From positions 1,116,001 through 1,180,000 of the forward strand of contig NZ_CP072389.1 in NCBI RefSeq assembly GCF_018127785.1: a stretch of DNA of 64,000 nt, written 5' to 3'. Source of the DNA: Prevotella scopos JCM 17725. GTDB taxonomy: Bacteria; Bacteroidota; Bacteroidia; Bacteroidales; Bacteroidaceae. This document shows, piece by piece, positions 1 through 64,000 of this stretch. The notes beneath the pieces are model-generated. The model ran no database searches. It worked only from the letters and a program-made list of their open reading frames with translations, and had not been told where the DNA came from. The first letter of the stretch is position 1; every line of letters starts with the position of its first letter. The position numbers were made by a program, and so were the translations under genes.

Positions 1-890
1 TAAAAAGTCAGCGTACGACCGCCATTTCTCTCATAGAGCGTCACTTCAAGCTGCTTGTCTTCTGCAAGAGAAAACTGTTCGAGCGCAAACACAGTGTGTT
101 CACTACCCATGCCACGCACCTGCATCACCTGATGGTAGGCACGAAGTGGCTGAATCACCTGTTCTTGTATAGCGGTACGCTTTGCCATCTTCTTATCCAC
201 CACCTTAAAGGTGATAAAATCTACTGAGTACGGCATATTCGTGCCGTTTTCCATACGGGTGTGGAAATACAGCAAGCCGTTATGGGCATATAAGCCACGA
301 AGCAGGAACTTCATACCGAACTGCTGTGCACCAATGTGCTTAATGCTGCGTCTGTCATTCTGGTAGATGGTCTGCATCATCAACTTTACTAATACGGGCG
401 ACTCGTTGCCGAGTTCCTTAAAGTAAATATCAGAGCGATTGCTTGGCAGCCTGCCTTCTGTCGTAGAAAGAAAGTCCTTCATCTCTATGCTGAGCTTCTC
501 CGGCTCATCGGCATACTTTACATTGAAAGCATAGAAAGAGCCGTCCTCACAGATGACACTCATATTGGTTTCCGTCTCAAAGTCCTTCACCGAAGCCTTT
601 ACACGCAGTACGTTCTCTGCATCCTCCGCCTTTCCTGCGATGATATTCTGCGAACCTAAGTCTACATAGCGGATAGCAGAAGGGAAGATAAGATGCACAG
701 TCTTGTCAAAGGTAACGTCAAGACCATACGGCAGTACGACACGCCCTGTTGGAATGGCACGGCTCATACCTTGAAAGAGCTCTCCCGAAGTAAGCGGACG
801 GCTCGGTGTCAGACCATCATTGTCTTCCTGTGCTGTGGCTGTTGCTCCCACCATGGCAAGCATAGCCATTGATAAAATAATTTTCTTCAT
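1..890 (-). CDS. traN: TraN, conjugative transposon outer-membrane-associated protein (partial, C-terminus beyond window)
   Basis: The reading frame begins at the ATG at 890 and runs open to base 1, so the C-terminus lies outside the window. It starts with a signal peptide (MKKIILSMAMLAMVGATATA, then Q). The rest reads as a soluble beta-rich periplasmic protein with stretches such as GRVVLPYGLDVTFDKTVHL and ALEQFSLAEDKQLEV, typical of TraN of CTnDOT-like elements. TraN is a VirB9-like component of the mating-pore core. It lies 49 nt after traM in the same orientation as the whole tra operon, and is the last tra gene visible here. The family assignment is from position and sequence character; confidence is high. 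Confidence 0.9.
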   Translation of the reverse strand, partial: MKKIILSMAMLAMVGATATAQEDNDGLTPSRPLTSGELFQGMSRAIPTGRVVLPYGLDVTFDKTVHLIFPSAIRYVDLGSQNIIAGKAEDAENVLRVKASVKDFETETNMSVICEDGSFYAFNVKYADEPEKLSIEMKDFLSTTEGRLPSNRSDIYFKELGNESPVLVKLMMQTIYQNDRRSIKHIGAQQFGMKFLLRGLYAHNGLLYFHTRMENGTNMPYSVDFITFKVVDKKMAKRTAIQEQVIQPLRAYHQVMQVRGMGSEHTVFALEQFSLAEDKQLEVTLYERNGGRTLTF

Positions 891-939
891 TGTTCCTTTT
901 TTATTTGATGTTATTTTTTACTTATCATTTTTGATTGTT

Positions 940-2208
940 TTATTTGGACTGAACCAAGAAAAGGCGGTAGCCACCCTTAAGCGTTACCTTGACGGTGCGC
1001 AGTTTCTTCTGAAGCAGCTGACTTGCACCCTGCATCACCCCACGGGCAGCCTCTGAGATTATTTGGTCTTTGGCAGAGGAAGCGAAGGTAAAGGATGTTC
1101 CCATTGAACCACCTATGTTCGCCCCAACTTCCTTAAGCGCATTGATATCCTCCGAACCGGGTATATATACGCCCTCTTGTCCGTCCGTGTCGTACGCCGA
1201 GAGTTTGACGGCTATGATATGTCCGTCCACCTCTATGCTTTTGATAAGCAGGTGCATACGATTGCCTTCTATCTTGGCGACTGCTATGAGTCGGCTTTGA
1301 CGTGGGATGTGCAAGCCCTGCACTTTGGCACTTTCAAGCAGACGGAGTACGACATTGTCCCCCTCCTTGAGCGTGCTCGTTCTGTCCACTACGACTTTCA
1401 GCGTATTGCGCATTAAAGATGGAGAACTACTGGTAAGCGAATGGAAACCCAAGTTGCGAGCCTTTTTGCCGTATTCCTCCATAAAGTACACATCGCTCAT
1501 AGGTTGGTCAAGTGAAGATACTAACTGCCTACGCTCTGGCAGCACCTCCATTACAGGATTTTCCTTCTGCATGGTCTTGCCCTTAGTGGCTTCAGAGCCA
1601 CCTACAGTGTCTTCCGACTTCTCCTTTCCTGCCGTCAGACCATTATTGAGGGTAGGTGGAGTTGATGCTTTAGGAAGATACTTCGCTGCCATCTGATAGC
1701 TCTTTTCCATCAAGGCAAGCTGCCGTTTCTCTTCATTGTCCTCCTTAGTATCCTTTTGAGATAGTTCTTTCTTTAGATTATCAATCTCCGAGCGCAAGGC
1801 TTCACGCTCCTGCTCGTGTGGATCGGGAGCGTAAAAGGAGTTCAAGAGCCGATTATTCTCTTCATAGCGATGCATGGAGTTTTCTATCTTTGCCGTAGAA
1901 GCAGTCGTCTCTGCACGCTGTTCCTCTGATGGAGCAGTGTTCTGGGTGAAATAGTCCGATAGTCTGCCCATCTCCTCGCGGGTCTGTTCCTCCTCGTGTG
2001 CCTTGTCGCCTAATTCGTAGGCTTTGAGCTTGTTTTCAGTGAGCTTTTCTGTCGTTGCCTGCGGGATGCTGTCATTGAGTCCCTGCTCTGCTGTGATCTT
2101 ATCCTTGCCCGATGGTGCGAAGATAAACCACATCGAGAGGGCAAACAGCAGTCCTAATCCTCCGAAGACCAAGCCTTTCTTCATTTGTTCTTTCTGTTTA
2201 TTATCCAT
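940..2208 (-). CDS. traM: TraM, conjugative transposon mating-pore protein
   Basis: A 422-residue protein with a short cytoplasmic N-terminus, one membrane segment at about residues 12-30 (GLVFGGLGLLFALSMWFIF), a long charged, coiled-coil-prone middle (about 60-200) and a compact C-terminal domain (about 260-422) rich in small and hydrophobic residues. This bitopic layout resembles VirB10 and is that of TraM of Bacteroidales conjugative transposons. It probably spans the periplasm and links the inner-membrane complex to TraN. The start overlaps the end of traL by 8 nt, which points to translational coupling. Length and order (K-L-M-N) fit the CTnDOT operon. Confidence 0.92.
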   Translation of the reverse strand: MDNKQKEQMKKGLVFGGLGLLFALSMWFIFAPSGKDKITAEQGLNDSIPQATTEKLTENKLKAYELGDKAHEEEQTREEMGRLSDYFTQNTAPSEEQRAETTASTAKIENSMHRYEENNRLLNSFYAPDPHEQEREALRSEIDNLKKELSQKDTKEDNEEKRQLALMEKSYQMAAKYLPKASTPPTLNNGLTAGKEKSEDTVGGSEATKGKTMQKENPVMEVLPERRQLVSSLDQPMSDVYFMEEYGKKARNLGFHSLTSSSPSLMRNTLKVVVDRTSTLKEGDNVVLRLLESAKVQGLHIPRQSRLIAVAKIEGNRMHLLIKSIEVDGHIIAVKLSAYDTDGQEGVYIPGSEDINALKEVGANIGGSMGTSFTFASSAKDQIISEAARGVMQGASQLLQKKLRTVKVTLKGGYRLFLVQSK

Positions 2209-2503
2209 TTTCTTTGATTGTTTGATGATGTTGTAGATAAAAATTGCCGTGTAACTCTTGTAAAGTACTGTCTGTCCGTATCGGACTGTCCGTCAGCTTT
2301 CCCGTGGGGATGGGTAGTTTCTCCTTCTTTGGAGGAAGGAAAAACTGCGCTATCATCCAGAGCGAGCAGAGCAGATAGATGAAACTCAGCCCATAGACGA
2401 TTTCCTTTCTCTGCCTTATCGTGAGCCTTTCACACCGATGGCGGAGCCATAGGTGAAAGCGCAGATAGTGACGTGAGAGTAAAAAGTTTCTTTTCCTTGC
2501 CAT
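2201..2503 (-). CDS. traL: TraL, small conjugative transposon membrane protein
   Basis: A 100-residue protein with a very basic N-terminus (MARKRNFLLSRHYLRF) and one membrane segment at about residues 37-56 (GLSFIYLLCSLWMIAQFFL), followed by a short polar tail. Small size, single membrane span and placement between traK and traM identify it as TraL of the mating apparatus. Its molecular role is not well defined in the family. It begins 4 nt after the traK stop and overlaps traM by 8 nt. Confidence 0.85.
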   Translation of the reverse strand: MARKRNFLLSRHYLRFHLWLRHRCERLTIRQRKEIVYGLSFIYLLCSLWMIAQFFLPPKKEKLPIPTGKLTDSPIRTDSTLQELHGNFYLQHHQTIKENG

Positions 2504-2507
2504 AGCC

Positions 2508-3131
2508 TTATCGTTTATAAGTCTGTATGTCTCTGTTCTCCTTAACGAGGAAGTTCTCCATCAGGAAGCCTTGTGGGTTGTTATCCGAACGGACAGAGTT
2601 CTGCAGCGTGCAGGTCGTAACAAGACTGCGCTCTGTAACGTTGCTCTGACGGACGATAAACTCCCTTGCATAGGTTGTTACCGCATAAGGGTAAGTATTA
2701 AAGTTACAGTGGATAGAGTCCACCTCTATGCGCTGATTGACATTACCCGATATGGCACGGTTATAATAGCCCTTCTCTGCCAAGTCTTTGTAATAGTTGA
2801 AAGCCGACTTGTCACACAGCACAAAGGCACGCTCCATGTTCTTTTCGATGGCATCCTTGTCGGGTGCGATAGTGAAGAACAGCTCATGGAAACGACGTAC
2901 ATGCTCCCTTGCCTCTACAGGGCGGTTACGGCTTGCATCCTGACTGAGGGCAAGCATGAGCGACTTTCCCTGGTCAAGCACATAGATTTTCTCCCTCTGC
3001 TCCTTAGCGAAGCTGTACGAGGCATAGACGGCATAACCACTTACTGCCACGCAGACGATGGCAAAGACAAAGGCATAGAGTCTTATCTGTCTGAATGAGG
3101 TCTCGATATTACCAAGTGATTTGAATTCCAT
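2508..3131 (-). CDS. traK: TraK, conjugative transposon VirB8-like protein
   Basis: A 207-residue protein with an N-terminal membrane segment at about residues 17-36 (RLYAFVFAIVCVAVSGYAVY) followed by a periplasmic domain with an alternating alpha/beta pattern. The stretches FKSLGNIETSFRQIRLYAFV and EREHVRRFHELFF-like helices are characteristic of TraK. It is thought to act like VirB8 in assembling the inner-membrane part of the pore. It lies 45 nt downstream of traJ and 4 nt upstream of traL. Confidence 0.92.
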   Translation of the reverse strand: MEFKSLGNIETSFRQIRLYAFVFAIVCVAVSGYAVYASYSFAKEQREKIYVLDQGKSLMLALSQDASRNRPVEAREHVRRFHELFFTIAPDKDAIEKNMERAFVLCDKSAFNYYKDLAEKGYYNRAISGNVNQRIEVDSIHCNFNTYPYAVTTYAREFIVRQSNVTERSLVTTCTLQNSVRSDNNPQGFLMENFLVKENRDIQTYKR

Positions 3132-3176
3132 TTTTCTTTTATATCTGTTGATTAATTAAGCATAGTTGTTCGATTT

Positions 3177-4214
3177 CTATTTTCCTTTGAGCAGTGCACC
3201 CTTGATACGTCCACCGACATTTCCCACAGCAGCACCTGCGCCAGCCATAGCAGCCTTGCCACCAGTATATGCGCCTTGCGCACCATGCTGTGCTGTCTGG
3301 TTGACATTACGACCGTATGAGCCGATACCACCTCCAGCTTCAATAATCCAGCCTGCCACGGTAGGTACACAGAAGTAGCCTACAATACCGATAAGGAAGA
3401 AGACGATGTAGTACCACGTCCCCGAATCAGGTAGGTAGTTAGGGTCACTGAGTGCTTCGATATCCTTCTCTATCATCAGCACCTGTATTTTAGTAAGCAA
3501 TGCCGTAAGAATAGAGCTGACAGGCAGCCACAGGTAGACAGAGATATAGCGTGAGAACCAAGCCGTGAGCGAACCCGACAACCCGTCCCATACGGCAATG
3601 CCGAAGACTATCGGACCGAGGATGGAAAGGACGATGAGCATGAACGTGCGCAGCGTGTCGATGATAAGTCCTGCGGCATGGAATAGAAGTTCTAAAAGGT
3701 CGTGTACCATCTTCATAATCCATTGCTTGGTCTGATAGGCAGCGCGCTCGGCATACATACCCGCTATCGTCACGGCATCTTCAGGTCCGATGATACCCAT
3801 TTCCTCTATCTTCTCATCGAACTTCTCGTTGGAAACAAGGTAGGCTGTTTCAGGATTTCTAAGGTAGGCTTCCTCTTGCAACTTGTCTCGCTTGGCAGTA
3901 AGCTCAGCAAGGTTTCCCTCCTGCTGGTGTACCATCATCTCCGTTCCCTGCACTACGGGCGAGAGAACGGCATTCATCGTACCCAGTACGACTGTCGGAA
4001 AGAACATTATACAAAAGCCTAAGACAAAAGGTCGGAGAAGTGGGAAAACATCTATCGCCTCGGCACGGGCAATGGAAGCCCATACCCGAAGGGCAATATA
4101 AAAGAGTGCACCCAAGCCTGCAATGCCTTTGGCAATACCCGTCATCTGGGCACAGAGCGGCATCATCTCATCATAGGTTGAGCGTAGCAGCTCATGTAAA
4201 CTGGCAAAATCCAT
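3177..4214 (-). CDS. traJ: TraJ, polytopic conjugative transfer protein
   Basis: A polytopic membrane protein of about 345 residues with several strongly hydrophobic segments (for instance GLGALFYIALRVWASI, LGFCIMFFPTVVLGTM, FMLIVLSILGPIVFGIAVWDG and YYIVFFLIGIVGYFCV) and a Gly/Ala-rich tail. This is typical of TraJ, a VirB6-like inner-membrane component. The open frame extends two codons upstream to a TTG at 4220, but the ATG at 4214 (MDFASLHELL) is the more natural start and is used here. traI ends 56 nt upstream and traK follows. Confidence 0.92.
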   Translation of the reverse strand: MDFASLHELLRSTYDEMMPLCAQMTGIAKGIAGLGALFYIALRVWASIARAEAIDVFPLLRPFVLGFCIMFFPTVVLGTMNAVLSPVVQGTEMMVHQQEGNLAELTAKRDKLQEEAYLRNPETAYLVSNEKFDEKIEEMGIIGPEDAVTIAGMYAERAAYQTKQWIMKMVHDLLELLFHAAGLIIDTLRTFMLIVLSILGPIVFGIAVWDGLSGSLTAWFSRYISVYLWLPVSSILTALLTKIQVLMIEKDIEALSDPNYLPDSGTWYYIVFFLIGIVGYFCVPTVAGWIIEAGGGIGSYGRNVNQTAQHGAQGAYTGGKAAMAGAGAAVGNVGGRIKGALLKGK

Positions 4215-4269
4215 AAGCAAAAGTGTGTTTTATGAAAGTTCTTTCAAGTTCTTTTTTTAGTCTGTGGAT

Positions 4270-4899
4270 TTACCAATACCTACTTGCCGTATTACCATAG
4301 AGCGCCTTAACAGAGGCAAGATCGTTCTTCTCCCTTGCACGCACATAGCTCACGGATATGTTTTTCCTTGTGTAGTAGGATACAAGCGAGCGGTTTTCCC
4401 TCAGCGTGGTATAAATACGGTCGATGGCCTGCATTCGTTCATGGTCGTTCATCGAGAAAACATTACTCTTGACAATAGACTTTAGTTCCTTGAGACTCTC
4501 ACCGCTCTGCTCCAGAAGCTTGGCATAGCCCGAAGCCATCGCCGCGAGTTCTGAAGGACGGAAGTTCTTGTCCGAAAGCATCTTCTTATACGAGGTGACG
4601 TAAATCTCTGAGATGTCGCCCACCATCAGGATGCACTCCTTGACCTTGTAGGCATCGCCGATGAGGTTGTTCACCTTCTTCAGGGCATCGTAATACTTCT
4701 TGGTGTCGTTGTAGAGTTTCTCCACCTCCTTAAAACCGTCAAGGGTGTTTTTCACTGTCTTCGAAGCTGTTGCTATCTCCTTAACCGAATTAACGATGTT
4801 GCCGGCAAAATTGCCAGGGTCGGTTACTACCCACTGTGCGTGGGCTTTGGGAACAGAAAGGCTCAATCCTAAGAGAGCCATGAAAATGTACTTTTTCAT
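4270..4899 (-). CDS. traI: TraI, conjugative transposon DUF4141 protein
   Basis: A 209-residue secreted protein. The signal peptide (MKKYIFMALLGLSLSVPKAHA) is followed by QWVVTDPGNFAGNIVNSVK, a motif seen at the N-terminus of DUF4141 / TraI proteins. The mature part is almost entirely helical (about 35-190), resembling VirB5/TrbJ-like periplasmic helical-bundle proteins. It lies between traG and traJ, the usual place in CTnDOT-type operons (traH is not evident as a separate gene here). The role in pilus or pore assembly is inferred from the family. Confidence 0.9.
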   Translation of the reverse strand: MKKYIFMALLGLSLSVPKAHAQWVVTDPGNFAGNIVNSVKEIATASKTVKNTLDGFKEVEKLYNDTKKYYDALKKVNNLIGDAYKVKECILMVGDISEIYVTSYKKMLSDKNFRPSELAAMASGYAKLLEQSGESLKELKSIVKSNVFSMNDHERMQAIDRIYTTLRENRSLVSYYTRKNISVSYVRAREKNDLASVKALYGNTASRYW

Positions 4900-4926
4900 T
4901 GTTACTATAGTTTTGATGGTTTGTAC

Positions 4927-7440
4927 TTATTTCTTTTTGTGGTTTCTTTTCTCTATGGCAAGCTGACGGATAGCCGTTTCGATATCTCCACCGAGCTGTG
5001 CCGCCCTGTTCATCACCTCCACCTTCTCGGTTTCCTCCGTGGTGTAGGTCAGGTATTCCTCCATGCTTACTTCCGTAGCATAGACGGCACTCTGCATACC
5101 ACCCAACCCTATCCACACTTCCTTGTAGAGTCGGTTCGGGTCGTTGTTCTGATTGATGGAGAGTATCTGGCTTTTTTCCTTTTCAGACAAGCCGAGCATC
5201 GCCTGTATGCCGTCGAACTTGGTCATGTACTTGCGCTGGTCGAGCAGTATCTTGCAGTCAGAGTTGTTGATGATGCTCTCCTTGACGATGGGTGACTGGA
5301 TGATGTCGTCCACCTCCTGCGTTACGACAATGGCTTCTCCGAAATATTTTCTCACCGTCTTATAGAGATACTTGATGTAGTCTGCCATGTTTGCCGAAGC
5401 AATGGCTTTCCACGCTTCCTCAATGAGTATCATCTTGCGGATACCCTTTAATCGGCGCATCTTGTTGATGAAGGCTTCCATGATGATAATCGTTACCACA
5501 GGGAAAAGGTCTTTGTTGTCCTTCACTTGGTCAATTTCAAAGACGATGAAGCGTTTAGAGAGTAGATCGATGTTCTTGTCCGAGTTCAGCAGGAAATCAT
5601 ATCGACCACCACGATAGTATTGCTTCAATGTCGTTAAGAGGTTGTTGATATTGAAGTCCGAGAGCGTTACCTTGATGTCACGCTTTTCCATATCCTTGCG
5701 GTACACGTCCCGTAGATACTCATAGAAGGTATTAAAACAGGGTATAACGCTGTGGTCTGCACATATCAACTCGATATAGGAGTTTACAGCAGAACCAAGT
5801 TCACCAGCCTCGGTCTTAGTGATATGCTCATCTGCACTTTTCCAAAGTGTAAGCAGCAGCGTGCAGATACTCTCCCTTTTCTCTACATCGAAGAAGTAAT
5901 CATCCGTATAAAAAGGGTTGAAAGATATCGGACTTTCATTGGTATAGGTGAAATACACACCGTCCTCACCTTTGGTCTTGCGGTGGATAAGTTCACACAA
6001 GCCTTGATATGAGTTACCCGTATCGACCAAGAGGACGTGCGCCCCCTGCTCGTAATACTGACGTACCATGTGGTTGGTGAAGAAAGACTTGCCGCTACCC
6101 GAAGGTCCCAAGATAAACTTGTTACGGTTAGTGATAACTCCCTTTTTCATCGGCAAATCCGATATATCCAAGTGGACGGGCTTTCCTGAAAGGCGGTCTG
6201 CCATCTTGATACCGAAGGGAGAGAGTGAGTCCTTATAGTTCGTCTCTGCCGTAAAGAAACAGAGGGCAGGCTCGATGAAAGTATAAAATGACTCTTCTGC
6301 AGGAAAGTCTGCCGCATTGCCGGGAATACCCGCCCAGTAGAGCGTTGCCGCATCAATGGTATTGTGGCGAGGGTGGCATTCCATAAGAGCAAGTGCAGAG
6401 CCCACGTCATTCTTGATCTGGCGAAGTTCTTCCTTATCGCTGCTCCATGCCAATACATTGAAGTGGGCACGGATAGAGGTTAGTCCCTGTGAGTGGGCAA
6501 TATTGAGATACTCCTGTATCCATTCCTCATTGATTTGGTTGCTACGGCTGTAGCGTGCCAGTGAGTGCATATTTCTTGCCTGCTTCTCAAAGCGTTCCAG
6601 ATTGGCGTCGCTATCCTCAATGAAGAGATACTGGTTATAGATATGGTTGCACGGCAGCATCAAGCCCACGGGAGAGGCAAAGGAAAGACGGCAGTCACTT
6701 CGGTCGGTCGATAATCGCTCGTATCGGCTGTCCGTGCTGACTGTTGTAGGCAGGTCGTCCGTGTCGGAGAGTGTATGCAGACAAAGCATATTGTCGCCCA
6801 CACGCACAAGGTCTGCGCCCAAGCGGATGTCCTCCAACGAGGCGTGTCCTTCTTCCGAGAGGGAGAAATAACGATCCAAGAGACCGCCTTTTTCCTTTGT
6901 ACCTATCAATTCCTCTTCTGTCATGCGGACAATTCTTATTTGCTCGGTATCGTTGATGATACGCTCGAACTGGTCTACGGCTTCCATAAACTTCATCACT
7001 TCGTCCTTGTTGGTGATTTCCTTAGGCAGCAGGTGTCCACGGCAGAGCGAAGAGAAATTGCTTTGCAGCGCCATACGCTGCTTGTTGGTCTTGGTAAGGA
7101 AGAGATAGACTGAGTGGTGGAGATACGGACGCTCATTGAAGTGCCGCTCAGAGGAACGGGCAAGGAAGCTCAGTCCGCCATCGGAGAGCTTTCCTTGATA
7201 GTCTTCCTTAATGAACCAGTCCTGCTTGTGTACGATGCTGTAATTGGGTAGCACTTTTATAGCCTTATGCCAAGCAGAGTGCATTGCTTCGTATTCTGTA
7301 GAAGTGACGGTGAAGAGTTCTGGCAGTTCCACACGGAAAGCAACCGTAATGTCTGCATCTTTGCTCACCATACAGCCCTGCTCTACGGAGAGCAGTGGAA
7401 ACTTCGACTCCAAGATGGTTATCTTGCTTTTATTTCTCAT
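4927..7440 (-). CDS. traG: TraG, VirB4-family conjugation ATPase
   Basis: An 837-residue cytoplasmic ATPase that powers assembly and substrate movement through the mating pore. The Walker A motif GPSGSGKSFF lies at about residues 442-451 and Walker B MILIEEAWKAIA at about 690. The N-terminal 400 residues form the VirB4 N-terminal domain, and VVTQEVDDII and SDCKILLDQRKYM follow Walker B as in other VirB4/TraG proteins. The full expected length is present with no frame breaks. It overlaps traF by 4 nt, indicating coupled translation. In this nomenclature TraG is VirB4-like; the coupling protein is MobC. Confidence 0.95.
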   Translation of the reverse strand: MRNKSKITILESKFPLLSVEQGCMVSKDADITVAFRVELPELFTVTSTEYEAMHSAWHKAIKVLPNYSIVHKQDWFIKEDYQGKLSDGGLSFLARSSERHFNERPYLHHSVYLFLTKTNKQRMALQSNFSSLCRGHLLPKEITNKDEVMKFMEAVDQFERIINDTEQIRIVRMTEEELIGTKEKGGLLDRYFSLSEEGHASLEDIRLGADLVRVGDNMLCLHTLSDTDDLPTTVSTDSRYERLSTDRSDCRLSFASPVGLMLPCNHIYNQYLFIEDSDANLERFEKQARNMHSLARYSRSNQINEEWIQEYLNIAHSQGLTSIRAHFNVLAWSSDKEELRQIKNDVGSALALMECHPRHNTIDAATLYWAGIPGNAADFPAEESFYTFIEPALCFFTAETNYKDSLSPFGIKMADRLSGKPVHLDISDLPMKKGVITNRNKFILGPSGSGKSFFTNHMVRQYYEQGAHVLLVDTGNSYQGLCELIHRKTKGEDGVYFTYTNESPISFNPFYTDDYFFDVEKRESICTLLLTLWKSADEHITKTEAGELGSAVNSYIELICADHSVIPCFNTFYEYLRDVYRKDMEKRDIKVTLSDFNINNLLTTLKQYYRGGRYDFLLNSDKNIDLLSKRFIVFEIDQVKDNKDLFPVVTIIIMEAFINKMRRLKGIRKMILIEEAWKAIASANMADYIKYLYKTVRKYFGEAIVVTQEVDDIIQSPIVKESIINNSDCKILLDQRKYMTKFDGIQAMLGLSEKEKSQILSINQNNDPNRLYKEVWIGLGGMQSAVYATEVSMEEYLTYTTEETEKVEVMNRAAQLGGDIETAIRQLAIEKRNHKKK

Positions 7441-7772
7441 TTCTTCGCTTTCTTTGGTTGAAGGTTACGAATAAGGTGGCAGACCGTACGGCGGTTTACA
7501 AGGTAGCGTGGATGCATACGCACTGCTCCTTTCTTCATCAGCCCATATTGCCCGTACTTTCTATTCATGGTGAACGTTTGCCATACCACAAGGCTGGCAC
7601 CCACTACGCCTATGACCAGACAGGTAATTTGGCTGACTCCACAGAGATAGAGAATGACCACAAGAATGAAGACTGCCAGCAGCCCTCCTGCAAAGAGGAA
7701 GAGATACTGTGCCTTTAAGCCCTTGAACTCTACCGTCCGGCCTACACCTTTGTTGATTTCAAATGCAGCCAT
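7437..7772 (-). CDS. traF: TraF, DUF4133 conjugative transfer membrane protein
   Basis: A 111-residue protein beginning MAAFEINKGVGRTVEFKGLK, with two closely spaced membrane segments at about residues 25-65 (LFLFAGGLLAVFILVVILYL and ITCLVIGVVGASLVVW) and a basic C-terminus. The N-terminal motif F-I-N-K-G-G/V-x-R-x-V-E-F-K-G-L is the hallmark of DUF4133/TraF. It resembles VirB3-type proteins encoded just before a VirB4 ATPase. It lies 4 nt after traE and overlaps traG by 4 nt. Confidence 0.92.
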   Translation of the reverse strand: MAAFEINKGVGRTVEFKGLKAQYLFLFAGGLLAVFILVVILYLCGVSQITCLVIGVVGASLVVWQTFTMNRKYGQYGLMKKGAVRMHPRYLVNRRTVCHLIRNLQPKKAKK

Positions 7773-7776
7773 CGCC

Positions 7777-8055
7777 TTACAGGAAGAAACTTCTCAAGAT
7801 AGTGGCAGCCACAATGAGGAAGATACATGCACCGAACCAAGAGGCTGCGGTCTTGCTCGTATCGGGGTCACCACTTGAGAACTTGTTGTACACTTTAATG
7901 CCTCCAATCAACCCCACTACCGCCCCTACGGCATAAATGAGTTTCGTGCCGGGATCGAAGTAGGAGGTTACCATTTTCGTTGCTTCATTGATTCCGGCAA
8001 TGCCGTTGCCTTGTGCGTATGCCCCTATGGTGGCAGTCATCAGCAGGAGCATCAT
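7777..8055 (-). CDS. traE: TraE, DUF4134 VirB2-like protein (start uncertain, possible frameshift)
   Basis: A 92-residue product with GNGIAGINEATKMVTSYFDP followed by two membrane segments, the canonical core of DUF4134/TraE. The family looks like a pilin- or VirB2-type small membrane protein. The annotated start (ATG ATG at 8055) gives a signal peptide lacking its basic N-terminus. An upstream ATG at 8075 begins MNKK but is one base out of frame. The run of six A residues (8064-8069, read on the minus strand) would restore a perfect signal peptide (MNKKITLMMLLLMTATIGA) if it held seven. The gene may start at 8055 or 8052, or carry a frameshift or base-calling error. Downstream genes are intact. 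Confidence 0.85.
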   Translation of the reverse strand: MMLLLMTATIGAYAQGNGIAGINEATKMVTSYFDPGTKLIYAVGAVVGLIGGIKVYNKFSSGDPDTSKTAASWFGACIFLIVAATILRSFFL

Positions 8056-8208
8056 CAGTGTAATTTTTTGTTCATTTGTATATTATAATTTTAAGTGTGA
8101 TAAAATTGCTTGTTCTTAAAAGGAAGGGGAAAGAAAGGCACATTTTTATGTGGAAACCATGTAGCTGTTAATGAGCCGTTTTCTTTTCCCGCTTCCATCG
8201 TTGATTGT

Positions 8209-8982
8209 TTACAGATAATATGAAAGAGGCTTGTCGTCGTCATTATCATCGGATGAAGTGTCAGAAGCGCTTGAATCTGCCGGTATTGAGTTTTGAGAAA
8301 ACGACATTGCTTGTTGCTCGCTTTGTTCTTCCGCTTTACGGATTTTCTCCAATAGCGAAGTTTGCTCACCCTGCATCTTGGCGATGTTCTCCTTGTACTT
8401 ATCCAATAGCTCTGAGTCTTGAAGCTGCCGAATGGTCTCTTTGACTTCTTTCTCATCAGCCTCCTCACAGTTCTTTGCCCATTTTTGCAGGCGGACTAAG
8501 TCACGTGCGAGGACGGACTGCCCTGACATCTCGGTTTCGTCCGATGTGGACTCAATGGGCAGAATTAATTCCTCACGGGCGACCTCATTCTCATCAACTC
8601 GCTCCATCTCAAAATCAACGTCCATCTCGTTGTCCCCTTCCTTCATGTCCTCTTTCTTTTCGGAGTTCTGAGGTGCAAAATTATTACTATTCTGCTCTGA
8701 ATTTTCAGATGAAGAAGCAGAGGGAACTTGTGGGATAATAGGGGAAATGGAACGGCTTTTGCCAATCAGTACAAACTCGGCTTGATCTTCTTTTCCTTCT
8801 CCTTTTTGTCCGTCTTTTTCCTTCGTCGCTTCATTCTCCTTAGTCTGCTCATTGCCCTTTTTATTTTTCTTGATAAGGATGCCATACGGAGAAACATACC
8901 GCATATAGAAGTACAGGATACCCAGCATTATCCAAATGGTGATGAGTATCAGTATAAAACTGAAAAGTATTGTTTCCATCAT
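8209..8982 (-). CDS. traD: TraD-like conjugal transfer protein (DUF4122-type)
   Basis: A 257-residue protein with one N-terminal membrane segment (about residues 4-27, ILFSFILILITIWIMLGILY) followed by YMRYVSPYGILIKKNKKGNE, a motif I associate with DUF4122/TraD of Bacteroidales conjugative transposons. The remainder is very acidic and low-complexity (runs of E, D, S and Q), then a short helical region (about 165-225). This TraD is not the F-plasmid coupling protein. It overlaps traB by 4 nt. A 153-nt gap follows before traE. Function is unknown; the name rests on position and the N-terminal motif. Confidence 0.7.
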   Translation of the reverse strand: MMETILFSFILILITIWIMLGILYFYMRYVSPYGILIKKNKKGNEQTKENEATKEKDGQKGEGKEDQAEFVLIGKSRSISPIIPQVPSASSSENSEQNSNNFAPQNSEKKEDMKEGDNEMDVDFEMERVDENEVAREELILPIESTSDETEMSGQSVLARDLVRLQKWAKNCEEADEKEVKETIRQLQDSELLDKYKENIAKMQGEQTSLLEKIRKAEEQSEQQAMSFSQNSIPADSSASDTSSDDNDDDKPLSYYL

Positions 8983-9506
8983 AGTGTTATTGTTGTCTTG
9001 CGTCTTTGTTTTGCTGCCGCACTGTTGAGCAATTCCAAATGTTCACGCAGGTGTTCCCTAAGAATGTTGTCTATATATGCGGCTATGGAAACACGCTCCC
9101 CCAAGTCCTGCAACACGTTGCGCAGGTTCTGTAGCGTTTCCAGATTAATGGAAAAGGCTGTCCGCATTTGGGAGCGGACGGGATGAAAGTACAGGGAACG
9201 GTAGTCCTCTATGGAAAGGGAGGACACGCCGGGCTTTTCCATTCTCGGTTTCCTTTCCCGTTTCTGTTCCGTGTTCCCCGTTTCCTCTTTTTCTATTTCA
9301 TCTACCGGTTTTTCTTTTGCTGTTTTCGTTTCTTTCGTCTCTTCTAAATTATTGTCTTCCTCCCCTGATGTTGCAGGGGAGGACTCAGTTTCCTCGGAAG
9401 GGTCGAAGGAGTTTGGTATCGTGACAGGTTTTACCACGACATTGTCCTCTGCCATTTTCTTCAGCTTCTTTTCCAGTTGCTGCTTTCTTTCCTCAATCGT
9501 TGCCAT
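8979..9506 (-). CDS. traB: TraB, DUF3408 protein with ribbon-helix-helix-like C-terminus
   Basis: A 175-residue protein: a charged coiled-coil N-terminus (MATIEERKQQLEKKLKKMAE), a disordered Glu/Lys/Ser/Thr-rich middle (about 30-95), and a C-terminal domain (about 100-170) containing YRSLYFHPVRSQMRTAFSIN and VSIAAYIDNILREHLREH. This DUF3408 C-terminus looks like a ribbon-helix-helix DNA-binding fold. Lying directly after the ParA-like TraA and overlapping it by 14 nt, it is a candidate ParB-like partner, which is inference. A second DUF3408 protein is encoded at 46667-47176 in the nested element. Confidence 0.85.
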   Translation of the reverse strand: MATIEERKQQLEKKLKKMAEDNVVVKPVTIPNSFDPSEETESSPATSGEEDNNLEETKETKTAKEKPVDEIEKEETGNTEQKRERKPRMEKPGVSSLSIEDYRSLYFHPVRSQMRTAFSINLETLQNLRNVLQDLGERVSIAAYIDNILREHLREHLELLNSAAAKQRRKTTITL

Positions 9507-10296
9507 TTTCTGTTTTCGTTTTTAGTTTGAGACGTTGAATTATCTCATTGACGAGTTCGTCCAGCCCCGTACCCGTTCGTAATCCCCTTGCAGGGGGCTG
9601 ATAGGTAGAGCGGAACACTCCGCGCAGTCCGTATGTGGAAAGTTCGTGAGAGAAGCGGTGCGTGGCATATACATAGCCGGGCAGGAGCGTGAGTTCGTAT
9701 TCATGGATGAGCTTTGTATATTCGTCGATGATGATGTTCCTTACTCTTCTGTCCACCTTGTTCCAGAACAGGATAATGTCCTTTATCCGAGAGTCGGACA
9801 TCGAAACTCCAATCTCCGTGATAGTCTTGGCGTATGCCAGACATGAAACCAGCGACTGAATATCAGCTTCAATCGGAGAAAGGATATAGTCCATCTGAAG
9901 GGACAGTTCCATCAGTTCGGTTGTTCCAGCATGTCCCGGGAAATCAAATATAACCAACTGGTACTTCTCGTTGCTGATACCGTCGATTTTACTTCGTGCA
10001 GTCCTGACGGCTTCCTTGGGTGCAGACTTGTAAATTCTGTATGCTTTTTTGCCGAGATGATGAAAGTACTCCTGCATGGATTTGGAAAGCTCTTCGCTCT
10101 CCTGAACGATACTTTTCTCACGTTCCCTCAGTTTGTAGAAAGAGTCTTGCGACAGGTCGCAGTCCATCACGAAGAGGTTGATGCCTTGTTCGTAGTACAA
10201 TATGCTGCTTACGATTTCGGCAAGAGTACTTTTTCCCACTCCTCCCTTTTGGGAAGAGAAGCCCAGAAAAAGGGGGCGTTGTTCTTTGTTCTCCAT
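9493..10296 (-). CDS. traA: TraA, ParA-family ATPase
   Basis: A 267-residue ParA/MinD-type ATPase. The deviant Walker A KGGVGKST sits at about residues 16-23, and VMDCDLSQDSFYKLRE and LVIFDFPGHAG mark the switch regions. ParA ATPases move DNA or complexes across the nucleoid. In CTnDOT-type elements this gene (traA) opens the tra operon. It is the promoter-proximal gene here; a 590-nt control region with a 16-bp-period repeat array lies upstream. The neighbour traB may be its DNA-binding partner. Confidence 0.9.
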   Translation of the reverse strand: MENKEQRPLFLGFSSQKGGVGKSTLAEIVSSILYYEQGINLFVMDCDLSQDSFYKLREREKSIVQESEELSKSMQEYFHHLGKKAYRIYKSAPKEAVRTARSKIDGISNEKYQLVIFDFPGHAGTTELMELSLQMDYILSPIEADIQSLVSCLAYAKTITEIGVSMSDSRIKDIILFWNKVDRRVRNIIIDEYTKLIHEYELTLLPGYVYATHRFSHELSTYGLRGVFRSTYQPPARGLRTGTGLDELVNEIIQRLKLKTKTENGND

Positions 10297-10433
10297 AATG
10301 ATAATTTCTTAGTTCATATTATTTGTCTATTTGATGTTTGGATATTCTCTCATTATTAAGAGTCATCAGCAGACAGTTTGCTCTGACTGCGTATGGTTCG
10401 GGCGATAGTCCAAAAGGACGATTTCAAGTTCTT

Positions 10434-10497
10434 ACAATTTGTTGTATTGACAATAGTTTGTCATGACAATAAATTGTTATGAATATGTATTGTTCCT
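10434..10497. repeat. 16-bp-period direct-repeat array upstream of traA
   Basis: Four consecutive 16-bp units, in register: ACAATTTGTTGTATTG, ACAATAGTTTGTCATG, ACAATAAATTGTTATG, AATATGTATTGTTCCT. Each of the first three starts ACAA and carries TTGT about 9 bases on, so units are weakly palindromic. The array lies about 140 bp upstream of the ParA-like gene. A longer array with the same period and a near-identical unit (ACAATTTGTTGTCATG) occurs at 45712-45855. Iteron, partition-site or operator roles are all possible. Confidence 0.75.
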
Positions 10498-10687
10498 TCT
10501 TGTCATCTTTGGTGCAAGCAGGCGATAATATGATATATCTTTTGCTTGTGTTATCATACCATTGTTCGCTCGTTCTGATTGCAAAATAAATGATATTTCT
10601 GCTGATTTTATTACAGCGATGAAGTGCAGGGAAATACGAGGAAAAAGAGTGAATATCTCTGATAATGAGATATTTGAAAATCTGCCG

Positions 10688-10695
10688 TAACTTTG
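10688..10695 (+). promoter_or_regulatory. Candidate -7 box (TAACTTTG) of the mob operon
   Basis: TAACTTTG matches the Bacteroidetes -7 consensus TAnnTTTG. It would drive a transcript through the oriT-like element into mobA, mobB and mobC. A TTTG lies upstream at 10673-10676, but the 11-nt spacing is shorter than the usual 19 or so, so the -33 element is unsupported. Confidence 0.4.
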
Positions 10696-10780
10696 CAGGC
10701 GAGAATAATACATGGAGGTAACGTCCCGAAGCAGACACCCCAAAAGGGTGGATACTTCAATCATATCAACTCTTGATATT

Positions 10781-10869
10781 GGCAAGGTGTGTCTTTGTCC
10801 GACAAACTCCGTTTTTGCCGACAAAGCCCCTTGCCCCGAAGGGGAGAGAATTACTCCAAAGTCGTAATT
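10781..10869 (+). other. oriT: Probable origin of transfer (oriT) of the conjugative element
   Basis: A structured non-coding block ending 17 nt before mobA. It holds a long interrupted inverted repeat (GGCAAGG at 10781 and CTTTGTC at 10793, against GACAAAG at 10820 and CCTTGCC at 10829), a tight hairpin CCCC-GAA-GGGG (10834-10844), and a third hairpin AATTAC-TCCAAAGTC-GTAATT (10849-10869). The same three-part block occurs at 47272-47360, again just ahead of a mobA gene. In the third hairpin the two copies differ by a compensatory pair change with an unchanged nine-base loop. Placement next to relaxase genes supports oriT; the nick site is not identified. Confidence 0.7.
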
Positions 10870-10886
10870 AGATAAGGATAAAAACA

Positions 10887-11267
10887 ATGAACGAAAAGAT
10901 AGAACGATGGGACAGATGGGATACCCGTCTTCCCAAACCCAAAGACCAGCAACGGGCGATTGATTTGTTCCATAAATCAGGTGCGGAAACCAAGTCGGAT
11001 TTTGTGCGTGGGCGTATCCTTGGAGAGAGTTTCAAAGTGATTACGGTGGACAAATCTGCCGTGGAATATTACCGAAAACTCTCAGAACTGACGGCGCAAA
11101 TCCATAAGATTGGCGTACTTTATAACCAAACCGTGCGTGCCATTAACAGCTATCACAGCGTGAGGAGTGCACAGATTCTGCTTGAAAAATTGGAGAAACT
11201 CTCGGCTCAAATCATTGCCTTGCAAGAACAGGCTATCCGTCTGACCATAGACTATCGCAAGAAATGA
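10887..11267 (+). CDS. mobA: MobA, relaxosome accessory DNA-binding protein
   Basis: A 126-residue basic protein. The N-terminus (ERWDRWDTRLPKPKDQQRAI) is followed by a ribbon-helix-helix-like segment (GAETKSDFVRGRILGESFKV, about 36-55) and a helical C-terminus (about 60-125). It is the small MobA-type accessory factor encoded ahead of the relaxase in Bacteroidales conjugative transposons, expected to bind oriT and load MobB. It starts 17 nt after the oriT-like hairpins and its stop overlaps the mobB start (ATGA). A paralogue of 139 residues lies at 47369-47788. Confidence 0.88.
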   Translation: MNEKIERWDRWDTRLPKPKDQQRAIDLFHKSGAETKSDFVRGRILGESFKVITVDKSAVEYYRKLSELTAQIHKIGVLYNQTVRAINSYHSVRSAQILLEKLEKLSAQIIALQEQAIRLTIDYRKK

Positions 11268-12544
11268 TAGCGAAGATTTCAAGTACGGAAAACCTTGGAG
11301 GGGCATTGGGCTACAACTTCAAAAAGGTGGAGAAAGGGGAAGCAAGCATTCTCCTTGCCGCTGAATTGTATCAGAGCAAGGAAGGACGTTATACGATGGA
11401 GGATGTGCTTGCTGATATGGAGGCATTGATACCGAAGAACTGCCGTACCAAGAAAACGGTGTTCCACTGTTCGCTCAATCCGCACCCGGACGAGAAACTA
11501 TCCGATGAAAGGCTCACACAGATAGCCAAGGAGTATATGGAGGCACTGGGTTATAGCAACCAGCCTTATATCGTGTTCAAACATAATGACATTCCCCGTG
11601 AGCATATCCACATCGTGTCGCTTCGGGTGGACAGTCGTGGTCAGAAGATTAATGATAAGTTTGAGAAACGGCGGAGCAAGAAGATTACCGATGCCTTGGA
11701 GAGGAAATTTAGTCTCATTCCAAGTTCAAAAGTTACTGACAAGGCGATGAAAGAAACGCCCAAGATTGATACCACCCAAAGAAATATCAAGGAGCAGATG
11801 TCAAATGTTGTCCGCATGGTTCTGAAGCATTATCGCTTCTGTTCCTTGGGCGAGCTCAATGCCATTTTGAGCAAATATAACCTTGCCGTAGAAGAAGTAA
11901 AGACGGAGTTTCGGGGAAAGAAATACGATGGACTGGTCTATGTTCCAACTGATGATAAGGGAGGCAAAATAAGTACACCCATCAACGCATCGGACATCGG
12001 TCGTGGTGTGGGCTATACTGCCGTGCTGAACAAGATGCAGAAATCCAAACAAGCCGTCAAGCCGTTGGTGCCGACTATAAGAGGTAAGGTGTTACAAACA
12101 ATGCGTACCTCTCCCCAGACGGAGGAAGAACTTTGGCAACGATTGGAGGAACAGAGTTTGCGTGTGTTTATCCGAAAGAACGAAAGCGGGCGCATCTATG
12201 GCATCACGTTCATTGACGACAAGGAGGGCGTTGCGCTCAATGGCTCACGCTTGGGCAAGGGATATGCTGCCAATATATTCAATGGTTATTTCTCCAATCC
12301 AACGGACAACCCATTCTTGGACGAAACGCTGTACGGCAGTCCGTCTGTCCATTTGGATCAATCTGCAACCGTTCACCCTTCGCAGCTAAATACGGAGGAA
12401 AGCGACAACCTTGTCGATGAACTTATCGAGGATATGGCAGATGGTTCTTTCCTGTCTACGGGCAACGATGATTGGAAGGAGGCGGCGTGGCAGCGTAAAC
12501 TCCGCAGGCAAAACAAAGTCAATCTCAGGCGGAGGAAAAGATAG
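11264..12544 (+). CDS. mobB: MobB, relaxase
   Basis: A 426-residue relaxase of the relaxase/mobilisation nuclease family (MOBP-like). Tyr17 in LGGALGYNFKKVEKG is the likely catalytic tyrosine; FHCSLNPHPDEKLSDE (about 68-83) and HNDIPREHIHIV (about 107-118) supply the His-rich metal-binding motif. It is expected to nick oriT, stay bound to the 5' end and lead the strand into the recipient. The N-terminal 140 residues are the catalytic domain; the C-terminal half is less conserved. Overlap with mobA by 4 nt indicates coupled translation. It appears intact and is the only relaxase in the window. Confidence 0.93.
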   Translation: MIAKISSTENLGGALGYNFKKVEKGEASILLAAELYQSKEGRYTMEDVLADMEALIPKNCRTKKTVFHCSLNPHPDEKLSDERLTQIAKEYMEALGYSNQPYIVFKHNDIPREHIHIVSLRVDSRGQKINDKFEKRRSKKITDALERKFSLIPSSKVTDKAMKETPKIDTTQRNIKEQMSNVVRMVLKHYRFCSLGELNAILSKYNLAVEEVKTEFRGKKYDGLVYVPTDDKGGKISTPINASDIGRGVGYTAVLNKMQKSKQAVKPLVPTIRGKVLQTMRTSPQTEEELWQRLEEQSLRVFIRKNESGRIYGITFIDDKEGVALNGSRLGKGYAANIFNGYFSNPTDNPFLDETLYGSPSVHLDQSATVHPSQLNTEESDNLVDELIEDMADGSFLSTGNDDWKEAAWQRKLRRQNKVNLRRRKR

Positions 12545-12628
12545 GTAAGGTATTTCAAACTATGTTTGAGCAACATTCAAATGCAATTCAAATAACGATA
12601 ATACAACAAATATAAAAACAATATAATT

Positions 12629-14632
12629 ATGGCACAAGAAGATGATTTAAGAGCATTGGGTAAGGTTATGGACTTTATGAGGGGCATATCCGTGATATTC
12701 CTCCTCATTAACTGTTATTGGTTCTGTTACGAGGCATTTCATGTCTGGGGGTTTACGCTTGGCATCATTGATAAAATTCTAATGAACTTCCAGCGCACCA
12801 CGGACTTGTTTTCATCCATCCTCTGGACGAAACTATTTTGTGTAGTATTTCTTGCTCTCTCATGTTTGGGAACGAAAGGTGTGAAGGAGGAGAAAATAAC
12901 ATGGTCAAAGATTTGGACGGTACTTTTCTCTGGCTTTGCCTTTTTCTTTCTCAACTGGTGGCTGTTGGTATTGCCCATTGGAAAAGTCGGAGCAGCTACT
13001 CTATATATCTTCACACTGTCCGTGGGTTATATCTGCCTGCTGATGGGTGGCGTATGGATGAGCCGACTGCTCAAAAATAACTTGATGGACGATGTATTCA
13101 ACACAGAAAACGAGAGTTTCATGCAGGAAACACGTTTAATGGAAAATGAATACTCGGTAAACCTTCCTACACGATTCTACTATAAGAAGAAATGGAACAA
13201 GGGTTGGATTAACGTGGTCAATCCCTTCCGTGCCTCAATGGTGCTTGGAACACCAGGGTCGGGTAAGTCCTACGCTATCGTGAACAACTACATCAAGCAG
13301 CAGATAGAAAAAGGCTTTGCTATGTATATCTATGATTATAAGTTCCCTGACCTTTCAGAGATAGCCTATAATCACCTGCTCCATCATTTGGATGCCTATA
13401 AGGTAAAGCCGCAATTCTTTGTGATTAACTTTGACGACCCTCGAAGAAGCCACCGTTGCAATCCCATCAATCCAGCCTTTATGACGGATATATCGGATGC
13501 CTATGAGAGTGCCTATACGATCATGCTCAATCTCAACCGCTCGTGGATTCAGAAACAGGGAGACTTCTTCGTGGAGTCGCCGATTATCTTGCTGGCTGCC
13601 ATCATCTGGTTTCTGAAAATCTATGAGGACGGGAAGTATTGCACCTTTCCTCATGCCATTGAGTTCCTGAACCGTCCCTACGCACAGATATTTCCGATAC
13701 TCACTTCCTACGATGAGCTTGCCAACTACCTATCTCCTTTTATGGATGCTTGGGAGGGTGGAGCGCAGGACCAGTTGCAGGGACAGATTGCCAGTGCCAA
13801 GATACCGCTTTCACGCATGATTTCACCTGCTCTTTATTGGGTGATGACGGGTGATGATTTCTCACTTGACATCAATAACCCTAATGAGCCGAAAGTCCTT
13901 GTAGTTGGTAATAATCCCGACCGTCAGAATATCTATTCGGCAGCACTCGGTTTGTATAACAGTCGTATTGTGAAGCTCATCAACAAGAAGAAGCAACTCA
14001 AATCCTCAGTGATTATCGATGAGTTGCCAACCATCTACTTTCGTGGGCTTGACAACCTCATTGCTACTGCACGAAGCAATAAAGTTGCCGTATGTTTGGG
14101 CTTTCAGGACTTCTCACAACTTACCCGTGATTATGGAGACAAGGAGAGCAAGGTAATACAGAACACTGTAGGTAACGTGTTCTCTGGACAAGTGGTAGGA
14201 GAAACAGCTAAGACACTTTCTGAGCGGTTTGGAAAGGTGCTCCAGCAACGCCAATCCATGACCATCAACCGTAATGACAAATCCACCTCTATCTCCACAC
14301 AGATGGACAGTCTTATCCCTGCTAGCAAGATTTCTAACCTCACACAAGGAATGTTTGTGGGTGCTGTTTCCGATAATTTCGATGAACGCATCGACCAAAA
14401 GATTTTCCATGCAGAGATAGTAGTTGATAGTGCAAAGGTTTCTGCTGAGATGAAAGCCTATCAGCCCATACCTGTGATAGTAGACTTTACAAATAAAGAT
14501 GGCTCCGATAATCTCAAAGAGACCATCGAAGCTAACTATCGCAAAGTCAAGGAAGAAATTCTCTCGTTAGTTGATTCAGAGATTATGCGTATTAAGAATG
14601 ATCCGAAGCTTGCTCATTTAATCAAAATGTAA
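12629..14632 (+). CDS. mobC: MobC, VirD4-type coupling ATPase
   Basis: A 667-residue type IV coupling protein. Several N-terminal membrane segments (within about residues 15-150) precede a cytoplasmic ATPase with Walker A GTPGSGKSYAIV at about 206-217 and Walker B SVIIDELPTIYF at about 460-471. The region CLGFQDFSQLTRDYGDKESK is typical of the VirD4/TraG family. It couples the relaxosome to the mating pore; in Bacteroidales elements the gene is named mobC. It starts 84 nt after mobB and appears complete. Confidence 0.93.
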   Translation: MAQEDDLRALGKVMDFMRGISVIFLLINCYWFCYEAFHVWGFTLGIIDKILMNFQRTTDLFSSILWTKLFCVVFLALSCLGTKGVKEEKITWSKIWTVLFSGFAFFFLNWWLLVLPIGKVGAATLYIFTLSVGYICLLMGGVWMSRLLKNNLMDDVFNTENESFMQETRLMENEYSVNLPTRFYYKKKWNKGWINVVNPFRASMVLGTPGSGKSYAIVNNYIKQQIEKGFAMYIYDYKFPDLSEIAYNHLLHHLDAYKVKPQFFVINFDDPRRSHRCNPINPAFMTDISDAYESAYTIMLNLNRSWIQKQGDFFVESPIILLAAIIWFLKIYEDGKYCTFPHAIEFLNRPYAQIFPILTSYDELANYLSPFMDAWEGGAQDQLQGQIASAKIPLSRMISPALYWVMTGDDFSLDINNPNEPKVLVVGNNPDRQNIYSAALGLYNSRIVKLINKKKQLKSSVIIDELPTIYFRGLDNLIATARSNKVAVCLGFQDFSQLTRDYGDKESKVIQNTVGNVFSGQVVGETAKTLSERFGKVLQQRQSMTINRNDKSTSISTQMDSLIPASKISNLTQGMFVGAVSDNFDERIDQKIFHAEIVVDSAKVSAEMKAYQPIPVIVDFTNKDGSDNLKETIEANYRKVKEEILSLVDSEIMRIKNDPKLAHLIKM

Positions 14633-14844
14633 TCCTTTCATCTATACATCATTAATTATGGATTTGATTATTCCCAATAAGAATCAAAGGTATGATCTCT
14701 GTAAATCTCACAACGATTTCGTTCAAAATTGAGTATATTAATATTATAGCCTATTTTCTCATAATGCATTAAATACGGAAACAAGTGCTTCCAACCTCAG
14801 AGGATATAGCCAAAAAGTTGGAAGTGCTTATCAAAGAATGAATG

Positions 14845-14878
14845 AAGGGAGATATTACAGAGTCAGAATATCTCCCTT
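14845..14878. terminator. Candidate terminator hairpin after mobC
   Basis: A perfect 12-bp inverted repeat, AAGGGAGATATT (14845-14856) and AATATCTCCCTT (14867-14878), with a 10-nt loop. The T-rich tail is short, so it may be a weak or bidirectional terminator. It lies between mobC on the plus strand and the rteC remnant on the minus strand. The rest of 14633-14844 is AT-rich with no recognisable gene. Confidence 0.5.
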
Positions 14879-14908
14879 TGATTTACTACTTCTTGAACTT
14901 GCGCCTTT

Positions 14909-15172
14909 CAGGTCGCTCCCCACCATCCGCTTATTGATTTTTTCACGGAGTTAGTCAAGGAAATAAGTGCGACTGTCATCTTTGCGATGCTTTATATTCA
15001 TATATAGGTTGTAGCAGTTCTTTATCTCCACTCCGAAGATTTCAGAGAGAGTGTGTGCCAATTCCTCCATACCAATTTCTCCATTACTGATACAATTGCA
15101 GGTGTCGAGAGCATACAAGAGTTCGACCAGATCATAAACAGAAATACCAGAAGACAATGATAAGATTGTTAC
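14909..15172 (-). pseudogene. rteC: rteC remnant (C-terminal fragment with internal stop)
   Basis: The minus-strand frame reads VYDLVELLYALDTCNCISNG, then EIGMEELAHTLSEIFGVEIK and NLYMNIKHRKDDSRTYFLD, a TAA stop at 14951-14953, and then continues in frame as LREKINKRMVGSDL. This matches, from memory, the C-terminal pattern of RteC, the transfer regulator of CTnDOT-type elements (ELIYAL..., YxxIKxRKxxxTxFLDxLxExLxxRM). No start or N-terminal two-thirds is present. Truncation plus a nonsense codon mean the protein is not made. The classical cascade upstream of rteC (tetQ-rteA-rteB) is not in this window. Confidence 0.65.
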
Positions 15173-15296
15173 TCCGCAAAAAAAAAATGAAACTTAAATG
15201 TCGTTATTTTCATTGCCTGATGTTTTTGCAGGCTAAGTTCGAAAGATTGTTTAGGGCAAAATAACCCTCAAAATGCAAGTAATATTTGTGTAAAAC

Positions 15297-16277
15297 TTAT
15301 AATGAATCAAGATATTGCTTAGGTTTCATCCTGTGATATTTGCAGAAAGCCTCTGTGAAATGACTGAGGTTAGTATATCCAACTTTATAGCCTACTTCTG
15401 ACACCGAGTAGAGGCGAGTGGAAAGCAGTCGTTTTGCCCATTCCATCTTTTCGGATAGGGCATATTCTGCGATGGCTTTTCCAATAACCTGCTTGAAGCA
15501 CTTTTGTAATTTGGAACTGCTCATATTGGCTTCACGCGCCAATTCGGGAATACTCGGCACATTACTGAGACTTTGAAGAATCTGGCGACGAACACGGAAT
15601 ACTGATTCAACATCATTCAAGTTTAGGTTGGCAAGAGATTTTACTTCCGAACGTTTTTCGAGCTTTTCAAGGAACATTGTCAGTAATTCCATAGTTTTTC
15701 CATGCAAATGAAGCGTTGAAAAAGGATTGTCGATTTCAGTTATAGACTTAATGTTATCCAAGACCTGTTGCATTGCAGGTGTAATGGTCTCAAACAAATA
15801 AAAAGCCTTGTCCGATTGGAGAAGCCGACCGATATAGGTTTCATGTGCTGCATCAATCTTTTCAATCCAATCCTTATTGAAAGTCAGTGTAATATTTTCG
15901 TATCGTTTCTTTGGAGGAAAACTCCACTCAGTCGGGATGCTACTTGAAGGCATGAAAATGCCATCGAGCGTGTCCACTCCGACCGTTTTTGTACTTGTTC
16001 CAATTATCTGCTCGTGTTTATGCTCATTGATATAGAACATGACAGGAATCCATTTCGAGTTTTCTACCGAGCGACGTATCATAGTTATCGGCTCGTATGC
16101 TACGAAACTGATATAAGTCAATGTTAGCCATGGCAGAGGATAATATTGTTTGAAGAATCCACTACCAATAGAAGAAGGAATGGTAAATCCATCGTTTATT
16201 ACTGATGTGCCAAATTGTTCGGCAACCATCTCCATCCAATCTTCAGGCTTATTGATTGCACAAAATTCTATGGTCAT
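15297..16277 (-). CDS. AraC-family regulator of iron-uptake module A (PchR/YbtA-like)
   Basis: A protein of about 326 residues from the ATG at 16277 (MTIEFCAINKPEDWMEM). The open frame extends to 16313, but the probable -7 promoter box (16295-16302) lies inside that extension, so the shorter start is preferred. The N-terminal 220 residues form a ligand-sensing-type domain; the C-terminus carries two helix-turn-helix units (IPELAREANMSSSKLQKCFK and VSEVGYKVGYTNLSHFTEAF) followed by the AraC ending HRMKPKQYLDSL. AraC proteins of this shape often respond to a ferric siderophore and activate neighbouring receptor and transporter genes; that role here is inferred from context. Confidence 0.85.
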   Translation of the reverse strand: MTIEFCAINKPEDWMEMVAEQFGTSVINDGFTIPSSIGSGFFKQYYPLPWLTLTYISFVAYEPITMIRRSVENSKWIPVMFYINEHKHEQIIGTSTKTVGVDTLDGIFMPSSSIPTEWSFPPKKRYENITLTFNKDWIEKIDAAHETYIGRLLQSDKAFYLFETITPAMQQVLDNIKSITEIDNPFSTLHLHGKTMELLTMFLEKLEKRSEVKSLANLNLNDVESVFRVRRQILQSLSNVPSIPELAREANMSSSKLQKCFKQVIGKAIAEYALSEKMEWAKRLLSTRLYSVSEVGYKVGYTNLSHFTEAFCKYHRMKPKQYLDSL

Positions 16278-16294
16278 TTTATCATGTCTTTTTG

Positions 16295-16302
16295 CAAAGT
16301 TA
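16295..16302 (-). promoter_or_regulatory. Candidate -7 box (TAACTTTG on the minus strand) for the AraC gene
   Basis: On the minus strand the sequence TTTGTTTGTAACTTTGC contains the Bacteroidetes -7 motif TAnnTTTG. It sits 18 nt upstream of the ATG at 16277, and argues against the longer start at 16313. Confidence 0.5.
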
Positions 16303-16404
16303 CAAACAAACACGGATAAAAACTTGAATTATTGCAAGTTTTTATCCGTATTACTCTCAAAAAAAAGAACCAATAGCTCCATGAGAAATGTTTTTAATGA
16401 GAGT

Positions 16405-17586
16405 TTACTCAAATGCGACTAAACTTGAAGGAACTCCTATGGCAGTAACAATTGGCTTTTGCGAGCATTCGCCTGTCTTGGTATTGTAGGTGTAATACCC
16501 CGTACCATTGTTACATATCATTCCAAAGACGATGAAGTCCTTGTAGCGAGTTATAGCAAAAGAGCCATTGCTGTCGGTCATTGGCAAATCAAGTTTTTCG
16601 ATGGTTTTGTTCCAAATGTCGATTTTCACAGGTTGGAAGTCTTTCTTGAGTATTCCAAATTCTGTATCCGTTACTTTCACGCAACTATACACAATACCAT
16701 TTCCTGCATAGAAAGACTTAATCATATACTGCCCTGTTTTGCCTATTCCTTTTATGGTTGTCTTCGATAGGTTGAACAGATAATCGCTATCCCATTTGTC
16801 GCTTCCTTTGCGGATACGCAGGAAACCTTCCTTATTGGCAACATTGAAGTTGTTACCCGCACTGTAAAAGTAGATGTCACCCCGCTCGTCTATGAATGCG
16901 TCAGAATGGCGGAACAATCCTACAACACTTGTGCGGTTATCTTTGATAACTTCAGTCTTTTTTGTCTTGAGGTCAATGATAGCTACCTCTGCTCCAGTAC
17001 CCGGTACGGAGGTATGAGGCGAATTGAGCTGATTGAGGGCAACATACATCTTTCCATCACGGATGACATTACAGCCGGGATCAGGATTGTTGTCTTGAAC
17101 CGCATAAGACGAGAGGTCAATTTCATCTTCCTTTTGCAATGTTGAAGTATTAATTAACGCAATTTTTCCACGTCCGTGCAAAGCAACGTATGCCCGCTGT
17201 TCATCAACGAAGTTAATTTCTCCGGGTTGAGCCATCTGTTCAAATGTCATAGTACCTGCTTTTATCAGTTCTCCATGGGCACCTCTTGTAAACTTATGTA
17301 TCTTATCCCCGAATTTCCCTTCGGGTACAAGCACTGTATTACCCTTAGCAAAGAGGTAGCAACCGAACCCGAATTCAAATGCTTTCTTATTGTCGGTTGC
17401 TTGAGGAGTCAAATCACTGAATGTCCCTACATAAGCACTTTTGTCCACATAATGCACAAAGGTGAAATGTTGCTGAACCTCTTGAGGAGTAGGCGTGGGT
17501 TCATCATTTTTGTTACAAGATGTCAGCCCTATGAAGCCGACCAGCATAGCAGAAAAAGCTATACGATTGAAAATTGTTGTATTCAT
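16405..17586 (-). CDS. DUF4374 surface lipoprotein, module A (XusB-like)
   Basis: A protein of about 393 residues from the ATG at 17586. The lipobox LTSC lies within MLVGFIGLTSCNKNDEPTP, so this is a lipoprotein. The remainder is a repetitive beta pattern consistent with a propeller (repeats such as AYVALHGRGKIALINTSTLQ and GKMYVALNQL). It belongs to the DUF4374 family, which, as I recall, includes the B. thetaiotaomicron siderophore-binding lipoprotein XusB. It follows the TonB receptor in the same direction, so it probably helps capture a ferric siderophore at the cell surface. A paralogue lies at 24136-25380. The start at 17586 avoids overlap with the receptor gene. Confidence 0.85.
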   Translation of the reverse strand: MNTTIFNRIAFSAMLVGFIGLTSCNKNDEPTPTPQEVQQHFTFVHYVDKSAYVGTFSDLTPQATDNKKAFEFGFGCYLFAKGNTVLVPEGKFGDKIHKFTRGAHGELIKAGTMTFEQMAQPGEINFVDEQRAYVALHGRGKIALINTSTLQKEDEIDLSSYAVQDNNPDPGCNVIRDGKMYVALNQLNSPHTSVPGTGAEVAIIDLKTKKTEVIKDNRTSVVGLFRHSDAFIDERGDIYFYSAGNNFNVANKEGFLRIRKGSDKWDSDYLFNLSKTTIKGIGKTGQYMIKSFYAGNGIVYSCVKVTDTEFGILKKDFQPVKIDIWNKTIEKLDLPMTDSNGSFAITRYKDFIVFGMICNNGTGYYTYNTKTGECSQKPIVTAIGVPSSLVAFE

Positions 17587-17605
17587 CTTTTTTATATTTG
17601 TTAAA

Positions 17606-19981
17606 TTAGAAAATTCCTTTTGAGAAGACATATCTGAATTTGAGGTGAAGTGTCCGTCCTGCCAATGGTTGGCGGAATTGGTCCCAAACTTCTTTGTTCA
17701 TTATATTATGGCATTCCAAGGCTACGGAATATTTGCTTTTGTAGGTCAACAATAGCCCTATGTCATTGACGAAACTGCGGGGAATACGTCGTTTCTGTAA
17801 TTCGGTAAGTTCCCAGAAGTAGAAGAACTCCTCAGTAAATTTGCCGTCCCAGAAAGCCTTGACATACCAATTCTTGAATAATCTGTTGCTGTGATACTCC
17901 GCCCCGAAGTTGGCGAACAAATAGGGAATGTTCGGTAGTCGCAATCCTTTTGTCGGATTGGGGGCTTGGGTACCGGGTAAATAGTTCAAGACATCACGCA
18001 CATCCTGATAAGTTAGATTTCCGTAGGCATAGACCGTTGGCGATATGTCCAATTTTATTTCGGTTTCTATACCTTTAATATGTACCTTTTCTGCGTTTAC
18101 ATATCCGGCTGCCATGTGTTGTTTCATCAATTTTATCATATCGCTTACCTGCATATAAAAGCTGTTCACTTCAAACTGCAATCGCGATAAGCCGAGGACA
18201 TCATTTTTGTCTATTAAGAACCCCAGATTGAAGTTGTGGCTTTTCTCTGGTCTCAATCCGGCTGCAGGAAAGGTGATGATACCATCACCGAATAGTTCTT
18301 GTGAATTGGGAAGGCGTATTGCCCACTGGTAAGATGCTTTCAAGTGAAAACCTCTGAAGGGCTCGTATTTTATAGCCTCTATCCAGCCTATTTGTGAGGT
18401 CGTATTGTTCTTTTTCTTCGGAGCCTCAATCATCTCGTATGAAGTCAAATCTTCTATCTCGGAATGGAGGTGGAAATACTTTGCGGAGAGCATATTCGTC
18501 AGTTTCTTATCAAAGAGTTTTGACTCCCAAGTCAACCCCGAAATGAAACTGGTCTTTTTACTGGGAAATCCTCCGATAACAAAACCTGCATGCTGACTTG
18601 CAATGTTGTCGCTCGGTTGTCTTCTGGCGTAGTTAATAAGTGTGTTCAGATTCAAACTGTGATTGGCGGACAACTTGTAATCAAAATTGATACGTTCATT
18701 GATTTCCAATCCTTTGTCATTCGAGTTGTGAGGAACATCCCCTGTTTCTCCCTGTCCATTCGGACTCGGATATATGTTTCCTTCGAAATCGTGATTAACT
18801 CGTGCCGTATCCACAAAATTGTTTGTTGTATGTGAAAGGGAGAAATGGGACTCAAAGTTAAGGCGGTCGTTCAGCATTCCGCTTTTTATCAATTTGTTTT
18901 CCAACATAAACATTCCTGATTTGTTTTCGGCATGTTGTATGTTTTTTAAGATACCTTGGATTTCATTGAAACGATTGTAATACCCGAACTCGGTACTAAT
19001 CTCATCGAGCCAAAGTTTCGTGAAAGCAATTTTTCCCTTCAACATATACGAACGAAAACGGTCATGGTCACGTCTTACTAACAGATTTTCTCTCTCGGGA
19101 ACTCTGAAAGAGTAGTCATTCTTTGCAGATGTATAATAACCTCCCGCACCGAGTAGAATGCCACTCTTTGGAAAATTCTTGCGAGAGAAGACACTTCCTT
19201 TGTGTGTTTGGTAAGATCCGAATTCATACGAGGCATCTAAATAATCCGTACTAAACTCTTTAGTAACGATATTGACGGCTCCCCCCAATCCATCACATCC
19301 GAAACGAGCGGGTATGATACTCTTATAGACTTCTATTCTTTCTATAATGTCTATCGGAATTTCATCAAGAGAAAAAGCCCCGTCAGAAGTACTCATTGGT
19401 ATTCCATCCCATAAGATTTGAATACGGTTTCCTTCCAAACCATGAACAATAATTCTCGAACTGCTTCCCAAACCGCCAGTCTGCCCAACTTTCAAACCTA
19501 TGGTTTTATTCAAAACGGTTTCTAACGAAATAGATCTGCCTTGAAGTTCTTTTGCATTTATTACAGAAACTGCTTCAGGCGACTCTCTGAGTATTTGTGC
19601 TCTTGTTTTTCCTACTACGACTACATCTGCCAGCTCTGTTGATTCCGGGAGTAGTCTTATGGTATAACGCATCCCATTTGCAGTAATCGTATCGGTAATG
19701 GTCTGATAACCGACATAACTTACCATAAGCATAAGTTTTTGATTACTTGATGCATTTAATTTTGCAATACCTTTCCTGTTTGTAGTCGTACCATTCGTGT
19801 ACGTTGGAGCATTCAAACCTTTCCATTGTACGGCGGCAAATTCTATACTGTTCCCATTTTCTGCATCAATAACTTTTATTTCTGTTGGTTGCAGTTGTGC
19901 AAACATAGGAAAAGACCACAACGATAGAAAGCCGACAATGAGCATTCTTTTGTATAAATGGACTATTGAGCTGATTGGCAT
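17606..19981 (-). CDS. TonB-dependent outer-membrane receptor, module A
   Basis: A 791-residue receptor. After the signal peptide (MLIVGFLSLWSFPMFAQ, within the first 30 residues) comes a carboxypeptidase-regulatory-like domain (about 33-105, VDAENGNSIEFAAVQWKG), a plug domain (about 120-230, with SPEAVSVINAKELQGRSI and GLEGNRIQILWDGIPMS), and a 22-strand-type beta barrel ending in an aromatic residue (LKFRYVFSKGIF). The family imports iron-siderophores, haem or other large ligands using TonB energy. The DUF4374 lipoprotein lies downstream, and a divergent ABC pair upstream, which favours a siderophore substrate. The frame is intact. Confidence 0.92.
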   Translation of the reverse strand: MPISSIVHLYKRMLIVGFLSLWSFPMFAQLQPTEIKVIDAENGNSIEFAAVQWKGLNAPTYTNGTTTNRKGIAKLNASSNQKLMLMVSYVGYQTITDTITANGMRYTIRLLPESTELADVVVVGKTRAQILRESPEAVSVINAKELQGRSISLETVLNKTIGLKVGQTGGLGSSSRIIVHGLEGNRIQILWDGIPMSTSDGAFSLDEIPIDIIERIEVYKSIIPARFGCDGLGGAVNIVTKEFSTDYLDASYEFGSYQTHKGSVFSRKNFPKSGILLGAGGYYTSAKNDYSFRVPERENLLVRRDHDRFRSYMLKGKIAFTKLWLDEISTEFGYYNRFNEIQGILKNIQHAENKSGMFMLENKLIKSGMLNDRLNFESHFSLSHTTNNFVDTARVNHDFEGNIYPSPNGQGETGDVPHNSNDKGLEINERINFDYKLSANHSLNLNTLINYARRQPSDNIASQHAGFVIGGFPSKKTSFISGLTWESKLFDKKLTNMLSAKYFHLHSEIEDLTSYEMIEAPKKKNNTTSQIGWIEAIKYEPFRGFHLKASYQWAIRLPNSQELFGDGIITFPAAGLRPEKSHNFNLGFLIDKNDVLGLSRLQFEVNSFYMQVSDMIKLMKQHMAAGYVNAEKVHIKGIETEIKLDISPTVYAYGNLTYQDVRDVLNYLPGTQAPNPTKGLRLPNIPYLFANFGAEYHSNRLFKNWYVKAFWDGKFTEEFFYFWELTELQKRRIPRSFVNDIGLLLTYKSKYSVALECHNIMNKEVWDQFRQPLAGRTLHLKFRYVFSKGIF

Positions 19982-20007
19982 ATCATATTTGTTTGTGAGA
20001 TTCTGTG

Positions 20008-20015
20008 CAAAGGTA
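20008..20015 (-). promoter_or_regulatory. Candidate -7 box (TACCTTTG on the minus strand) for the module A receptor
   Basis: The minus strand reads TACCTTTGC, a strong match to TAnnTTTG, 27 nt upstream of the receptor start in the 199-nt divergent region before the ABC genes. TACTTTTG on the plus strand at 20145-20152 is a matching candidate for the ABC operon. AraC-binding sites would be expected between them but were not identified. Confidence 0.5.
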
Positions 20016-20180
20016 CTTACCTTCCGAGCAAATAAATAACCCTATTATACACGCTTATACCCCTGTTGTGTTTATATGCGAGCAAATTGTTGTTTTGGGG
20101 CAGTGTAATGCTTATCGGGGTTATTTTATCCCTGTTTGTTGCCGTACTTTTGCAACAGAAAAAATCAAAACGACACATAT

Positions 20181-21926
20181 ATGGATAAACAAAAAGTCAG
20201 ACCTCTTGATGAGGAACGGGAGAGCCGTAGCCTGCTCTCCAATGTTGTGGTTATATTGCACCTTATTTTAGGCACACTCCCTATACTGCTTGTAGTGTGG
20301 GCTGTGGACAAGTTGATAAATGGCACGCTCCCTCCCATAATAGTTTGGGGTATTGGAGGAATAATGATACTATTCGCAATGCTTCGAGGCGTATTCTATG
20401 GAACCTCGATTTGGCGCGCACACCGGTCGGCTTACAATGCCCTTACACGATTGAGGTTGCGTATCATAAGTCATTTGCAACGCTTGCCGCTCGGTTTCTT
20501 TCAAGAACGGAAAGTTGGCGACTTGGTGAATATTATTAACCACGATGTGGAACAAATTGAAATTTATTTAGCACATGGATTACCCGAAATCCTTTCGGCT
20601 ACTCTTTTTCCAGCCTTACTCTGGGTAATCATTATGGTGTTAGACTGGCGTTTGGGGCTGTCGCTCATTTCTCTTTTACCTGTGGCATTTCTTCTGCAAA
20701 TGGCTGTCAAAACACTTTGGGGAAAGAGCTTTCAGCACTTTATGGAAAGTACGCAAAAAATGTCGGAAGACCTTTTGGAATATGTGGCTACCATATCGGT
20801 AATCAAAGCCTTCAGTAACGAGGAAAACAGAACGGAACGGGTACTTGGTGGTATGCGCGACTACATCCGTTGGGTAAAGCGGAGCATGTTTAGCGTTACC
20901 GTTCCCATGACATTGATAACGATGTTCTTGGAAGGTGGTATCGTGGTAATGACCCTTATTGGACTATGGATGATGAGTTCGGGCGAATTAACTGTAGCCC
21001 GTTTTATTCTTGCCCTGATATTGGGTGGATTGTTCTCGTCCTCTTTTGCTAAGTTGGCAACATTCCAACATTTCCGAATCGTCTATGGTCAGTCGTTGGC
21101 AAAAGTACAGTCCATTACAGAGGTACAGACAAAGGAAACTGCTGACAAGAAAACGGATACGACACAAACGGATGTTTGTTTCGAGCATGTTACATTTTCC
21201 TATCCAAACAAGGAAGACAATGCGCTGAAAGATGTATGTCTTCAATTTCCGAAAGGAAGTCATACAGCTATCGTCGGCGAATCCGGATCGGGAAAAACCA
21301 CACTGGCAAGTCTGATGATGGGGTTCTGGCAACCTCAAACAGGTACTATCCGACTAGGAGGAGAGAATATTACGGAACTCTCCGAACGTAATATCGCAGA
21401 TTATTTTTCGATGGTACAGCAGGAGGTTTTTCTCTTTAACACAACTATTCGGGACAATATCCGTATAGGAAAACCTACCGCCACACAAAAGGAAGTGGAA
21501 ATGGCAGCAGAGCGTGCTCGTATTCATGATTTTATCATGGGCTTGCCGAATGGTTATGATACGCTGGCAGGCGAAGCCGGCGTAAAATTTTCTGGCGGAG
21601 AAAAACAGCGTATTTCCATTGCTCGAATGTTGCTCAAAGACTCTCCAATAATTATTCTCGATGAAGCCACTGCCGCATTGGACGGAGAGAATGAGAAACT
21701 AATCCAAGAAGCTCTTGATGAATTGCAGCGCAACAAGACCGTCATTACCATTGCTCACCGTCTCAATACTATTCAGGATATGGAGCGTATTGTTGTGATG
21801 GACAAAGGGCAGGTTGTGTCAAAAGGAACACACCAAGAACTGATGAAAGACTGTTCTCTGTACCGTAATATGACGGAAACGCAAGAGCAAGTAAGTAAAT
21901 GGCAATTAAAAGAAGAGGAGGAATAA
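20181..21926 (+). CDS. ABC half-transporter 1, module A (YbtP/YbtQ-like)
   Basis: A fusion of about 581 residues: an exporter-fold membrane domain with six spans followed by a nucleotide-binding domain (Walker A GESGSGKTTL, signature FSGGEKQRISIARM, Walker B PIIILDEATAALDGENE, switch TIAHRL). The ATG at 20181 (MDKQKVRPLDEERE) is the probable start; the frame is open to 20136. With the next gene it forms a heterodimer. Exporter-fold pairs next to siderophore receptors in YbtPQ/IrtAB-like systems import ferric siderophores, and that direction is inferred here. It is divergent from the receptor and separated from the next gene by 2 nt. Confidence 0.88.
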   Translation: MDKQKVRPLDEERESRSLLSNVVVILHLILGTLPILLVVWAVDKLINGTLPPIIVWGIGGIMILFAMLRGVFYGTSIWRAHRSAYNALTRLRLRIISHLQRLPLGFFQERKVGDLVNIINHDVEQIEIYLAHGLPEILSATLFPALLWVIIMVLDWRLGLSLISLLPVAFLLQMAVKTLWGKSFQHFMESTQKMSEDLLEYVATISVIKAFSNEENRTERVLGGMRDYIRWVKRSMFSVTVPMTLITMFLEGGIVVMTLIGLWMMSSGELTVARFILALILGGLFSSSFAKLATFQHFRIVYGQSLAKVQSITEVQTKETADKKTDTTQTDVCFEHVTFSYPNKEDNALKDVCLQFPKGSHTAIVGESGSGKTTLASLMMGFWQPQTGTIRLGGENITELSERNIADYFSMVQQEVFLFNTTIRDNIRIGKPTATQKEVEMAAERARIHDFIMGLPNGYDTLAGEAGVKFSGGEKQRISIARMLLKDSPIIILDEATAALDGENEKLIQEALDELQRNKTVITIAHRLNTIQDMERIVVMDKGQVVSKGTHQELMKDCSLYRNMTETQEQVSKWQLKEEEE

Positions 21927-21928
21927 GA

Positions 21929-23626
21929 ATGGTACGCAATATACTGAATGAATTGACCGCTAGCGGAGTTCGGCATCTAATTATCTCCGCACTGTTTTTC
22001 GTGGTTTATGCCCTTTGTGGCACGGCGATAATGCTCACAGTCTTGTTTCTCATCAACCGTCATATACATGGAGAAAGCATCTCTTTCATTTCGGCAGCAT
22101 GGGTACTCGGTAGTCTGCTGGTCTTGAAAACCATATCCAATGCCATTGCCGATATGAGTAAGCATTTTGCCGGATTTGATCTTGTGGAACGTATCCGCGA
22201 GAAAATCATACTGAAACTGAAAATGTTCTCACTCGGTTTCTATACCAATGAGCGTCTGGGAGAGATAAGTACAATCATTCACAAAGACGTTGATAATATG
22301 GAAATGGTAGTAGGACATCTATGGACACGGATGTCTGCCGACTTCATTGTAGCTCTAATACTCGGTATTGGACTATTTTGCGTGGATTGGCGCATGGGAT
22401 TGACAATGGTAGCCATTCTCCCCATTGCCCTATTTTCTCTGTATCGGGGTATTCGCTCGGGAATGAAAGCACAGGAGGAATCACAGGACAATCTGGCAGA
22501 TATGGTCAGCCTCTTTGTAGAATACGTCAAGGGCATCCCAGTTTTGAAAGTATTTGGAGGAAAAGGAATGTTCCGTGACAGACTTGACCACTCTGTCAGT
22601 GAATTTGGAGAAAGCAGTAAGAATACTTCTCGTTTGGCAGCTGTGAGTGTGGGCAGATACACTTTCCTGATAGAATTGGCTTTCGCTCTGATGGCTACAA
22701 TCGGTCTTTGGTGGACACAGCAGGGGGAACTTTCTCTTTTCGCTTATTTAATGTTTATCATCGTCTCAAAAGAATTCTACAAACCTTTTGTCAATATGGA
22801 GAATCATTGGTTGAATTATATCAAGGTAAAAGATAGTTACGGACGCATTTCCCATTTATTGAATGCTCCTGTTATCACCAATCCTGAACAGCCGAAAACA
22901 GCAACCCATTTCAATCTTTCCTTTGACAAAGTGGATTTCCATTATGAGAAGGAAGGTTTTGAGATGAAAAATCTCACGTTCCATGTTCCCGAAGGAACAG
23001 TAACGGCACTTGTTGGCTCGTCAGGTTCAGGTAAAACAACCATTACCAACCTGTTACTCCGTTTCTGGGAACCGCAGACCGGCAGTATCCGTATCGGTGG
23101 TTTAGACATTCGAGAAATGGACTATGATTATTTACTCGGTAAAATCAGTGTGGTGATGCAGAATGTTATTCTCTTTTCAGATACCATTGCCAATAATATC
23201 AAAGTAGGCAATCAACATGCTACGCAGGAAGAAATCGAAGACGCAGCACGTAGGGCGATGATACACGACTTTATCATCAATCTGCCAGAAGGTTATGAAA
23301 CAAAAATCGGAGAAAACGGTTTGGGATTATCTGGAGGTCAGAAACAAAGGCTTTCAATCGCCCGTGCGTTCCTTAAAGATGCTCCCATCATTCTTTTGGA
23401 CGAGATAACAAGCAATGTTGACCCTGTCAATGAATATAAGATACAACAGGCAATGTCTTCCCTTATCCAAAATCGCACAGTCTTGGTCATTGCCCATCAT
23501 TTGCAAACCATCCGTAATGCTAATCAAATTATTGTGATGGACAAGGGACACCTTGTAGAGAACGGGACGCATGCAGAACTTGCAGCAAAAAACGGAATGT
23601 ACTGCAAATTGCTGTCTATGCAATAA
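21929..23626 (+). CDS. ABC half-transporter 2, module A (YbtP/YbtQ-like)
   Basis: A half-transporter of about 565 residues starting at the ATG at 21929 (MVRNILNEL), which lies 2 nt after the upstream stop and has a purine-rich GAGGAGG just before it; an in-frame ATG at 21899 is possible. A six-span membrane domain is followed by a nucleotide-binding domain (Walker A GSSGSGKTTI, signature LSGGQKQRLSIARA, Walker B PIILLDEITSNVDPVNE, switch VIAHHL). The D-loop region (SNVD) departs from the usual SALD, which may indicate asymmetric ATP sites. It is the partner of the preceding protein. A clear terminator follows. Confidence 0.88.
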   Translation: MVRNILNELTASGVRHLIISALFFVVYALCGTAIMLTVLFLINRHIHGESISFISAAWVLGSLLVLKTISNAIADMSKHFAGFDLVERIREKIILKLKMFSLGFYTNERLGEISTIIHKDVDNMEMVVGHLWTRMSADFIVALILGIGLFCVDWRMGLTMVAILPIALFSLYRGIRSGMKAQEESQDNLADMVSLFVEYVKGIPVLKVFGGKGMFRDRLDHSVSEFGESSKNTSRLAAVSVGRYTFLIELAFALMATIGLWWTQQGELSLFAYLMFIIVSKEFYKPFVNMENHWLNYIKVKDSYGRISHLLNAPVITNPEQPKTATHFNLSFDKVDFHYEKEGFEMKNLTFHVPEGTVTALVGSSGSGKTTITNLLLRFWEPQTGSIRIGGLDIREMDYDYLLGKISVVMQNVILFSDTIANNIKVGNQHATQEEIEDAARRAMIHDFIINLPEGYETKIGENGLGLSGGQKQRLSIARAFLKDAPIILLDEITSNVDPVNEYKIQQAMSSLIQNRTVLVIAHHLQTIRNANQIIVMDKGHLVENGTHAELAAKNGMYCKLLSMQ

Positions 23627-23646
23627 CCTAATCAATGAAAAATATG

Positions 23647-23678
23647 GAGGTATGGTATTTGAACCATACCTCTTTTTT
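23647..23678 (+). terminator. Rho-independent terminator of the module A ABC operon
   Basis: A 10-bp stem GAGGTATGGT / ACCATACCTC with a six-base loop, directly followed by TTTTTT, begins 21 nt after the ABC half-transporter 2 stop codon. Confidence 0.85.
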
Positions 23679-23683
23679 ACCAT

Positions 23684-23826
23684 TTCCATCCATATCAACG
23701 CTACAAGTACGCAGTTATCTACAATTGCTAACACATACTATTTCTTTGATTTTCCTTTGTCCGTGCACCGCTGTTAATGTCATTAAAAACATTGTAATAT
23801 GGACGAAAAAATCAAAGACCAAGAAG
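23684..23826 (+). repeat. Direct repeat, left copy (DUF3945 gene leader)
   Basis: A 143-bp segment holding the leader and first codons of a DUF3945 gene; it matches 32201-32343 in register at roughly 85% by eye. The two copies bracket iron-uptake module B and its TetR gene, so homologous recombination between them could delete or excise about 8.5 kb. Confidence 0.75.
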
Positions 23827-23972
23827 AATGCTACTGCCATCGATGAGTCGAAGGTTGATTGGAAGCAACTCGACGATCTCGGTCTTTCCCGTGAGAGATT
23901 GGAGCAGAGTGGAGAATTAGAAAAGATGCTCAATTGGCAGAAGAGCAATCTCTTGACGATTGCCGTACCTAT
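23799..23972 (+). pseudogene. Deletion-scarred DUF3945 gene fragment
   Basis: The first eight or so codons of a DUF3945 gene (ATG at 23799, MDEKIKDQE, as at 32316) are joined to an internal piece matching 34218-34369 without gaps. The downstream frame (ATAIDESKVDW, then LSRERLEQSGELEKMLNWQ) is out of register with the ATG, so no DUF3945 protein is made. The join lies in AAGAAGAAT, which both parents contain or nearly contain, suggesting a microhomology deletion. Similarity to the intact gene ends abruptly after GCCGTACCTAT at 23972. Confidence 0.8.
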
Positions 23973-24028
23973 GTTCAAATGCTGTTGTTTGTATGAGTCT
24001 TTTCATGTTATAAATAATAAAATGAATG

Positions 24029-24106
24029 AAGGGCAAACTATCCAATAAATGCTATTTAGAGAATTAGATATATCTTCTCTAAAAAGACATTGGACAGTTT
24101 GCCCTT
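24029..24106. terminator. Long interrupted inverted repeat after module B
   Basis: Outer arms AAGGGCAAACTATCCAAT (24029-24046) and ATTGGACAGTTTGCCCTT (24089-24106) pair over 18 bp with one mismatch; inside lies a second pair, TTTAGAGAA and TTCTCTAAA. It stands 30 nt beyond the end of the module B DUF4374 gene, at the junction with the DUF3945 scar. It may terminate the 7-kb operon, or it may be the trace of a past insertion. Confidence 0.5.
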
Positions 24107-24135
24107 ACTACAAACAGAAATATAATCAGAATAGA

Positions 24136-25380
24136 TTATTCTCCGAAATAGTGCATTTGCCAAGCCTGTCCTTCCGTCGTAATAACAGCCTTGTCGCTTG
24201 CCGTATTTGTTTTAGGGTCGTATATGTATATGCCTTTGTCTTTCTCGTTCATGTTACCAAACAGAACCTTGTCTTTGTACTTCTCAATGGCAACCGAATA
24301 TCCACTGGAAATAGGGATGTTGATTCGCTTCATAGTCTTGGACTTCAAATCCATCATTACGGGAACACAAGCCAAGTCAATGTGTCCTATAGACTGGTTA
24401 CTTTCCTTGACAAACACATAGGCGCATACTATGCCATTACCGATATATCGGCATGCAGGAATATATTTAGGACTGACAGAGAAACCCTCTAAAGGTTGTT
24501 TACTGATAACCCAATGATAACTGGGATCGAACTCTGTCGTTCCTTTCTTGATTCGCAAGAATCCTGCATCTATTGGTTTATATCCGAATCCTCCCATGCA
24601 GGCAATGTAAATATCCCCTTGCTCATCCATAAAGATTGTTTTGCGGTCAATAGGACGGGATGGGAAAGCGATGCCGCTGCTTTTTTCCGTAATGACCTTC
24701 TCAAGTTTATCTGTTTTAGTATCAATAACAGCCATGTCTGAATAAGGTCGCTTTTCTGAAGGTAGCCAATATTCACCCACCATCGCATCCAAAGCGACAA
24801 ATAGCACTCCATCTCGGATAATCATTGCACCGGGACTTGGATTCTTGACAATGGTTCCATTCTCATCCTTCAGGTCGGGAATACAGCCGTTGAGATCAAT
24901 CTCCCCGATTTGCTGCATGGTGGTTGGATTGAATACCAACAGTTTGCCCAACGCCTGCAATGATACATAAGCCTTATTCTCGTTGAGAATCTCCATGCAA
25001 GCGGCGGAAGCTTGTGGCGGAAGAGGGAGTTTTCCTGCTGGTTCGAGTTTACCGTTATTACGGTTGTACTTGGACAATTCTGGCTTGTCTCCGCCCATAT
25101 AAGCGGGGAATACATAAATGCTATTTTTATGCCCGAACATTCCAGACGAGAATCCTCCATAGAAAGCATTTGCATTGTCTACATGCTTGGCTTCTATACC
25201 ATCAAGCAGTTTTACATGAACGGTTCCTGATTTGCCGTCAGGATTCACCATATTGAAGGAAACGGCGATGTCTCCTTTTAACTGTTCCGGGGTAGGATTT
25301 GGATTATCCTTGCTGCATCCCACAAAACTAAGCATTGCACAAGCTGCAAGCGTGAATTTGAAAAGGTTGTTTTTAATCAT
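24136..25380 (-). CDS. DUF4374 surface lipoprotein, module B (XusB-like)
   Basis: A protein of about 414 residues from the ATG at 25380 (MIKNNLFKFTLAACAML), with a lipobox in LSFVGCSKDNPNPTPEQ. The body shows the same propeller-like repeats as the module A protein (AYVSLQALGKLLVFNPTTMQ, and GDIYIACMGGFGYKP) and belongs to DUF4374. It is the last gene of a four-gene minus-strand operon (ABC, ABC, TonB receptor, DUF4374). It probably binds a ferric siderophore at the surface and hands it to the receptor. Sequence divergence from the module A copy suggests a different ligand, which is inference. The open frame extends eight codons further upstream, but the signal peptide fits the 25380 start. 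Confidence 0.85.
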   Translation of the reverse strand: MIKNNLFKFTLAACAMLSFVGCSKDNPNPTPEQLKGDIAVSFNMVNPDGKSGTVHVKLLDGIEAKHVDNANAFYGGFSSGMFGHKNSIYVFPAYMGGDKPELSKYNRNNGKLEPAGKLPLPPQASAACMEILNENKAYVSLQALGKLLVFNPTTMQQIGEIDLNGCIPDLKDENGTIVKNPSPGAMIIRDGVLFVALDAMVGEYWLPSEKRPYSDMAVIDTKTDKLEKVITEKSSGIAFPSRPIDRKTIFMDEQGDIYIACMGGFGYKPIDAGFLRIKKGTTEFDPSYHWVISKQPLEGFSVSPKYIPACRYIGNGIVCAYVFVKESNQSIGHIDLACVPVMMDLKSKTMKRINIPISSGYSVAIEKYKDKVLFGNMNEKDKGIYIYDPKTNTASDKAVITTEGQAWQMHYFGE

Positions 25381-25421
25381 GACTTTTAATTTTATATTAA
25401 ACAATTGAGTTAAAAAATCTT

Positions 25422-27803
25422 CTAACGATGTACATATCGAATTTTCAGTCCGAAAGTTCTTCCGGGGAGAGGGCGATTAAACTCCGACATAATCTTTGCG
25501 TTTGTCAGATTGTTAATGTAGCTGGAGATAAAGAGTCGCTCACTCCAAAGACTGTGTTCAATTCCTAAATTGACAGTAAAGGAGGTGGGGATTTTTCTTT
25601 CCTGATAATTACTCTGCTTGAAATCGTAGTAATATTCGTGGATATATGAAAAATCAGTCATTATTCGTGTGTTTTGCCCTTTGCCTCCAAACAAATTTTC
25701 TTTGTGGAACTCCAGCCCTCCATTCATCATCAAAAAGGGTATGTTGGGCATTCTGTCTCCTTTGGTAGGATTGGGATTTTGAGTTAGCGGTTCGTATTTT
25801 CTCGTGTCGCGCAAGTCTTGATAGGTTATATTTCCATAACCATATAGCCAACGGTTAATGTCTGCTTTCATTTCATACTCTATTCCTGTCATTCTCATTT
25901 CTCCAAAATTCTCATAATGGGAACGTATCGGACCTCCGACAAATCGAATCATATCCGTCAGATAAGTATAGAAGCCATTCAATTCCATCTGAAAATTATT
26001 TCCGCTAGAGCTTGTACGATTAAAAATCAAACCTACATTGGTACTTCTACTATGTTCCGGTGTCAAGTTTGTGGATGGTTCTATCACCCAGCCGTCGCCC
26101 AATAATTCTTCCTCCGAAGGAAGGCGCACGTCATAAGAAAAGCTTCCTTTCAGGAAAAGAGAGGGGAACAATTGGTAGCGTACGCTCTCACTGACTCCCA
26201 AGTCATGTTTCTTACAATGTACTTGCTGATAACGTTCTTGCTTTTTTAACGGATTTACCATTGTCGTGTGCGTGTCGTAGAAATAATGCTTGGCAGCCAA
26301 TACGTTCATTAAGCGACTGTTTTTTGTCTTGTATTCATAGGATAAACCATGCGTAGCACTTGTCATGTGGGTATCAAAGCTGTTTTTGTACCCTAAAGCG
26401 GCGTCTCTCACCTCGTCTTTAGGAATGCCATAAGCATAATTGACAAGAGAATTGAAGTTTATCGTATGCTGACGGGCAAACATGTAATTCAGATTTATTT
26501 TACTCATGAATCCATGCTTCCGATTCTGTGCCTGTGATGGATAGCGTCCGACTTCTCCTCCATAAGGAGAAGGGCAAGGGAACGATGTTCCATCAAATTG
26601 ATAACGAATCGTAGCCGTATCCACGAAAGAGGTGTTGCCATACGAATACATGAAATCCGATTTCAAGTCCAAATTCTTTATAAGGAAGTCTGTTTTGTCC
26701 AAATGAAGCTTGCCCATATAGCTCTTGGTATCTGTATGAGCCTGCCGAATGTCATATTCTATCCCTTGAATCTGTTTCTGGCTATGAATACGTCCCATTT
26801 CGATTTCGACTTCATCGAACCACCACTTAACAGCTTTCACTCCAAAACCAGTGAGCAACTTCTTGTACTGATCATGGTTTCGCTTGATTTTTAAGTTGTC
26901 ATAATAGGGAGAATCCATCATGTAATTATTGTCGGAATATGTATATCCAATTCCAATTCCAAATAAAAGTCCCAACTTTTCCTCATTATGCTTCACTACA
27001 GAATTGAACTTATGCGTATTGAATGACGAATATCCGTAAGCAATGTCGTAATAACCGGGAGGAAACTCTTTCAGAACGATATTTATCGCTCCTCCTATGG
27101 AGCTTCCGCCTAACCATGCAGGTACAATGCCCTTGTAGATTTCAATTCTTTCTATCATATCTAAAGGGAAATCATTTATATCGGCATAGTCGCTGTTCTC
27201 ATTCATAGGACGACCGTCAACGAACACCCCGATACGCTTTCCTTCAAGTCCTCTGACAGATATTCTCGCCGAACTTCCTTCACCGCCTCCGTTCCTTACC
27301 GTAACACCTACAGTTTTGGCAAGTATTTCGTTGGCATTACTTACAGTACCCTGTAAGTCCTTTGCTGAAATTACAGAAACGGGAATTGTCGATTCTCGCA
27401 TCCTTTGCTCCTTGCTTTTCCCCACAACGACTACTTCATGCAAAGAAGAGGAAGTTTCTGTAAGAAAGACAGTAATCGGTTTTGTAACCTTTCGACATTC
27501 CAAAAGCTTTTTCTCATCCTCGTAGCCAATATAGGAGAACAAAAGTTCATGTTTCCCTAAGGGTAGTTTTAATGTAAATTCTCCCTTGCTGTTCGTTGTT
27601 GTTCCGTTTTTTTGCATCTTGCAACATACAGAAACCCCTTCCAATGGAATCCCTGTTTTCTTATCCTTCACAACTCCACAACACTCATAAAGCTCTTCAT
27701 TTGATTGTGCCATAACCATGCTTTCAACAAACGTCAAAGCAATAAAAATCAATGAGACCCGGTAGACCCAAGAGAGTTGTTTGGCAATACTATTTCTTCT
27801 CAT
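25422..27803 (-). CDS. TonB-dependent outer-membrane receptor, module B
   Basis: A 793-residue receptor with a signal peptide (about 1-32, ending VESMVMAQS), a carboxypeptidase-regulatory-like domain (about 40-112), a plug (about 125-240, with STIPVSVISAKDLQGTVSNA and GLEGKRIGVFVDGRPMNE) and a barrel ending LKIRYVHR. It is clearly paralogous to the module A receptor, sharing RESxxxVSVIxAKxLQG, although divergent in the extracellular regions. It sits between the ABC pair and the DUF4374 gene. The substrate is probably a siderophore-type ferric complex. Confidence 0.9.
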   Translation of the reverse strand: MRRNSIAKQLSWVYRVSLIFIALTFVESMVMAQSNEELYECCGVVKDKKTGIPLEGVSVCCKMQKNGTTTNSKGEFTLKLPLGKHELLFSYIGYEDEKKLLECRKVTKPITVFLTETSSSLHEVVVVGKSKEQRMRESTIPVSVISAKDLQGTVSNANEILAKTVGVTVRNGGGEGSSARISVRGLEGKRIGVFVDGRPMNENSDYADINDFPLDMIERIEIYKGIVPAWLGGSSIGGAINIVLKEFPPGYYDIAYGYSSFNTHKFNSVVKHNEEKLGLLFGIGIGYTYSDNNYMMDSPYYDNLKIKRNHDQYKKLLTGFGVKAVKWWFDEVEIEMGRIHSQKQIQGIEYDIRQAHTDTKSYMGKLHLDKTDFLIKNLDLKSDFMYSYGNTSFVDTATIRYQFDGTSFPCPSPYGGEVGRYPSQAQNRKHGFMSKINLNYMFARQHTINFNSLVNYAYGIPKDEVRDAALGYKNSFDTHMTSATHGLSYEYKTKNSRLMNVLAAKHYFYDTHTTMVNPLKKQERYQQVHCKKHDLGVSESVRYQLFPSLFLKGSFSYDVRLPSEEELLGDGWVIEPSTNLTPEHSRSTNVGLIFNRTSSSGNNFQMELNGFYTYLTDMIRFVGGPIRSHYENFGEMRMTGIEYEMKADINRWLYGYGNITYQDLRDTRKYEPLTQNPNPTKGDRMPNIPFLMMNGGLEFHKENLFGGKGQNTRIMTDFSYIHEYYYDFKQSNYQERKIPTSFTVNLGIEHSLWSERLFISSYINNLTNAKIMSEFNRPLPGRTFGLKIRYVHR

Positions 27804-27809
27804 TGTCGT

Positions 27810-29540
27810 TTATTTCTTAGATTGGAGCAGTACCATTTGTTTATATATACCATCTTGATTTATCAGTTCATTATAATTTCCGCATTGTACGACACGCCCA
27901 GCCTCAAGAACTACAATTTTATTGGCATTTGATATCGTACGCATTCTATGAGCTATAATAATTACGGTTTTGTTTTTTGTCAGGCAGGATATCGCTTCTT
28001 GGATTTTGGTTTCATTTTCGACATCCAAAGAGGCGGATACTTCATCAAGCAATATAATGGGAGCGTCTTTTAACAATGCTCTAGCGATAGATATTCTCTG
28101 TCTTTCACCTCCGGAAATCGTGGTTCCATTTTCGCCGACAATCGTATCAATACCATTCGGTAGACGCTTTATAAACTCATCACATCCTGCAGCATGTGCG
28201 GCATCCATGATTTCTTTGTCTGTCGCATCCTTTTTTCCTATTCTAATGTTTTCTTTCAGAGATGTATTAAAAAGGGTCACATCTTGAAAGACGATAGAAT
28301 AGTATTTCAGCAATTCCTCTGAATCAAAATCCTCCACACGAATGCCTCCAATGGTAACTGTGCCCGAATTGGCATCCCAGAAACGGGCTGCTAACTTTGC
28401 AACTGTACTTTTGCCGCTTCCGGACGGACCGACCAATGCTGTAACTTCTCCTTGTTTGGCAGTAAAGGACACATCTTTCAGAATTGAATCAGTTCTATTG
28501 TATCCGAATGTTACATCCTTAAACTCTATTTCAAAATGAGTAGGAGTAATATTCCGTGCAGTATCTTGAATGGGATAATTGATAATCTCATTCATTCGGG
28601 TTATTTGGCTATTCACATTTGTGATATGTGCAATGTATTCGAATATGGAAATAACCGGATCAAATATTCGGGAAGCGACTATCAGATACATAAAAAATAA
28701 CATTGGGGATATTTCTCCTTTTGTCAATAATGCTGTTCCAACAATGACTAAAGTTACGAGTCCTAATTTCAAAACTAACTGAGCAGAATTAGCGATGAGT
28801 GCCCCTAATAAGTTAGATTTTATTTGGGTTCTTTCTGCTATTGCTAATTGTTCGTCCAATCCATCCAAATAACGTTTTTCTCCATTGGCAGACTTAATTT
28901 CGTGTATACTTTCTAATCCCTCTTGAAGCAAATCTGAGGTTTTCCTTTTCTCCTCAAAATGCACATGATTGTATTTCTTTTGAATCTGTTTGGTTCCTAA
29001 TATCAAAATAAATGCTACCGGTATAACCCACAACAAAGACAACGCCAGTTGCCAACTGGTTATAAACAGAGGAATAGACATTATAATAAGAGCAATGGTA
29101 GAACCGAATAATTGGGGGATGGCATGTGAAAAAGCCTTCTCCAAATCTGCACAATCTGACATTATTGTATTGGTCAAATCGGATAAATCTTTTTTACCGA
29201 AGAATGAAAGGGGTAGGCGACGCAGTTTCTCTGCAAGGTGAATACGTCTATTGGCACTTTCATAGTAAGTGCTGACATAAACACTTTTGTATTGAGCTTT
29301 GGCGACTACTCCCATTACAAATAACAATAGTATTCCAGTTCCGATATAAAAGATTATAGGGACTTCAAAATGATATATATCTTTAGATAAGTATTCAATA
29401 GTAGTAGTCAGAACATAAACTACAAGACCTATTGGCAACATGAACGAAAGGTCTAACAGAGCCGACAACAATGTTCCTTTCAATAACTGGACAGCTCCTT
29501 TATTTGTTAGTGCGAACTTTTTTTCTAAATATTTTAGCAT
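27810..29540 (-). CDS. ABC half-transporter 1, module B
   Basis: A 576-residue exporter-fold half-transporter: six membrane spans, then a nucleotide-binding domain with Walker A GPSGSGKSTV, signature ISGGERQRISIARA, Walker B PIILLDEVSASLDVENE and switch IIAHRM. It pairs with the gene 12 nt upstream. The motif set and pairing resemble YbtPQ/IrtAB-like siderophore importers. The stop lies 6 nt before the receptor start, placing transport and receptor genes on one transcript, unlike module A where they are divergent. Confidence 0.87.
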   Translation of the reverse strand: MLKYLEKKFALTNKGAVQLLKGTLLSALLDLSFMLPIGLVVYVLTTTIEYLSKDIYHFEVPIIFYIGTGILLLFVMGVVAKAQYKSVYVSTYYESANRRIHLAEKLRRLPLSFFGKKDLSDLTNTIMSDCADLEKAFSHAIPQLFGSTIALIIMSIPLFITSWQLALSLLWVIPVAFILILGTKQIQKKYNHVHFEEKRKTSDLLQEGLESIHEIKSANGEKRYLDGLDEQLAIAERTQIKSNLLGALIANSAQLVLKLGLVTLVIVGTALLTKGEISPMLFFMYLIVASRIFDPVISIFEYIAHITNVNSQITRMNEIINYPIQDTARNITPTHFEIEFKDVTFGYNRTDSILKDVSFTAKQGEVTALVGPSGSGKSTVAKLAARFWDANSGTVTIGGIRVEDFDSEELLKYYSIVFQDVTLFNTSLKENIRIGKKDATDKEIMDAAHAAGCDEFIKRLPNGIDTIVGENGTTISGGERQRISIARALLKDAPIILLDEVSASLDVENETKIQEAISCLTKNKTVIIIAHRMRTISNANKIVVLEAGRVVQCGNYNELINQDGIYKQMVLLQSKK

Positions 29541-29552
29541 GATTATTTTATC

Positions 29553-31334
29553 TTATATTTTCCAACTAATTGATTTTTGATATTCTGCCCACATACTTGC
29601 ATACACACCATTTTGTGCTACCAAATCCGAGTGCGTACCCGTCTCTTTTATCTCAGAGTCTTTGACTACAATGATGCTATCTGCGTCTTTGATAGTGGAT
29701 AGCCTATGAGCAATTGTAAGTACTGTTTTATCTTGTGTTATTGCGGAAAACGCCTGCTGGAATAGATGCTCATTTTCAGGATCGGAAAATGCCGTTGCTT
29801 CATCAAGAATGATGATAGGTGCATCTTTCAGTATAGCCCTTGCGAGAGAGATTCGCTGTTGTTCTCCACCGGACAAGTAAACTCCCTTTGTCCCAATAAT
29901 AGTATTCAACCCATCGGGCATTTTTTCTATGATGTCCTTACACTGGGCTATAGCTAAAGCTTTATTGACTTCCTCTATTGTCGCATTGGGCTTAGCATAT
30001 CTTATGTTATCCAATAAACTCATCTTGAATAACTTCGAACTTTGAAAAACGAAAGTAATGTAGGACATCAGGTTTTTGCTCGAAATATTCCGAATGTCAA
30101 TACCGCCAATTTTAATACAGCCTGAATTGACATCAGCAAAGCGAGGTATAAGTTTGGCTATGGTTGATTTTCCTCCGCCCGAAGCTCCTACCAATGCTAC
30201 CATTTTTCCTTGCGGAATGGTAAAGCTGACATTGTTTACAGCTTGTTTCTTTTTTTCTTGAGATTGATCATCCGTATATGAGAAACTCACATTTTCAAAG
30301 GTTACGGAAAAGTCCGTAGGAATATACTCTTTATCTGTCGCAACTTCTTGTAGTGTAGGATGAGACAAAAGATTGCCAATTCTGTCTATTGCTTCTCTTG
30401 CAAGACTGGCAGCTTCTCCTAAATGCATTATCTTATTCATTATAACGACACATAGGGGAGTGAATATCACATAGAAAATAAAGGGATTGATTAGGGCTGC
30501 ACTTGAATATCCTAGTTTTAGCAATAGGACAAACAGGAAAACAAAAGCTATGGACATACCTTGTATTGATAGAATGAACCCTCGCATAGGATTACAGCAA
30601 CTCAATGCATATTTATATGCCCAATCCCTATATCTCAAAATGGCATCGTGAAATCCTTTGAATGAGAAAACAGATTGCTGGAATGTTTTTACCACAGGTA
30701 TTCCTCTGATATATTCTACCGCTTCCGTATTCATGTCTTCAAGAGCATTCATATATTGTCTCATACTATTGCTTTTTTCTCCTCCCATCATACGTTTGAT
30801 GAAAAAGGCACTCAAAAGCAATAAGCAAAGAGTTACAACTCCGAATCTCCAATCGAAAACAAATAAAGCGACAATAAAAACAATAGGCATTGTTATTGCT
30901 GCAACTAAATCCGGTAACTGATGTGCCACAAAACTATGTGTGATACTCACGTTGTCATCAATGATTTTGCGTATTTTCCCTGTTGTGTTCTGATTGAAGA
31001 AAACAAGAGGAAATGAAAGAATTCTCTTCATAGCCTGATATCTCATTTCCCGTTCTATTCGAAAAGCACCCAAATGGGAAAAGGTAAGAGATAGAAAATA
31101 GAAAAAGATTCCACCGCAGGCGAAAGCTAAGGCAGAATATGCATATTGACTGATTACGGAAGGATATTCCCCTTCGTGTATGTGAGAAATTACCTCGTCT
31201 ATAATGTAATATATATATAGATAAGGGAACATGCTACACACGGCACTCAATCCCGAAAGAAACATTGCAATGGGAATGAATGATGACTTTTCTCCTGCAT
31301 AACGCTTTATAGCGTCAAATAAATTTTGATTCAT
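29553..31334 (-). CDS. ABC half-transporter 2, module B
   Basis: A 593-residue half-transporter with a six-span membrane domain and a nucleotide-binding domain (Walker A GASGGGKSTI, signature LSGGEQQRISLARA, Walker B PIIILDEATAFSDPENE, switch TIAHRL). The D-loop AFSD departs from SALD; ATAFxDPENE-type sequences are, as I recall, frequent in siderophore-linked exporter-fold importers. It is the first gene of the module B operon, starting 61 nt after the tetR terminator. It probably forms a heterodimer with the product of 27810-29540. Confidence 0.87.
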   Translation of the reverse strand: MNQNLFDAIKRYAGEKSSFIPIAMFLSGLSAVCSMFPYLYIYYIIDEVISHIHEGEYPSVISQYAYSALAFACGGIFFYFLSLTFSHLGAFRIEREMRYQAMKRILSFPLVFFNQNTTGKIRKIIDDNVSITHSFVAHQLPDLVAAITMPIVFIVALFVFDWRFGVVTLCLLLLSAFFIKRMMGGEKSNSMRQYMNALEDMNTEAVEYIRGIPVVKTFQQSVFSFKGFHDAILRYRDWAYKYALSCCNPMRGFILSIQGMSIAFVFLFVLLLKLGYSSAALINPFIFYVIFTPLCVVIMNKIMHLGEAASLAREAIDRIGNLLSHPTLQEVATDKEYIPTDFSVTFENVSFSYTDDQSQEKKKQAVNNVSFTIPQGKMVALVGASGGGKSTIAKLIPRFADVNSGCIKIGGIDIRNISSKNLMSYITFVFQSSKLFKMSLLDNIRYAKPNATIEEVNKALAIAQCKDIIEKMPDGLNTIIGTKGVYLSGGEQQRISLARAILKDAPIIILDEATAFSDPENEHLFQQAFSAITQDKTVLTIAHRLSTIKDADSIIVVKDSEIKETGTHSDLVAQNGVYASMWAEYQKSISWKI

Positions 31335-31395
31335 GACAGTATGTTATAGGTTTCAATTTTTATATAGGACGATTTCTTGATTTTGTACTAAAAAA

Positions 31396-31423
31396 ATGAG
31401 AGTCTGATTTCTCAGACTCTCAT
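31396..31423 (-). terminator. Terminator of the TetR gene, overlapping its stop codon
   Basis: The arms ATGAGAGTCTGA (31396-31407) and TCAGACTCTCAT (31412-31423) pair perfectly with a four-base loop. On the minus strand the stem is followed by a run of T residues (A-run at 31390-31396). The tetR stop codon lies in the stem. It separates tetR from the ABC operon, which therefore needs its own promoter in 31335-31395. Confidence 0.85.
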
Positions 31424-32023
31424 TAAATACTTCCATCCGGCTTTCGTATAACTCGAATAGGTTTCCGAAAATGTTTGTAGCTTCTCTTTGGGAATTTTTC
31501 GATGAAGAATAAATTCCTTTATGACTGAAACCTGTATAGCCGCATACACATGCATAAAAAATGGATCTATACTTGAATTTATCTCAGGATAAATCTCTTT
31601 CATTCTACGAATATACTCTATCCCCATAGCTGTGAATTTTTGAATTAACACCTCTGAATAATTCTCGAAAGAAGAACCTCTTGCTCCAAAAAACAAAAGA
31701 TATAACTCATCGCTATTTTGAGAAACTAAGGGTGAAAAGTGCCATAAAATAGCATCATTATGATGTTCTTCCTCAAAAAAACACTTGTTTAGCTTTGATG
31801 CTGTATTGTGACTATCTATTAGTTGTTGAATTTGTTCTACTACAGGATATAAGACATCATGGAATAGCTCATCTTTAGTCTTGTAGTAATAGTATATATT
31901 CCCTAAAGCCATTCCCGTAATAGCAGAAATGTCCCTCATAGAAACTTTTTGGAAGCCTCTTCTAAGAAATTCTTTCTTTGCCAAGAGAAGTAATCTCTCT
32001 CTCGTTTGATTGTCTTTACTCAT
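31412..32023 (-). CDS. TetR-family transcriptional regulator, module B
   Basis: A 203-residue regulator with an N-terminal TetR helix-turn-helix (about 8-55: LLLAKKEFLRRGFQKVSMRD, then ISAITGMALGNIYYYYKTKD) and a C-terminal ligand-binding helical domain. It is placed upstream of the module B operon in the same direction but ends at its own terminator. Control of the ABC and receptor genes is inferred from position; the ligand is unknown. Module A uses an AraC protein instead, so the two paralogous uptake modules are under different regulators. Confidence 0.88.
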   Translation of the reverse strand: MSKDNQTRERLLLLAKKEFLRRGFQKVSMRDISAITGMALGNIYYYYKTKDELFHDVLYPVVEQIQQLIDSHNTASKLNKCFFEEEHHNDAILWHFSPLVSQNSDELYLLFFGARGSSFENYSEVLIQKFTAMGIEYIRRMKEIYPEINSSIDPFFMHVYAAIQVSVIKEFILHRKIPKEKLQTFSETYSSYTKAGWKYLMRV

Positions 32024-32052
32024 AGTAAATAGTACAACGTCTTAATTTCGTG

Positions 32053-32060
32053 CAAAATTA
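32053..32060 (-). promoter_or_regulatory. Candidate -7 box (TAATTTTG on the minus strand) for tetR
   Basis: The minus strand carries TAATTTTG, matching TAnnTTTG, 29 nt upstream of the tetR start. Confidence 0.45.
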
Positions 32061-32081
32061 AAGCATCTATCAGTTTCTCGC

Positions 32082-32101
32082 AATACCCAAAAATGGGTAT
32101 T
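32082..32101. promoter_or_regulatory. Candidate TetR operator palindrome
   Basis: A 7-bp inverted repeat, AATACCC and GGGTATT, separated by AAAAAT, lies about 60 bp upstream of tetR and upstream of its presumed -7 box. A palindrome next to a TetR gene is a usual operator; no matching copy was found ahead of the ABC genes. Confidence 0.4.
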
Positions 32102-32200
32102 TTTCAATTTTATCTTTACGTCTTCTGAATATTATAGGTACGCAAAAAGGAGAATTTCCAACATAACCATATAGATAGGTAATTCTTTCTAAAAAGCCAC

Positions 32201-32343
32201 TTCTATCCATATCGACGCCACAAGTACGCATTTATCTCCAACTGCTAACACACACGGTTTCTTTGATTTACCTTTGCCCATACACCGCTATTGGTGTCAT
32301 TAAATACATTGTAAGATGGACGAAAAAATCAAAGATCAAGAAG
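32201..32343 (+). repeat. Direct repeat, right copy (DUF3945 gene leader)
   Basis: The second copy of the 143-bp leader/start segment found at 23684-23826. It reads directly into the truncated DUF3945 gene that starts at 32316. Confidence 0.75.
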
Positions 32344-32626
32344 CCCTTTTGGTGAAAGATTCCAAGGACGAGAATCTCAAAGCCATCTCAGGGACAGATG
32401 AGAAAGGCGGACTGAAGACAGTATCGTCCACCGCCGAGCATGAACAGAGTTTCCTGAAGTTCGACAAGCAAAGCAATGCTTTGGAGAACTTTCTCTCCAA
32501 CTTCATACGGCAGTTCAAGCCCCCACACAATTCCACTTCTTCAAAGTCCTCTTCGAGGGTGTTGTTGCCAGTGCACGAATGCTCACCGAGATGCTCAAAG
32601 CACCGGATGCTCCCTCCAATAATGCC
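32316..32626 (+). pseudogene. Truncated, frameshifted DUF3945 gene (N-terminal part)
   Basis: The frame from 32316 (MDEKIKDQEALLVKDSKDEN) aligns with the N-terminus of the intact gene at 33840, sharing NFxxNFxxQF. Beyond FKPP the annotated frame is nonsense, but the +1 frame reads TQFHFFKVLFEGVVASARML, matching PTHFGLYKVVADNVEQGVDN of the intact copy. A C-run of five bases where six would keep the frame explains the shift. The gene is then cut by the IS982-type element at 32624, and its 3' part is not found on the far side. Confidence 0.8.
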
Positions 32627-33664
32627 AGTTCGGGATAAGTAAATTCCCTAAAAAGTTGGTAATTTCGCCATTATTTTGCAACCTTATGGTTGAAAATCAA
32701 CAACTTACGAACATATATAGCGTTGATTACCACTGACAAAGTTATTGAAATATTCTGTGTGTTGGATGACTTCTGCAAGAATTTAGATACCGAATTAACT
32801 AAAGATCTCTATATCGCCCCATGGACTAGGGATATAAGCGAATGAGAAACTGCAAAGGGCAAATGTCCAAAAGCAAAATCATGACCATCCTACTGTGCTA
32901 CCATTTTGGCTCATTCCGCAACTTCAAGCACTATTACCTCTTTTTCATCGAGGAACATTTGGCAAGCTACTTCCTCTATGCCGTGTCCTACACGTGTTTC
33001 GTGGAACTCATGCCCTGCGTATTTTTCGACCTGATGCCCTTCATGCGCATCCAAGGTTTTGGAAAGTGCATGGGCATTAGTTTCGTCGACAGTACAATGA
33101 TTCCAGTATGCCACAACATGAGAAGGAAATTCAACAAGGTGTTTGATGAACTTACCAAGAACGGAAAGGGAACGATGGGCTGATACCCTGGTCTCAAGCT
33201 GCATCTGCTGTGCAACGAGATAGGCGACGTACTCATGTTCTGCCTAACTCCCGCAAATGAAGACGACAGAAACCCTAGGGTGTGGAAGGTCTTCACCAAA
33301 GTGCTCTACAGCAAAGTTTTTGCCGACAAGGGGTACATCAAGCAAGAATTCTTTGAGAACCTCTTCAACCAAGGCATCCACCTCGTTCATGGGCTCAGTC
33401 GAACATGAAAAACAAGCTTATGCCCTTGTGGGACAAGATGATACTCCGCAAGCTATATATAATAGAATGCATCAACGAACTGCTCAAGAACAAGGCTAAC
33501 CTTGTCCACTCACGCCATCGTTCCGTACATAACTTCCTCATGAATCTTTGTGCGGCATTGGCTGCATACTGTTTCTTCGAGAATAAGCCCGAGGGACTGC
33601 TAGTGCGCATTGAAAAGAGTAGGCAATTGGAACTATTCTAAACAAACCCTTATCCCGAACTGGC
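32624..33664. mobile_element. IS982-family insertion sequence, inactive
   Basis: A 1041-bp element bounded by 16-bp perfect inverted repeats: GCCAGTTCGGGATAAG (32624-32639) and CTTATCCCGAACTGGC (33649-33664). It encodes a broken IS982-type transposase. About 1 kb is the usual length for the family. The exact ends and target duplication are unclear, because one or two outer bases of the repeats may belong to the target. It lies at the 3' side of module B. Confidence 0.85.
32727..33641 (+). pseudogene. IS982-family transposase, multiply broken
   Basis: The coding order is intact but split between frames. DKVIEIFCVLDDFCKNLDTE (first frame) ends at a stop near 32840. The second frame continues MRNCKGQMSKSKIMTILLCY and GISFVDSTMIPVCHN (first catalytic Asp), then hits TGA at about 33181 where Trp is expected. 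The same frame resumes YPGLKLHLLCNEIGDV and VFADKGYIKQEFFENLF. A further shift near 33395 leads to SRHRSVHNFLMNLCAALAAY. At least three lesions make it inactive. Confidence 0.85.
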
Positions 33665-33839
33665 GTAGAAACTATATTCTAATAAAGTGATATTTTAGGC
33701 TTTACCATAAACTAAACATAATAGATTGTTTCCCATAAATTCCTTTTATTTCCTACTTTACCCGAAAACTTTTTCATCTCTTCATATACCTATAATTTAG
33801 CAGCTTGATAACAGTATTCATCATTAAAATTATCAAGCA

Positions 33840-35249
33840 ATGGAATCAAACAGCAATGACAATTACGTGCTGGTCCTGGAAGACCGCACGGAGGTAAAGA
33901 ATGAACAGGAAGCGGGTAAATTGTCCGTCGTATCCAGTGTTGACGAAAAGGGAAACCTTAAAACCACTGAGGCAATTGCTGCCAATCAGGCGGCATTCTT
34001 AAAGTTCAACAACAAGGACGGACTTCTGAAGAACTTCATGACCAACTTCCTCAAACAGTTCAACAACCCGACTCATTTCGGATTGTACAAGGTCGTGGCA
34101 GACAATGTGGAACAGGGCGTGGACAACCTGCGTACCATGCTGCAAAACCGCGAGAAGCTCGAAAGCAAGCAGCAGCTGGCAGAGATTGGGGTGTCCTTTG
34201 ATGATTATCTGCCGCAAAAGAAGAATACCACTGCCATCGACCCCGAGAAAGTGGACTGGAAGATGCTCGACAACCTTGGACTGTCCCGTGAGAGATTGGA
34301 GCAGAGTGGAGAATTGGAAAAGATGCTCAATTGGCAGAAGAGCAATCTCTTGACGATAGCCGTACCTATTGGAGACACTACCATCTACACCGAAGCTCGC
34401 CTTGCTTTCCGCACGGACGATAACGGCAATGTCGGTTTGGCAATTCATCCTTTGAGAAAAGAACCACAGCTTGACTTTCCCTATATGGGCTACAAGTTCT
34501 CTCCCGAAGAAAAGGAGACACTTCTCACTACGGGCAATCTCGGTAAAACCATCGAAGTGACTCCCAAGAACGCTGAGCCTTTCTCTGCCTACGTCTCTAT
34601 CGACCCGCAGACCAATGAAATCATAGCCCTGCGTGCCGACCGTGTAAATATCCCCAAGGAAATCAAGGGCGTGACTCTTTCTGACGCTCAGTATAAAGAC
34701 CTTGTGGAAGGTAAAGCCGTGAAGGTTGAAGGCATGACTGCCAAGAGCGGCAAGTCTTTTAATGCCACGCTTCAGGTCAATGCCGAGCGAAAGGGCATTG
34801 AGTTCATCTTTGGTGACAACAAGAGTTTAAGAGAACGACAGGAACACAAACAGACACAGCAGCAAGGTGTACCCCATAAGCTCTGCGGCTTAGAGTTATC
34901 AGATAAACAGCGTGAAGCATTGGATAGCGGTCGCACACTATATCTAAAGAATATGGTGGATAAACAAGGGCAACCTTTCAACGCATACGTTCGCATGGAC
35001 AAGGATCAGAACCGCCCACGCTTTTACAAGTGGAATCCTGACAAGAAGCAGGAAACCAGCAAAGAAAAGGTGGTTGCCGTAGCCGAAGAACACAAAACAC
35101 AGGTAGCCGTGAACAATCACGGCAAGACCAACGAAGCCACGAAGAACGTGAAGGAGCCGTTGAAGACCGGTCAGACACAGCCTACTGCCGAGCAGAAGCA
35201 AAAGCAGGACGAGAACAAGCAGAAAAAGTCTCGTGGACGTAGAATGTAA
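33840..35249 (+). CDS. DUF3945-family protein preceding topB
   Basis: A 469-residue protein: an N-terminal region (about 1-110, containing NFMTNFLKQFNNPTHFGLYK), a central segment (LGLSRERLEQSGELEKMLNW, about 145-164), two copies of a DUF3945-type module (around 225-305 and 345-395: GVTLSDAQYKDLVEGKAVKV, and GLELSDKQREALDSGRTLYL) and a Lys/Gln-rich basic tail. Members of this family lie directly upstream of topB in Bacteroidales conjugative transposons; their function is not established. The same module recurs at the C-terminus of TopB (GIHLSEDNIRDLISSGRTPI), suggesting joint action on DNA. Two broken copies lie at 23799 and 32316. Confidence 0.85.
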   Translation: MESNSNDNYVLVLEDRTEVKNEQEAGKLSVVSSVDEKGNLKTTEAIAANQAAFLKFNNKDGLLKNFMTNFLKQFNNPTHFGLYKVVADNVEQGVDNLRTMLQNREKLESKQQLAEIGVSFDDYLPQKKNTTAIDPEKVDWKMLDNLGLSRERLEQSGELEKMLNWQKSNLLTIAVPIGDTTIYTEARLAFRTDDNGNVGLAIHPLRKEPQLDFPYMGYKFSPEEKETLLTTGNLGKTIEVTPKNAEPFSAYVSIDPQTNEIIALRADRVNIPKEIKGVTLSDAQYKDLVEGKAVKVEGMTAKSGKSFNATLQVNAERKGIEFIFGDNKSLRERQEHKQTQQQGVPHKLCGLELSDKQREALDSGRTLYLKNMVDKQGQPFNAYVRMDKDQNRPRFYKWNPDKKQETSKEKVVAVAEEHKTQVAVNNHGKTNEATKNVKEPLKTGQTQPTAEQKQKQDENKQKKSRGRRM

Positions 35250-35269
35250 CCTTAAAACCATTCAGCACT

Positions 35270-37351
35270 ATGACAACTTGTATTATTGCCGAGAAGCCCT
35301 CGGTAGCCAGAGATATTGCCCACATTGTAGGAGCAACGAGCAAGCAAGACGGATATATGGAAGGCAGCGGCTACCTCGTCACTTGGGCAATGGGACATCT
35401 CATAGCCCTTGCCATGCCCGAAGCCTACGGTTTTTCTGCCTATAAAGCTGAAGACCTGCCCATTCGTCCCAATCCTTTTCAGTTAGTGGTACGACAAGTA
35501 CGTAAGGACAAGGAGTATATATCAGACCTTGCAGCACTCAAACAACTTAAAGTCATCCGTTCCTGCTTCGACAAGGCAGATCGTATCATCGTCGCTACTG
35601 ATGCAGGTCGGGAGGGTGAACTCATCTTTCGCTATATCTATCAATATCTTGATTGCAGAAAACCTTTTGACCGCCTTTGGATAAGTTCTCTCACGGACAA
35701 AGCTATCCGTGAGGGACTTTCCAATCTCAAACCAGGAAGCCATTACGACAACCTCTATCATTCTGCCAAGGCAAGAAGTGAAGCCGACTGGCTGGTGGGT
35801 ATTAATGCCAGCCGTGCGCTGTCCATTGCCCGCAAAGGCGGCTATTCTTTGGGACGGGTACAGACCCCAACACTTGCTATGGTCTGCCATCGGTACATAG
35901 AGAGCCGTGACTTTTCTTCCGTACCCTATTGGAAATTATCCGTCCTTACAGAAAAAGAGGGCTTGTCGATAAAAGCCGTTAGCTGTAAAGACTATGAGAA
36001 TGAAGCATTGGCACAGACTGCTCTCGCTACGCTTCGCAGTCAGAGCCAGCTTACAGTGGAATCGGTCGTAAGAAAGGTGGCTGGTACACCGCCACCACTC
36101 TTGTACGACCTTACTGCCTTGCAGAAGGATGCCAACAGACGCCATGGCTTTTCTGCAGACAAGACCCTCTCGATAGCCCAAAGCCTCTATGAGAAGAAAA
36201 TCACGACCTATCCCCGCACTGGCAGCCGATACATCAGCGAGGATGTCTTCGAGGAAGTCCCCGCCCTGCTGCGCAAGATAAGAGAAACACTTCTGACTCC
36301 GCTTAACCGCCATTCTGTGGACAATACCAAAGTTACCGACCACCACGCCATTATTCCAACAGGTGAAACACCATCAGGATTGTCGACAGATGAAACAACT
36401 GTCTATCAAATGGTGGTCAATCGCTTTGTCGAATCCTTTTCCTCCAATTCAGAGGAAGAGCGTATGCAGGTGCGGTTTACTGACGGTACCAACACCTTTA
36501 CTTGGAAAGCATACCGACAAATCTCTTTAGGTTGGAAAGCTGTACAGAAAGGTAAAGAAGTAGAAGCTGAAAAGAAAGAGGATAGCGATGAACAGATTTT
36601 GTCTTCATTGCCTGATTTGACGGAGGGAGAGGTTTTGGCACTTGTTTCTGCTGAAATAACCGAGCATAAGACTAAACCTAAACCCCTCTACACAGAAGCG
36701 ACACTGCTTTCTGCTATGGAGAATGCTGGCAAGGAAGTGAAGGAAGACGATAAGCGCAAGGCAATGGCAGAGTGCGGTATTGGCACACCTGCCACAAGAG
36801 CCAACATCATCGAAACGCTTATCCTCCGTGATTATATCTGCAGGGACAAGAAAGCCATCATACCTACCGAGAAAGGCCTGGCAGTCTATGAGATTGTCAA
36901 AGATAAAAAGATTGCCAACGCGGAGATGACAGGTGCATGGGAACTGGCACTTGCCGCCATCGAGGCGGGGAAAATGCCTGCGAATAAGTTTTCACAGGGT
37001 ATCAACTCATACGTGGGAACAATCTGCGAGGAACTCCTAACACTTACTCCCGAACAGAAGTCCTATCCTGTCTACCGCTGCCCAAAATGCGGACAGCAGA
37101 GTGTCGGCATCTATGCCAAGGTAGCCAAGTGCAGGCATGAAACCTGTGGTTTTCACGTGTTTCGTGAAGTCTGCGGCATACATCTTTCTGAAGATAATAT
37201 CCGTGACTTGATAAGCTCCGGTCGTACGCCTATCTTTAAAGGGCTGACCAGCAAGGCAGGCAAGAAGTTCAATGCCCGACTGGTTCTGGGTGAAGACTAC
37301 ACCACTTCCTTTGAATTTGAGAACAAAAAAGGAAAACAAAGAAGGAGATAA
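35270..37351 (+). CDS. topB: DNA topoisomerase III
   Basis: A 693-residue type IA topoisomerase. A TOPRIM domain at the N-terminus (TTCIIAEKPSVARDIA and ATDAGREGELIFRYIY, with the catalytic Glu and Asp residues), and the active-site Tyr in ITTYPRTGSRYI at about residue 314. GIGTPATRANIIETLILRDY (about 502-521) is typical of TopB. The C-terminus has a CPKC/CRHETC zinc-ribbon-like motif (about 604-625) followed by a DUF3945-like module. In CTnDOT-type elements such a topoisomerase (Exc/TopB) belongs to the excision/transfer region. It starts 20 nt after the DUF3945 gene. Confidence 0.95.
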   Translation: MTTCIIAEKPSVARDIAHIVGATSKQDGYMEGSGYLVTWAMGHLIALAMPEAYGFSAYKAEDLPIRPNPFQLVVRQVRKDKEYISDLAALKQLKVIRSCFDKADRIIVATDAGREGELIFRYIYQYLDCRKPFDRLWISSLTDKAIREGLSNLKPGSHYDNLYHSAKARSEADWLVGINASRALSIARKGGYSLGRVQTPTLAMVCHRYIESRDFSSVPYWKLSVLTEKEGLSIKAVSCKDYENEALAQTALATLRSQSQLTVESVVRKVAGTPPPLLYDLTALQKDANRRHGFSADKTLSIAQSLYEKKITTYPRTGSRYISEDVFEEVPALLRKIRETLLTPLNRHSVDNTKVTDHHAIIPTGETPSGLSTDETTVYQMVVNRFVESFSSNSEEERMQVRFTDGTNTFTWKAYRQISLGWKAVQKGKEVEAEKKEDSDEQILSSLPDLTEGEVLALVSAEITEHKTKPKPLYTEATLLSAMENAGKEVKEDDKRKAMAECGIGTPATRANIIETLILRDYICRDKKAIIPTEKGLAVYEIVKDKKIANAEMTGAWELALAAIEAGKMPANKFSQGINSYVGTICEELLTLTPEQKSYPVYRCPKCGQQSVGIYAKVAKCRHETCGFHVFREVCGIHLSEDNIRDLISSGRTPIFKGLTSKAGKKFNARLVLGEDYTTSFEFENKKGKQRRR

Positions 37352-37443
37352 TCCTGGCAGAAACAACGAGGAACAGATATAGGTTGGGAGATACAAGTAT
37401 TGCCTCCCGACCTTTTTACCTCCACTTATTAAAAGAAAACACT

Positions 37444-40400
37444 ATGGCATACAATAAGAAAGAAGTCCTGCAAGCCAACACGGACGCCATCCGTGTGGTC
37501 TTGCGCCTGGAAAAAGAACGCCGCGAAGCCACCGAAGCTGAGAAAAGTATCTTACAGAACTACCAAGGTTTCGGTGGCTTGAAATGTGTACTCAACCGCA
37601 CAGACAACCCCGATGATATACGCTATTGGAGCAAGTCAGAGCAGAATCTCTTTGAGCCGACACAGCAGCTCAAACAGATGATTTATCGTGAAGCCTTAGA
37701 TGCTAACACCGCCAAGCGGTACTGGGAAAGCATCAAGGCAAGCGTACTAACTTCCTTCTATACCGATACCCGTATTGTCACCGCCATTGCCGATGCTCTC
37801 ACTTCTGTAAATGTACCCATACGTCGATGTTTGGATCCTTCGGCTGGCATGGGTGCCTTTGCAGAGACCTTTGCAAGGCAAGCGGGAGTTGTAGATGCAA
37901 TGGAAAAAGACCTGCTTACTGCCCGCATCAGCCAAGCCCTGCACCCCTATGGCAAAGGCAATATTTTCGTCCGAAATGAGCCTTTTGAAGCCATTGGGGA
38001 GTTAGAAAACAAAGACAAGTACGACCTTGTTACAAGTAACATTCCTTTCGGTGATTTCATGGTCTATGACCGAGAATACAGCAAAGGTAAGGACACTCTT
38101 AAACGTGAGTCCACACGTGCCATTCACAATTACTTCTTCGTGAAAGGTCTGGACTGCATCAAGGAAGGTGGAATTTTGGCATTCATCACTTCACAGGGCG
38201 TATTAGACAGTCCCCGCAATGAAGCCATACGCCGTTACCTCATGCAGAACAGCCGCCTTATCTCCGCTCTCCGACTAACATCAGGTCTATTTTCAGACAA
38301 TGCAGGTACGGACGTAGGCAGTGACCTCATCGTCCTGCAGAAGCAGACTAGTAAAGAAATCAGCAAGGGAATTGAACAGCAGTTCGTAGAAACTGTTTCC
38401 GTTCCCAAGGAAGAAGGCTCTACTGTCGTCTTCAAGCATAACTCTCTTTTTGTAGGAGATTGGAAAGACATATCTCATCGCACCATTGCCACAGAGCGCA
38501 TAATGGGTACAGACCCTTATGGAAGACCAGCATGGGAGTATCGGTTCACAGGAGGGATTGAGGAAATGGCAGAAAGTCTCCGAACACGGCTCTCCCTTGA
38601 AATGGGACAACGTATCGACCGTAAGCTATATGAAACAGGTATACCAATGACAGAGGCAGAGCGGGAGGCGGAAGCAGAGAAACAGCTTCGCAAGTTGGGT
38701 ATTACCATAAGTCGGAAAGAAGAAACAGAGAAGACAAAGACTGAAGACAAGGGTATAAACGATGCCTATAACCTAATGCCCGACAGTATCAGGAAACAGT
38801 TACCAAAACTTTACAGCACGGAAAAGGAACTCATAGGCGATAAGGTTGCCTACGCACGCTATTTCTTCCCGATGGGAGCATACACAGCCTACCTTCTGGA
38901 ATATGACCCTAAGAGCCGCATTGGTTTCGGTGCTGTCACGATGGGTTATGGCTGGGAGCTCGGCAATATGTCCCTCGACGAGATGGAAGGCGTGAAGGTA
39001 AGAGGACTGGGCATTGAACGTGACCTGTATTTCTCTCCTAAGAAATTGCACGAGATAGCCGAGTTGGAAGAAATCGTCAGGGAACAATATACCAAAGAAG
39101 AAGTGGTGGCAGAGGAAATCAAGGAAGAATCGGTAACAAATACAGAAGACACGGTTAAGAAGACTGTGAACGGTACTTCTGGAATCAAGATATCCAAGGA
39201 AGAGTTGGAAACTGAAACAGAAATTAATGTCGGGCAAGTCATAGAACCAGACGATTTTACCATTACCAAGGTACAGGCAAAAGAAAATACCATTTCCAAT
39301 GGAGAGACCACTCCATTGCAACCACCATCATCGGAGTCCGCCCCACAACAATCAGTATCAGGACAGCCTTCCATAACTATAGAACCTGCTCCCGAAGGTG
39401 TACCCGCTTTGACACTTCATCATCAATACGAGCAGGAACCACAGGAAATCCGTACGGATATTGAAGCCCCAAGAGAGATGAACGGACAGACAATATTCTT
39501 TGACGATGATCATCATCCGGTGGTGGACAATAACATGGAAGACATCGGACAACCGGAGCAGCTGTCATTGTTTGCCCCAGAGGAATACAGCCTTTGGGCA
39601 AGAGAAGTTACCCGTGTGAACAATGAAATCAAGGATAATTCAGGAACTTCACAGGCGCATCGTCCTATAACAAAAACTGTTCCCCAGAAATCATCGGAGT
39701 CCAAGATGCAAAAGGCAGCAACTATTCCTCAACGGCGTACTCGTAGTAGCAGGAAAGCAGCTTCTTCCTCTCCACGTGAGCCATCGCTCTTTGACTTTAT
39801 GAACGAAGCCGAGGAACACAAGCCACAGCCGATAGCAGAAGTCAGAAAGGAGTTTGACGCTTCACCGCGCCCTTTTCTCTCTTCGCCGGACTCTCATCTG
39901 AGAGACGGCTCCATTGTCGTACAGAAAGGTCAGGTGGGGTTTCTTTCTGATCTGAAGCGACATCCCACCTTTAACCCGATGGACTTGCCGTATGCGCAGC
40001 TTTCCCGTCTAAAAAGCTATATCGAGATACGGGAGTGCTATCATCGTCTCTATGACTACGAGGCAGAGAACCATGCAGAAGACAGGGAAGACCGCAGCAG
40101 GCTCAACCACCTGTATGATGACTATGTTGCACGCTGGGGCTACTTTAACCAGAAGGCGAACACCGACATCATCAAGATGGATGCTACAGGCGTGGAAATG
40201 CTGTTCTTGGAACGCTCTGAGAACGGCAGATACGTCAAGGCGGACATCTTTGACCATCCAACGGCATTTTCCACCACGGAACTGACCGTTGCCGCAGACC
40301 CGATGGAGGCACTGGGTGCATCGCTCAACAAGTATGGCACGGTGGAACTTGACTACATGAGTTCGCTTTTACCTGATATGGAGGAAAGCGACATCATTTC

Positions 40401-42063
40401 TTCCTTGGAAGGTCGTATCTACTTCAACCCCGAAGAGAATGCTTATGAGGTTGCGGACAAGTACATTTCGGGCAATGTAATAGAAAAGGCGGAGCGTATC
40501 GAGTCGTGGCTCTTGGACCATCCCGAACATGAAGAGGCAAAACAGAGCCTTGCCGCCCTGCGTGCAGCCACGCCAACACCCATTCCATTTGCAGACCTTG
40601 ACTTCAACCTCGGTGAACGCTGGATACCCTCAAAGGTCTATGGCAGGTTCGCATCGGAGTTTTTCGGGACGGATATTGGCGTATCCTACCATTCCAACAT
40701 GGACGAGTACTGCATTGTCTGCGACCGAAAGAATGCCAATATCTGGCATAAGTATGCCGTACAGGGGGAGTTCCGCCGTTATGATGGCGTCAATCTATTA
40801 AAGCATGCCCTGCACAATACTATTCCCGACATCAACAAGAGCAAGGAGGTGACGGACAAGGTTACGGGAGAGACCAAGACCATTAAAGTAAGGGACGGAC
40901 ATGCTATCCAGATGGCAAATGCCAAGATTGAGGAAATCAGACAGGGCTTTGTTGATTGGCTCGGACGTACACCTGACACGTTCAAGCAACAACTCTCTGA
41001 CCGTTATAATCGTCTTTTCAACTGTTTTGTGCGACCCAACTTTGACGGCACGCACCAGACGTTTCCCGACCTTGACCTCAGACGATTGGGCATTGCCGAC
41101 CTCTACAAAAGCCAGAAGGATGCCGTGTGGATGCTCAAAACCAACGGTGGCGGCATCTGCGACCACGAGGTGGGAGCGGGAAAGACACTCATCATGTGTA
41201 CGGCTGCCTACGAGATGAAGCGATTGGGACTGGCAAACAAGCCGATGATTATCGGTCTGAAGGCAAACGTATTCGACATTGCTGATACCTTTAGGAAAGC
41301 TTATCCCAATGCTAAGGTACTCTATCCAGGTAAGAACGATTTTAATAAGCAGAACCGCCAACGTATTTTTAACGACATCAAGAACAACGACTGGGACTGC
41401 ATCATCCTCACGCACGAACAGTTCGGCATGATACCGCAGGCCTTGGAGATACAGGAAGCGATTATGCAAAAGGAACTGGACTCAGTGGAAGAGAATCTCG
41501 AAGTGTTGCGACAACAAGGAAGAGACATCTCCCGTGGGATGCTCAAAGGATTGGAGAAGCGCAAGCAGACGCTTGAAGCCAAGTTACAGAACATACAAGA
41601 TAGCATCGCTGAGCGTAAGGACGATGCTGTAGACTTCAAGATGATGGGTATCGACCACCTCTTTGTAGATGAAAGCCACCAGTTCAAGAACCTGATGTTC
41701 AATACCCGCCACGACCGTGTGTCGGGCTTGGGCAATCCTGATGGTTCACAGCGTGCCTTAAACATGCTCTTTGCCATTCGTACCATACAAGAACGGTCTG
41801 GCAAGGACTTGGGAGCCACTTTCCTTTCAGGAACGACCATTTCCAATAGTTTGACGGAATTGTATCTTCTGTTCAAGTATCTTCGTCCGCAGGCTTTGGA
41901 GAAGCAGGGCATCAACAGTTTCGATGCTTGGGCAGCCGTCTTTGCCAAGAAGTCGACTGACTACGAGTTCTCCATCACAAACGACATCATTCAGAAGGAA
42001 CGCTTCAGAACATTTATCAAGGTGCCTGAGCTGGCGGCGTTTTATGCGGAAGTGTGGGAGTAG
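37444..42063 (+). pseudogene. Methylase/helicase gene, 5' part (split by the nested element)
   Basis: The 5' portion of a giant conjugative-transposon gene, starting at the ATG at 37444 (MAYNKKEVLQANTDAI); the frame is open to 37384. It encodes an N-6 methylase-like domain (about 100-310: LDPSAGMGAFAETFARQ, VTSNIPFGDF with an NPPF-like motif), a long linker, and the first half of an SF2 helicase (about 1210-1535: EVGAGKTLIMCTAAYEMKRL as Walker A, FVDESHQFKN as the DExH-like motif). At 42040 the guest element cuts the frame; the last codons before the false stop at 42061 come from the guest. The remaining part is at 59882-61606. Joined, the product would be about 2106 residues. Confidence 0.9.
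42040..42050 (+). repeat. attL core of the nested element
   Basis: TTTTATGCGGA, identical to 59882-59892. To the left is the methylase/helicase reading frame (ELAAFYAE); to the right is guest sequence. This is one of the 11-bp direct repeats left by site-specific integration. Confidence 0.85.
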
Positions 42064-42320
42064 AAAGCAGAAAATGGCATAAAACTCATATCTGACTGAA
42101 ATACAGCGGATATTGCTTTTTTCTTCATCGGGTTGCATTTGAGGAAATAGGCAGAAAAGGGAGCGAAAAGGAGGGAGTTCAGTTACCAAATCGTTCGACA
42201 AACGATGAAAGGAAAAGGACGGCTGAAAGTGGTAACAAAAACGGTGCTTTCTCTTTCATTATCAGTGTTTTGCATCGTTCAAAGTTCCTCAAAGAAGTGT
42301 AATTTTGCAAGTAAAAAACA

Positions 42321-43574
42321 ATGGAAAAAGAAAAATTCAAGCTGCTTTTCTACCTCAAGAGAGGTACGCAGGACAAAAACGGAAAAAGTCCCATCATGGG
42401 ACGCATCAGCGCAGGAAGCTCTATGGTACAATTTAGTTGCAAATGCTCGTGTACTCCTCGTTTGTGGGACAGTCGCAAGAACCGACTGCTGGGCAAGAGT
42501 GCCGAAGCCGTATCGGTAAACAAGGAACTTGACCGCCTTCAGGTGAGTATTCACAAGGTTTATGAGTCTCTTTCGGGAAAATCCGATGCTCGCGTCACGG
42601 CAGAGCGAGTAAGGGAATTGGTGTTCGGGTTGAACAGCGAGTCGCAAGGACTGCTTTATCATACGGGCGAGTATATCAACCGCTTCCGTGAGCGTGTGGG
42701 CATAGACCGCAGCGAACGCAGACTAAAATGCCTGTTGCTCTTCCGCAAGCATCTGGCAAACTTCGTCAGGTACCGCTACCATGTGGAGGATATTCCCGTA
42801 CAGAAAGTGGACACAGCCCTCATCAAAGACTTGGAGGACTACTTCGCCAAAGAAAAGGGCTTCAAGCTCAATACCTCGGCTGGTTATCTCTCCATGCTGG
42901 CTTCCTTGCTCAAAGACCTGCATAAACGGCATATCATTGACACCTATCCCTTCATCAACCATTCCATTCGTTGGGAAGTGGGCACTCCACGTTACATCAC
43001 GAGGGAGGAGGTAAGCCGTATCGCAGCCTTGGGAGAAGACGAACTGCAAGGCTATGAAAAAGTGTCGAGGGATATGTTCCTTTTCTCCTGCCTGACGGGG
43101 CTTTCCTATACCGACGTGTATCACTTGACGGAGCAGCACGTCTTTCACGAAGCGGGAATGACTTGGATACGCAAGCCGAGAATAAAGACGGGCAACGTGT
43201 GCCACATCCCCCTACTTCCCGAAGCCGCTGCCATTATCGAGCGTTATCGGGGCATTCACACGAGGGCTTTCCGACACGAACCGCCCAAGGGGTATCTGCT
43301 GCCCATACCCGGATGCGACACGGTAAACATACACCTCAAAAAGATAGCACGGCTTTGCGGTATTCAGAAAACGCTGACCTATCACATGGCACGGCATACC
43401 TTCGCATCTCAGATGACACTGTCGGAGGGCGTGTCCATTGAGAGCGTTTCCAAAATGCTCGGACACAGTCAAATCAAAACCACGCAAGTGTATGCGGAGA
43501 CATCTCCCGAGCGTGTCTTTCTGGACATAGAGAAAATACTTCCACAACTCGCACATTATCAACTGACCAACTAA
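42321..43574 (+). CDS. Tyrosine recombinase 1 (integrase)
   Basis: A 417-residue site-specific recombinase with an N-terminal arm-binding and SAM-like core-binding half (about 1-215) and a catalytic half (about 225-410). HMARHTFASQ gives the HxxR box, LGHSQIKTTQVYAE gives the second His and the nucleophile Tyr. The box I arginine is replaced by Ser in CLTGLSYTDVYHL, as in IntDOT of CTnDOT, as I recall. It is the first gene after the left end and so likely the integrase of the nested element. A -7 box (TAATTTTG, 42300-42307) lies just upstream. Confidence 0.9.
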   Translation: MEKEKFKLLFYLKRGTQDKNGKSPIMGRISAGSSMVQFSCKCSCTPRLWDSRKNRLLGKSAEAVSVNKELDRLQVSIHKVYESLSGKSDARVTAERVRELVFGLNSESQGLLYHTGEYINRFRERVGIDRSERRLKCLLLFRKHLANFVRYRYHVEDIPVQKVDTALIKDLEDYFAKEKGFKLNTSAGYLSMLASLLKDLHKRHIIDTYPFINHSIRWEVGTPRYITREEVSRIAALGEDELQGYEKVSRDMFLFSCLTGLSYTDVYHLTEQHVFHEAGMTWIRKPRIKTGNVCHIPLLPEAAAIIERYRGIHTRAFRHEPPKGYLLPIPGCDTVNIHLKKIARLCGIQKTLTYHMARHTFASQMTLSEGVSIESVSKMLGHSQIKTTQVYAETSPERVFLDIEKILPQLAHYQLTN

Positions 43575-43586
43575 AACCGCAGAACA

Positions 43587-44870
43587 ATGAAAAGTACATT
43601 TGCCATACTATTCTACATAGATAGAAGCAAGACCAATGAAGACGGACTATGCGTAATCCGTTGCCGTATCACCTGTAATGGAACGTCCTCATCGTTTTCC
43701 ACGCAGTTGCAAACTTCCCCCGACGAGTGGCTTGCCCGAAAAGGGTGCATCAAGGCGACAACAGGTAATTCAAGCGGCATCAATCTGCAACTGAACTCAA
43801 TAGAAGAGTGCTTGCATTCACTCTATGAACGTACATTAAGGGAAGAAAACTATATCACGGCGGAATACCTCAAGGAGCGTTATATGCAGCAAAGTCGCCC
43901 CATGCCAACACTTACGGAGCTATATCAATCCGTTTGTGAATACAAGGAGGAATTGCAGGGCAGAACATTAAGCAAGGCAACTGTCAGGGCTTTTAAGGAC
44001 AGCTACAAGAGTTTTGTTCATTTCCTGCAAGTAAGGGACAGGGCAGACTGTATGCCCACAGAGGTGGACAAGACTTTGCTTGAGGACTATCGCCTTTTTA
44101 TGCTTCGGGACTTGGGAAACAAGGAAAGCAGTGTCGGCAACCGCCTACGCCACTTGCATCAGGTCATTCGCAAGGCATTGCAGGAGCGATACGTTCGTGA
44201 AGACCCTTTTGAACTCATAGACATAGAAACGCCTACCTACGAGCGCAATGCACTTACGGCGGACGACCTGCAAAAACTCTTGGCTTACCGTCCGCACCGC
44301 TCGACAGATAACCATTGCAGACTTATTTTCCTCTTGGGATGTTTCACGGGGCTGGCATTCTCAGACTTAAAGAAACTCCGAATGGACGATGTTTATACAT
44401 TCGGGGATGGGCGTAGGTACATATCGCTCTGTCGAACAAAGACACAGAACAGAAGTATTGTCCCGTTGCTGCCCGTTGCCGAGAAAATACTCGCCATTGT
44501 GAGCCACGGACGAAGGGAGGGGCTTTTCTTTCGAGAGTTTCCCAGCAACAGTAATTTCAATAGAACTATTCAGGAGATATGTATTAAGGCAGGACTGCCA
44601 CCGCATACTCAAGCGACCTCGCACACCGCACGGCACACCTTTGCCACGACCATCTGTCTGGAGAACGGACTTCCGATAGAGACGGTGAGCAAGATGCTGG
44701 GGCATCGCTTCATCTCCACGACCGAGATTTATGCACGGGTGACCAAGAGCAAGATTGCCAAGGAAATGCAACCCCTGATGGGTAGTGAGCATACAAGGGT
44801 ACTGCGTAAAGCCTTACGGCTGTGTCCGTCAAGAACACCGAAAAAGTCAAGTCCCATAATTGGGATGTAA
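43587..44870 (+). CDS. Tyrosine recombinase 2
   Basis: A 427-residue recombinase of the same family, 12 nt after the first. The N-terminal half carries the usual Bacteroidales integrase opening (FAILFYIDRSKTNEDGLCVI). Catalytic motifs are HTARHTFATT (HxxR), LGHRFISTTEIYARV (His and Tyr). Box I reads CFTGLAFSDLKKL, with Ala where Arg is usual. Tandem pairs suggest either two roles (integration versus excision) or a functional pair; which one cuts the 11-bp core is unknown. Confidence 0.88.
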   Translation: MKSTFAILFYIDRSKTNEDGLCVIRCRITCNGTSSSFSTQLQTSPDEWLARKGCIKATTGNSSGINLQLNSIEECLHSLYERTLREENYITAEYLKERYMQQSRPMPTLTELYQSVCEYKEELQGRTLSKATVRAFKDSYKSFVHFLQVRDRADCMPTEVDKTLLEDYRLFMLRDLGNKESSVGNRLRHLHQVIRKALQERYVREDPFELIDIETPTYERNALTADDLQKLLAYRPHRSTDNHCRLIFLLGCFTGLAFSDLKKLRMDDVYTFGDGRRYISLCRTKTQNRSIVPLLPVAEKILAIVSHGRREGLFFREFPSNSNFNRTIQEICIKAGLPPHTQATSHTARHTFATTICLENGLPIETVSKMLGHRFISTTEIYARVTKSKIAKEMQPLMGSEHTRVLRKALRLCPSRTPKKSSPIIGM

Positions 44871-44925
44871 CAGCCGTAATGAATGATTCAAAAAAAAGAA
44901 GTCCAACTTTTTAACAAGAAAAACA

Positions 44926-45411
44926 ATGAAACAGAAGAACAAAAAGGAACTTTCCTACTTCCGATTGAAGTTAAGAAGTTACATGAGTGAGCATCACCCC
45001 GAAAAGTTGCAAGATACGGAGTTTATCACTGCACGGGCAGATATGGCTCTCACAGTTTACTGCGATGCTGTAGCACAAGGCTTTACACACATTGAAGCGG
45101 AGAGCATGGCAAGCGAGGCATTGTATCAAGGCTTGCACTTTTCCAAGTACGATACGCTTATATCCGTGTTGGAAAACGAGTTTGAAAGGGAACTTCCTGC
45201 ACCGCTCCCAGAGAAACTCGTACCTATACTGTTGTCGAACAAGGCTGTTCAAGCCACATTCGACAAGTTCGGTTTGACGGACACATTGGCTTCTGACGAG
45301 CAATACGGCCGTCTTTACACCGAACTGACAGGCACGATAGTGCTGCTCATCGAGAGCAACAATCTGCCAACGGTCAGACTGACGGAGGAAGCAAGCCTGA
45401 AGGCGTTGTAG
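44926..45411 (+). CDS. DUF1896-family protein
   Basis: A 161-residue protein, mostly helical, with ELSYFRLKLRSYMSEHHPEK and HFSKYDTLISVLENEFER, characteristic of DUF1896 proteins found near integrases in Bacteroidales mobile elements. The function is unknown. It follows the recombinases by 55 nt in the same direction and precedes a strong hairpin (45498-45532), so it closes the integration operon. Confidence 0.8.
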   Translation: MKQKNKKELSYFRLKLRSYMSEHHPEKLQDTEFITARADMALTVYCDAVAQGFTHIEAESMASEALYQGLHFSKYDTLISVLENEFERELPAPLPEKLVPILLSNKAVQATFDKFGLTDTLASDEQYGRLYTELTGTIVLLIESNNLPTVRLTEEASLKAL

Positions 45412-45497
45412 GCAAAGGCGGCGCACGCAAAGTTCCTGATGCCGTTTCTTATCGTGCAAAGGTACAACGGCAGCCTGTCTGCCCTGACAAGGTCGAG

Positions 45498-45532
45498 TCC
45501 TGCGGATGGAGAGAAGAATCTCCACCGCAGGA
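45498..45532 (+). terminator. Strong hairpin after the integration operon
   Basis: TCCTGCGG-A-TGGAGA and TCTCCA-CCGCAGGA pair over 14 bp with one bulged base and a six-base loop, followed by TTTCTCT. It lies 86 nt after the DUF1896 stop. The surrounding gap (45412-45711) holds no gene I recognise. Confidence 0.6.
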
Positions 45533-45711
45533 TTTCTCTGTTTCAAGGTGGTATTGCCATTTTCTATATCCATGCGGTCGTATTCATCTCTCCCAACCTT
45601 GCAGGGCTGGGCTGCCGTAGAGAGTATAGGCACGACAAGAATACGGCATACTCAGGCTCTTTGGACGCAAGGCGTAACAACTAACAACAGATAGGACTGA
45701 CGATAATACGG

Positions 45712-45855
45712 ACAATCTATTGTTTGTACAATTTGTTGTCATGACTATCTGTTGTCAAAACTATATATCGTCAAAATAATCTATCGATAAAACTATCTAT
45801 CGACACTTCGACATCTCGATTTGTCGAACTATCGAATTATCGATAAAACAACAAG
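45712..45855. repeat. 16-bp-period direct-repeat array of the nested element
   Basis: Nine in-register 16-bp units from 45712 to 45855, beginning ACAATCTATTGTTTGT, ACAATTTGTTGTCATG, ACTATCTGTTGTCAAA, ACTATATATCGTCAAA, ATAATCTATCGATAAA, ACTATCTATCGACACT and drifting to TCGA-rich units. The second unit is nearly the same as unit 1 of the array at 10434. It lies about 220 bp upstream of the HTH/DUF3408 genes. Spacers are absent, so it is not a CRISPR array. Iteron, partition or operator roles are candidates. Confidence 0.75.
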
Positions 45856-46074
45856 ATAATAAAAGGAACGAGCCGGCACCTCATCTCATTACCGCAATAA
45901 CACAGACGGATTTCCTTTGTTTTTCTATTGCTTTCTCTCTATTTCCCTGCTTATCCTCATTTCTTGCAGTGGTGCTTCCGAGGGGTTACTTTTGCACCCG
46001 AGAAGTACGGCAATGGACTGCATAACAGTTTGTTTGCTGAGTAACAATAAAGTAATCAAAACAAAATTAAGGCA

Positions 46075-46344
46075 ATGAAACTCATTATCATCGACCGCAA
46101 AGCGTGGGAGCGACATCGCTCCGAATTTGCAGACTTTATCCATCGTGTGGAAAAACTCATCGGTAATCCTCCCAAGACCGAGCAATGGCTCGACAACGAA
46201 GCCGTGTGCAAGCGTTTAGGCATCAGCAAGCGTACCCTACAATCATACCGAGATACGGGCAAAATCCCTTTCTCCATGATTGGACATAAGTGTTATTACA
46301 AACAGACCGACATCTGTGAAATGCTGAATGCAGTCAAGGATTGA
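46075..46344 (+). CDS. Excisionase-like HTH protein 1
   Basis: An 89-residue protein with a MerR-like/excisionase HTH (about 44-85): WLDNEAVCKRLGISKRTLQS, then YRDTGKIPFSMIGHKCYY and a short helix. This matches the small HTH_17-type proteins in Bacteroidales mobile elements, some of which act as recombination directionality factors. It lies 20 nt upstream of a second, related gene. The role in excision of this element is inferred. Confidence 0.82.
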   Translation: MKLIIIDRKAWERHRSEFADFIHRVEKLIGNPPKTEQWLDNEAVCKRLGISKRTLQSYRDTGKIPFSMIGHKCYYKQTDICEMLNAVKD

Positions 46345-46364
46345 AATCAAAGAATGAATGAATT

Positions 46365-46679
46365 ATGGCAGAGAATGAAATCATTACGCGGGAAGACCCT
46401 CAGATGCAGTTGTTTTCACAACTGATGGAAGGCACTTTGAAGAAGTTGGAGCGGTATTGCTCTACCGCCCGTCCGATGCTGAATGGTGAGGTTTACCTTT
46501 CGGGTGAGGAGGTTTGCAGCCAATTACGGCTCAGCACACGCACGCTCCAAGAGTACAGAAACTCAGGAACGCTTCCTTTCTACAAAATCGGAGGGAAGAT
46601 ACTCTACAAGCAGAGTGACATACAAGCCATGCTTGAAAAACACTATAACCCGATACCCAAGAAATTATGGCAAGAATAG
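46365..46679 (+). CDS. Excisionase-like HTH protein 2
   Basis: A 104-residue relative of the preceding protein: YLSGEEVCSQLRLSTRTLQE, YRNSGTLPFYKIGGKILYKQ, with the same HTH and wing. It overlaps the DUF3408 gene by 13 nt, indicating coupled translation. The pair with 46075-46344 resembles the excisionase-like genes that accompany integrases in CTnDOT-type elements. Confidence 0.82.
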   Translation: MAENEIITREDPQMQLFSQLMEGTLKKLERYCSTARPMLNGEVYLSGEEVCSQLRLSTRTLQEYRNSGTLPFYKIGGKILYKQSDIQAMLEKHYNPIPKKLWQE

Positions 46680-47176
46680 ATGAAAAAAGGAAACAACGCT
46701 TGGAACAAGCCATTAGAGATATGGGAAATTATGGCGTTAAGCTCCGCAAGCCCGAAGAGTTACCCGATTTTGACCAGCCCTTCGATTATGAAGAGGAAAA
46801 GAGAAGGTTTGAGCCTGTTGATAAAGTTGAGGAACAAAATGACAAGGAGAGTAACAAGGATTTTTCTCAACCGTCCTATCAAGAAACAGCGTTGTCGCCA
46901 ACAGAAAGGGCTACTTCTACCGAAGAATTTCATCAAAGAATGGGAAAAACAAAGGACAGAAAGCAATTATCCGAGTTTCAGGGGAAATATCTCCAGCCCT
47001 TTCGCAACAGCCACCGCAAAGCCGTGTATGTATCAGAGGAAACCCAACGAAAGTTAGACTTCGTGGTGCGGAGAATCGGTGAGCATGGAGCGAGCGTTTC
47101 GGGATATGTCGAACAGGTACTGCGGGAACACCTCGACCAATACAAGGAAGATGTGGAAAGATGGAGGAAACTCTGA
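46667..47176 (+). CDS. DUF3408-family protein of the nested element
   Basis: A 169-residue protein with a charged N-terminus (MARIDEKRKQRLEQAIRDMG), an acidic low-complexity linker and a C-terminal ribbon-helix-helix-like domain (about 115-165: AVYVSEETQRKLDFVVRRIG, SVSGYVEQVLREHLDQYK). It is homologous in layout to TraB (8979-9506). It lies between HTH genes and the oriT-like block, and no ParA partner is encoded in the nested element, so it might work with the host's TraA or alone on DNA; this is inference. Confidence 0.8.
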   Translation: MARIDEKRKQRLEQAIRDMGNYGVKLRKPEELPDFDQPFDYEEEKRRFEPVDKVEEQNDKESNKDFSQPSYQETALSPTERATSTEEFHQRMGKTKDRKQLSEFQGKYLQPFRNSHRKAVYVSEETQRKLDFVVRRIGEHGASVSGYVEQVLREHLDQYKEDVERWRKL

Positions 47177-47271
47177 ATTACTGCATTCCTCGAATGCAAG
47201 CCTACGCCGAGTTACTGTATTCAATGAATGCAGTAACACAGCAGGGGCTTATAATCCCATTTTCTACATCA

Positions 47272-47360
47272 GCAAGGTGTGTCTTTGTACCACAAATTGC
47301 CATTTGTACCACAAAGACCCTTGCCCCGAAAGGGGATTAAATCACTCCAAAGTCGTGATT
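47272..47360 (+). other. oriT: oriT-like element of the nested element
   Basis: The block repeats the design at 10781-10869: GCAAGGTGTGTCTTTGT and ACAAAG-A-CCCTTGC arms, the hairpin CCCC-GAAA-GGGG, and AATCAC-TCCAAAGTC-GTGATT (47340-47360). The last hairpin differs from the host's copy (AATTAC/GTAATT) by a paired change (T-A to C-G) with the loop unchanged. It starts 8 nt before the second mobA gene. It is a probable origin of transfer; the nick site is unmarked. Confidence 0.7.
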
Positions 47361-47368
47361 AGAAAGCA

Positions 47369-47788
47369 ATGAAGAAGCAAAAACAAAAGAAGCCAGACGG
47401 CAGATGTGCCACCTGCCCACGATGGGACAGATGGCACATCAGAATACCTAATTCCGAAGACCAGCAGAAACTTATCAGACTCTATCGCAAGTCGGGAGCA
47501 AAGACAAAGAGCGACTTTGTCCGAGCAAGGCTTCTTGGTGAATCTTTTAAGGTCATCACCCAAGACCCTGCAAAAGAACCTTACTTGGAGAAACTCTCAG
47601 AAATCGTTGCCTTGGCTCATAAGATAGGAGTTCTGTACAACGAAGTCGTGAAAGTCCTCAATACTTATCATTCTGTTGCCACTGCTCAACAACTGCTCGG
47701 CAAACTCGAAACCTATTCCCAAATTCTCATCAGACTACAACAGCAAGCAGTACAACTGACAAAATCCTTTGGGAGTAGAGAAGAATGA
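47369..47788 (+). CDS. mobA: MobA-like accessory protein (no partner relaxase)
   Basis: A 139-residue protein homologous to the host MobA. It shares DRWHIRIPNSEDQQKLIRLY, GAKTKSDFVRARLLGESFKV and the helical C-terminus (AHKIGVLYNEVVKVLNTYHS). In the host the mobA stop overlaps the mobB start; here the equivalent ATG (AATGAATG) opens only a short frame and no relaxase follows. It would need a relaxase from elsewhere, plausibly the host MobB. Region 47789-48006 holds no gene that I recognise. Confidence 0.85.
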   Translation: MKKQKQKKPDGRCATCPRWDRWHIRIPNSEDQQKLIRLYRKSGAKTKSDFVRARLLGESFKVITQDPAKEPYLEKLSEIVALAHKIGVLYNEVVKVLNTYHSVATAQQLLGKLETYSQILIRLQQQAVQLTKSFGSREE

Positions 47789-47970
47789 ATGCTGATAAAT
47801 CATAACACCCATACTCGTATCGTACCGCGAATGTCCAATCCCTCTTTGGATGATACAAAAGGGTCACTTTGAACGATTACATAGGACCAGTTTCAACGAT
47901 TTTTCCACTCTGCCCTAATACTTTATCTTTTGGAAAGTACATTGATAATCAGATAATTATTTCAATAACT

Positions 47971-48039
47971 CCCGATTTGGAGTATTACCCCACATTTATT
48001 ATTTTTTTATTTTGACAATTCCCGATTTGGGGCATTACC
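47971..48039. repeat. Partial tandem duplication of a gene end
   Basis: CCCGATTTGGAGTATTACC (47971-47989) recurs as CCCGATTTGGGGCATTACC at 48021-48039, 50 bp away. On the minus strand the upstream copy encodes the end of the 48007-48459 protein (GNAPNRELSK, stop) and the downstream copy reads GNTPNRELLK, stop. Two substitutions separate the 19-base cores. Confidence 0.6.
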
Positions 48040-48459
48040 ATGACCATTAACAAACACAAAGTCTGTATAATCCCCTATAACTAACGTATCTTTTGAAATT
48101 TTCCGTATTTTGTAATCAACATATGGATAGAGCTTTTCCACAGGATGTGGAAGTTTCCAATAAATAAAAACTCGCATGCCATCAACATCAAACACTTTAG
48201 GGAATAAAATGTCCTGTTGGGAAGTAAATTCTTCATCTCCTTTCTTATTATAAGAATTGAATCTTAAGCCTTCTCTGGCAAATTTAAAAGAAGAACCAAA
48301 ATTAACACCTATCCAATACTTTACACTGTCATCAGTTAATAATTGGATAATTTCTGAATTGCTAAGTTGCCCATTGCCAGATTCCATTGTTTTATGAATA
48401 GAATGGCAAGAGAACATAGTCATTATACCTATAATAAACAATATTTTATTTTGTTCCAT
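48007..48459 (-). CDS. Small putative lipoprotein, unknown
   Basis: A 150-residue protein starting MEQNKILFIIGIMTMFSCHS, a signal peptide with a Cys that could be a lipobox. The rest is beta-rich with no motif I recognise (YWIGVNFGSSFKFAREGL). It is the last gene of the minus-strand haem region. Its C-terminal coding sequence is partly duplicated downstream. I do not recognise the family. Confidence 0.55.
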   Translation of the reverse strand: MEQNKILFIIGIMTMFSCHSIHKTMESGNGQLSNSEIIQLLTDDSVKYWIGVNFGSSFKFAREGLRFNSYNKKGDEEFTSQQDILFPKVFDVDGMRVFIYWKLPHPVEKLYPYVDYKIRKISKDTLVIGDYTDFVFVNGHGNAPNRELSK

Positions 48460-48471
48460 ACACTTACAAGA

Positions 48472-48792
48472 TTATTTTGATGCAGGTACAATAACTTCTT
48501 GCAAATTAAATATAAAATTCACCATATTATTTTCAAAACTGAAAGTCGCAGTCCCTATAAACGCATCATTTAATCTATAAATATAATTATCAATTTGGGG
48601 CTTGGACAACTTTGGAATGGCTTTAGTAAGGCTATAATAAGCATAGGATGCCTGTGATTGCCTGTAGCTCTCTGGAACATTATTCCATGACTTATGGTTA
48701 GTTTGAGAAATAATAGCCTCAACTTCTCCAATTGTCCCTCCATGGGTTTGAGGATTGTATCTGTGTATAAGGAGGAAGCGAGGTATAGACAA
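48472..48792 (-). pseudogene. Unrecognised fragment fused to decayed PepSY DNA
   Basis: A 106-codon frame whose first 18 or so codons (MSIPRFLLIHRYNPQ) are out-of-frame PepSY DNA, so the true start has probably been lost. The rest (ESYRQSQASYAYYSLTKAIP, then IYRLNDAFIGTATFSFEN) matches nothing I recognise. It is probably the 3' end of a gene joined by deletion near 48735-48750. It could be translated only if a new start is used. Confidence 0.4.
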
Positions 48793-49307
48793 AGGAACGA
48801 CTGAGCACTACAAGGGTGTCGCCATGCGAAGCGATGTCCGTAAATTTCTCCTCATCCTCCAGTGACATATTCACCTCATGCCATTTGTTATGCACTCCAT
48901 AGCGATAAAGCCCCGAAAGGTGAGACAGCAAATATCCTTCCATTATCAAGCCTTATGACATTTTTGATTTGACGATAGTCTGCACCTTCTGGCAACCCCT
49001 CATTGAAATCCTTGGAGTCGGTAAGCCAGATGCCACCATTGCCATAAAGCAACAGTTGGCGACAAGAATCCACATTCCTCATGGAATCTACCATTAAATC
49101 CTTGCCAATGTCAAGCGTGCCTCGTAGCAATCCACCATTCCAATTCCGAAACTCATAACGACTTGGCAGGTACTTCCTGCTCACGTTCACCTCCTTGATG
49201 AGTGAACGATGATTGAGCAGGATGCCTGACACGCAGAACATCAGCATGAAGAAGCTCAAGCCGATACCAAGCCATTTATGTTGTTTTCTCCAAGTTCCTT
49301 TCTTCAT
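48719..49307 (-). pseudogene. PepSY-domain membrane protein, frameshifted and truncated
   Basis: From the ATG at 49307 (MKKGTWRKQHKWLGIGLSFF) the protein has the usual first membrane span (LSFFMLMFCVSGILLNHRSL) and WNGGLLRGTLDIGKD of Bacteroidetes PepSY proteins. The frame breaks at a run of four C at 48911-48914; with three, SPFG would read on into LYRYGVHNKWHEVNMSLED and DTLVVLSRSFVYTSLPPYTQ. It then stops at 48719, giving about 196 codons where 450-500 are usual. The C-terminal PepSY half is missing. Family members lie beside haem- or siderophore-uptake genes (XusC-like); here it is inactive or reduced. Confidence 0.7.
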
Positions 49308-49332
49308 TGATTTCCTTATCTGATTATCTATC

Positions 49333-50208
49333 TTATTTCTTTTCTTTCTTCGCCCTTGCATCCTTGACAATCTTTCCTGCCAAGAAACAAAGTTCTATCA
49401 CCATTACCACCCAATGCCAAGGATATTCGCTCGGATGTGCAATGAGCTTCCCGATGATGCCCGTGCGATTAAATGCCTCTACCGCTATCCAGAACACGAT
49501 GACCGTTGCCGTACCCATTCTGATGTTTGCTCCCCACGATTGCAAGTGGAGTTGCTTGCGAAATACGTATGGGGCGGAAAGCAAGGCACCGAAGGCTACA
49601 CCGAAGGTGACTGGACTCTCACGACCAAACAATTGAGGATCGTAGAGGTTCATCAGCAGGAGATAGCAAGTCCAGAGCATTGTGTTGATTTCCATGAAGG
49701 TAACAATGCTGGTGTGGCGTGTCATCGGGCGAGCGGCGATGAGTCGCTTGTTCTTCCCCAAGAAGAGCGTCTGCCACCAGTTGAGGAAGTTGCAGGCATT
49801 TCGGGAACAGAAGATGTAGAGCAACATCACCATTGCCCACAAGCCAAAGGTGGCAGGGAGCAGAAGATATTCAGGGCGGCTCAACACTTCTCCTGTCACT
49901 GGGTCAATCTCAGCATGTGTGCCCCAACGATGGGCATAATACATGAAGAGGAAATCCACCCAACCCGTCCAGTAGAACATGCCACCGATAAGTCCGAGCA
50001 AGGTTTGGCGAGTCTGTCCCTTGACGAAAACACCGACCACCACCATCACCAAGCCCACGAATCCCACAGCCATGCCAGCACCCAACAGTTGCGTGCCGTC
50101 GTAGTTGTCCTTCAATACTCGTGCCACCAAGTGAACCATGGGCATGCTTCCCAATATCACGCCCATCGACACGATGGATTTCCACCAATATAGTTTCTTG
50201 TTACTCAT
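49333..50208 (-). CDS. Polytopic membrane protein 1 of the hmu region
   Basis: A protein of about 291 residues from the ATG at 50208 (MSNKKLYWWKSIVS); the frame extends eight codons upstream, overlapping the previous gene. I count about seven to eight membrane segments. Motifs shared with the next protein include VGVFVKGQTRQTLLGLIGG, MTRHTSIVTFMEINTMLW and SWGANIRMGTATVIVFW. His residues lie at MPMVHLV and MTRHTS. I do not know the function; the tandem arrangement suggests a heteromeric complex. Confidence 0.75.
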   Translation of the reverse strand: MSNKKLYWWKSIVSMGVILGSMPMVHLVARVLKDNYDGTQLLGAGMAVGFVGLVMVVVGVFVKGQTRQTLLGLIGGMFYWTGWVDFLFMYYAHRWGTHAEIDPVTGEVLSRPEYLLLPATFGLWAMVMLLYIFCSRNACNFLNWWQTLFLGKNKRLIAARPMTRHTSIVTFMEINTMLWTCYLLLMNLYDPQLFGRESPVTFGVAFGALLSAPYVFRKQLHLQSWGANIRMGTATVIVFWIAVEAFNRTGIIGKLIAHPSEYPWHWVVMVIELCFLAGKIVKDARAKKEKK

Positions 50209-51073
50209 GGCTTTTCTTCTTGTGAGCTGCAAACATGATATAGACGAGCAATGCCACGAATGCCACGAGGATGCAAATCATCTGGGTAGTATACTTCTCC
50301 GGCTCAATCCAAATCTCCTTGAAAAAGTCAAGGCGACCAAGCACTTCCACAGGTACCCAGAACACGACAACCGTTGCGATTGCCATGCGGATGTTTGCAC
50401 CCCATGAGGCAAGACGCAGTTGGCGACGCAATATAAAGAACGAGCCTATGAGGCACCCCACTCCTACGAGGAACGTAACGGGATGGTGGTCGCCGAGGAA
50501 ACGCTTGTCGTAACAGAACATCAGCAACAGGTAAAGCCCCCAGAGCATCATATTGAGCTCCATAAAGGTTACGATGCTGGTGTGGCGTGTCATGTGCTGG
50601 GCGGCTATCACCTTACGCTTTGTGCGGAAAACGACTTTCTGAATCCATGTGATGAAGTCGCAACCGTTGCGGGTGCTGAACACATACATCGTCATCACCA
50701 TCATCCATAATCCGAACGATGCGGGCATGATAAGGTATTCGGGCTTGGTTACTATCTCTCCGTTTTCAATCTCGGGCTGAACACCATAGCGACGGGCATA
50801 ATAGAGAAAAAGAAACTCCACCCAGCCTGTCCAAAAAAGCAGTCCACCGATGAAACCCCACAATGTCTGCCGAGTATCTCCCTTTACGAACACGCCGATA
50901 ATGACAAGGATTAAACCTACAAAGCCCATCATAAAACCAGCGATGTGCATGGCTCCCTCGCCCATGAATTTTTCCATGAGTATCATCAGTGCGTGTCCCA
51001 ATGGCATGGCGAAGAGAACTAACAGAAAGGCTATAAGAGTTTGCCTTGGATAGTATTTTTGTTTATTTTTCAT
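50201..51073 (-). CDS. Polytopic membrane protein 2 of the hmu region
   Basis: A 290-residue paralogue of the preceding protein. It has the same approximate topology and the shared blocks GVFVKGDTRQTLWGFIGG, MTRHTSIVTFMELNMMLWGL and LASWGANIRMAIATVVVFW. It overlaps its neighbour's coding region by 8 nt, indicating translational coupling. It lies between the HmuY gene and PepSY remnant, and a 22-bp-period repeat array separates it from HmuY. A role in moving haem or iron across the inner membrane is a guess from context; no HmuSTUV homologues are present. Confidence 0.75.
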   Translation of the reverse strand: MKNKQKYYPRQTLIAFLLVLFAMPLGHALMILMEKFMGEGAMHIAGFMMGFVGLILVIIGVFVKGDTRQTLWGFIGGLLFWTGWVEFLFLYYARRYGVQPEIENGEIVTKPEYLIMPASFGLWMMVMTMYVFSTRNGCDFITWIQKVVFRTKRKVIAAQHMTRHTSIVTFMELNMMLWGLYLLLMFCYDKRFLGDHHPVTFLVGVGCLIGSFFILRRQLRLASWGANIRMAIATVVVFWVPVEVLGRLDFFKEIWIEPEKYTTQMICILVAFVALLVYIMFAAHKKKSHE

Positions 51074-51136
51074 TCTTTTCTTTCGTTTTAGTCAATCTGT
51101 TATTTGCCAACAGATAAGAAGATAGTGCAAAAAGCT

Positions 51137-51356
51137 CATTAGCTTTTCTCAGATTGGTAATTAGCTTTTTCAAAATTGGTCGTGAGCTTTTTGAAGGATG
51201 TTCATTAGCTATTTTTCTGTTGCCTATTGACTTTCTCGGGATTGCTCATTAACTCCTGTCTGATTGATAATGCACTTTTTGAAGTTTCATAATGCACTTT
51301 TTTGAGTTTCATAATGCACTTTTCGTTGATTGGTAATACACTTCCTAAAACCTACC
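51137..51356. repeat. 22-bp-period degenerate direct-repeat array
   Basis: Ten successive 22-bp units in strict register from 51137 to 51356. Units 1-3 share a core like ATTAGCTTTTT with AGATTGG downstream, and units 7-9 share AATGCACTTTTT followed by GTTTCAT. The exact 22-base step holds although individual units vary strongly. It overlaps the last 5 bases of the HmuY gene and lies in the HmuY-membrane protein intergenic region. No function is evident. Confidence 0.75.
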
Positions 51357-52050
51357 GGAGTTCATCACAATAATAGCTCATCTGTCCGCCCGTGTCGCCT
51401 ATTTCGACATCGGCTTTGTACCAACTGATGATCTGTAATTTGAAATATCGCTCTCCGTCGGCAGTGCGTACCACGTATGTATGGAACGAGGGTGCATATA
51501 CAGGTGGCGGACCTGTGAAGGTCATCGCTTTTGCCAATATGGGGTTAGCATCTGTCTGTGTCGATGCAGGACCGCGATTGGGATCGAACCAAGGATTCTG
51601 TTCAAAGTCGAGTTTATTGGCGATGAGATACTTGTTCCAGTCGTTTTGCGACATGGTGATATATACCGAATGGTCATCCACCACCCATTGTAAATTGGTT
51701 GGCAATTGCGCCACCGTTTTCCAAGTGTCGTAACTGCCGTATCCTAAGTCGGCGGCTCCGCCTTTTCCATTACCCGATGTTCCGCTATTCGTTCGCATAC
51801 GGTAGCCGCAAAAGGCAATGTCCCAGTCGGTACGTTCCCGCTGTTCGCCCTCTTTAATGTCGCCATTGGGCTTGTCAAGGTTGAATATTTTTCCTGTGCG
51901 CAAATTGATGTACAGCCAATCGTTGGTAATGCCAGTGGTGTATCCCGTAACTCTTGGCAGCGTTTTGCCCGTAAACTCCTCCGCATCGTAACTCACGCAC
52001 GAGGACAATGCTGTCGTTAAAGCGAAAAGTATGAATATGTATTTTCTCAT
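51352..52050 (-). CDS. hmuY: HmuY-family haem-binding lipoprotein
   Basis: A 232-residue lipoprotein (MRKYIFILFALTTALSSCVS). The body carries the HmuY pattern: DWLYINLRTGKIFNL, then TDWDIAFCGYRMRTNSG, a Gly-rich loop and YAPSFHTYVVRTADGERYFK. HmuY of Porphyromonas gingivalis, and relatives in Prevotella and Tannerella, bind haem and pass it to the receptor HmuR. The gene overlaps the receptor by 4 nt, as expected for the pair. Haem ligand residues differ between members and were not assigned here. Confidence 0.88.
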   Translation of the reverse strand: MRKYIFILFALTTALSSCVSYDAEEFTGKTLPRVTGYTTGITNDWLYINLRTGKIFNLDKPNGDIKEGEQRERTDWDIAFCGYRMRTNSGTSGNGKGGAADLGYGSYDTWKTVAQLPTNLQWVVDDHSVYITMSQNDWNKYLIANKLDFEQNPWFDPNRGPASTQTDANPILAKAMTFTGPPPVYAPSFHTYVVRTADGERYFKLQIISWYKADVEIGDTGGQMSYYCDELR

Positions 52051-54398
52051 TTCTTTCTTTTTAATGATTTTACAATGTCATCAACAAGAAACTCCACTTG
52101 CACATATCCCTTTGCACCGCTGGTGGCAGGAACATTGAACATAGTGATGCCCGACCCCAAGGTGTGGGGCACATAGTTGAAGATGTTATCTACTCCGAGC
52201 GTAACTTTCACTTTGTTGTAGAATGTCTGCACCACTGCCAAGTTACAGAGTGCATAGGTAGGCAGCGTGCAGCGGAAATAGGCATCGTAGCTCTTATGAT
52301 GTTCTTCCACCCACACACGATCTTGCACATCAAAGTTTTTCTCGCCCATGAGCGATGCACTGAAGATGGTTTTCAAGCGGTAGTTAGGCTTGTTATATAC
52401 ATAGTCGATGCTTGCCGTGGCAGCATGTGGCGACGTGGTATTCACTTGTATGCCATCCTGCTTGCTCACGTTTACATAGCTGTAAGTTCCGTTCAGGGTA
52501 AAGTGGTCGAGGAAATGCCACTTCAGGATAGCCTCGATTCCGTACAGACGCTGACTGCTGAGATTGGTGTATTCGAAGTTGTACTGCATATCGTAAATAT
52601 GCCATACGCCCTCTATCTTGTTACGGAACTTATTAATGTAAGCATTTACATTCATGAAGAAACCATTATGGGTGTATTCTGCTCCCAAAGAGAAATAATG
52701 GTTCTTCTCTGGCTTCAGGTCTTCGCTACCCCTTATCTGGAACATTCCGAGATGATCCCAGTTGAAGAACAGTTCCTTGATGCTGGGCGCACGATAGCCC
52801 ATGGAGTAGTTGGCACGTATTGCCCAATGCTCATCAGGCGAATATTTAACTGCAATCTTTGGCATATACATAAATCCGAACGCCTTCGAGAAGTTAGTGC
52901 GCACGCCTGTCGACAGCATCCAATGCTTGTTTGCCGTCCATTCATCTTGCAGGAAGTATTCCGTCTCGTGCAGTGCCCGAGTGGTCATCTTACGGTTTAC
53001 AAATCGGTCGCTGGTGAGTTCATCCGAAGTATGTTCCACTCCAAGTATGATGCTGTGTCCGCTAAAGTAGGTACTTGTCAGTGTGAGACGTGGCTCGAAT
53101 ATTTTACTCTTGTACACCTTCTTGCGTTCATCGATACGCTCGTGCCGTTTGAAACGGTCGTAGAAATCGTTGTGTATGCTAAGGTTTACGGTAAACCAGT
53201 CTTTTACATTATATTTCGCCTTAACGCCTGCCATGAAGTCGCGACTCTGCGAGAAGGTCATGTCTTGTATCAGGTCGTATGAGTTCATGAAGAACATCGA
53301 ACCATACACCTGTACCGACAGGTTTCTGTTAGGCTCGTAATAGAACTTCTGCGCTGCCGAGATATGCTCCGTTCCCTCAATACCCATTGGTGAACGGACG
53401 GCAGTGCCGTTTAGCGTGATGTCGTGAGGGAGGAATGGGTTAGCCTCCTTTGTGTAGGTCTTGCTGTCGTTCTCCGCCTGATACAGATAAAAGGCATCGC
53501 TCTCACTATACCATACGTCGGTTTGTGAGGTGAAAGCCTTGTGCTTCACTCCTGCCGAAAGCCATGCTTGCAGGTTAGGGCGGTCGCTGTTCTTCTCAAA
53601 CATATATAGAAAATCTTTTGGAGACGGTGTCTTGTAGTTGCGCTCGTTCATCTGTGCCCAGCGCATACCTGCCTGAATATCCAATGGTTTGGTCGCTTTT
53701 TTAGAAATAAGATTGATGACCGCACCCGAAGCACGACTGCCATACAGAGTACTGCTGGCACCCTTTACAATCTCCACACGGTCGATGGCGTGCAGATTAA
53801 AGCGTTCGTAGTCGAGGTTGCCTGCCATATCGCCCGTCATTCGTTCACCGTCTTGCAGAAAGAGAACGTGGCGCGCGTCGAGTCCCTGCATCGAGATTTC
53901 GTTGCCGAAACCCACTTTCTGAATGTTGAGTCCTGGTGTCTCTTGTTGCAGGGCATGTTGTAGGTCGCTGTACCCTGCATCAACGAGTGCCTTTCCGCCC
54001 AATACCTGTGTGGTAATGGGCGAAAGTTTTACGGGGCGCTCTGTTCGTGAACCTGTTACAACGACATCGTTCAGGTGCAGCACGTCTTCGCGCATAACAA
54101 TCTTTATGTTGTTTTCCTGTGGCGGCACACTTCCTTTTACGGGGACGAAGCCCGTTGCATGGACATTATAGTATAGTTCCTTTCCCTTTTCTATACTTAA
54201 TATCACCTTGCCTTCAATGTCGGTAATGGTATTCTTAACATCCAACATCTCTTTGCTCGTGGCATATTGCACAGTAGCCCCTACCAAAGGTTGCTGCGTA
54301 TCTTTCTCAAGTATGGTTATCCTTACCCTGCGCTGTGCCTGTGCGCTTATCGCCAAAAGCAGGCAAAGGAGTAAGAATAAGAATCCTTTCTTCTGCAT
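52047..54398 (-). CDS. hmuR: HmuR-like TonB-dependent haem receptor
   Basis: A 783-residue receptor: signal peptide (MQKKGFLFLLLCLLLAISAQA), carboxypeptidase-regulatory-like domain (about 22-100), plug (about 115-225: VKLSPITTQVLGGKALVDAG, and GLDARHVLFLQDGERM), and a barrel to the end. MGYRAPSIKELFFNWDHLGM resembles the YRAP motif of haem receptors. Coupling to hmuY by overlap supports haem as substrate. The upstream terminator (54417-54456) indicates a separate promoter. The other receptors in the window (17606 and 25422) lie with DUF4374 proteins rather than HmuY. Confidence 0.9.
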   Translation of the reverse strand: MQKKGFLFLLLCLLLAISAQAQRRVRITILEKDTQQPLVGATVQYATSKEMLDVKNTITDIEGKVILSIEKGKELYYNVHATGFVPVKGSVPPQENNIKIVMREDVLHLNDVVVTGSRTERPVKLSPITTQVLGGKALVDAGYSDLQHALQQETPGLNIQKVGFGNEISMQGLDARHVLFLQDGERMTGDMAGNLDYERFNLHAIDRVEIVKGASSTLYGSRASGAVINLISKKATKPLDIQAGMRWAQMNERNYKTPSPKDFLYMFEKNSDRPNLQAWLSAGVKHKAFTSQTDVWYSESDAFYLYQAENDSKTYTKEANPFLPHDITLNGTAVRSPMGIEGTEHISAAQKFYYEPNRNLSVQVYGSMFFMNSYDLIQDMTFSQSRDFMAGVKAKYNVKDWFTVNLSIHNDFYDRFKRHERIDERKKVYKSKIFEPRLTLTSTYFSGHSIILGVEHTSDELTSDRFVNRKMTTRALHETEYFLQDEWTANKHWMLSTGVRTNFSKAFGFMYMPKIAVKYSPDEHWAIRANYSMGYRAPSIKELFFNWDHLGMFQIRGSEDLKPEKNHYFSLGAEYTHNGFFMNVNAYINKFRNKIEGVWHIYDMQYNFEYTNLSSQRLYGIEAILKWHFLDHFTLNGTYSYVNVSKQDGIQVNTTSPHAATASIDYVYNKPNYRLKTIFSASLMGEKNFDVQDRVWVEEHHKSYDAYFRCTLPTYALCNLAVVQTFYNKVKVTLGVDNIFNYVPHTLGSGITMFNVPATSGAKGYVQVEFLVDDIVKSLKRKK

Positions 54399-54416
54399 CG
54401 TTTCTTTTTATTATTG

Positions 54417-54456
54417 AAAAAGGAAGTGAAAGCACTCACAGCCCCTCACTTCCTTT
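54417..54456 (-). terminator. Terminator between the lipoprotein gene and hmuR
   Basis: Stem AAAGGAAGTGA (54418-54428) and TCACTTCCTTT (54446-54456) with, on the minus strand, a T-rich tail. It follows the lipoprotein gene 54477-55109 by 21 nt, ending the transcript of LRR, calycin-like and lipoprotein genes. Confidence 0.75.
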
Positions 54457-54476
54457 ATTGTCATATTTGTAACGTA

Positions 54477-55109
54477 TTACAATCCGTGTTCCTTCTTATA
54501 GGCTGCCAAGTCCTTCTCGTATTGGGCAAACTCGGCTTCGTAATTGTTGATACGGTTCTTGTCGATGGTCTGCAAGAAACACTCGGAACGTACGTTCATC
54601 ATGTTGTAATCAACTATGAATGTAATCTGGTTTGTTTTCACATTCAGATAGCCTTCTACACCTGCGCCACTTCCTTGCTGTACTCCGGAATCATCTTTAG
54701 GATTTCCCGTAACGCTACCGTCCTTACCCTTAAACTTTATCCAGCCATCCCCTTTATATTCGTCTTTTTCCCAAGAGTTGAGTTGCATAAACTTACATTT
54801 GCATGAGAAATACACAATCAATGGCATCTTGCCTACGGTAAAGCCATCGAGCGTCAGACGAAGACTGTCCTTCTCCCAATTGAAATTAAATTTAGTAGGA
54901 CATCCTTGGGGCAGGAGGGTCTTATCGACCGTGTTCATTGTCGCTTTTGTGGAAAGGACAATATCTCCTGACAAAATATCCTTTGCCTCTTTTAGGTATT
55001 CCTGAGCGGGGGCTTTTTGTTCCAAATTGTCATCACTGTTACAGGAAGATAAACCCAATGAGAACACTGCCAAGAGGCAAAGGATACATTTTACTGTTAT
55101 GAATCGCAT
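54477..55109 (-). CDS. Secreted lipoprotein, calycin-like or DUF4903-like
   Basis: A 210-residue lipoprotein (lipobox LSSCNSDDN after MRFITVKCILCLLAVFSLGL). The core (about 45-185) is a beta pattern with SLRLTLDGFTVGKMPLIVYF and an acidic-basic helical tail (NYEAEFAQYEKDLAAYKKEH). It resembles the small lipocalin/calycin-like lipoproteins of Bacteroidales. It is co-directional with the calycin-like gene 9 nt upstream. The ligand, if any, is unknown; a surface role in haem capture is possible from location only. Confidence 0.6.
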   Translation of the reverse strand: MRFITVKCILCLLAVFSLGLSSCNSDDNLEQKAPAQEYLKEAKDILSGDIVLSTKATMNTVDKTLLPQGCPTKFNFNWEKDSLRLTLDGFTVGKMPLIVYFSCKCKFMQLNSWEKDEYKGDGWIKFKGKDGSVTGNPKDDSGVQQGSGAGVEGYLNVKTNQITFIVDYNMMNVRSECFLQTIDKNRINNYEAEFAQYEKDLAAYKKEHGL

Positions 55110-55118
55110 GTCGCCTTG

Positions 55119-55589
55119 TTATGGTTGTAGCGTACCGTCAAAAGTAACAGAAGCAGGGAAGACAGGAACAAATTGCCAACCTGCGTATGTGTCAAGAACG
55201 AAATGGAGTTCATTATTTACAAGAGAGCCTGTAAAACTGGATAATTTAATTTTAATGGGTAATCCACCATCCAACAACATCAATTTACCGGCATAACCGC
55301 CTATGGGGGTCGTTGCTGTAACAACTCCGTTGTTGATAGAAACTTTAAGTTCTACTTTGATTGTTCCTGGCATCTTGCCAATAGGTCCCACTGTACCTCT
55401 CAAATCATACAGGTTACCACCAGTGCTTGTCAATGTAAAGCTCTGATTTGTAGCATCATTGTATGATTTCCCATTCATAGTAATGTTACTCAACGTACCA
55501 TTGTAAGTACCTGTCTGCGCATTAGAATTTACTGCAAATCCTAAAATGCTGATTACCGTCAATACGGTAGAAATAAATAAATGTTTCAT
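55119..55589 (-). CDS. Calycin-like secreted protein
   Basis: A 156-residue protein with a signal peptide (MKHLFISTVLTVISILGFAV, then NSNAQ) and a compact beta barrel-like body: GTYNGTLSNITMNGKSY, DLRGTVGPIGKMPGTIKV and FTGSLVNNELHFVLDTYAGW. This is the calycin-like domain pattern of Bacteroidales secreted proteins. It has no lipobox. It sits between the LRR lipoprotein and the other lipoprotein gene, likely in one operon. The lipocalin-type fold could bind a small molecule such as haem, which is not shown. Confidence 0.7.
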   Translation of the reverse strand: MKHLFISTVLTVISILGFAVNSNAQTGTYNGTLSNITMNGKSYNDATNQSFTLTSTGGNLYDLRGTVGPIGKMPGTIKVELKVSINNGVVTATTPIGGYAGKLMLLDGGLPIKIKLSSFTGSLVNNELHFVLDTYAGWQFVPVFPASVTFDGTLQP

Positions 55590-55604
55590 CTTTTTTATGT
55601 TTTG

Positions 55605-56999
55605 TTAATTATTAATTAGTGATGACCATTCAACTCCATCTATGTAGCCACCACCACTGGTCAAGACCTTGAGATACTTCTTGATAAAGTCTTTTGTTTC
55701 CTGTCTGTCAAACACGTCTTGCGTACACGCAAAAGAGGTTTTTTTATCGTAGGTATGAAATTCCGTCAATTCCGGATAGGTAACACGACAATTCGCAGAT
55801 AAACCACCAAGTTCCAAATTGGATATCATCTTAAATTTGGACAAATCTACCTGTTCTAAACTCTTCATATTCGCAAATGTTATCATATAAGATCGCAATC
55901 CGCTTTTTTCCGGTAAAGCTATCTTTTTCAAATCCGGGCATTCTACAAAAACAAGTGAGGAACCACCGGGACCATCCTGTTCCTGCTCAATCGCTCTCTG
56001 ACCAAACAGGGTACTATGGCTTAAATCTATTTCGCTAATACCGCTAACCTTTACCCATAGGAGACCTGTCATGTTTGTAGCATCCTCAAGATTGATGCCT
56101 TCAGAGGCATCCACGTCTGTCAATGACAAGGTCATGAGACCGCTACAGGGTCTCAGGTATGGGAGTTTCGCTTTGTTTGTCAGGTTTACAGTAAGAAGTT
56201 TGCCGTCCCAATAAGGATTGTTCACAATATATTGTACCCCTTCCAGTGTTTCAGCAGTGGCTACTCCATACCACTTATTAAATACACAGGCATTCGACCT
56301 ATCTTTGTTGCTTAACCGCTTGCTGATGTCAATATGAATACCGTCTTCATCAAAGATGCTGGAAAAATATTTTTTGAAATTAGCCCTTATATTCTCATCA
56401 GGTATCTCGCGAATGGTATTGTATTTCTGCAAGTCGCCTTTTGCTGTTTCCATCTTCACGTCTATACTTCCAGACTCAATCTCTGCCTTCTTCTCTCGAT
56501 AGAAACGCACAAGGTCTTTGATGTTGAACTTTGCTGTCTGTGGCAAGTACAATTTTGTGATTTTGTGCAACTGTGTTACGGTTTCATCACCATTCTCTTC
56601 CGTCTTTACATTCACCAGTCCTTCAAAGTCATAAATGTCGTTGCCCGTCAAATCTACACCGGTAATTTGTGCTGGCAGCTGAGCGAAGTCGAAAACAGGT
56701 CCATACCCGTTATTGGAGAGTTTTACATCTTTTAGGTTTGGAAGAATATCAAGACCGCTGAGATCCTTCAGGTTTGTACCGCTAAGGTCAAGCGATGTGG
56801 TATTGTTGGCCAAATCGTTGAGTTCCAACTTACCGTCTTTGTCGAACTGATAACCTTTCGATTTCAACACAGTCATCAATTCTGTATTTTTAAGGGAGTT
56901 TGTGCTGTAATGAACTGTATTATCATCACTGCTACATGAGGCAAGTCCCATCACAAGGAATACCAATACTGGTAATGTTAAATTCTTTACTATTTTCAT
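55605..56999 (-). CDS. Leucine-rich-repeat surface lipoprotein
   Basis: A protein of about 464 residues from the ATG at 56999 (MKIVKNLTLPVLVFLVMGL), with lipobox LASCSSDDN. The frame is open to 57188, but the signal peptide and a -7 box at 57030-57037 place the start at 56999. Leucine-rich repeats occupy about 60-150 (LDLSGTNLKDLSGLDILPNL, LTGNDIYDFEGL) and again around 300-420 (LTLSDVDASEGINLEDATNM-like). Such proteins bind other proteins at the surface. It is the first gene of the LRR-calycin-lipoprotein operon. The binding partner is unknown. Confidence 0.8.
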   Translation of the reverse strand: MKIVKNLTLPVLVFLVMGLASCSSDDNTVHYSTNSLKNTELMTVLKSKGYQFDKDGKLELNDLANNTTSLDLSGTNLKDLSGLDILPNLKDVKLSNNGYGPVFDFAQLPAQITGVDLTGNDIYDFEGLVNVKTEENGDETVTQLHKITKLYLPQTAKFNIKDLVRFYREKKAEIESGSIDVKMETAKGDLQKYNTIREIPDENIRANFKKYFSSIFDEDGIHIDISKRLSNKDRSNACVFNKWYGVATAETLEGVQYIVNNPYWDGKLLTVNLTNKAKLPYLRPCSGLMTLSLTDVDASEGINLEDATNMTGLLWVKVSGISEIDLSHSTLFGQRAIEQEQDGPGGSSLVFVECPDLKKIALPEKSGLRSYMITFANMKSLEQVDLSKFKMISNLELGGLSANCRVTYPELTEFHTYDKKTSFACTQDVFDRQETKDFIKKYLKVLTSGGGYIDGVEWSSLINN

Positions 57000-57029
57000 T
57001 TTCGATAATAAATTAATTGTTTTGAGTTG

Positions 57030-57037
57030 CAAAGGTA
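57030..57037 (-). promoter_or_regulatory. Candidate -7 box (TACCTTTG on the minus strand) for the LRR operon
   Basis: The minus strand reads TACCTTTGC 31 nt upstream of the LRR ATG at 56999. It is the strongest consensus match in the nested element. Confidence 0.5.
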
Positions 57038-57099
57038 GGAGCCTTGTTTGGATTTCACAATACCTATTTCTTATGATTTTATTTTTATTTTTGCAATCC

Positions 57100-59601
57100 T
57101 TATTTATTAGGATTTTGCTGTTTGTGAGAATTTTTATCTGTTTTACTTTTGGTAAGGCTAAAACGGTATCGCAGCGATACGAGGGCATAACTATGTATCT
57201 GCGGTCGGAAACTCTCGTGATACCCGTAACCTGAAACGGAACGGTTGAGGTCCCTTCGCCTATTCAGAATGTCGTTCCATTTGAATGAGAGCGTGGCTTG
57301 TTTCTTCCTGAGAAAACGCCACGATGCTCCCACGTTCAATAGCCACTGGTCATCATCTGTGGTTGAATAGGTTCCTCGGCGCAGATGACAATTTGCATCG
57401 CCCCATATTTCAATGTCGTGGGGAAGTTCTACTGTGCCGCTGATGCCACAGTCGTAGTCAATGGTATTTACATGGGTGTTTGTCAGTAAGTTGTTGGAAC
57501 GGTAGAGTTGCCAACTGGCGTGTAGGTCAATATTCCCCCATTTCGGCTGGTAGTTCAATCGTAGGCTAACCTCATTACCCGTTGTATGTGTCTTGCTCTT
57601 CAAAGCATTACCGTACGTTTGTTCGTGAAAGAGATAGACGTGGTTTTTAAAAGAAGTTCTCATAGTACCAGAGAGCATCAGACGCTTCACTTGTTTCTGC
57701 CATTGCAGCATCCCGTCCACAGAATAATTTCCGTTGATATTGACAGTTCTGTATGTCCGTGCGCCAGTATTTGAGTCATACGTTACTTCCTCTGCAAAAT
57801 CATTGAACGAGTTGTGGTAATTGCCCATAAAGGTAATACCATATTTTCTCTCATTTAATCTGATGGACAGTTGTTGTTGATAGGCTGGCTTCAACTGCGG
57901 ATTGCCTATCTTCACGGACAGCGGGTTGCTCTTGTCATCAAGTGTCAGCAAAGCCTGTATGGAAGGCTGTTGTGTGTTTCCGTTATAACGCAGTTCAACT
58001 TCTATTTTTCCGTTGTTCCACTTTGCGCCGAACTTGGGCTTGTATTCCGTAGCCTTGACTGTATAGTCCACTGTTTCCGAATTGTGTTGCCGGCAGATAT
58101 TCCTGCGTTGCCATTCTACATCAATGCCACTGTTTATCTTCCATTGCTTACCCTTATAATCCATTCTCAGGGTGAGTTCCTGCCCACATATAGATAGTGT
58201 GTTCTCATAACTTAGGCTATCTATGTATGGTCTATTCGGTATAGTATAGTCGTAAGTGTTGCTTGTGTTTCTATCCTCTTCGTGATGCAGTCCGTACCCT
58301 GTCTGCAATTTCAACTGTTTGCCAAAAGGATGGGTATATTGCAATGATATTCTGCTTTCGTTGCGCAGGGTGGGCAGTTGTTGGCAAAGATTGCGCAACA
58401 GTAGTGAATCTCCGCCCACAGCGTTGCGCAGGTGGTGGAATTTCGTCAGTGAAAGGCTGGTATTATTAGTTTCATTCGAGTTACCGCCAAGTGTCGCCTT
58501 CACGGTAAATGATGCCCCAGCCTTGCCAATCCGCCGTGTGAGGTCGGCAGATACATGGTAATTCTTTCCATTGCTTTTTGTGTTATTTCGCAGCGTTCCC
58601 GAGGTCAGCGTGTCCGCAGCCGTATTGCGCTCATATAGGTATGTTGTGTTGTCAGTCAGGTTGTCTGACCGTCCGAAGTTTCCATTTGCACTTATATTCA
58701 GCAAAGTCTTTTTGTCTATGTTATACTGCAGATTTATGTTTGCGGCATTACTGTGATTCTTGCTCAAGGAAAGCAGCATTGATTCCCGATATTTTGTTCC
58801 CGATGAAAGATATTGCTCATCATAGTCATGATTCTCGCTTCCATTGTGGAAGGCATTGAGTGAGAGGCTTGCATTGAGCGTAATTTTCTTACCAAATTTC
58901 TTCACGATATTGCCCGACAATATGTTTTGGAAATTGTTTCCCCCAATGTTCATATTACTAAGATTGTCAGAGCGCAAAGTCAGCGAGGTGTTTTCGCCAT
59001 CGGCATTGAATAGATTGCCCTGTACCTCATCCCTGCGTCTGTCGCGATTGCCGTGTTCAGCCGTTAGTGTTCCTGTCAGGCTGCCATTGTAGGTAGATTT
59101 GGTCTTGATGTCCAGCACATAATTGTCGGCACCATCATCTACTCCCGTCATTTTCTCCAATGCGCTGAGCATGTCATACAGTTTCAGTAGTTCCACTGCA
59201 TCGGTTGGCATATTCTCCAACGCTGCGATAATGTCGTTGCCCATAAAGGTCTCGCCATTGATGTTTACGCCGTTCAATGGCTTTCCTTTGAATGATAGTT
59301 GCCTGTTCGCCTTGTCGTATTCCATGCCCGGAATATTCCTGATTAAGTCTTCCAAGTTAGCACCTTTCCTTACTCGAAGGCAATCAGTATTGATAAACGT
59401 GGTGTCTTTTCTTATGGAAAACAATTTCCGCTGTCCAATAACTTGAACTTCATCGAGTTCTATCGTTTTATGTAATGAAGAAACATGTTTTCGAGTAGGG
59501 TATATAGTATCACCCACAACTAAATTCAAAATAGTAGCATTAGCAGTGGGAAACAGCAGAAGTAGAATGATGAAGATTAAAAGAATTCTTTTGATTATCA
59601 T
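57100..59601 (-). CDS. TonB-receptor-like outer-membrane beta-barrel protein
   Basis: An 833-residue outer-membrane protein. A signal peptide (MIIKRILLIFIILLLLFPTA) precedes a plug-type domain (about 65-190: ANLEDLIRNIPGMEYDKANR, KPLNGVNINGETFMGNDIIA) and a long barrel ending SLRYRFSLTKSKTD. It resembles the outer-membrane beta-barrel family next to TonB receptors, lacking a usual N-terminal regulatory domain. It is the first gene on the minus strand near the right end of the nested element. The substrate is unknown; location near haem genes suggests uptake or display. Confidence 0.75.
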   Translation of the reverse strand: MIIKRILLIFIILLLLFPTANATILNLVVGDTIYPTRKHVSSLHKTIELDEVQVIGQRKLFSIRKDTTFINTDCLRVRKGANLEDLIRNIPGMEYDKANRQLSFKGKPLNGVNINGETFMGNDIIAALENMPTDAVELLKLYDMLSALEKMTGVDDGADNYVLDIKTKSTYNGSLTGTLTAEHGNRDRRRDEVQGNLFNADGENTSLTLRSDNLSNMNIGGNNFQNILSGNIVKKFGKKITLNASLSLNAFHNGSENHDYDEQYLSSGTKYRESMLLSLSKNHSNAANINLQYNIDKKTLLNISANGNFGRSDNLTDNTTYLYERNTAADTLTSGTLRNNTKSNGKNYHVSADLTRRIGKAGASFTVKATLGGNSNETNNTSLSLTKFHHLRNAVGGDSLLLRNLCQQLPTLRNESRISLQYTHPFGKQLKLQTGYGLHHEEDRNTSNTYDYTIPNRPYIDSLSYENTLSICGQELTLRMDYKGKQWKINSGIDVEWQRRNICRQHNSETVDYTVKATEYKPKFGAKWNNGKIEVELRYNGNTQQPSIQALLTLDDKSNPLSVKIGNPQLKPAYQQQLSIRLNERKYGITFMGNYHNSFNDFAEEVTYDSNTGARTYRTVNINGNYSVDGMLQWQKQVKRLMLSGTMRTSFKNHVYLFHEQTYGNALKSKTHTTGNEVSLRLNYQPKWGNIDLHASWQLYRSNNLLTNTHVNTIDYDCGISGTVELPHDIEIWGDANCHLRRGTYSTTDDDQWLLNVGASWRFLRKKQATLSFKWNDILNRRRDLNRSVSGYGYHESFRPQIHSYALVSLRYRFSLTKSKTDKNSHKQQNPNK

Positions 59602-59605
59602 TTTG

Positions 59606-59613
59606 CAAAATTA
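59606..59613 (-). promoter_or_regulatory. Candidate -7 box (TAATTTTG on the minus strand) for the barrel gene
   Basis: TAATTTTG on the minus strand lies 4 nt upstream of the annotated start of the 833-residue barrel gene, so either the leader is very short or translation starts slightly downstream. Confidence 0.35.
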
Positions 59614-59709
59614 CCATTGTTCATAGATATATGCAATACCTTAAAATGGCGATTTTATAGAATTAGAAATGTCTAAGGTTGATTTTCATTGAAAAAACAA
59701 CGTAAATAC

Positions 59710-59740
59710 TTTGCTTATATGAATTATATCGCTATCTTTG
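59710..59740 (+). promoter_or_regulatory. Outward-facing promoter at the right end of the nested element
   Basis: TTTG (59710-59713), 19 nt, then TATCTTTG (59733-59740) form a complete Bacteroidetes -33/-7 pair on the plus strand. It points out of the nested element across the right attachment core (59882) into the 3' part of the split gene. No guest gene lies downstream before the core. It may give a transcript of the 3' half or, in a circular form, read toward the recombinases. Confidence 0.55.
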
Positions 59741-59881
59741 CAACATCAAACAGAGAGTTCTTTGAGACTTTGCAGAATAAAGAAAGGGAAAGAAACTCGC
59801 TCGTTTCTTAGTCGTTCACCTTATCAGATTATATATTCTGCTTTTTATTAGTAATCAGTCGATTACATTCACCCCCATTAC

Positions 59882-59892
59882 TTTTATGCGGA
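59882..59892 (+). repeat. attR core of the nested element
   Basis: TTTTATGCGGA, identical to 42040-42050. After it the sequence GATTTGCGATTTTCG continues the methylase/helicase frame. It marks the right boundary of the integrated guest. Confidence 0.85.
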
Positions 59893-61606
59893 GATTTGCG
59901 ATTTTCGTACCGCCAAAGACATCGGTATCGACAGACCAGAGAAGAATGAGATACTACACAATATACCGCCAACACCCGAGCAGGAGGTTTTTATCGGCAA
60001 GCTGATGGAGTTTGCTAAGAGTGGCGATGCCACAATCTTGGGACGAGCACCTCTGAGTGAGAGCGAGGAAAGGGCAAAGATGCTGATTGCAACAGACTAC
60101 GCGAGGAAGATGAGCCTTGATTTACGCATGATTGATGAAAAAGGGTACTCAGACCATATAGACAACAAGGCAAGCCATTGTGCCAAGATGCTCAATGACT
60201 ATTACCAAAAGTTCGACGCACAGAAAGGTACGCAGTTCGTTTTCTCTGATTTAGGTACTTATAAGCCCGGTGGAGACTTTAATGTCTATTCGGAAATTAA
60301 GCGTAAGCTGGTAGAAGACTATCACATCCCGTCCTACGAGATACGCTTCATTCAGGAGTGCAAGAACGAGAAGGCAAAGAAGGCGATGGTAGATGCCATG
60401 AACCGTGGTGACATTCGCATTATCTTCGGTTCTACCTCTATGTTGGGTACTGGGGTGAATGCTCAACAACGTGCCGTTGCGGTCCATCATTTGGACACGC
60501 CTTGGCGACCTTCGGACTTAGAGCAGCGTAACGGACGAGCTGTGCGCAAGGGAAACCTTATCGCCAAGGAGTTTGCGGACAACAAGGTTGATGTGATTAT
60601 CTATGCCGTAGAGCGGTCACTGGACAGCTACAAGTTCAATCTGCTGCATAACAAGCAATTGTTTATCAATCAGTTGAAGACCAATACGCTTGGTAGTCGT
60701 ACCATTGATGAGGGTTCGATGGACGAGGACAGCGGCATGAACTTTTCAGAGTACGTGGCCGTTCTTTCAGGTAATACCGACCTTTTGGAAAAAGCAAGAT
60801 TGAATAAGAAGATTACCACCTTGGAATCAGAGCGCAAGAACTTCCTTCGTGAGCGTGATGCCGCAACGGGCAAGTTGGCAGAGATTGACAGTTCCGTGTC
60901 CTTTCATACAGACAAAATAAAGGAGGCACAGTCAGACCTGGCTCTATTTGAGCAGCGTGTAGAACGTGATACGGAGGGACTGCCCGTCAATAAACTGACA
61001 ATCAAAGGTGTGGAAGACAGCACTGACATCAAGATCATTGCTGCACGTCTGCAGGAGATAGACGAGAAGGCACGCACCAAAGGAGAGTACAACAAAATCG
61101 GTGAGATATACGGTTTTTCCATTATGGTCAAGACAGAGAGCACTTCCAAGGACTTATTCGACTGTTCAGTGAATCGCTTCTTTGTGAAAGGACAGGAGAG
61201 TATTTACTATACCTATAATAACGGTAAGTTGGCAACTGACCCGAAACTTGCCTGCCAAAACTTCGTTAACGCCTTGGAGCGTATTCCAAAGGTGATAGAG
61301 TCGCATGAGAAGGAAATGGAGAAGGTAACAGCCAATAAGGATGTTTACATTACTATTGCAAACAGCTCGTGGAAGAAAGAGGACGAGCTTCGCTCACTTA
61401 AAAGTGAAGCTGCGGAGCTGGACAGAAAGATTGCACTTACACTTGCTCCACCTGATGAGGAAAAAGATGAAACGGAAGAAAAGGAGCAAGAAGAGAATTT
61501 ACCCAACAATAATTATTCTGTCGAGATGAAAAATGAGAATAATCCTATCCAAGATAAAGAAGAGAATAGCCGTTTGCAGAGTTTCAGACCCAAATGGAGG
61601 CACTAA
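59882..61606 (+). pseudogene. Methylase/helicase gene, 3' part
   Basis: The reading frame resumes at 59882 (TTT TAT GCG GAG ATT) and runs open to 61606. It holds the second helicase half: [20 protein letters not shown], then [40 protein letters not shown] and [20 protein letters not shown] (the motif VI arginines), followed by a coiled-coil C-terminus. About 571 codons. An internal ATG at 60005 could begin a shorter product, but the two helicase halves are separated and unlikely to work apart. Precise excision of the guest would restore the full gene. Confidence 0.9.
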
Positions 61607-61623
61607 ACATATGCCGAGGGGTT

Positions 61624-61658
61624 AAAAGTCAGACATCCGTATTGAATGTCTGACTTTT
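61624..61658. terminator. Bidirectional terminator between the split gene and abiEii
   Basis: A 13-bp perfect stem, AAAAGTCAGACAT (61624-61636) and ATGTCTGACTTTT (61646-61658), with A-rich and T-rich flanks on both sides. It ends both the methylase/helicase transcript (plus) and the abiE operon (minus). Confidence 0.85.
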
Positions 61659-61662
61659 ATCA

Positions 61663-62568
61663 CTATATCAGCAAATAACCTTTTAGCTTATCTATTCCCT
61701 CTTTGTGCTTATCGGGAGTCTGCTTCTTGAGTTTACCTATATTCAGTAATTTCCATTGTACAGATGGATATAGGCTTAAATCACCTGCACAACATTTATT
61801 CCACAGTGGTGTTCCATCCTCAAAGGAAACGAGGAAATCCTTGTCTGTATTTGTAAGGCAGTCATTTACCTTTTTAATAATGGATTCACGAGCCTGCTCA
61901 TAGTCTGTATAGGTAAATGGAATATCTGACATTCCCTTGAATTGGTTTTCAAGTGCCTCCTCTTGGTTTATGCTATTAGGAGACAGAGATTCTACGATAG
62001 GCTTGTCGCTTCCCAATAAGCATAAGATAAGCCCGTCTTTTACACTTTCAAGCGTTTGGTCTTTCATGTATTTGCAGTCAAACATGTCACGTGGGTGCTG
62101 GCGGCTGAGGGCAGCTGTAATCTTCCCCCCATAAAGTTGAGAATAAGGAACTATACGTGCCTTACAGCTGGCTTGAAACTCTTCCTTCGCTTTCGGACAG
62201 AGTTCCATAATTTCAACCTCTCCAAGTATGCCCCGTTTTGTACCATTTACCTCTATTTTCACCGTAGCGCCATCATGTGTGCACAGCAATTTCCATACTT
62301 CGGATTTATGTTCCACATGTATTCCGGGAATGGCACGTTCTATACTTGTTTTCAGTTTTCCGAGATGTTGATTTATCTTTTCCAAACTCGCCGTGCGTGG
62401 CTCTATCGGAATATAGGTAAGGTCAATATCAACCGAGTAACGCGGCATATTCTGGTGGAACAGGTTAATAGCCGTACCTCCATGAACAGCAAAGTCCGTT
62501 ATCTTGTAAACCAAAGGCAGAATGCGTAGTAACAATGCCACCTGTTTTTTATATTGTTGATCATTCAT
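61663..62568 (-). CDS. abiEii: AbiEii nucleotidyltransferase toxin
   Basis: A 301-residue nucleotidyltransferase. The motif FAVHGGTAINLF (about 27-38) with SVDIDL (about 44-49) gives the GG[T]...DxD metal-binding signature of AbiEii/MenT-like toxins. A further element, PYSQLYGGKITAALSRQHPR, is typical of the family. AbiE systems are phage-defence or stability modules in which AbiEii stops growth and AbiEi represses the operon. The start overlaps abiEi by 8 nt. The toxin's exact RNA or nucleotide target here is not inferable. Confidence 0.87.
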   Translation of the reverse strand: MNDQQYKKQVALLLRILPLVYKITDFAVHGGTAINLFHQNMPRYSVDIDLTYIPIEPRTASLEKINQHLGKLKTSIERAIPGIHVEHKSEVWKLLCTHDGATVKIEVNGTKRGILGEVEIMELCPKAKEEFQASCKARIVPYSQLYGGKITAALSRQHPRDMFDCKYMKDQTLESVKDGLILCLLGSDKPIVESLSPNSINQEEALENQFKGMSDIPFTYTDYEQARESIIKKVNDCLTNTDKDFLVSFEDGTPLWNKCCAGDLSLYPSVQWKLLNIGKLKKQTPDKHKEGIDKLKGYLLI

Positions 62569-63325
62569 AATCGTTTAATTCTTTTGGTATAATCATCTTA
62601 TATTTGCTGATATATATACCAGATTTGACGAGTTGGAGTTTATGTGTCCCCAAATCTATTTTTGTAAGGTCTAAATCTTCATACCAATAATGCCCCGCTT
62701 TCTCAGCCATATATAGAAACAGCCTCTTCATTTTGTAATGTTTTGTGGTTTCCAATAACGATTGGACGACATTCGGACGCAGAGTGGTCAACTGTTCCAT
62801 TATATAAAATAGATCCATATAGTTATATTGGCGTGGAGTTAACAACAGACATTCCATAAAGGCCTGCTCAGGGGAGGATATAAGCAGCCTCCAGTCCAAG
62901 TATGTTAAAGTTGTTATCTGTGCACTGGTAAACACCTCTGTCTTGAAAAACTTAAATTCACGGTCGAAAACGTCATGCTTCATCCATTGTGGCATTTTAT
63001 CACTTGCCGTTGATACCATTAACAGGGGTTTGCCCATAGGAACATAATGGTTGAAACCCCAAAGCTCCAAAGCAGAATGCGCTGCAACACGAAAACTCTT
63101 TCCTACTTGTTCGTTAAAGGACTGCAAAGCACCAAAAGCGGACAGCGTGTCGCCTGTGCGGTACATGACTCCCTTACATAGAGAGGATAACCAACCGGAA
63201 GAACGATATCTGCTCAACAACTGCCTGGAATAGCCATGCTCTACGAGCCATGTCGCAAACAGCAATCCGTTCTTTTGCCCGGATTGAAGCATTTGGTTTA
63301 TTTTTTTTCCTTTTAGTATACTCAT
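62561..63325 (-). CDS. abiEi: AbiEi antitoxin/regulator
   Basis: A 254-residue protein with an N-terminal winged-helix half (ATWLVEHGYSRQLLSRYRSS, then GWLSSLCKGVMYRTGD) and a C-terminal antitoxin half. AbiEi proteins bind inverted repeats ahead of their own gene to repress transcription. Such repeats lie at 63326-63418, with the promoter -7 box between them. Coupled to abiEii by overlap, it forms a type IV-type toxin-antitoxin pair. It may stabilise the element or defend it against phage; which one is not known. Confidence 0.87.
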   Translation of the reverse strand: MSILKGKKINQMLQSGQKNGLLFATWLVEHGYSRQLLSRYRSSGWLSSLCKGVMYRTGDTLSAFGALQSFNEQVGKSFRVAAHSALELWGFNHYVPMGKPLLMVSTASDKMPQWMKHDVFDREFKFFKTEVFTSAQITTLTYLDWRLLISSPEQAFMECLLLTPRQYNYMDLFYIMEQLTTLRPNVVQSLLETTKHYKMKRLFLYMAEKAGHYWYEDLDLTKIDLGTHKLQLVKSGIYISKYKMIIPKELNDYE

Positions 63326-63418
63326 AGTTTACTTGCTGTAATTAAAACCAACCGCAAAGGTACAAAAGACTTTACTAATTACAGTCGATTGGTTGAATTA
63401 TTTTCCCGAAAGTAAACT
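63326..63418 (-). promoter_or_regulatory. abiE operator/promoter with nested inverted repeats
   Basis: Outer arms AGTTTACTT (63326-63334) and AAGTAAACT (63410-63418) and inner arms CTGTAATTA (63336-63344) and TAATTACAG (63376-63384) form a nested palindrome just before the abiEi ATG. A consensus -7 box (TACCTTTG on the minus strand, 63355-63362) sits between the inner arms. This matches AbiEi autorepression known from other systems. Confidence 0.7.
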
Positions 63419-63513
63419 AATAGTTGACTTGCAGGATAATATTTCAACCATAGTGAAAAAAAAGAATGAAATAAAAAATGAGCATTTCCAACATACTTGT
63501 ATAGAACTGACTT

Positions 63514-63822
63514 CTACCACCCTTCTCGCTTCCGTACCATTTCATCTATCTCTTCCCGAAGGAAAAGTAACCTGCCATTGGCTTTAAGGTAGGGAATTTT
63601 TCCTGCCCAAACCCAGTTGTATATAGTCTTTTGTTCCACCTTCAAAATTTTGGAGACATCTATGATATCCAAGTATTCGGGTTTCAATGGAGGGTGAATG
63701 GTCGTATCTACTTCCTGTTCCCGTAGGACAAGCAGACGGTCGAGCTTGTCTTCCATATTCTTCAATTTATCAAACAGGCGTTTCTGCCATGCATTTTCTG
63801 GCTGTTGATCTAAGTATGGCAT
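63514..63822 (-). CDS. Helix-turn-helix (excisionase-like) protein
   Basis: A 102-residue protein with a coiled-coil N-terminus (about 10-40) and an HTH_17-type domain (about 50-97: [20 protein letters not shown], then [20 protein letters not shown]). It resembles excisionase or DNA-binding accessory proteins of mobile elements. The start overlaps the end of the next upstream gene, which indicates an operon. Its DNA target is unknown. Confidence 0.8.
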
Positions 63823-64000
63823 AATTCTCCTTTTTGATAATTCCCACTTGTATCTTGTATCAAAATATGCTGCTCTTTCATATAGGCAATATATTTCTTT
63901 GCAGTTCTGTCCTTGATTTCCATTTTGCGCATCAGAACCTCACAAAGTTCTTGGTAAGTGAGCTTGAAAGAATTTCGGAAGGTTTCTTTGACAACGGCAA
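63810..64000 (-). CDS. C-terminal fragment of an unidentified protein (runs off the right edge)
   Basis: The minus-strand frame is open from the window edge to a TAG at 63810-63812. It reads [40 protein letters not shown] and ends KGELCHT. The helical pattern with a lysine-rich turn looks like a winged-helix end of an ATPase or primase-type protein of Bacteroidales mobile elements, but the family cannot be fixed from 63 codons. It overlaps the start of the HTH gene by 13 nt. Confidence 0.5.

Follow-up and report, generated by a model that had tools for sequence, protein, structure and literature searches.

A predicted relaxase-less satellite element precisely nested in a DarB-like methylase/helicase gene of a Prevotella conjugative element

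Introduction

Nested integration is best described in streptococci, where IME_SNF2 elements lie inside, and split, the snf2 gene of Tn5252-family ICEs (PMC5357655, PMC7168690), and where Tn1806-like ICEs are nested in the methyltransferase/snf2 gene of ICESa2603-family ICEs; for the latter, circularization was shown, as was movement either together with the carrier or apart from it (PMC12942858). IME_oriT elements, the recombinase of which is of the tyrosine type (PMC5704250), are described as residing mostly inside a helper ICE, with excision and movement separate from that helper (PMC7563843). MGIVflInd1 and MGIVchHai6 encode their own integrase and no relaxase, and they carry a helper-like oriT or an auxiliary relaxosome protein (PMC5704250), and that source places all Bacteroidetes IMEs known in 2017 in the relaxase-bearing class.

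Within the Bacteroidales, the MTnPi1-3 elements of Prevotella intermedia contain tandem tyrosine integrases without mutual homology, together with 11-bp att sites; PCR showed excision of most copies, and entry of MTn-like elements into CTnPi2 and CTnPi3 was merely thought possible by the authors (PMC4755523). Further, the GA1 ICEs of Bacteroides carry mhgA, a methylase/SNF2-helicase gene (1659 aa) that is often broken by transposase insertions, its loss being statistically tied to the co-residence of GA1 and GA2 ICEs (PMC8102008). Our literature survey, drawn mostly from papers outside subscription, found no description of the Prevotella guest family that we report here.

The window, that is, the whole stretch of DNA analysed, comprises 64,000 nt of Prevotella scopos JCM 17725 (GCF_018127785.1, NZ_CP072389.1, 1,116,001-1,180,000, forward strand). 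Positions below are those of the window; the att cores, the guest, its conserved right end, and site B are given without strand.

Results

By its gene content, the carrier, located at tRNA-Asp, belongs to the conjugative elements and combines, as CTnDOT-like ICEs do, Tra genes, a relaxase, a coupling protein, an integrase, and end repeats. Its conjugation genes, including TraM, TraJ, and TraG, lie at 940..7440 (minus strand); mobC, the relaxase, and the coupling protein (T4CP) are encoded at 10887..14632 (plus strand), next to a putative oriT (10782..10872, plus strand) marked by a hairpin and by its resemblance to a stretch of the guest. The carrier integrase adjoins tRNA-Asp, and the carrier termini form a 24-bp end repeat with one mismatch. 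A carrier topoisomerase gene (35270..37351, plus strand) adjoins the target gene, of which the frame-checked 5′ part (37444..42050, plus strand) matches DUF2958, Eco57I, and SNF2-related families, and the frame-checked 3′ part (59882..61606, plus strand) matches Helicase_C. The initial annotation had ascribed this gene to the transfer machinery, a claim that found no support. Both halves match PHROG 10089, DarB-like antirestriction. By these family matches, the broken gene is a DarB-like N6-methylase/SNF2-helicase gene, the status of which as a transfer gene is not proven. The dN/dS of both halves is low (about 0.02-0.06), which fits a recent insertion as well as a reversible one.

The guest element (42051..59881) is bounded by two direct copies of the 11-bp core TTTTATGCGGA, at 42040..42050 (attL) and 59882..59892 (attR), the 5′ part of the target gene ending in the former, and it is missing from contiguous relatives. 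The whole window holds no third copy of this core, for which the chance expectation was a mean of 0.03 matches, two copies occurring in 0/100 shuffles. With one repeat included, the guest measures 17,842 bp, in agreement with the 17.8 kb first proposed, and its repeats lie where the initial annotation had placed them. The restoration of the reading frame claimed there was likewise borne out: joining the flanks with one repeat yields 6381 nt with a stop only at the end, and the joined gene, read from the ATG at 37444, encodes 2106 aa, the length that had been estimated. Left unjoined, the left half terminates three codons inside the guest (LAAFYAE-VWE-stop). Within the DarB-like gene of the carrier, the insertion falls at the codons for F-Y-A-E.

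The search for the reconstructed joint that the initial annotation had proposed was run with a 278-nt joined query. Matches came from 12 records of a plasmid collection, and 10 of these are contiguous across the joint, whereas F0039 has a guest at the joint and Emticicia matches query bases 1-126 only. A natural empty site is present in P. nigrescens FDAARGOS_1486, where the gene is intact (1561-7845 of L005, 2094 aa) and is followed, in synteny with the window, by AbiEii/AbiEi. Among 34 almost fully scored genomes, which were picked from genomes with matches for the scoring of junctions and of site B and so give no prevalence figure, left-only matches ended at the last base of the core in 19/20 cases, and right-only matches started at its first base in 29/33. 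Because the junction-recurrence screens scored two candidates per genome, their occupied-site counts are lower bounds. The genome lists overlap, the pairs G401/L107, G345/L086, G136/L094, G299/L108, and G640/NC_022111 apparently being the same genomes.

Among the 44 loci fetched with IntA (one of two guest recombinases described below), the left junction lies at the same target-gene position in 26, this position is visible from the right side in 2 more, and the left junction lies elsewhere in 9; L068 and L081 combine a foreign left flank with a right junction inside the target gene. Site specificity is therefore strong, though not absolute, and rearrangements occur. Moreover, guests that are 97-100% identical over 2.9 kb reside inside targets that are only about 69-72% identical, a comparison covering 351/378 pairs (one locus being too short) that are not independent; among the 83 pairs of high identity, L098-L103 is an artefact spanning 1 base. 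Near-identical guests in divergent target genes indicate that the insertion is precise and has been repeated. On this sequence evidence, close relatives of the guest have entered the same gene position repeatedly, in different genera of mouth bacteria. The claim of precise nested integration is thus upheld by natural empty sites, by recurrent breaks at the same base, and by near-identical guests in divergent targets, and insertion of the guest precisely inside a gene of a larger conjugative element is strongly supported.

Occupied and empty core sites were collected with a core-containing pattern, loci outside this pattern being added later. Bases 1-3 of the right-hand core read TTT in all 20 occupied loci examined (20/20), whereas TTC is found at this position in 12/13 empty sites and in 20/26 left-hand cores. 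Three targets differ from the guest at core bases 4-11, and the guest letters are found on the left in two of them and on the right in one, as expected for a staggered exchange. These core polymorphisms place the strand exchange within core bases 4-11.

The left end of the guest encodes, as initially annotated, two tyrosine recombinases, namely IntA (42321..43574, plus strand; PF00589, Arm-DNA-bind_5, SAM_5) and IntB (43587..44870, plus strand), which is 26% identical to IntA. Both are full length and contain H-x-x-R, H, and Y, the active-site motif of tyrosine recombinases. They read TGLS/TGLA where canonical tyrosine recombinases have an arginine, a departure shared by IntDOT. IntA matches with E<=1e-150 were found in 25/396 genomes of the genus (four candidates scored per genome), and comparison of the loci indicates that the IntA/IntB module accompanies insertion at the F-Y-A-E codons. 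Next on the plus strand are genes for a DUF1896 protein (44926..45411), a backbone gene present also in site-B guests; an excisionase-like HTH_17 protein (46075..46344; PF12728; PHROG 66, excisionase/regulator); a second HTH_17 protein (46365..46679); and a DUF3408 protein (46667..47176). These are followed by a putative oriT (47272..47363, plus strand) and by MobC (47369..47788, plus strand; PF19514), after which comes no recognised relaxase gene.

The remainder of the guest lies on the minus strand and comprises small ORFs and two tandem paralogues (49333-50232 and 50201-51073) at 48007..51073, as well as cargo at 51352..59601 (HmuY-like, TonB-dependent receptor, DUF4903, calycin-like, LRR, and outer-membrane barrel proteins) that is, by family names, haem/iron-uptake-like. 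An ORF at 49414-50193 (plus strand) was rejected as a gene, being antisense to one of the paralogues. The right end (59733..59881) is conserved in the guest family. In the same genome, the right-end copies L058, L059, and L060 look like right ends of further superfamily elements, and L061 and L062 are further copies of the right-end repeat.

A second integration site, site B (60095..60108), lies ∼215 bp downstream of the first and is empty here; in relatives it receives sister guests that face the opposite way and carry other, diverged integrases on the common backbone, and in some genomes both sites are occupied. As these sister guests turn their right end towards the gene from the other direction, a promoter-like right end driving the 3′ half of the gene was dropped as a general explanation. 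The cargo of other guests, by family names, concerns peptide maturation and export, restriction, or RHS-type proteins.

Nine genomes with secondary sites were checked for whether these serve only when the main site is absent or occupied, a rule that was not upheld in so small a set. Two (L068 and L081) have the right end of the same element in the target gene, and in one the main site is filled by another copy. Of the remaining six, two gave no match, two gave matches of just 71-75%, and in two, for which the IntA matches are incomplete, the main site is apparently empty. In L068 (P. multiformis), the right end lies within the helicase gene. The L081 (P. pallens) insertion was first read as a clean insertion into a coupling-protein gene, a reading then withdrawn: its left junction falls in a coupling-protein fragment, at residue 597, the rest of that gene is absent afterwards, and 33 kb further along the next right end of guest type is joined to the helicase gene.

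The guest's oriT-like hairpin is 84% identical to that of the carrier over 93 alignment columns, and its position, hairpin, and similarity together suggest a putative oriT. Among the guest ORFs scanned, neither a relaxase nor a T4SS domain was found, so that the guest is without a complete conjugation apparatus of its own, and no primase-type gene was recognised in it. The carrier relaxase, used as a query, matched nothing inside the window guest, nor anything in the 2.4 kb that follow the oriT-like stretch of 22/23 distinct guest copies. MobC was undetected in 3/23 copies. The sole match of the carrier relaxase among the 44 loci is L080, where the relaxase sits after mobC. A stretch of G299 gave two relaxase-like matches (29-31%), which are ambiguous as to whether they are guest-borne.

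Discussion

The guest is integrated, bounded by att repeats, equipped with its own recombinase, and devoid of a complete conjugation apparatus, as an IME is, and it combines the lack of a recognised relaxase with an oriT-like stretch resembling that of its putative helper, as a relaxase-less IME (MGI) does. We consider it probable that the guest lives as a site-specific satellite on the conjugative family of its carrier, as an IME without its own relaxase. IntA and/or IntB, with the HTH_17 proteins as directionality factors, would cut the guest out as a circle, which would restore the carrier gene; the carrier relaxase, together with the guest's MobC, would nick the look-alike oriT, after which transfer of the guest would proceed through the coupling protein and T4SS of the carrier. 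In the recipient, the guest would re-enter the carrier gene or, less often, a different core-like site, and a resident guest may also travel inside its carrier. The sister lineage, with its diverged integrases, would behave in the same way at site B, in the opposite orientation.

A precise but now inactive insertion, carried solely along with the larger conjugative element around it, would account for the worn relatives, such as the 10.5-kb G092 version that lacks part of the barrel gene, for the truncated IntA copies in some relatives, and for the rearranged flanks of L068 and L081. However, the finding of near-identical guests at one and the same position in divergent carriers, together with their spread over several genera, requires recent separate insertions, and the window recombinases are full length and keep H-x-x-R, H, and Y; we therefore regard it as unlikely. 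Mobilisation by an unrecognised relaxase of the guest's own, as in canonical Bacteroides IMEs, is quite unlikely too: while most copies of the guest retain MobC, several of its ORFs are without assignment, and L080 has mobC plus a relaxase, the scanned ORFs hold no relaxase domain, the carrier relaxase is unmatched in the window guest and just past the oriT-like stretch of nearly all copies, and L080 stands alone among the loci. Finally, the shortness of the repeat, just 11 bp, might suggest a chance rearrangement or assembly artefact that happens to be flanked by it, an exceedingly improbable account that we reject because many genomes, each assembled separately, show these junctions again, one of them being a circular record marked complete, and because empty sites exist.

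Beyond the preferred satellite reading, we tentatively propose, as a rather doubtful extension, that an oral Bacteroidota family of relaxase-less satellites exploits one helper gene through two opposite-facing sites ∼215 bp apart, and that breaking this DarB/MhgA-like gene might lower the carrier's barrier to incoming elements, so that helpers gather, with excision restoring the barrier. As the guests have crossed genera, they form a path by which mouth Bacteroidales exchange genes, and their cargo, judged by family names, is very diverse across the family. Two base-resolved docking sites in one gene offer a clean test system for recombinase specificity and satellite-helper dependence, as well as for the part that MhgA-like proteins are suspected to play in exclusion.

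The kind of gene targeted by nested elements of streptococcal ICEs has been chosen anew, in another phylum and by unrelated recombinases, and this convergence raises questions about the function of the methylase/helicase and about the reason for which its loss can be tolerated. Like IME_SNF2, our guest is nested in a methylase/SNF2-helicase gene of an ICE, whereas IME_SNF2 use serine recombinases (PMC5357655, PMC7168690) and the guest, which belongs to another phylum, has a tandem tyrosine pair and a core of 11 bp, with two sites being used in one gene. Tn1806-like ICEs share nested integration in a methyltransferase/SNF2 gene, but they are described with triple serine integrases and 4-bp repeats, and the nested element is itself conjugative (PMC12942858). 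IME_oriT differ, as described, in targeting oriT and in using their own relaxase (PMC7563843). The guest resembles MGIVflInd1 and MGIVchHai6 in having its own integrase, no recognised relaxase, and an oriT-like stretch resembling that of its putative helper; these elements are proteobacterial, however, and are not described as nested in the helper in the accessible part of PMC5704250. MTnPi1-3 share the tandem tyrosine integrases and 11-bp att repeats, but relaxase and primase-type genes are reported for them, and the accessible part of PMC4755523 does not describe them as targeting the present DarB-like gene. Lastly, mhgA, as described in PMC8102008, can be likened to the DarB-like gene, each being a methylase/SNF2-helicase gene of Bacteroidales ICEs that is often broken; mhgA is broken by transposase insertions, whereas the DarB-like gene is split by a guest that bears its own recombinases.

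Gene interruption and restored reading frame

The 17.8-kb guest element (42040..59892) splits the DarB-like methylase/SNF2 helicase gene of its carrier, the surrounding conjugative element, into a 5′ half (37444..42050) and a 3′ half (59882..61606), in a genome of 3.3 Mb on three contigs. As the initial annotation had proposed, the 11-bp repeat TTTTATGCGGA is present at both guest ends, at 42040 and 59882 (two copies in the window versus 0.03 expected), and the joined flanks form a single frame of 2106 residues from the ATG at 37444, in which the only stop is terminal. Without joining, our frame check placed the end of the left gene half three codons into the guest. Both halves match PHROG 10089 ('DarB-like antirestriction'), and the gene contains DUF2958, Eco57I, SNF2-related, and Helicase_C Pfam domains. 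In three occupied lineages, dN/dS was ∼0.02-0.06 for both halves of the broken gene, indicating a gene that stayed intact over most of its past and, therefore, insertions that are recent or reversible.

The joined sequence, which was expected at empty sites, was found when searched as a 278-nt query: it was contiguous over the joint in 10 of the 12 matching plasmid-collection records, and matches occurred in 69 of 399 family genomes and 62 of 398 genus genomes. At least 21 of the genus genomes carry a copy broken exactly at the core edge, which is a lower bound, as two candidates were scored per genome. In a near-complete scoring of 34 chosen genomes, the last core base was the end point of 19 of 20 left-only matches, and the first core base was the starting point of 29 of 33 right-only matches. 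The target gene is intact in Prevotella nigrescens FDAARGOS_1486, and this empty site is followed by the same AbiEii/AbiEi toxin-antitoxin pair that lies directly 3′ of the broken gene in the carrier (61663-63325). In Prevotella sp. oral taxon 299 F0039, a guest occupies the same position, hereafter site A; over the right-hand 9.6 kb it shares 99.7% identity with the window guest, and its intA and intB show only 82% and 75% DNA identity, respectively. Six complete site-A guests that we examined range from ∼10.5 to 34 kb.

Within the core, right-hand bases 1-3 are TTT in all 20 occupied loci read (18 of which have TTTTATGCGGA throughout), whereas the core starts with TTC in 12 of 13 empty targets and in 20 of 26 left-hand cores. 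Thus, base 3 is always guest-derived on the right and target-derived on the left. Three divergent targets also differ at bases 4-11: in L073 and L079, the left core carries the guest's bases and the right core those of the target, and in L075 the arrangement is the opposite; this pattern would be the expected trace of a staggered exchange across bases 4-11.

Guest and carrier gene content

The two tyrosine recombinases already noted at the guest's left end are indeed located there, namely IntA (42321..43574, plus strand) and IntB (43587..44870, plus strand), with a mutual identity of 26%. To their right follow a DUF1896 protein, a pair of HTH_17 proteins (one with an excisionase-family match), a DUF3408 protein, an oriT-like stretch, MobC, and ORFs without family assignment. 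The right part, on the opposite strand, carries HmuY-like, TonB-receptor, DUF4903, calycin-like, LRR, and outer-membrane-barrel cargo genes. No relaxase or T4SS gene was recognized among the guest ORFs scanned. The minus strand at 49333-51073 holds two paralogous ORFs in tandem, of unknown family; an ORF antisense to one of them, though gene-like in appearance, is probably not a gene. The right-end sequence (59733-59881) is common to several elements of the guest superfamily, and five more genome matches to the guest right end (L058-L062) include some weak ones.

The carrier encodes CTnDOT-type TraM, TraJ, and TraG, along with MobC, a relaxase, a coupling protein, and a topoisomerase. Its integrase lies outside the window, to the left, beside two tRNA-Asp genes, and because a 24-bp repeat of the tRNA-Asp 3′ end, with a single mismatch, is present at 67140, the carrier would extend from about −8371 to 67150 (∼75.5 kb including the guest). 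No drug-resistance gene was recognized among the ORFs scanned. Carrier cargo at 15297-32023 comprises two TonB receptors, four ABC transporter genes, and AraC and TetR regulators; outer-membrane uptake genes are therefore brought by both carrier and guest.

A putative oriT shared with the carrier

The stretch preceding mobC is 84% identical between guest and carrier over 93 alignment columns. Among the loci collected, a similarity search detected 23 distinct guest copies (the window's being identical to that of L037) and two carrier copies. No carrier-relaxase match follows within the next 2.4 kb in 22 of the 23 guest copies, and three of the 23 lack a carrier-MobC match. When aligned, 20 guest and two carrier copies fold as a long hairpin whose arms hardly vary; double changes affect only 3 of the 29 pairs, so the support comes from conservation, not covariation. 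At this stretch in L080 (Prevotella conceptionensis), the guest is fused to a mobC and a relaxase gene of carrier type, the latter split in turn by ∼3.7 kb. The best reading of these sequences is a look-alike guest oriT that would be served by the carrier's relaxase. We infer guest excision, transfer, and nicking, as well as any exclusion effect.

Recombinase type and insertion site

An IntA-alignment scan of genome contigs yielded 44 loci, mostly from Prevotella, Hoylesella, Hallella, Porphyromonas, and Tannerella. The left junction lies at site A in 26 of them; in L077 and L102, site A is visible from the right side, the left flank being unreadable. L068 and L081 pair a foreign left flank with a right end inside the target gene, showing that guest flanks get rearranged. 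The left junction is elsewhere in nine (L069, L070, L076, L083, L092, L099, L100, L106, and L108), and five are unplaced or not members (L088, L089, L093, L105, and L109).

At the Prevotella pallens locus (L081 and L114-L116), the guest's left junction falls at K-I-F-Y-A-E in a fragment of a coupling-protein gene; the first right end of guest type beyond it, at a distance of 33 kb, joins the helicase gene, making the locus rearranged or composite. The Prevotella multiformis guest (L068, L117, and L118) has a foreign left flank and a right end in the helicase gene 13.5 kb on; this arrangement may reflect a deletion or rearrangement that the recombinase made between core-like sites. The window's own genome holds a second family guest outside the helicase gene (contig C1, ∼946.5-965.5 kb; L110 and L111; IntA 86%, MobC 88%), whose interior includes a coupling-protein C-terminal fragment from residue 590, near a K-I-F-H-A-E motif.

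Some guest pairs are 97-100% identical over 2.9 kb, with target genes ∼69-72% identical, as in Porphyromonas uenonis and Prevotella sp. HJM029 (guests 100%, targets 71.3%). Guests were ≥95% identical in 83 of 351 pairs compared. In 75 of these 83, guest identity exceeded host-flank identity by at least 5 points, and in none did the reverse hold; one of the 75 pairs is an artefact over 1 base, without which the count is 74 of 82, and the pairs are not independent. Such comparisons indicate that insertions at site A arose independently of one another.

In P. nigrescens F0103, the target gene is whole over site A and broken ∼215 bp downstream, at site B, by an oppositely oriented guest; the junction repeat, GATTAYGCCCGCAA, spans codons T-D-Y-A-R-K. 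Site-B guests have a backbone in common with the window guest (DUF1896, HTH, and DUF3408 proteins ∼80-92% identical), with a MobC of only 47-64% protein identity, not found in one, and a diverged integrase pair (38-39% to IntA, 33-34% to IntB). Recombinase type and insertion site go together. Among the 34 chosen genomes, site-B left-only matches have their ends in query bases 143-149 in 28 of 29 cases, and right-only matches have their starts in bases 130-148 in 19 of 21, the junctions falling into two registers. Both sites are occupied in G136, G056, and G401; G299 likewise holds a guest at site B, and from its site A the right junction alone was recovered. Cargo proteins of the G401 site-A guest are 99-100% identical to the window's, an antisense ORF excepted.

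Comparison with known systems

The literature searched yielded no description of this combination of features. Helper ICEs are described as home and vehicle of IME_oriT elements (PMC7563843). Relaxase-less islands with helper-like oriTs were already known in Proteobacteria, and a 2017 review classed all Bacteroidetes IMEs known by then as relaxase-bearing (PMC5704250). Tyrosine integrases in tandem and att sites of 11 bp are reported for the MTnPi elements of Prevotella intermedia (PMC4755523). In Bacteroides, disruption of mhgA, a methylase-helicase gene of GA1 ICEs, is reported for 31.2% of the 125 strains with GA1 only and for 11 of the 15 that carry both ICEs (PMC8102008). Streptococcal IMEs and Tn1806-like ICEs enter the ICE snf2 methylase/helicase gene via serine recombinases (PMC5357655, PMC7168690, PMC12942858), whereas the window guest carries two tyrosine recombinases.
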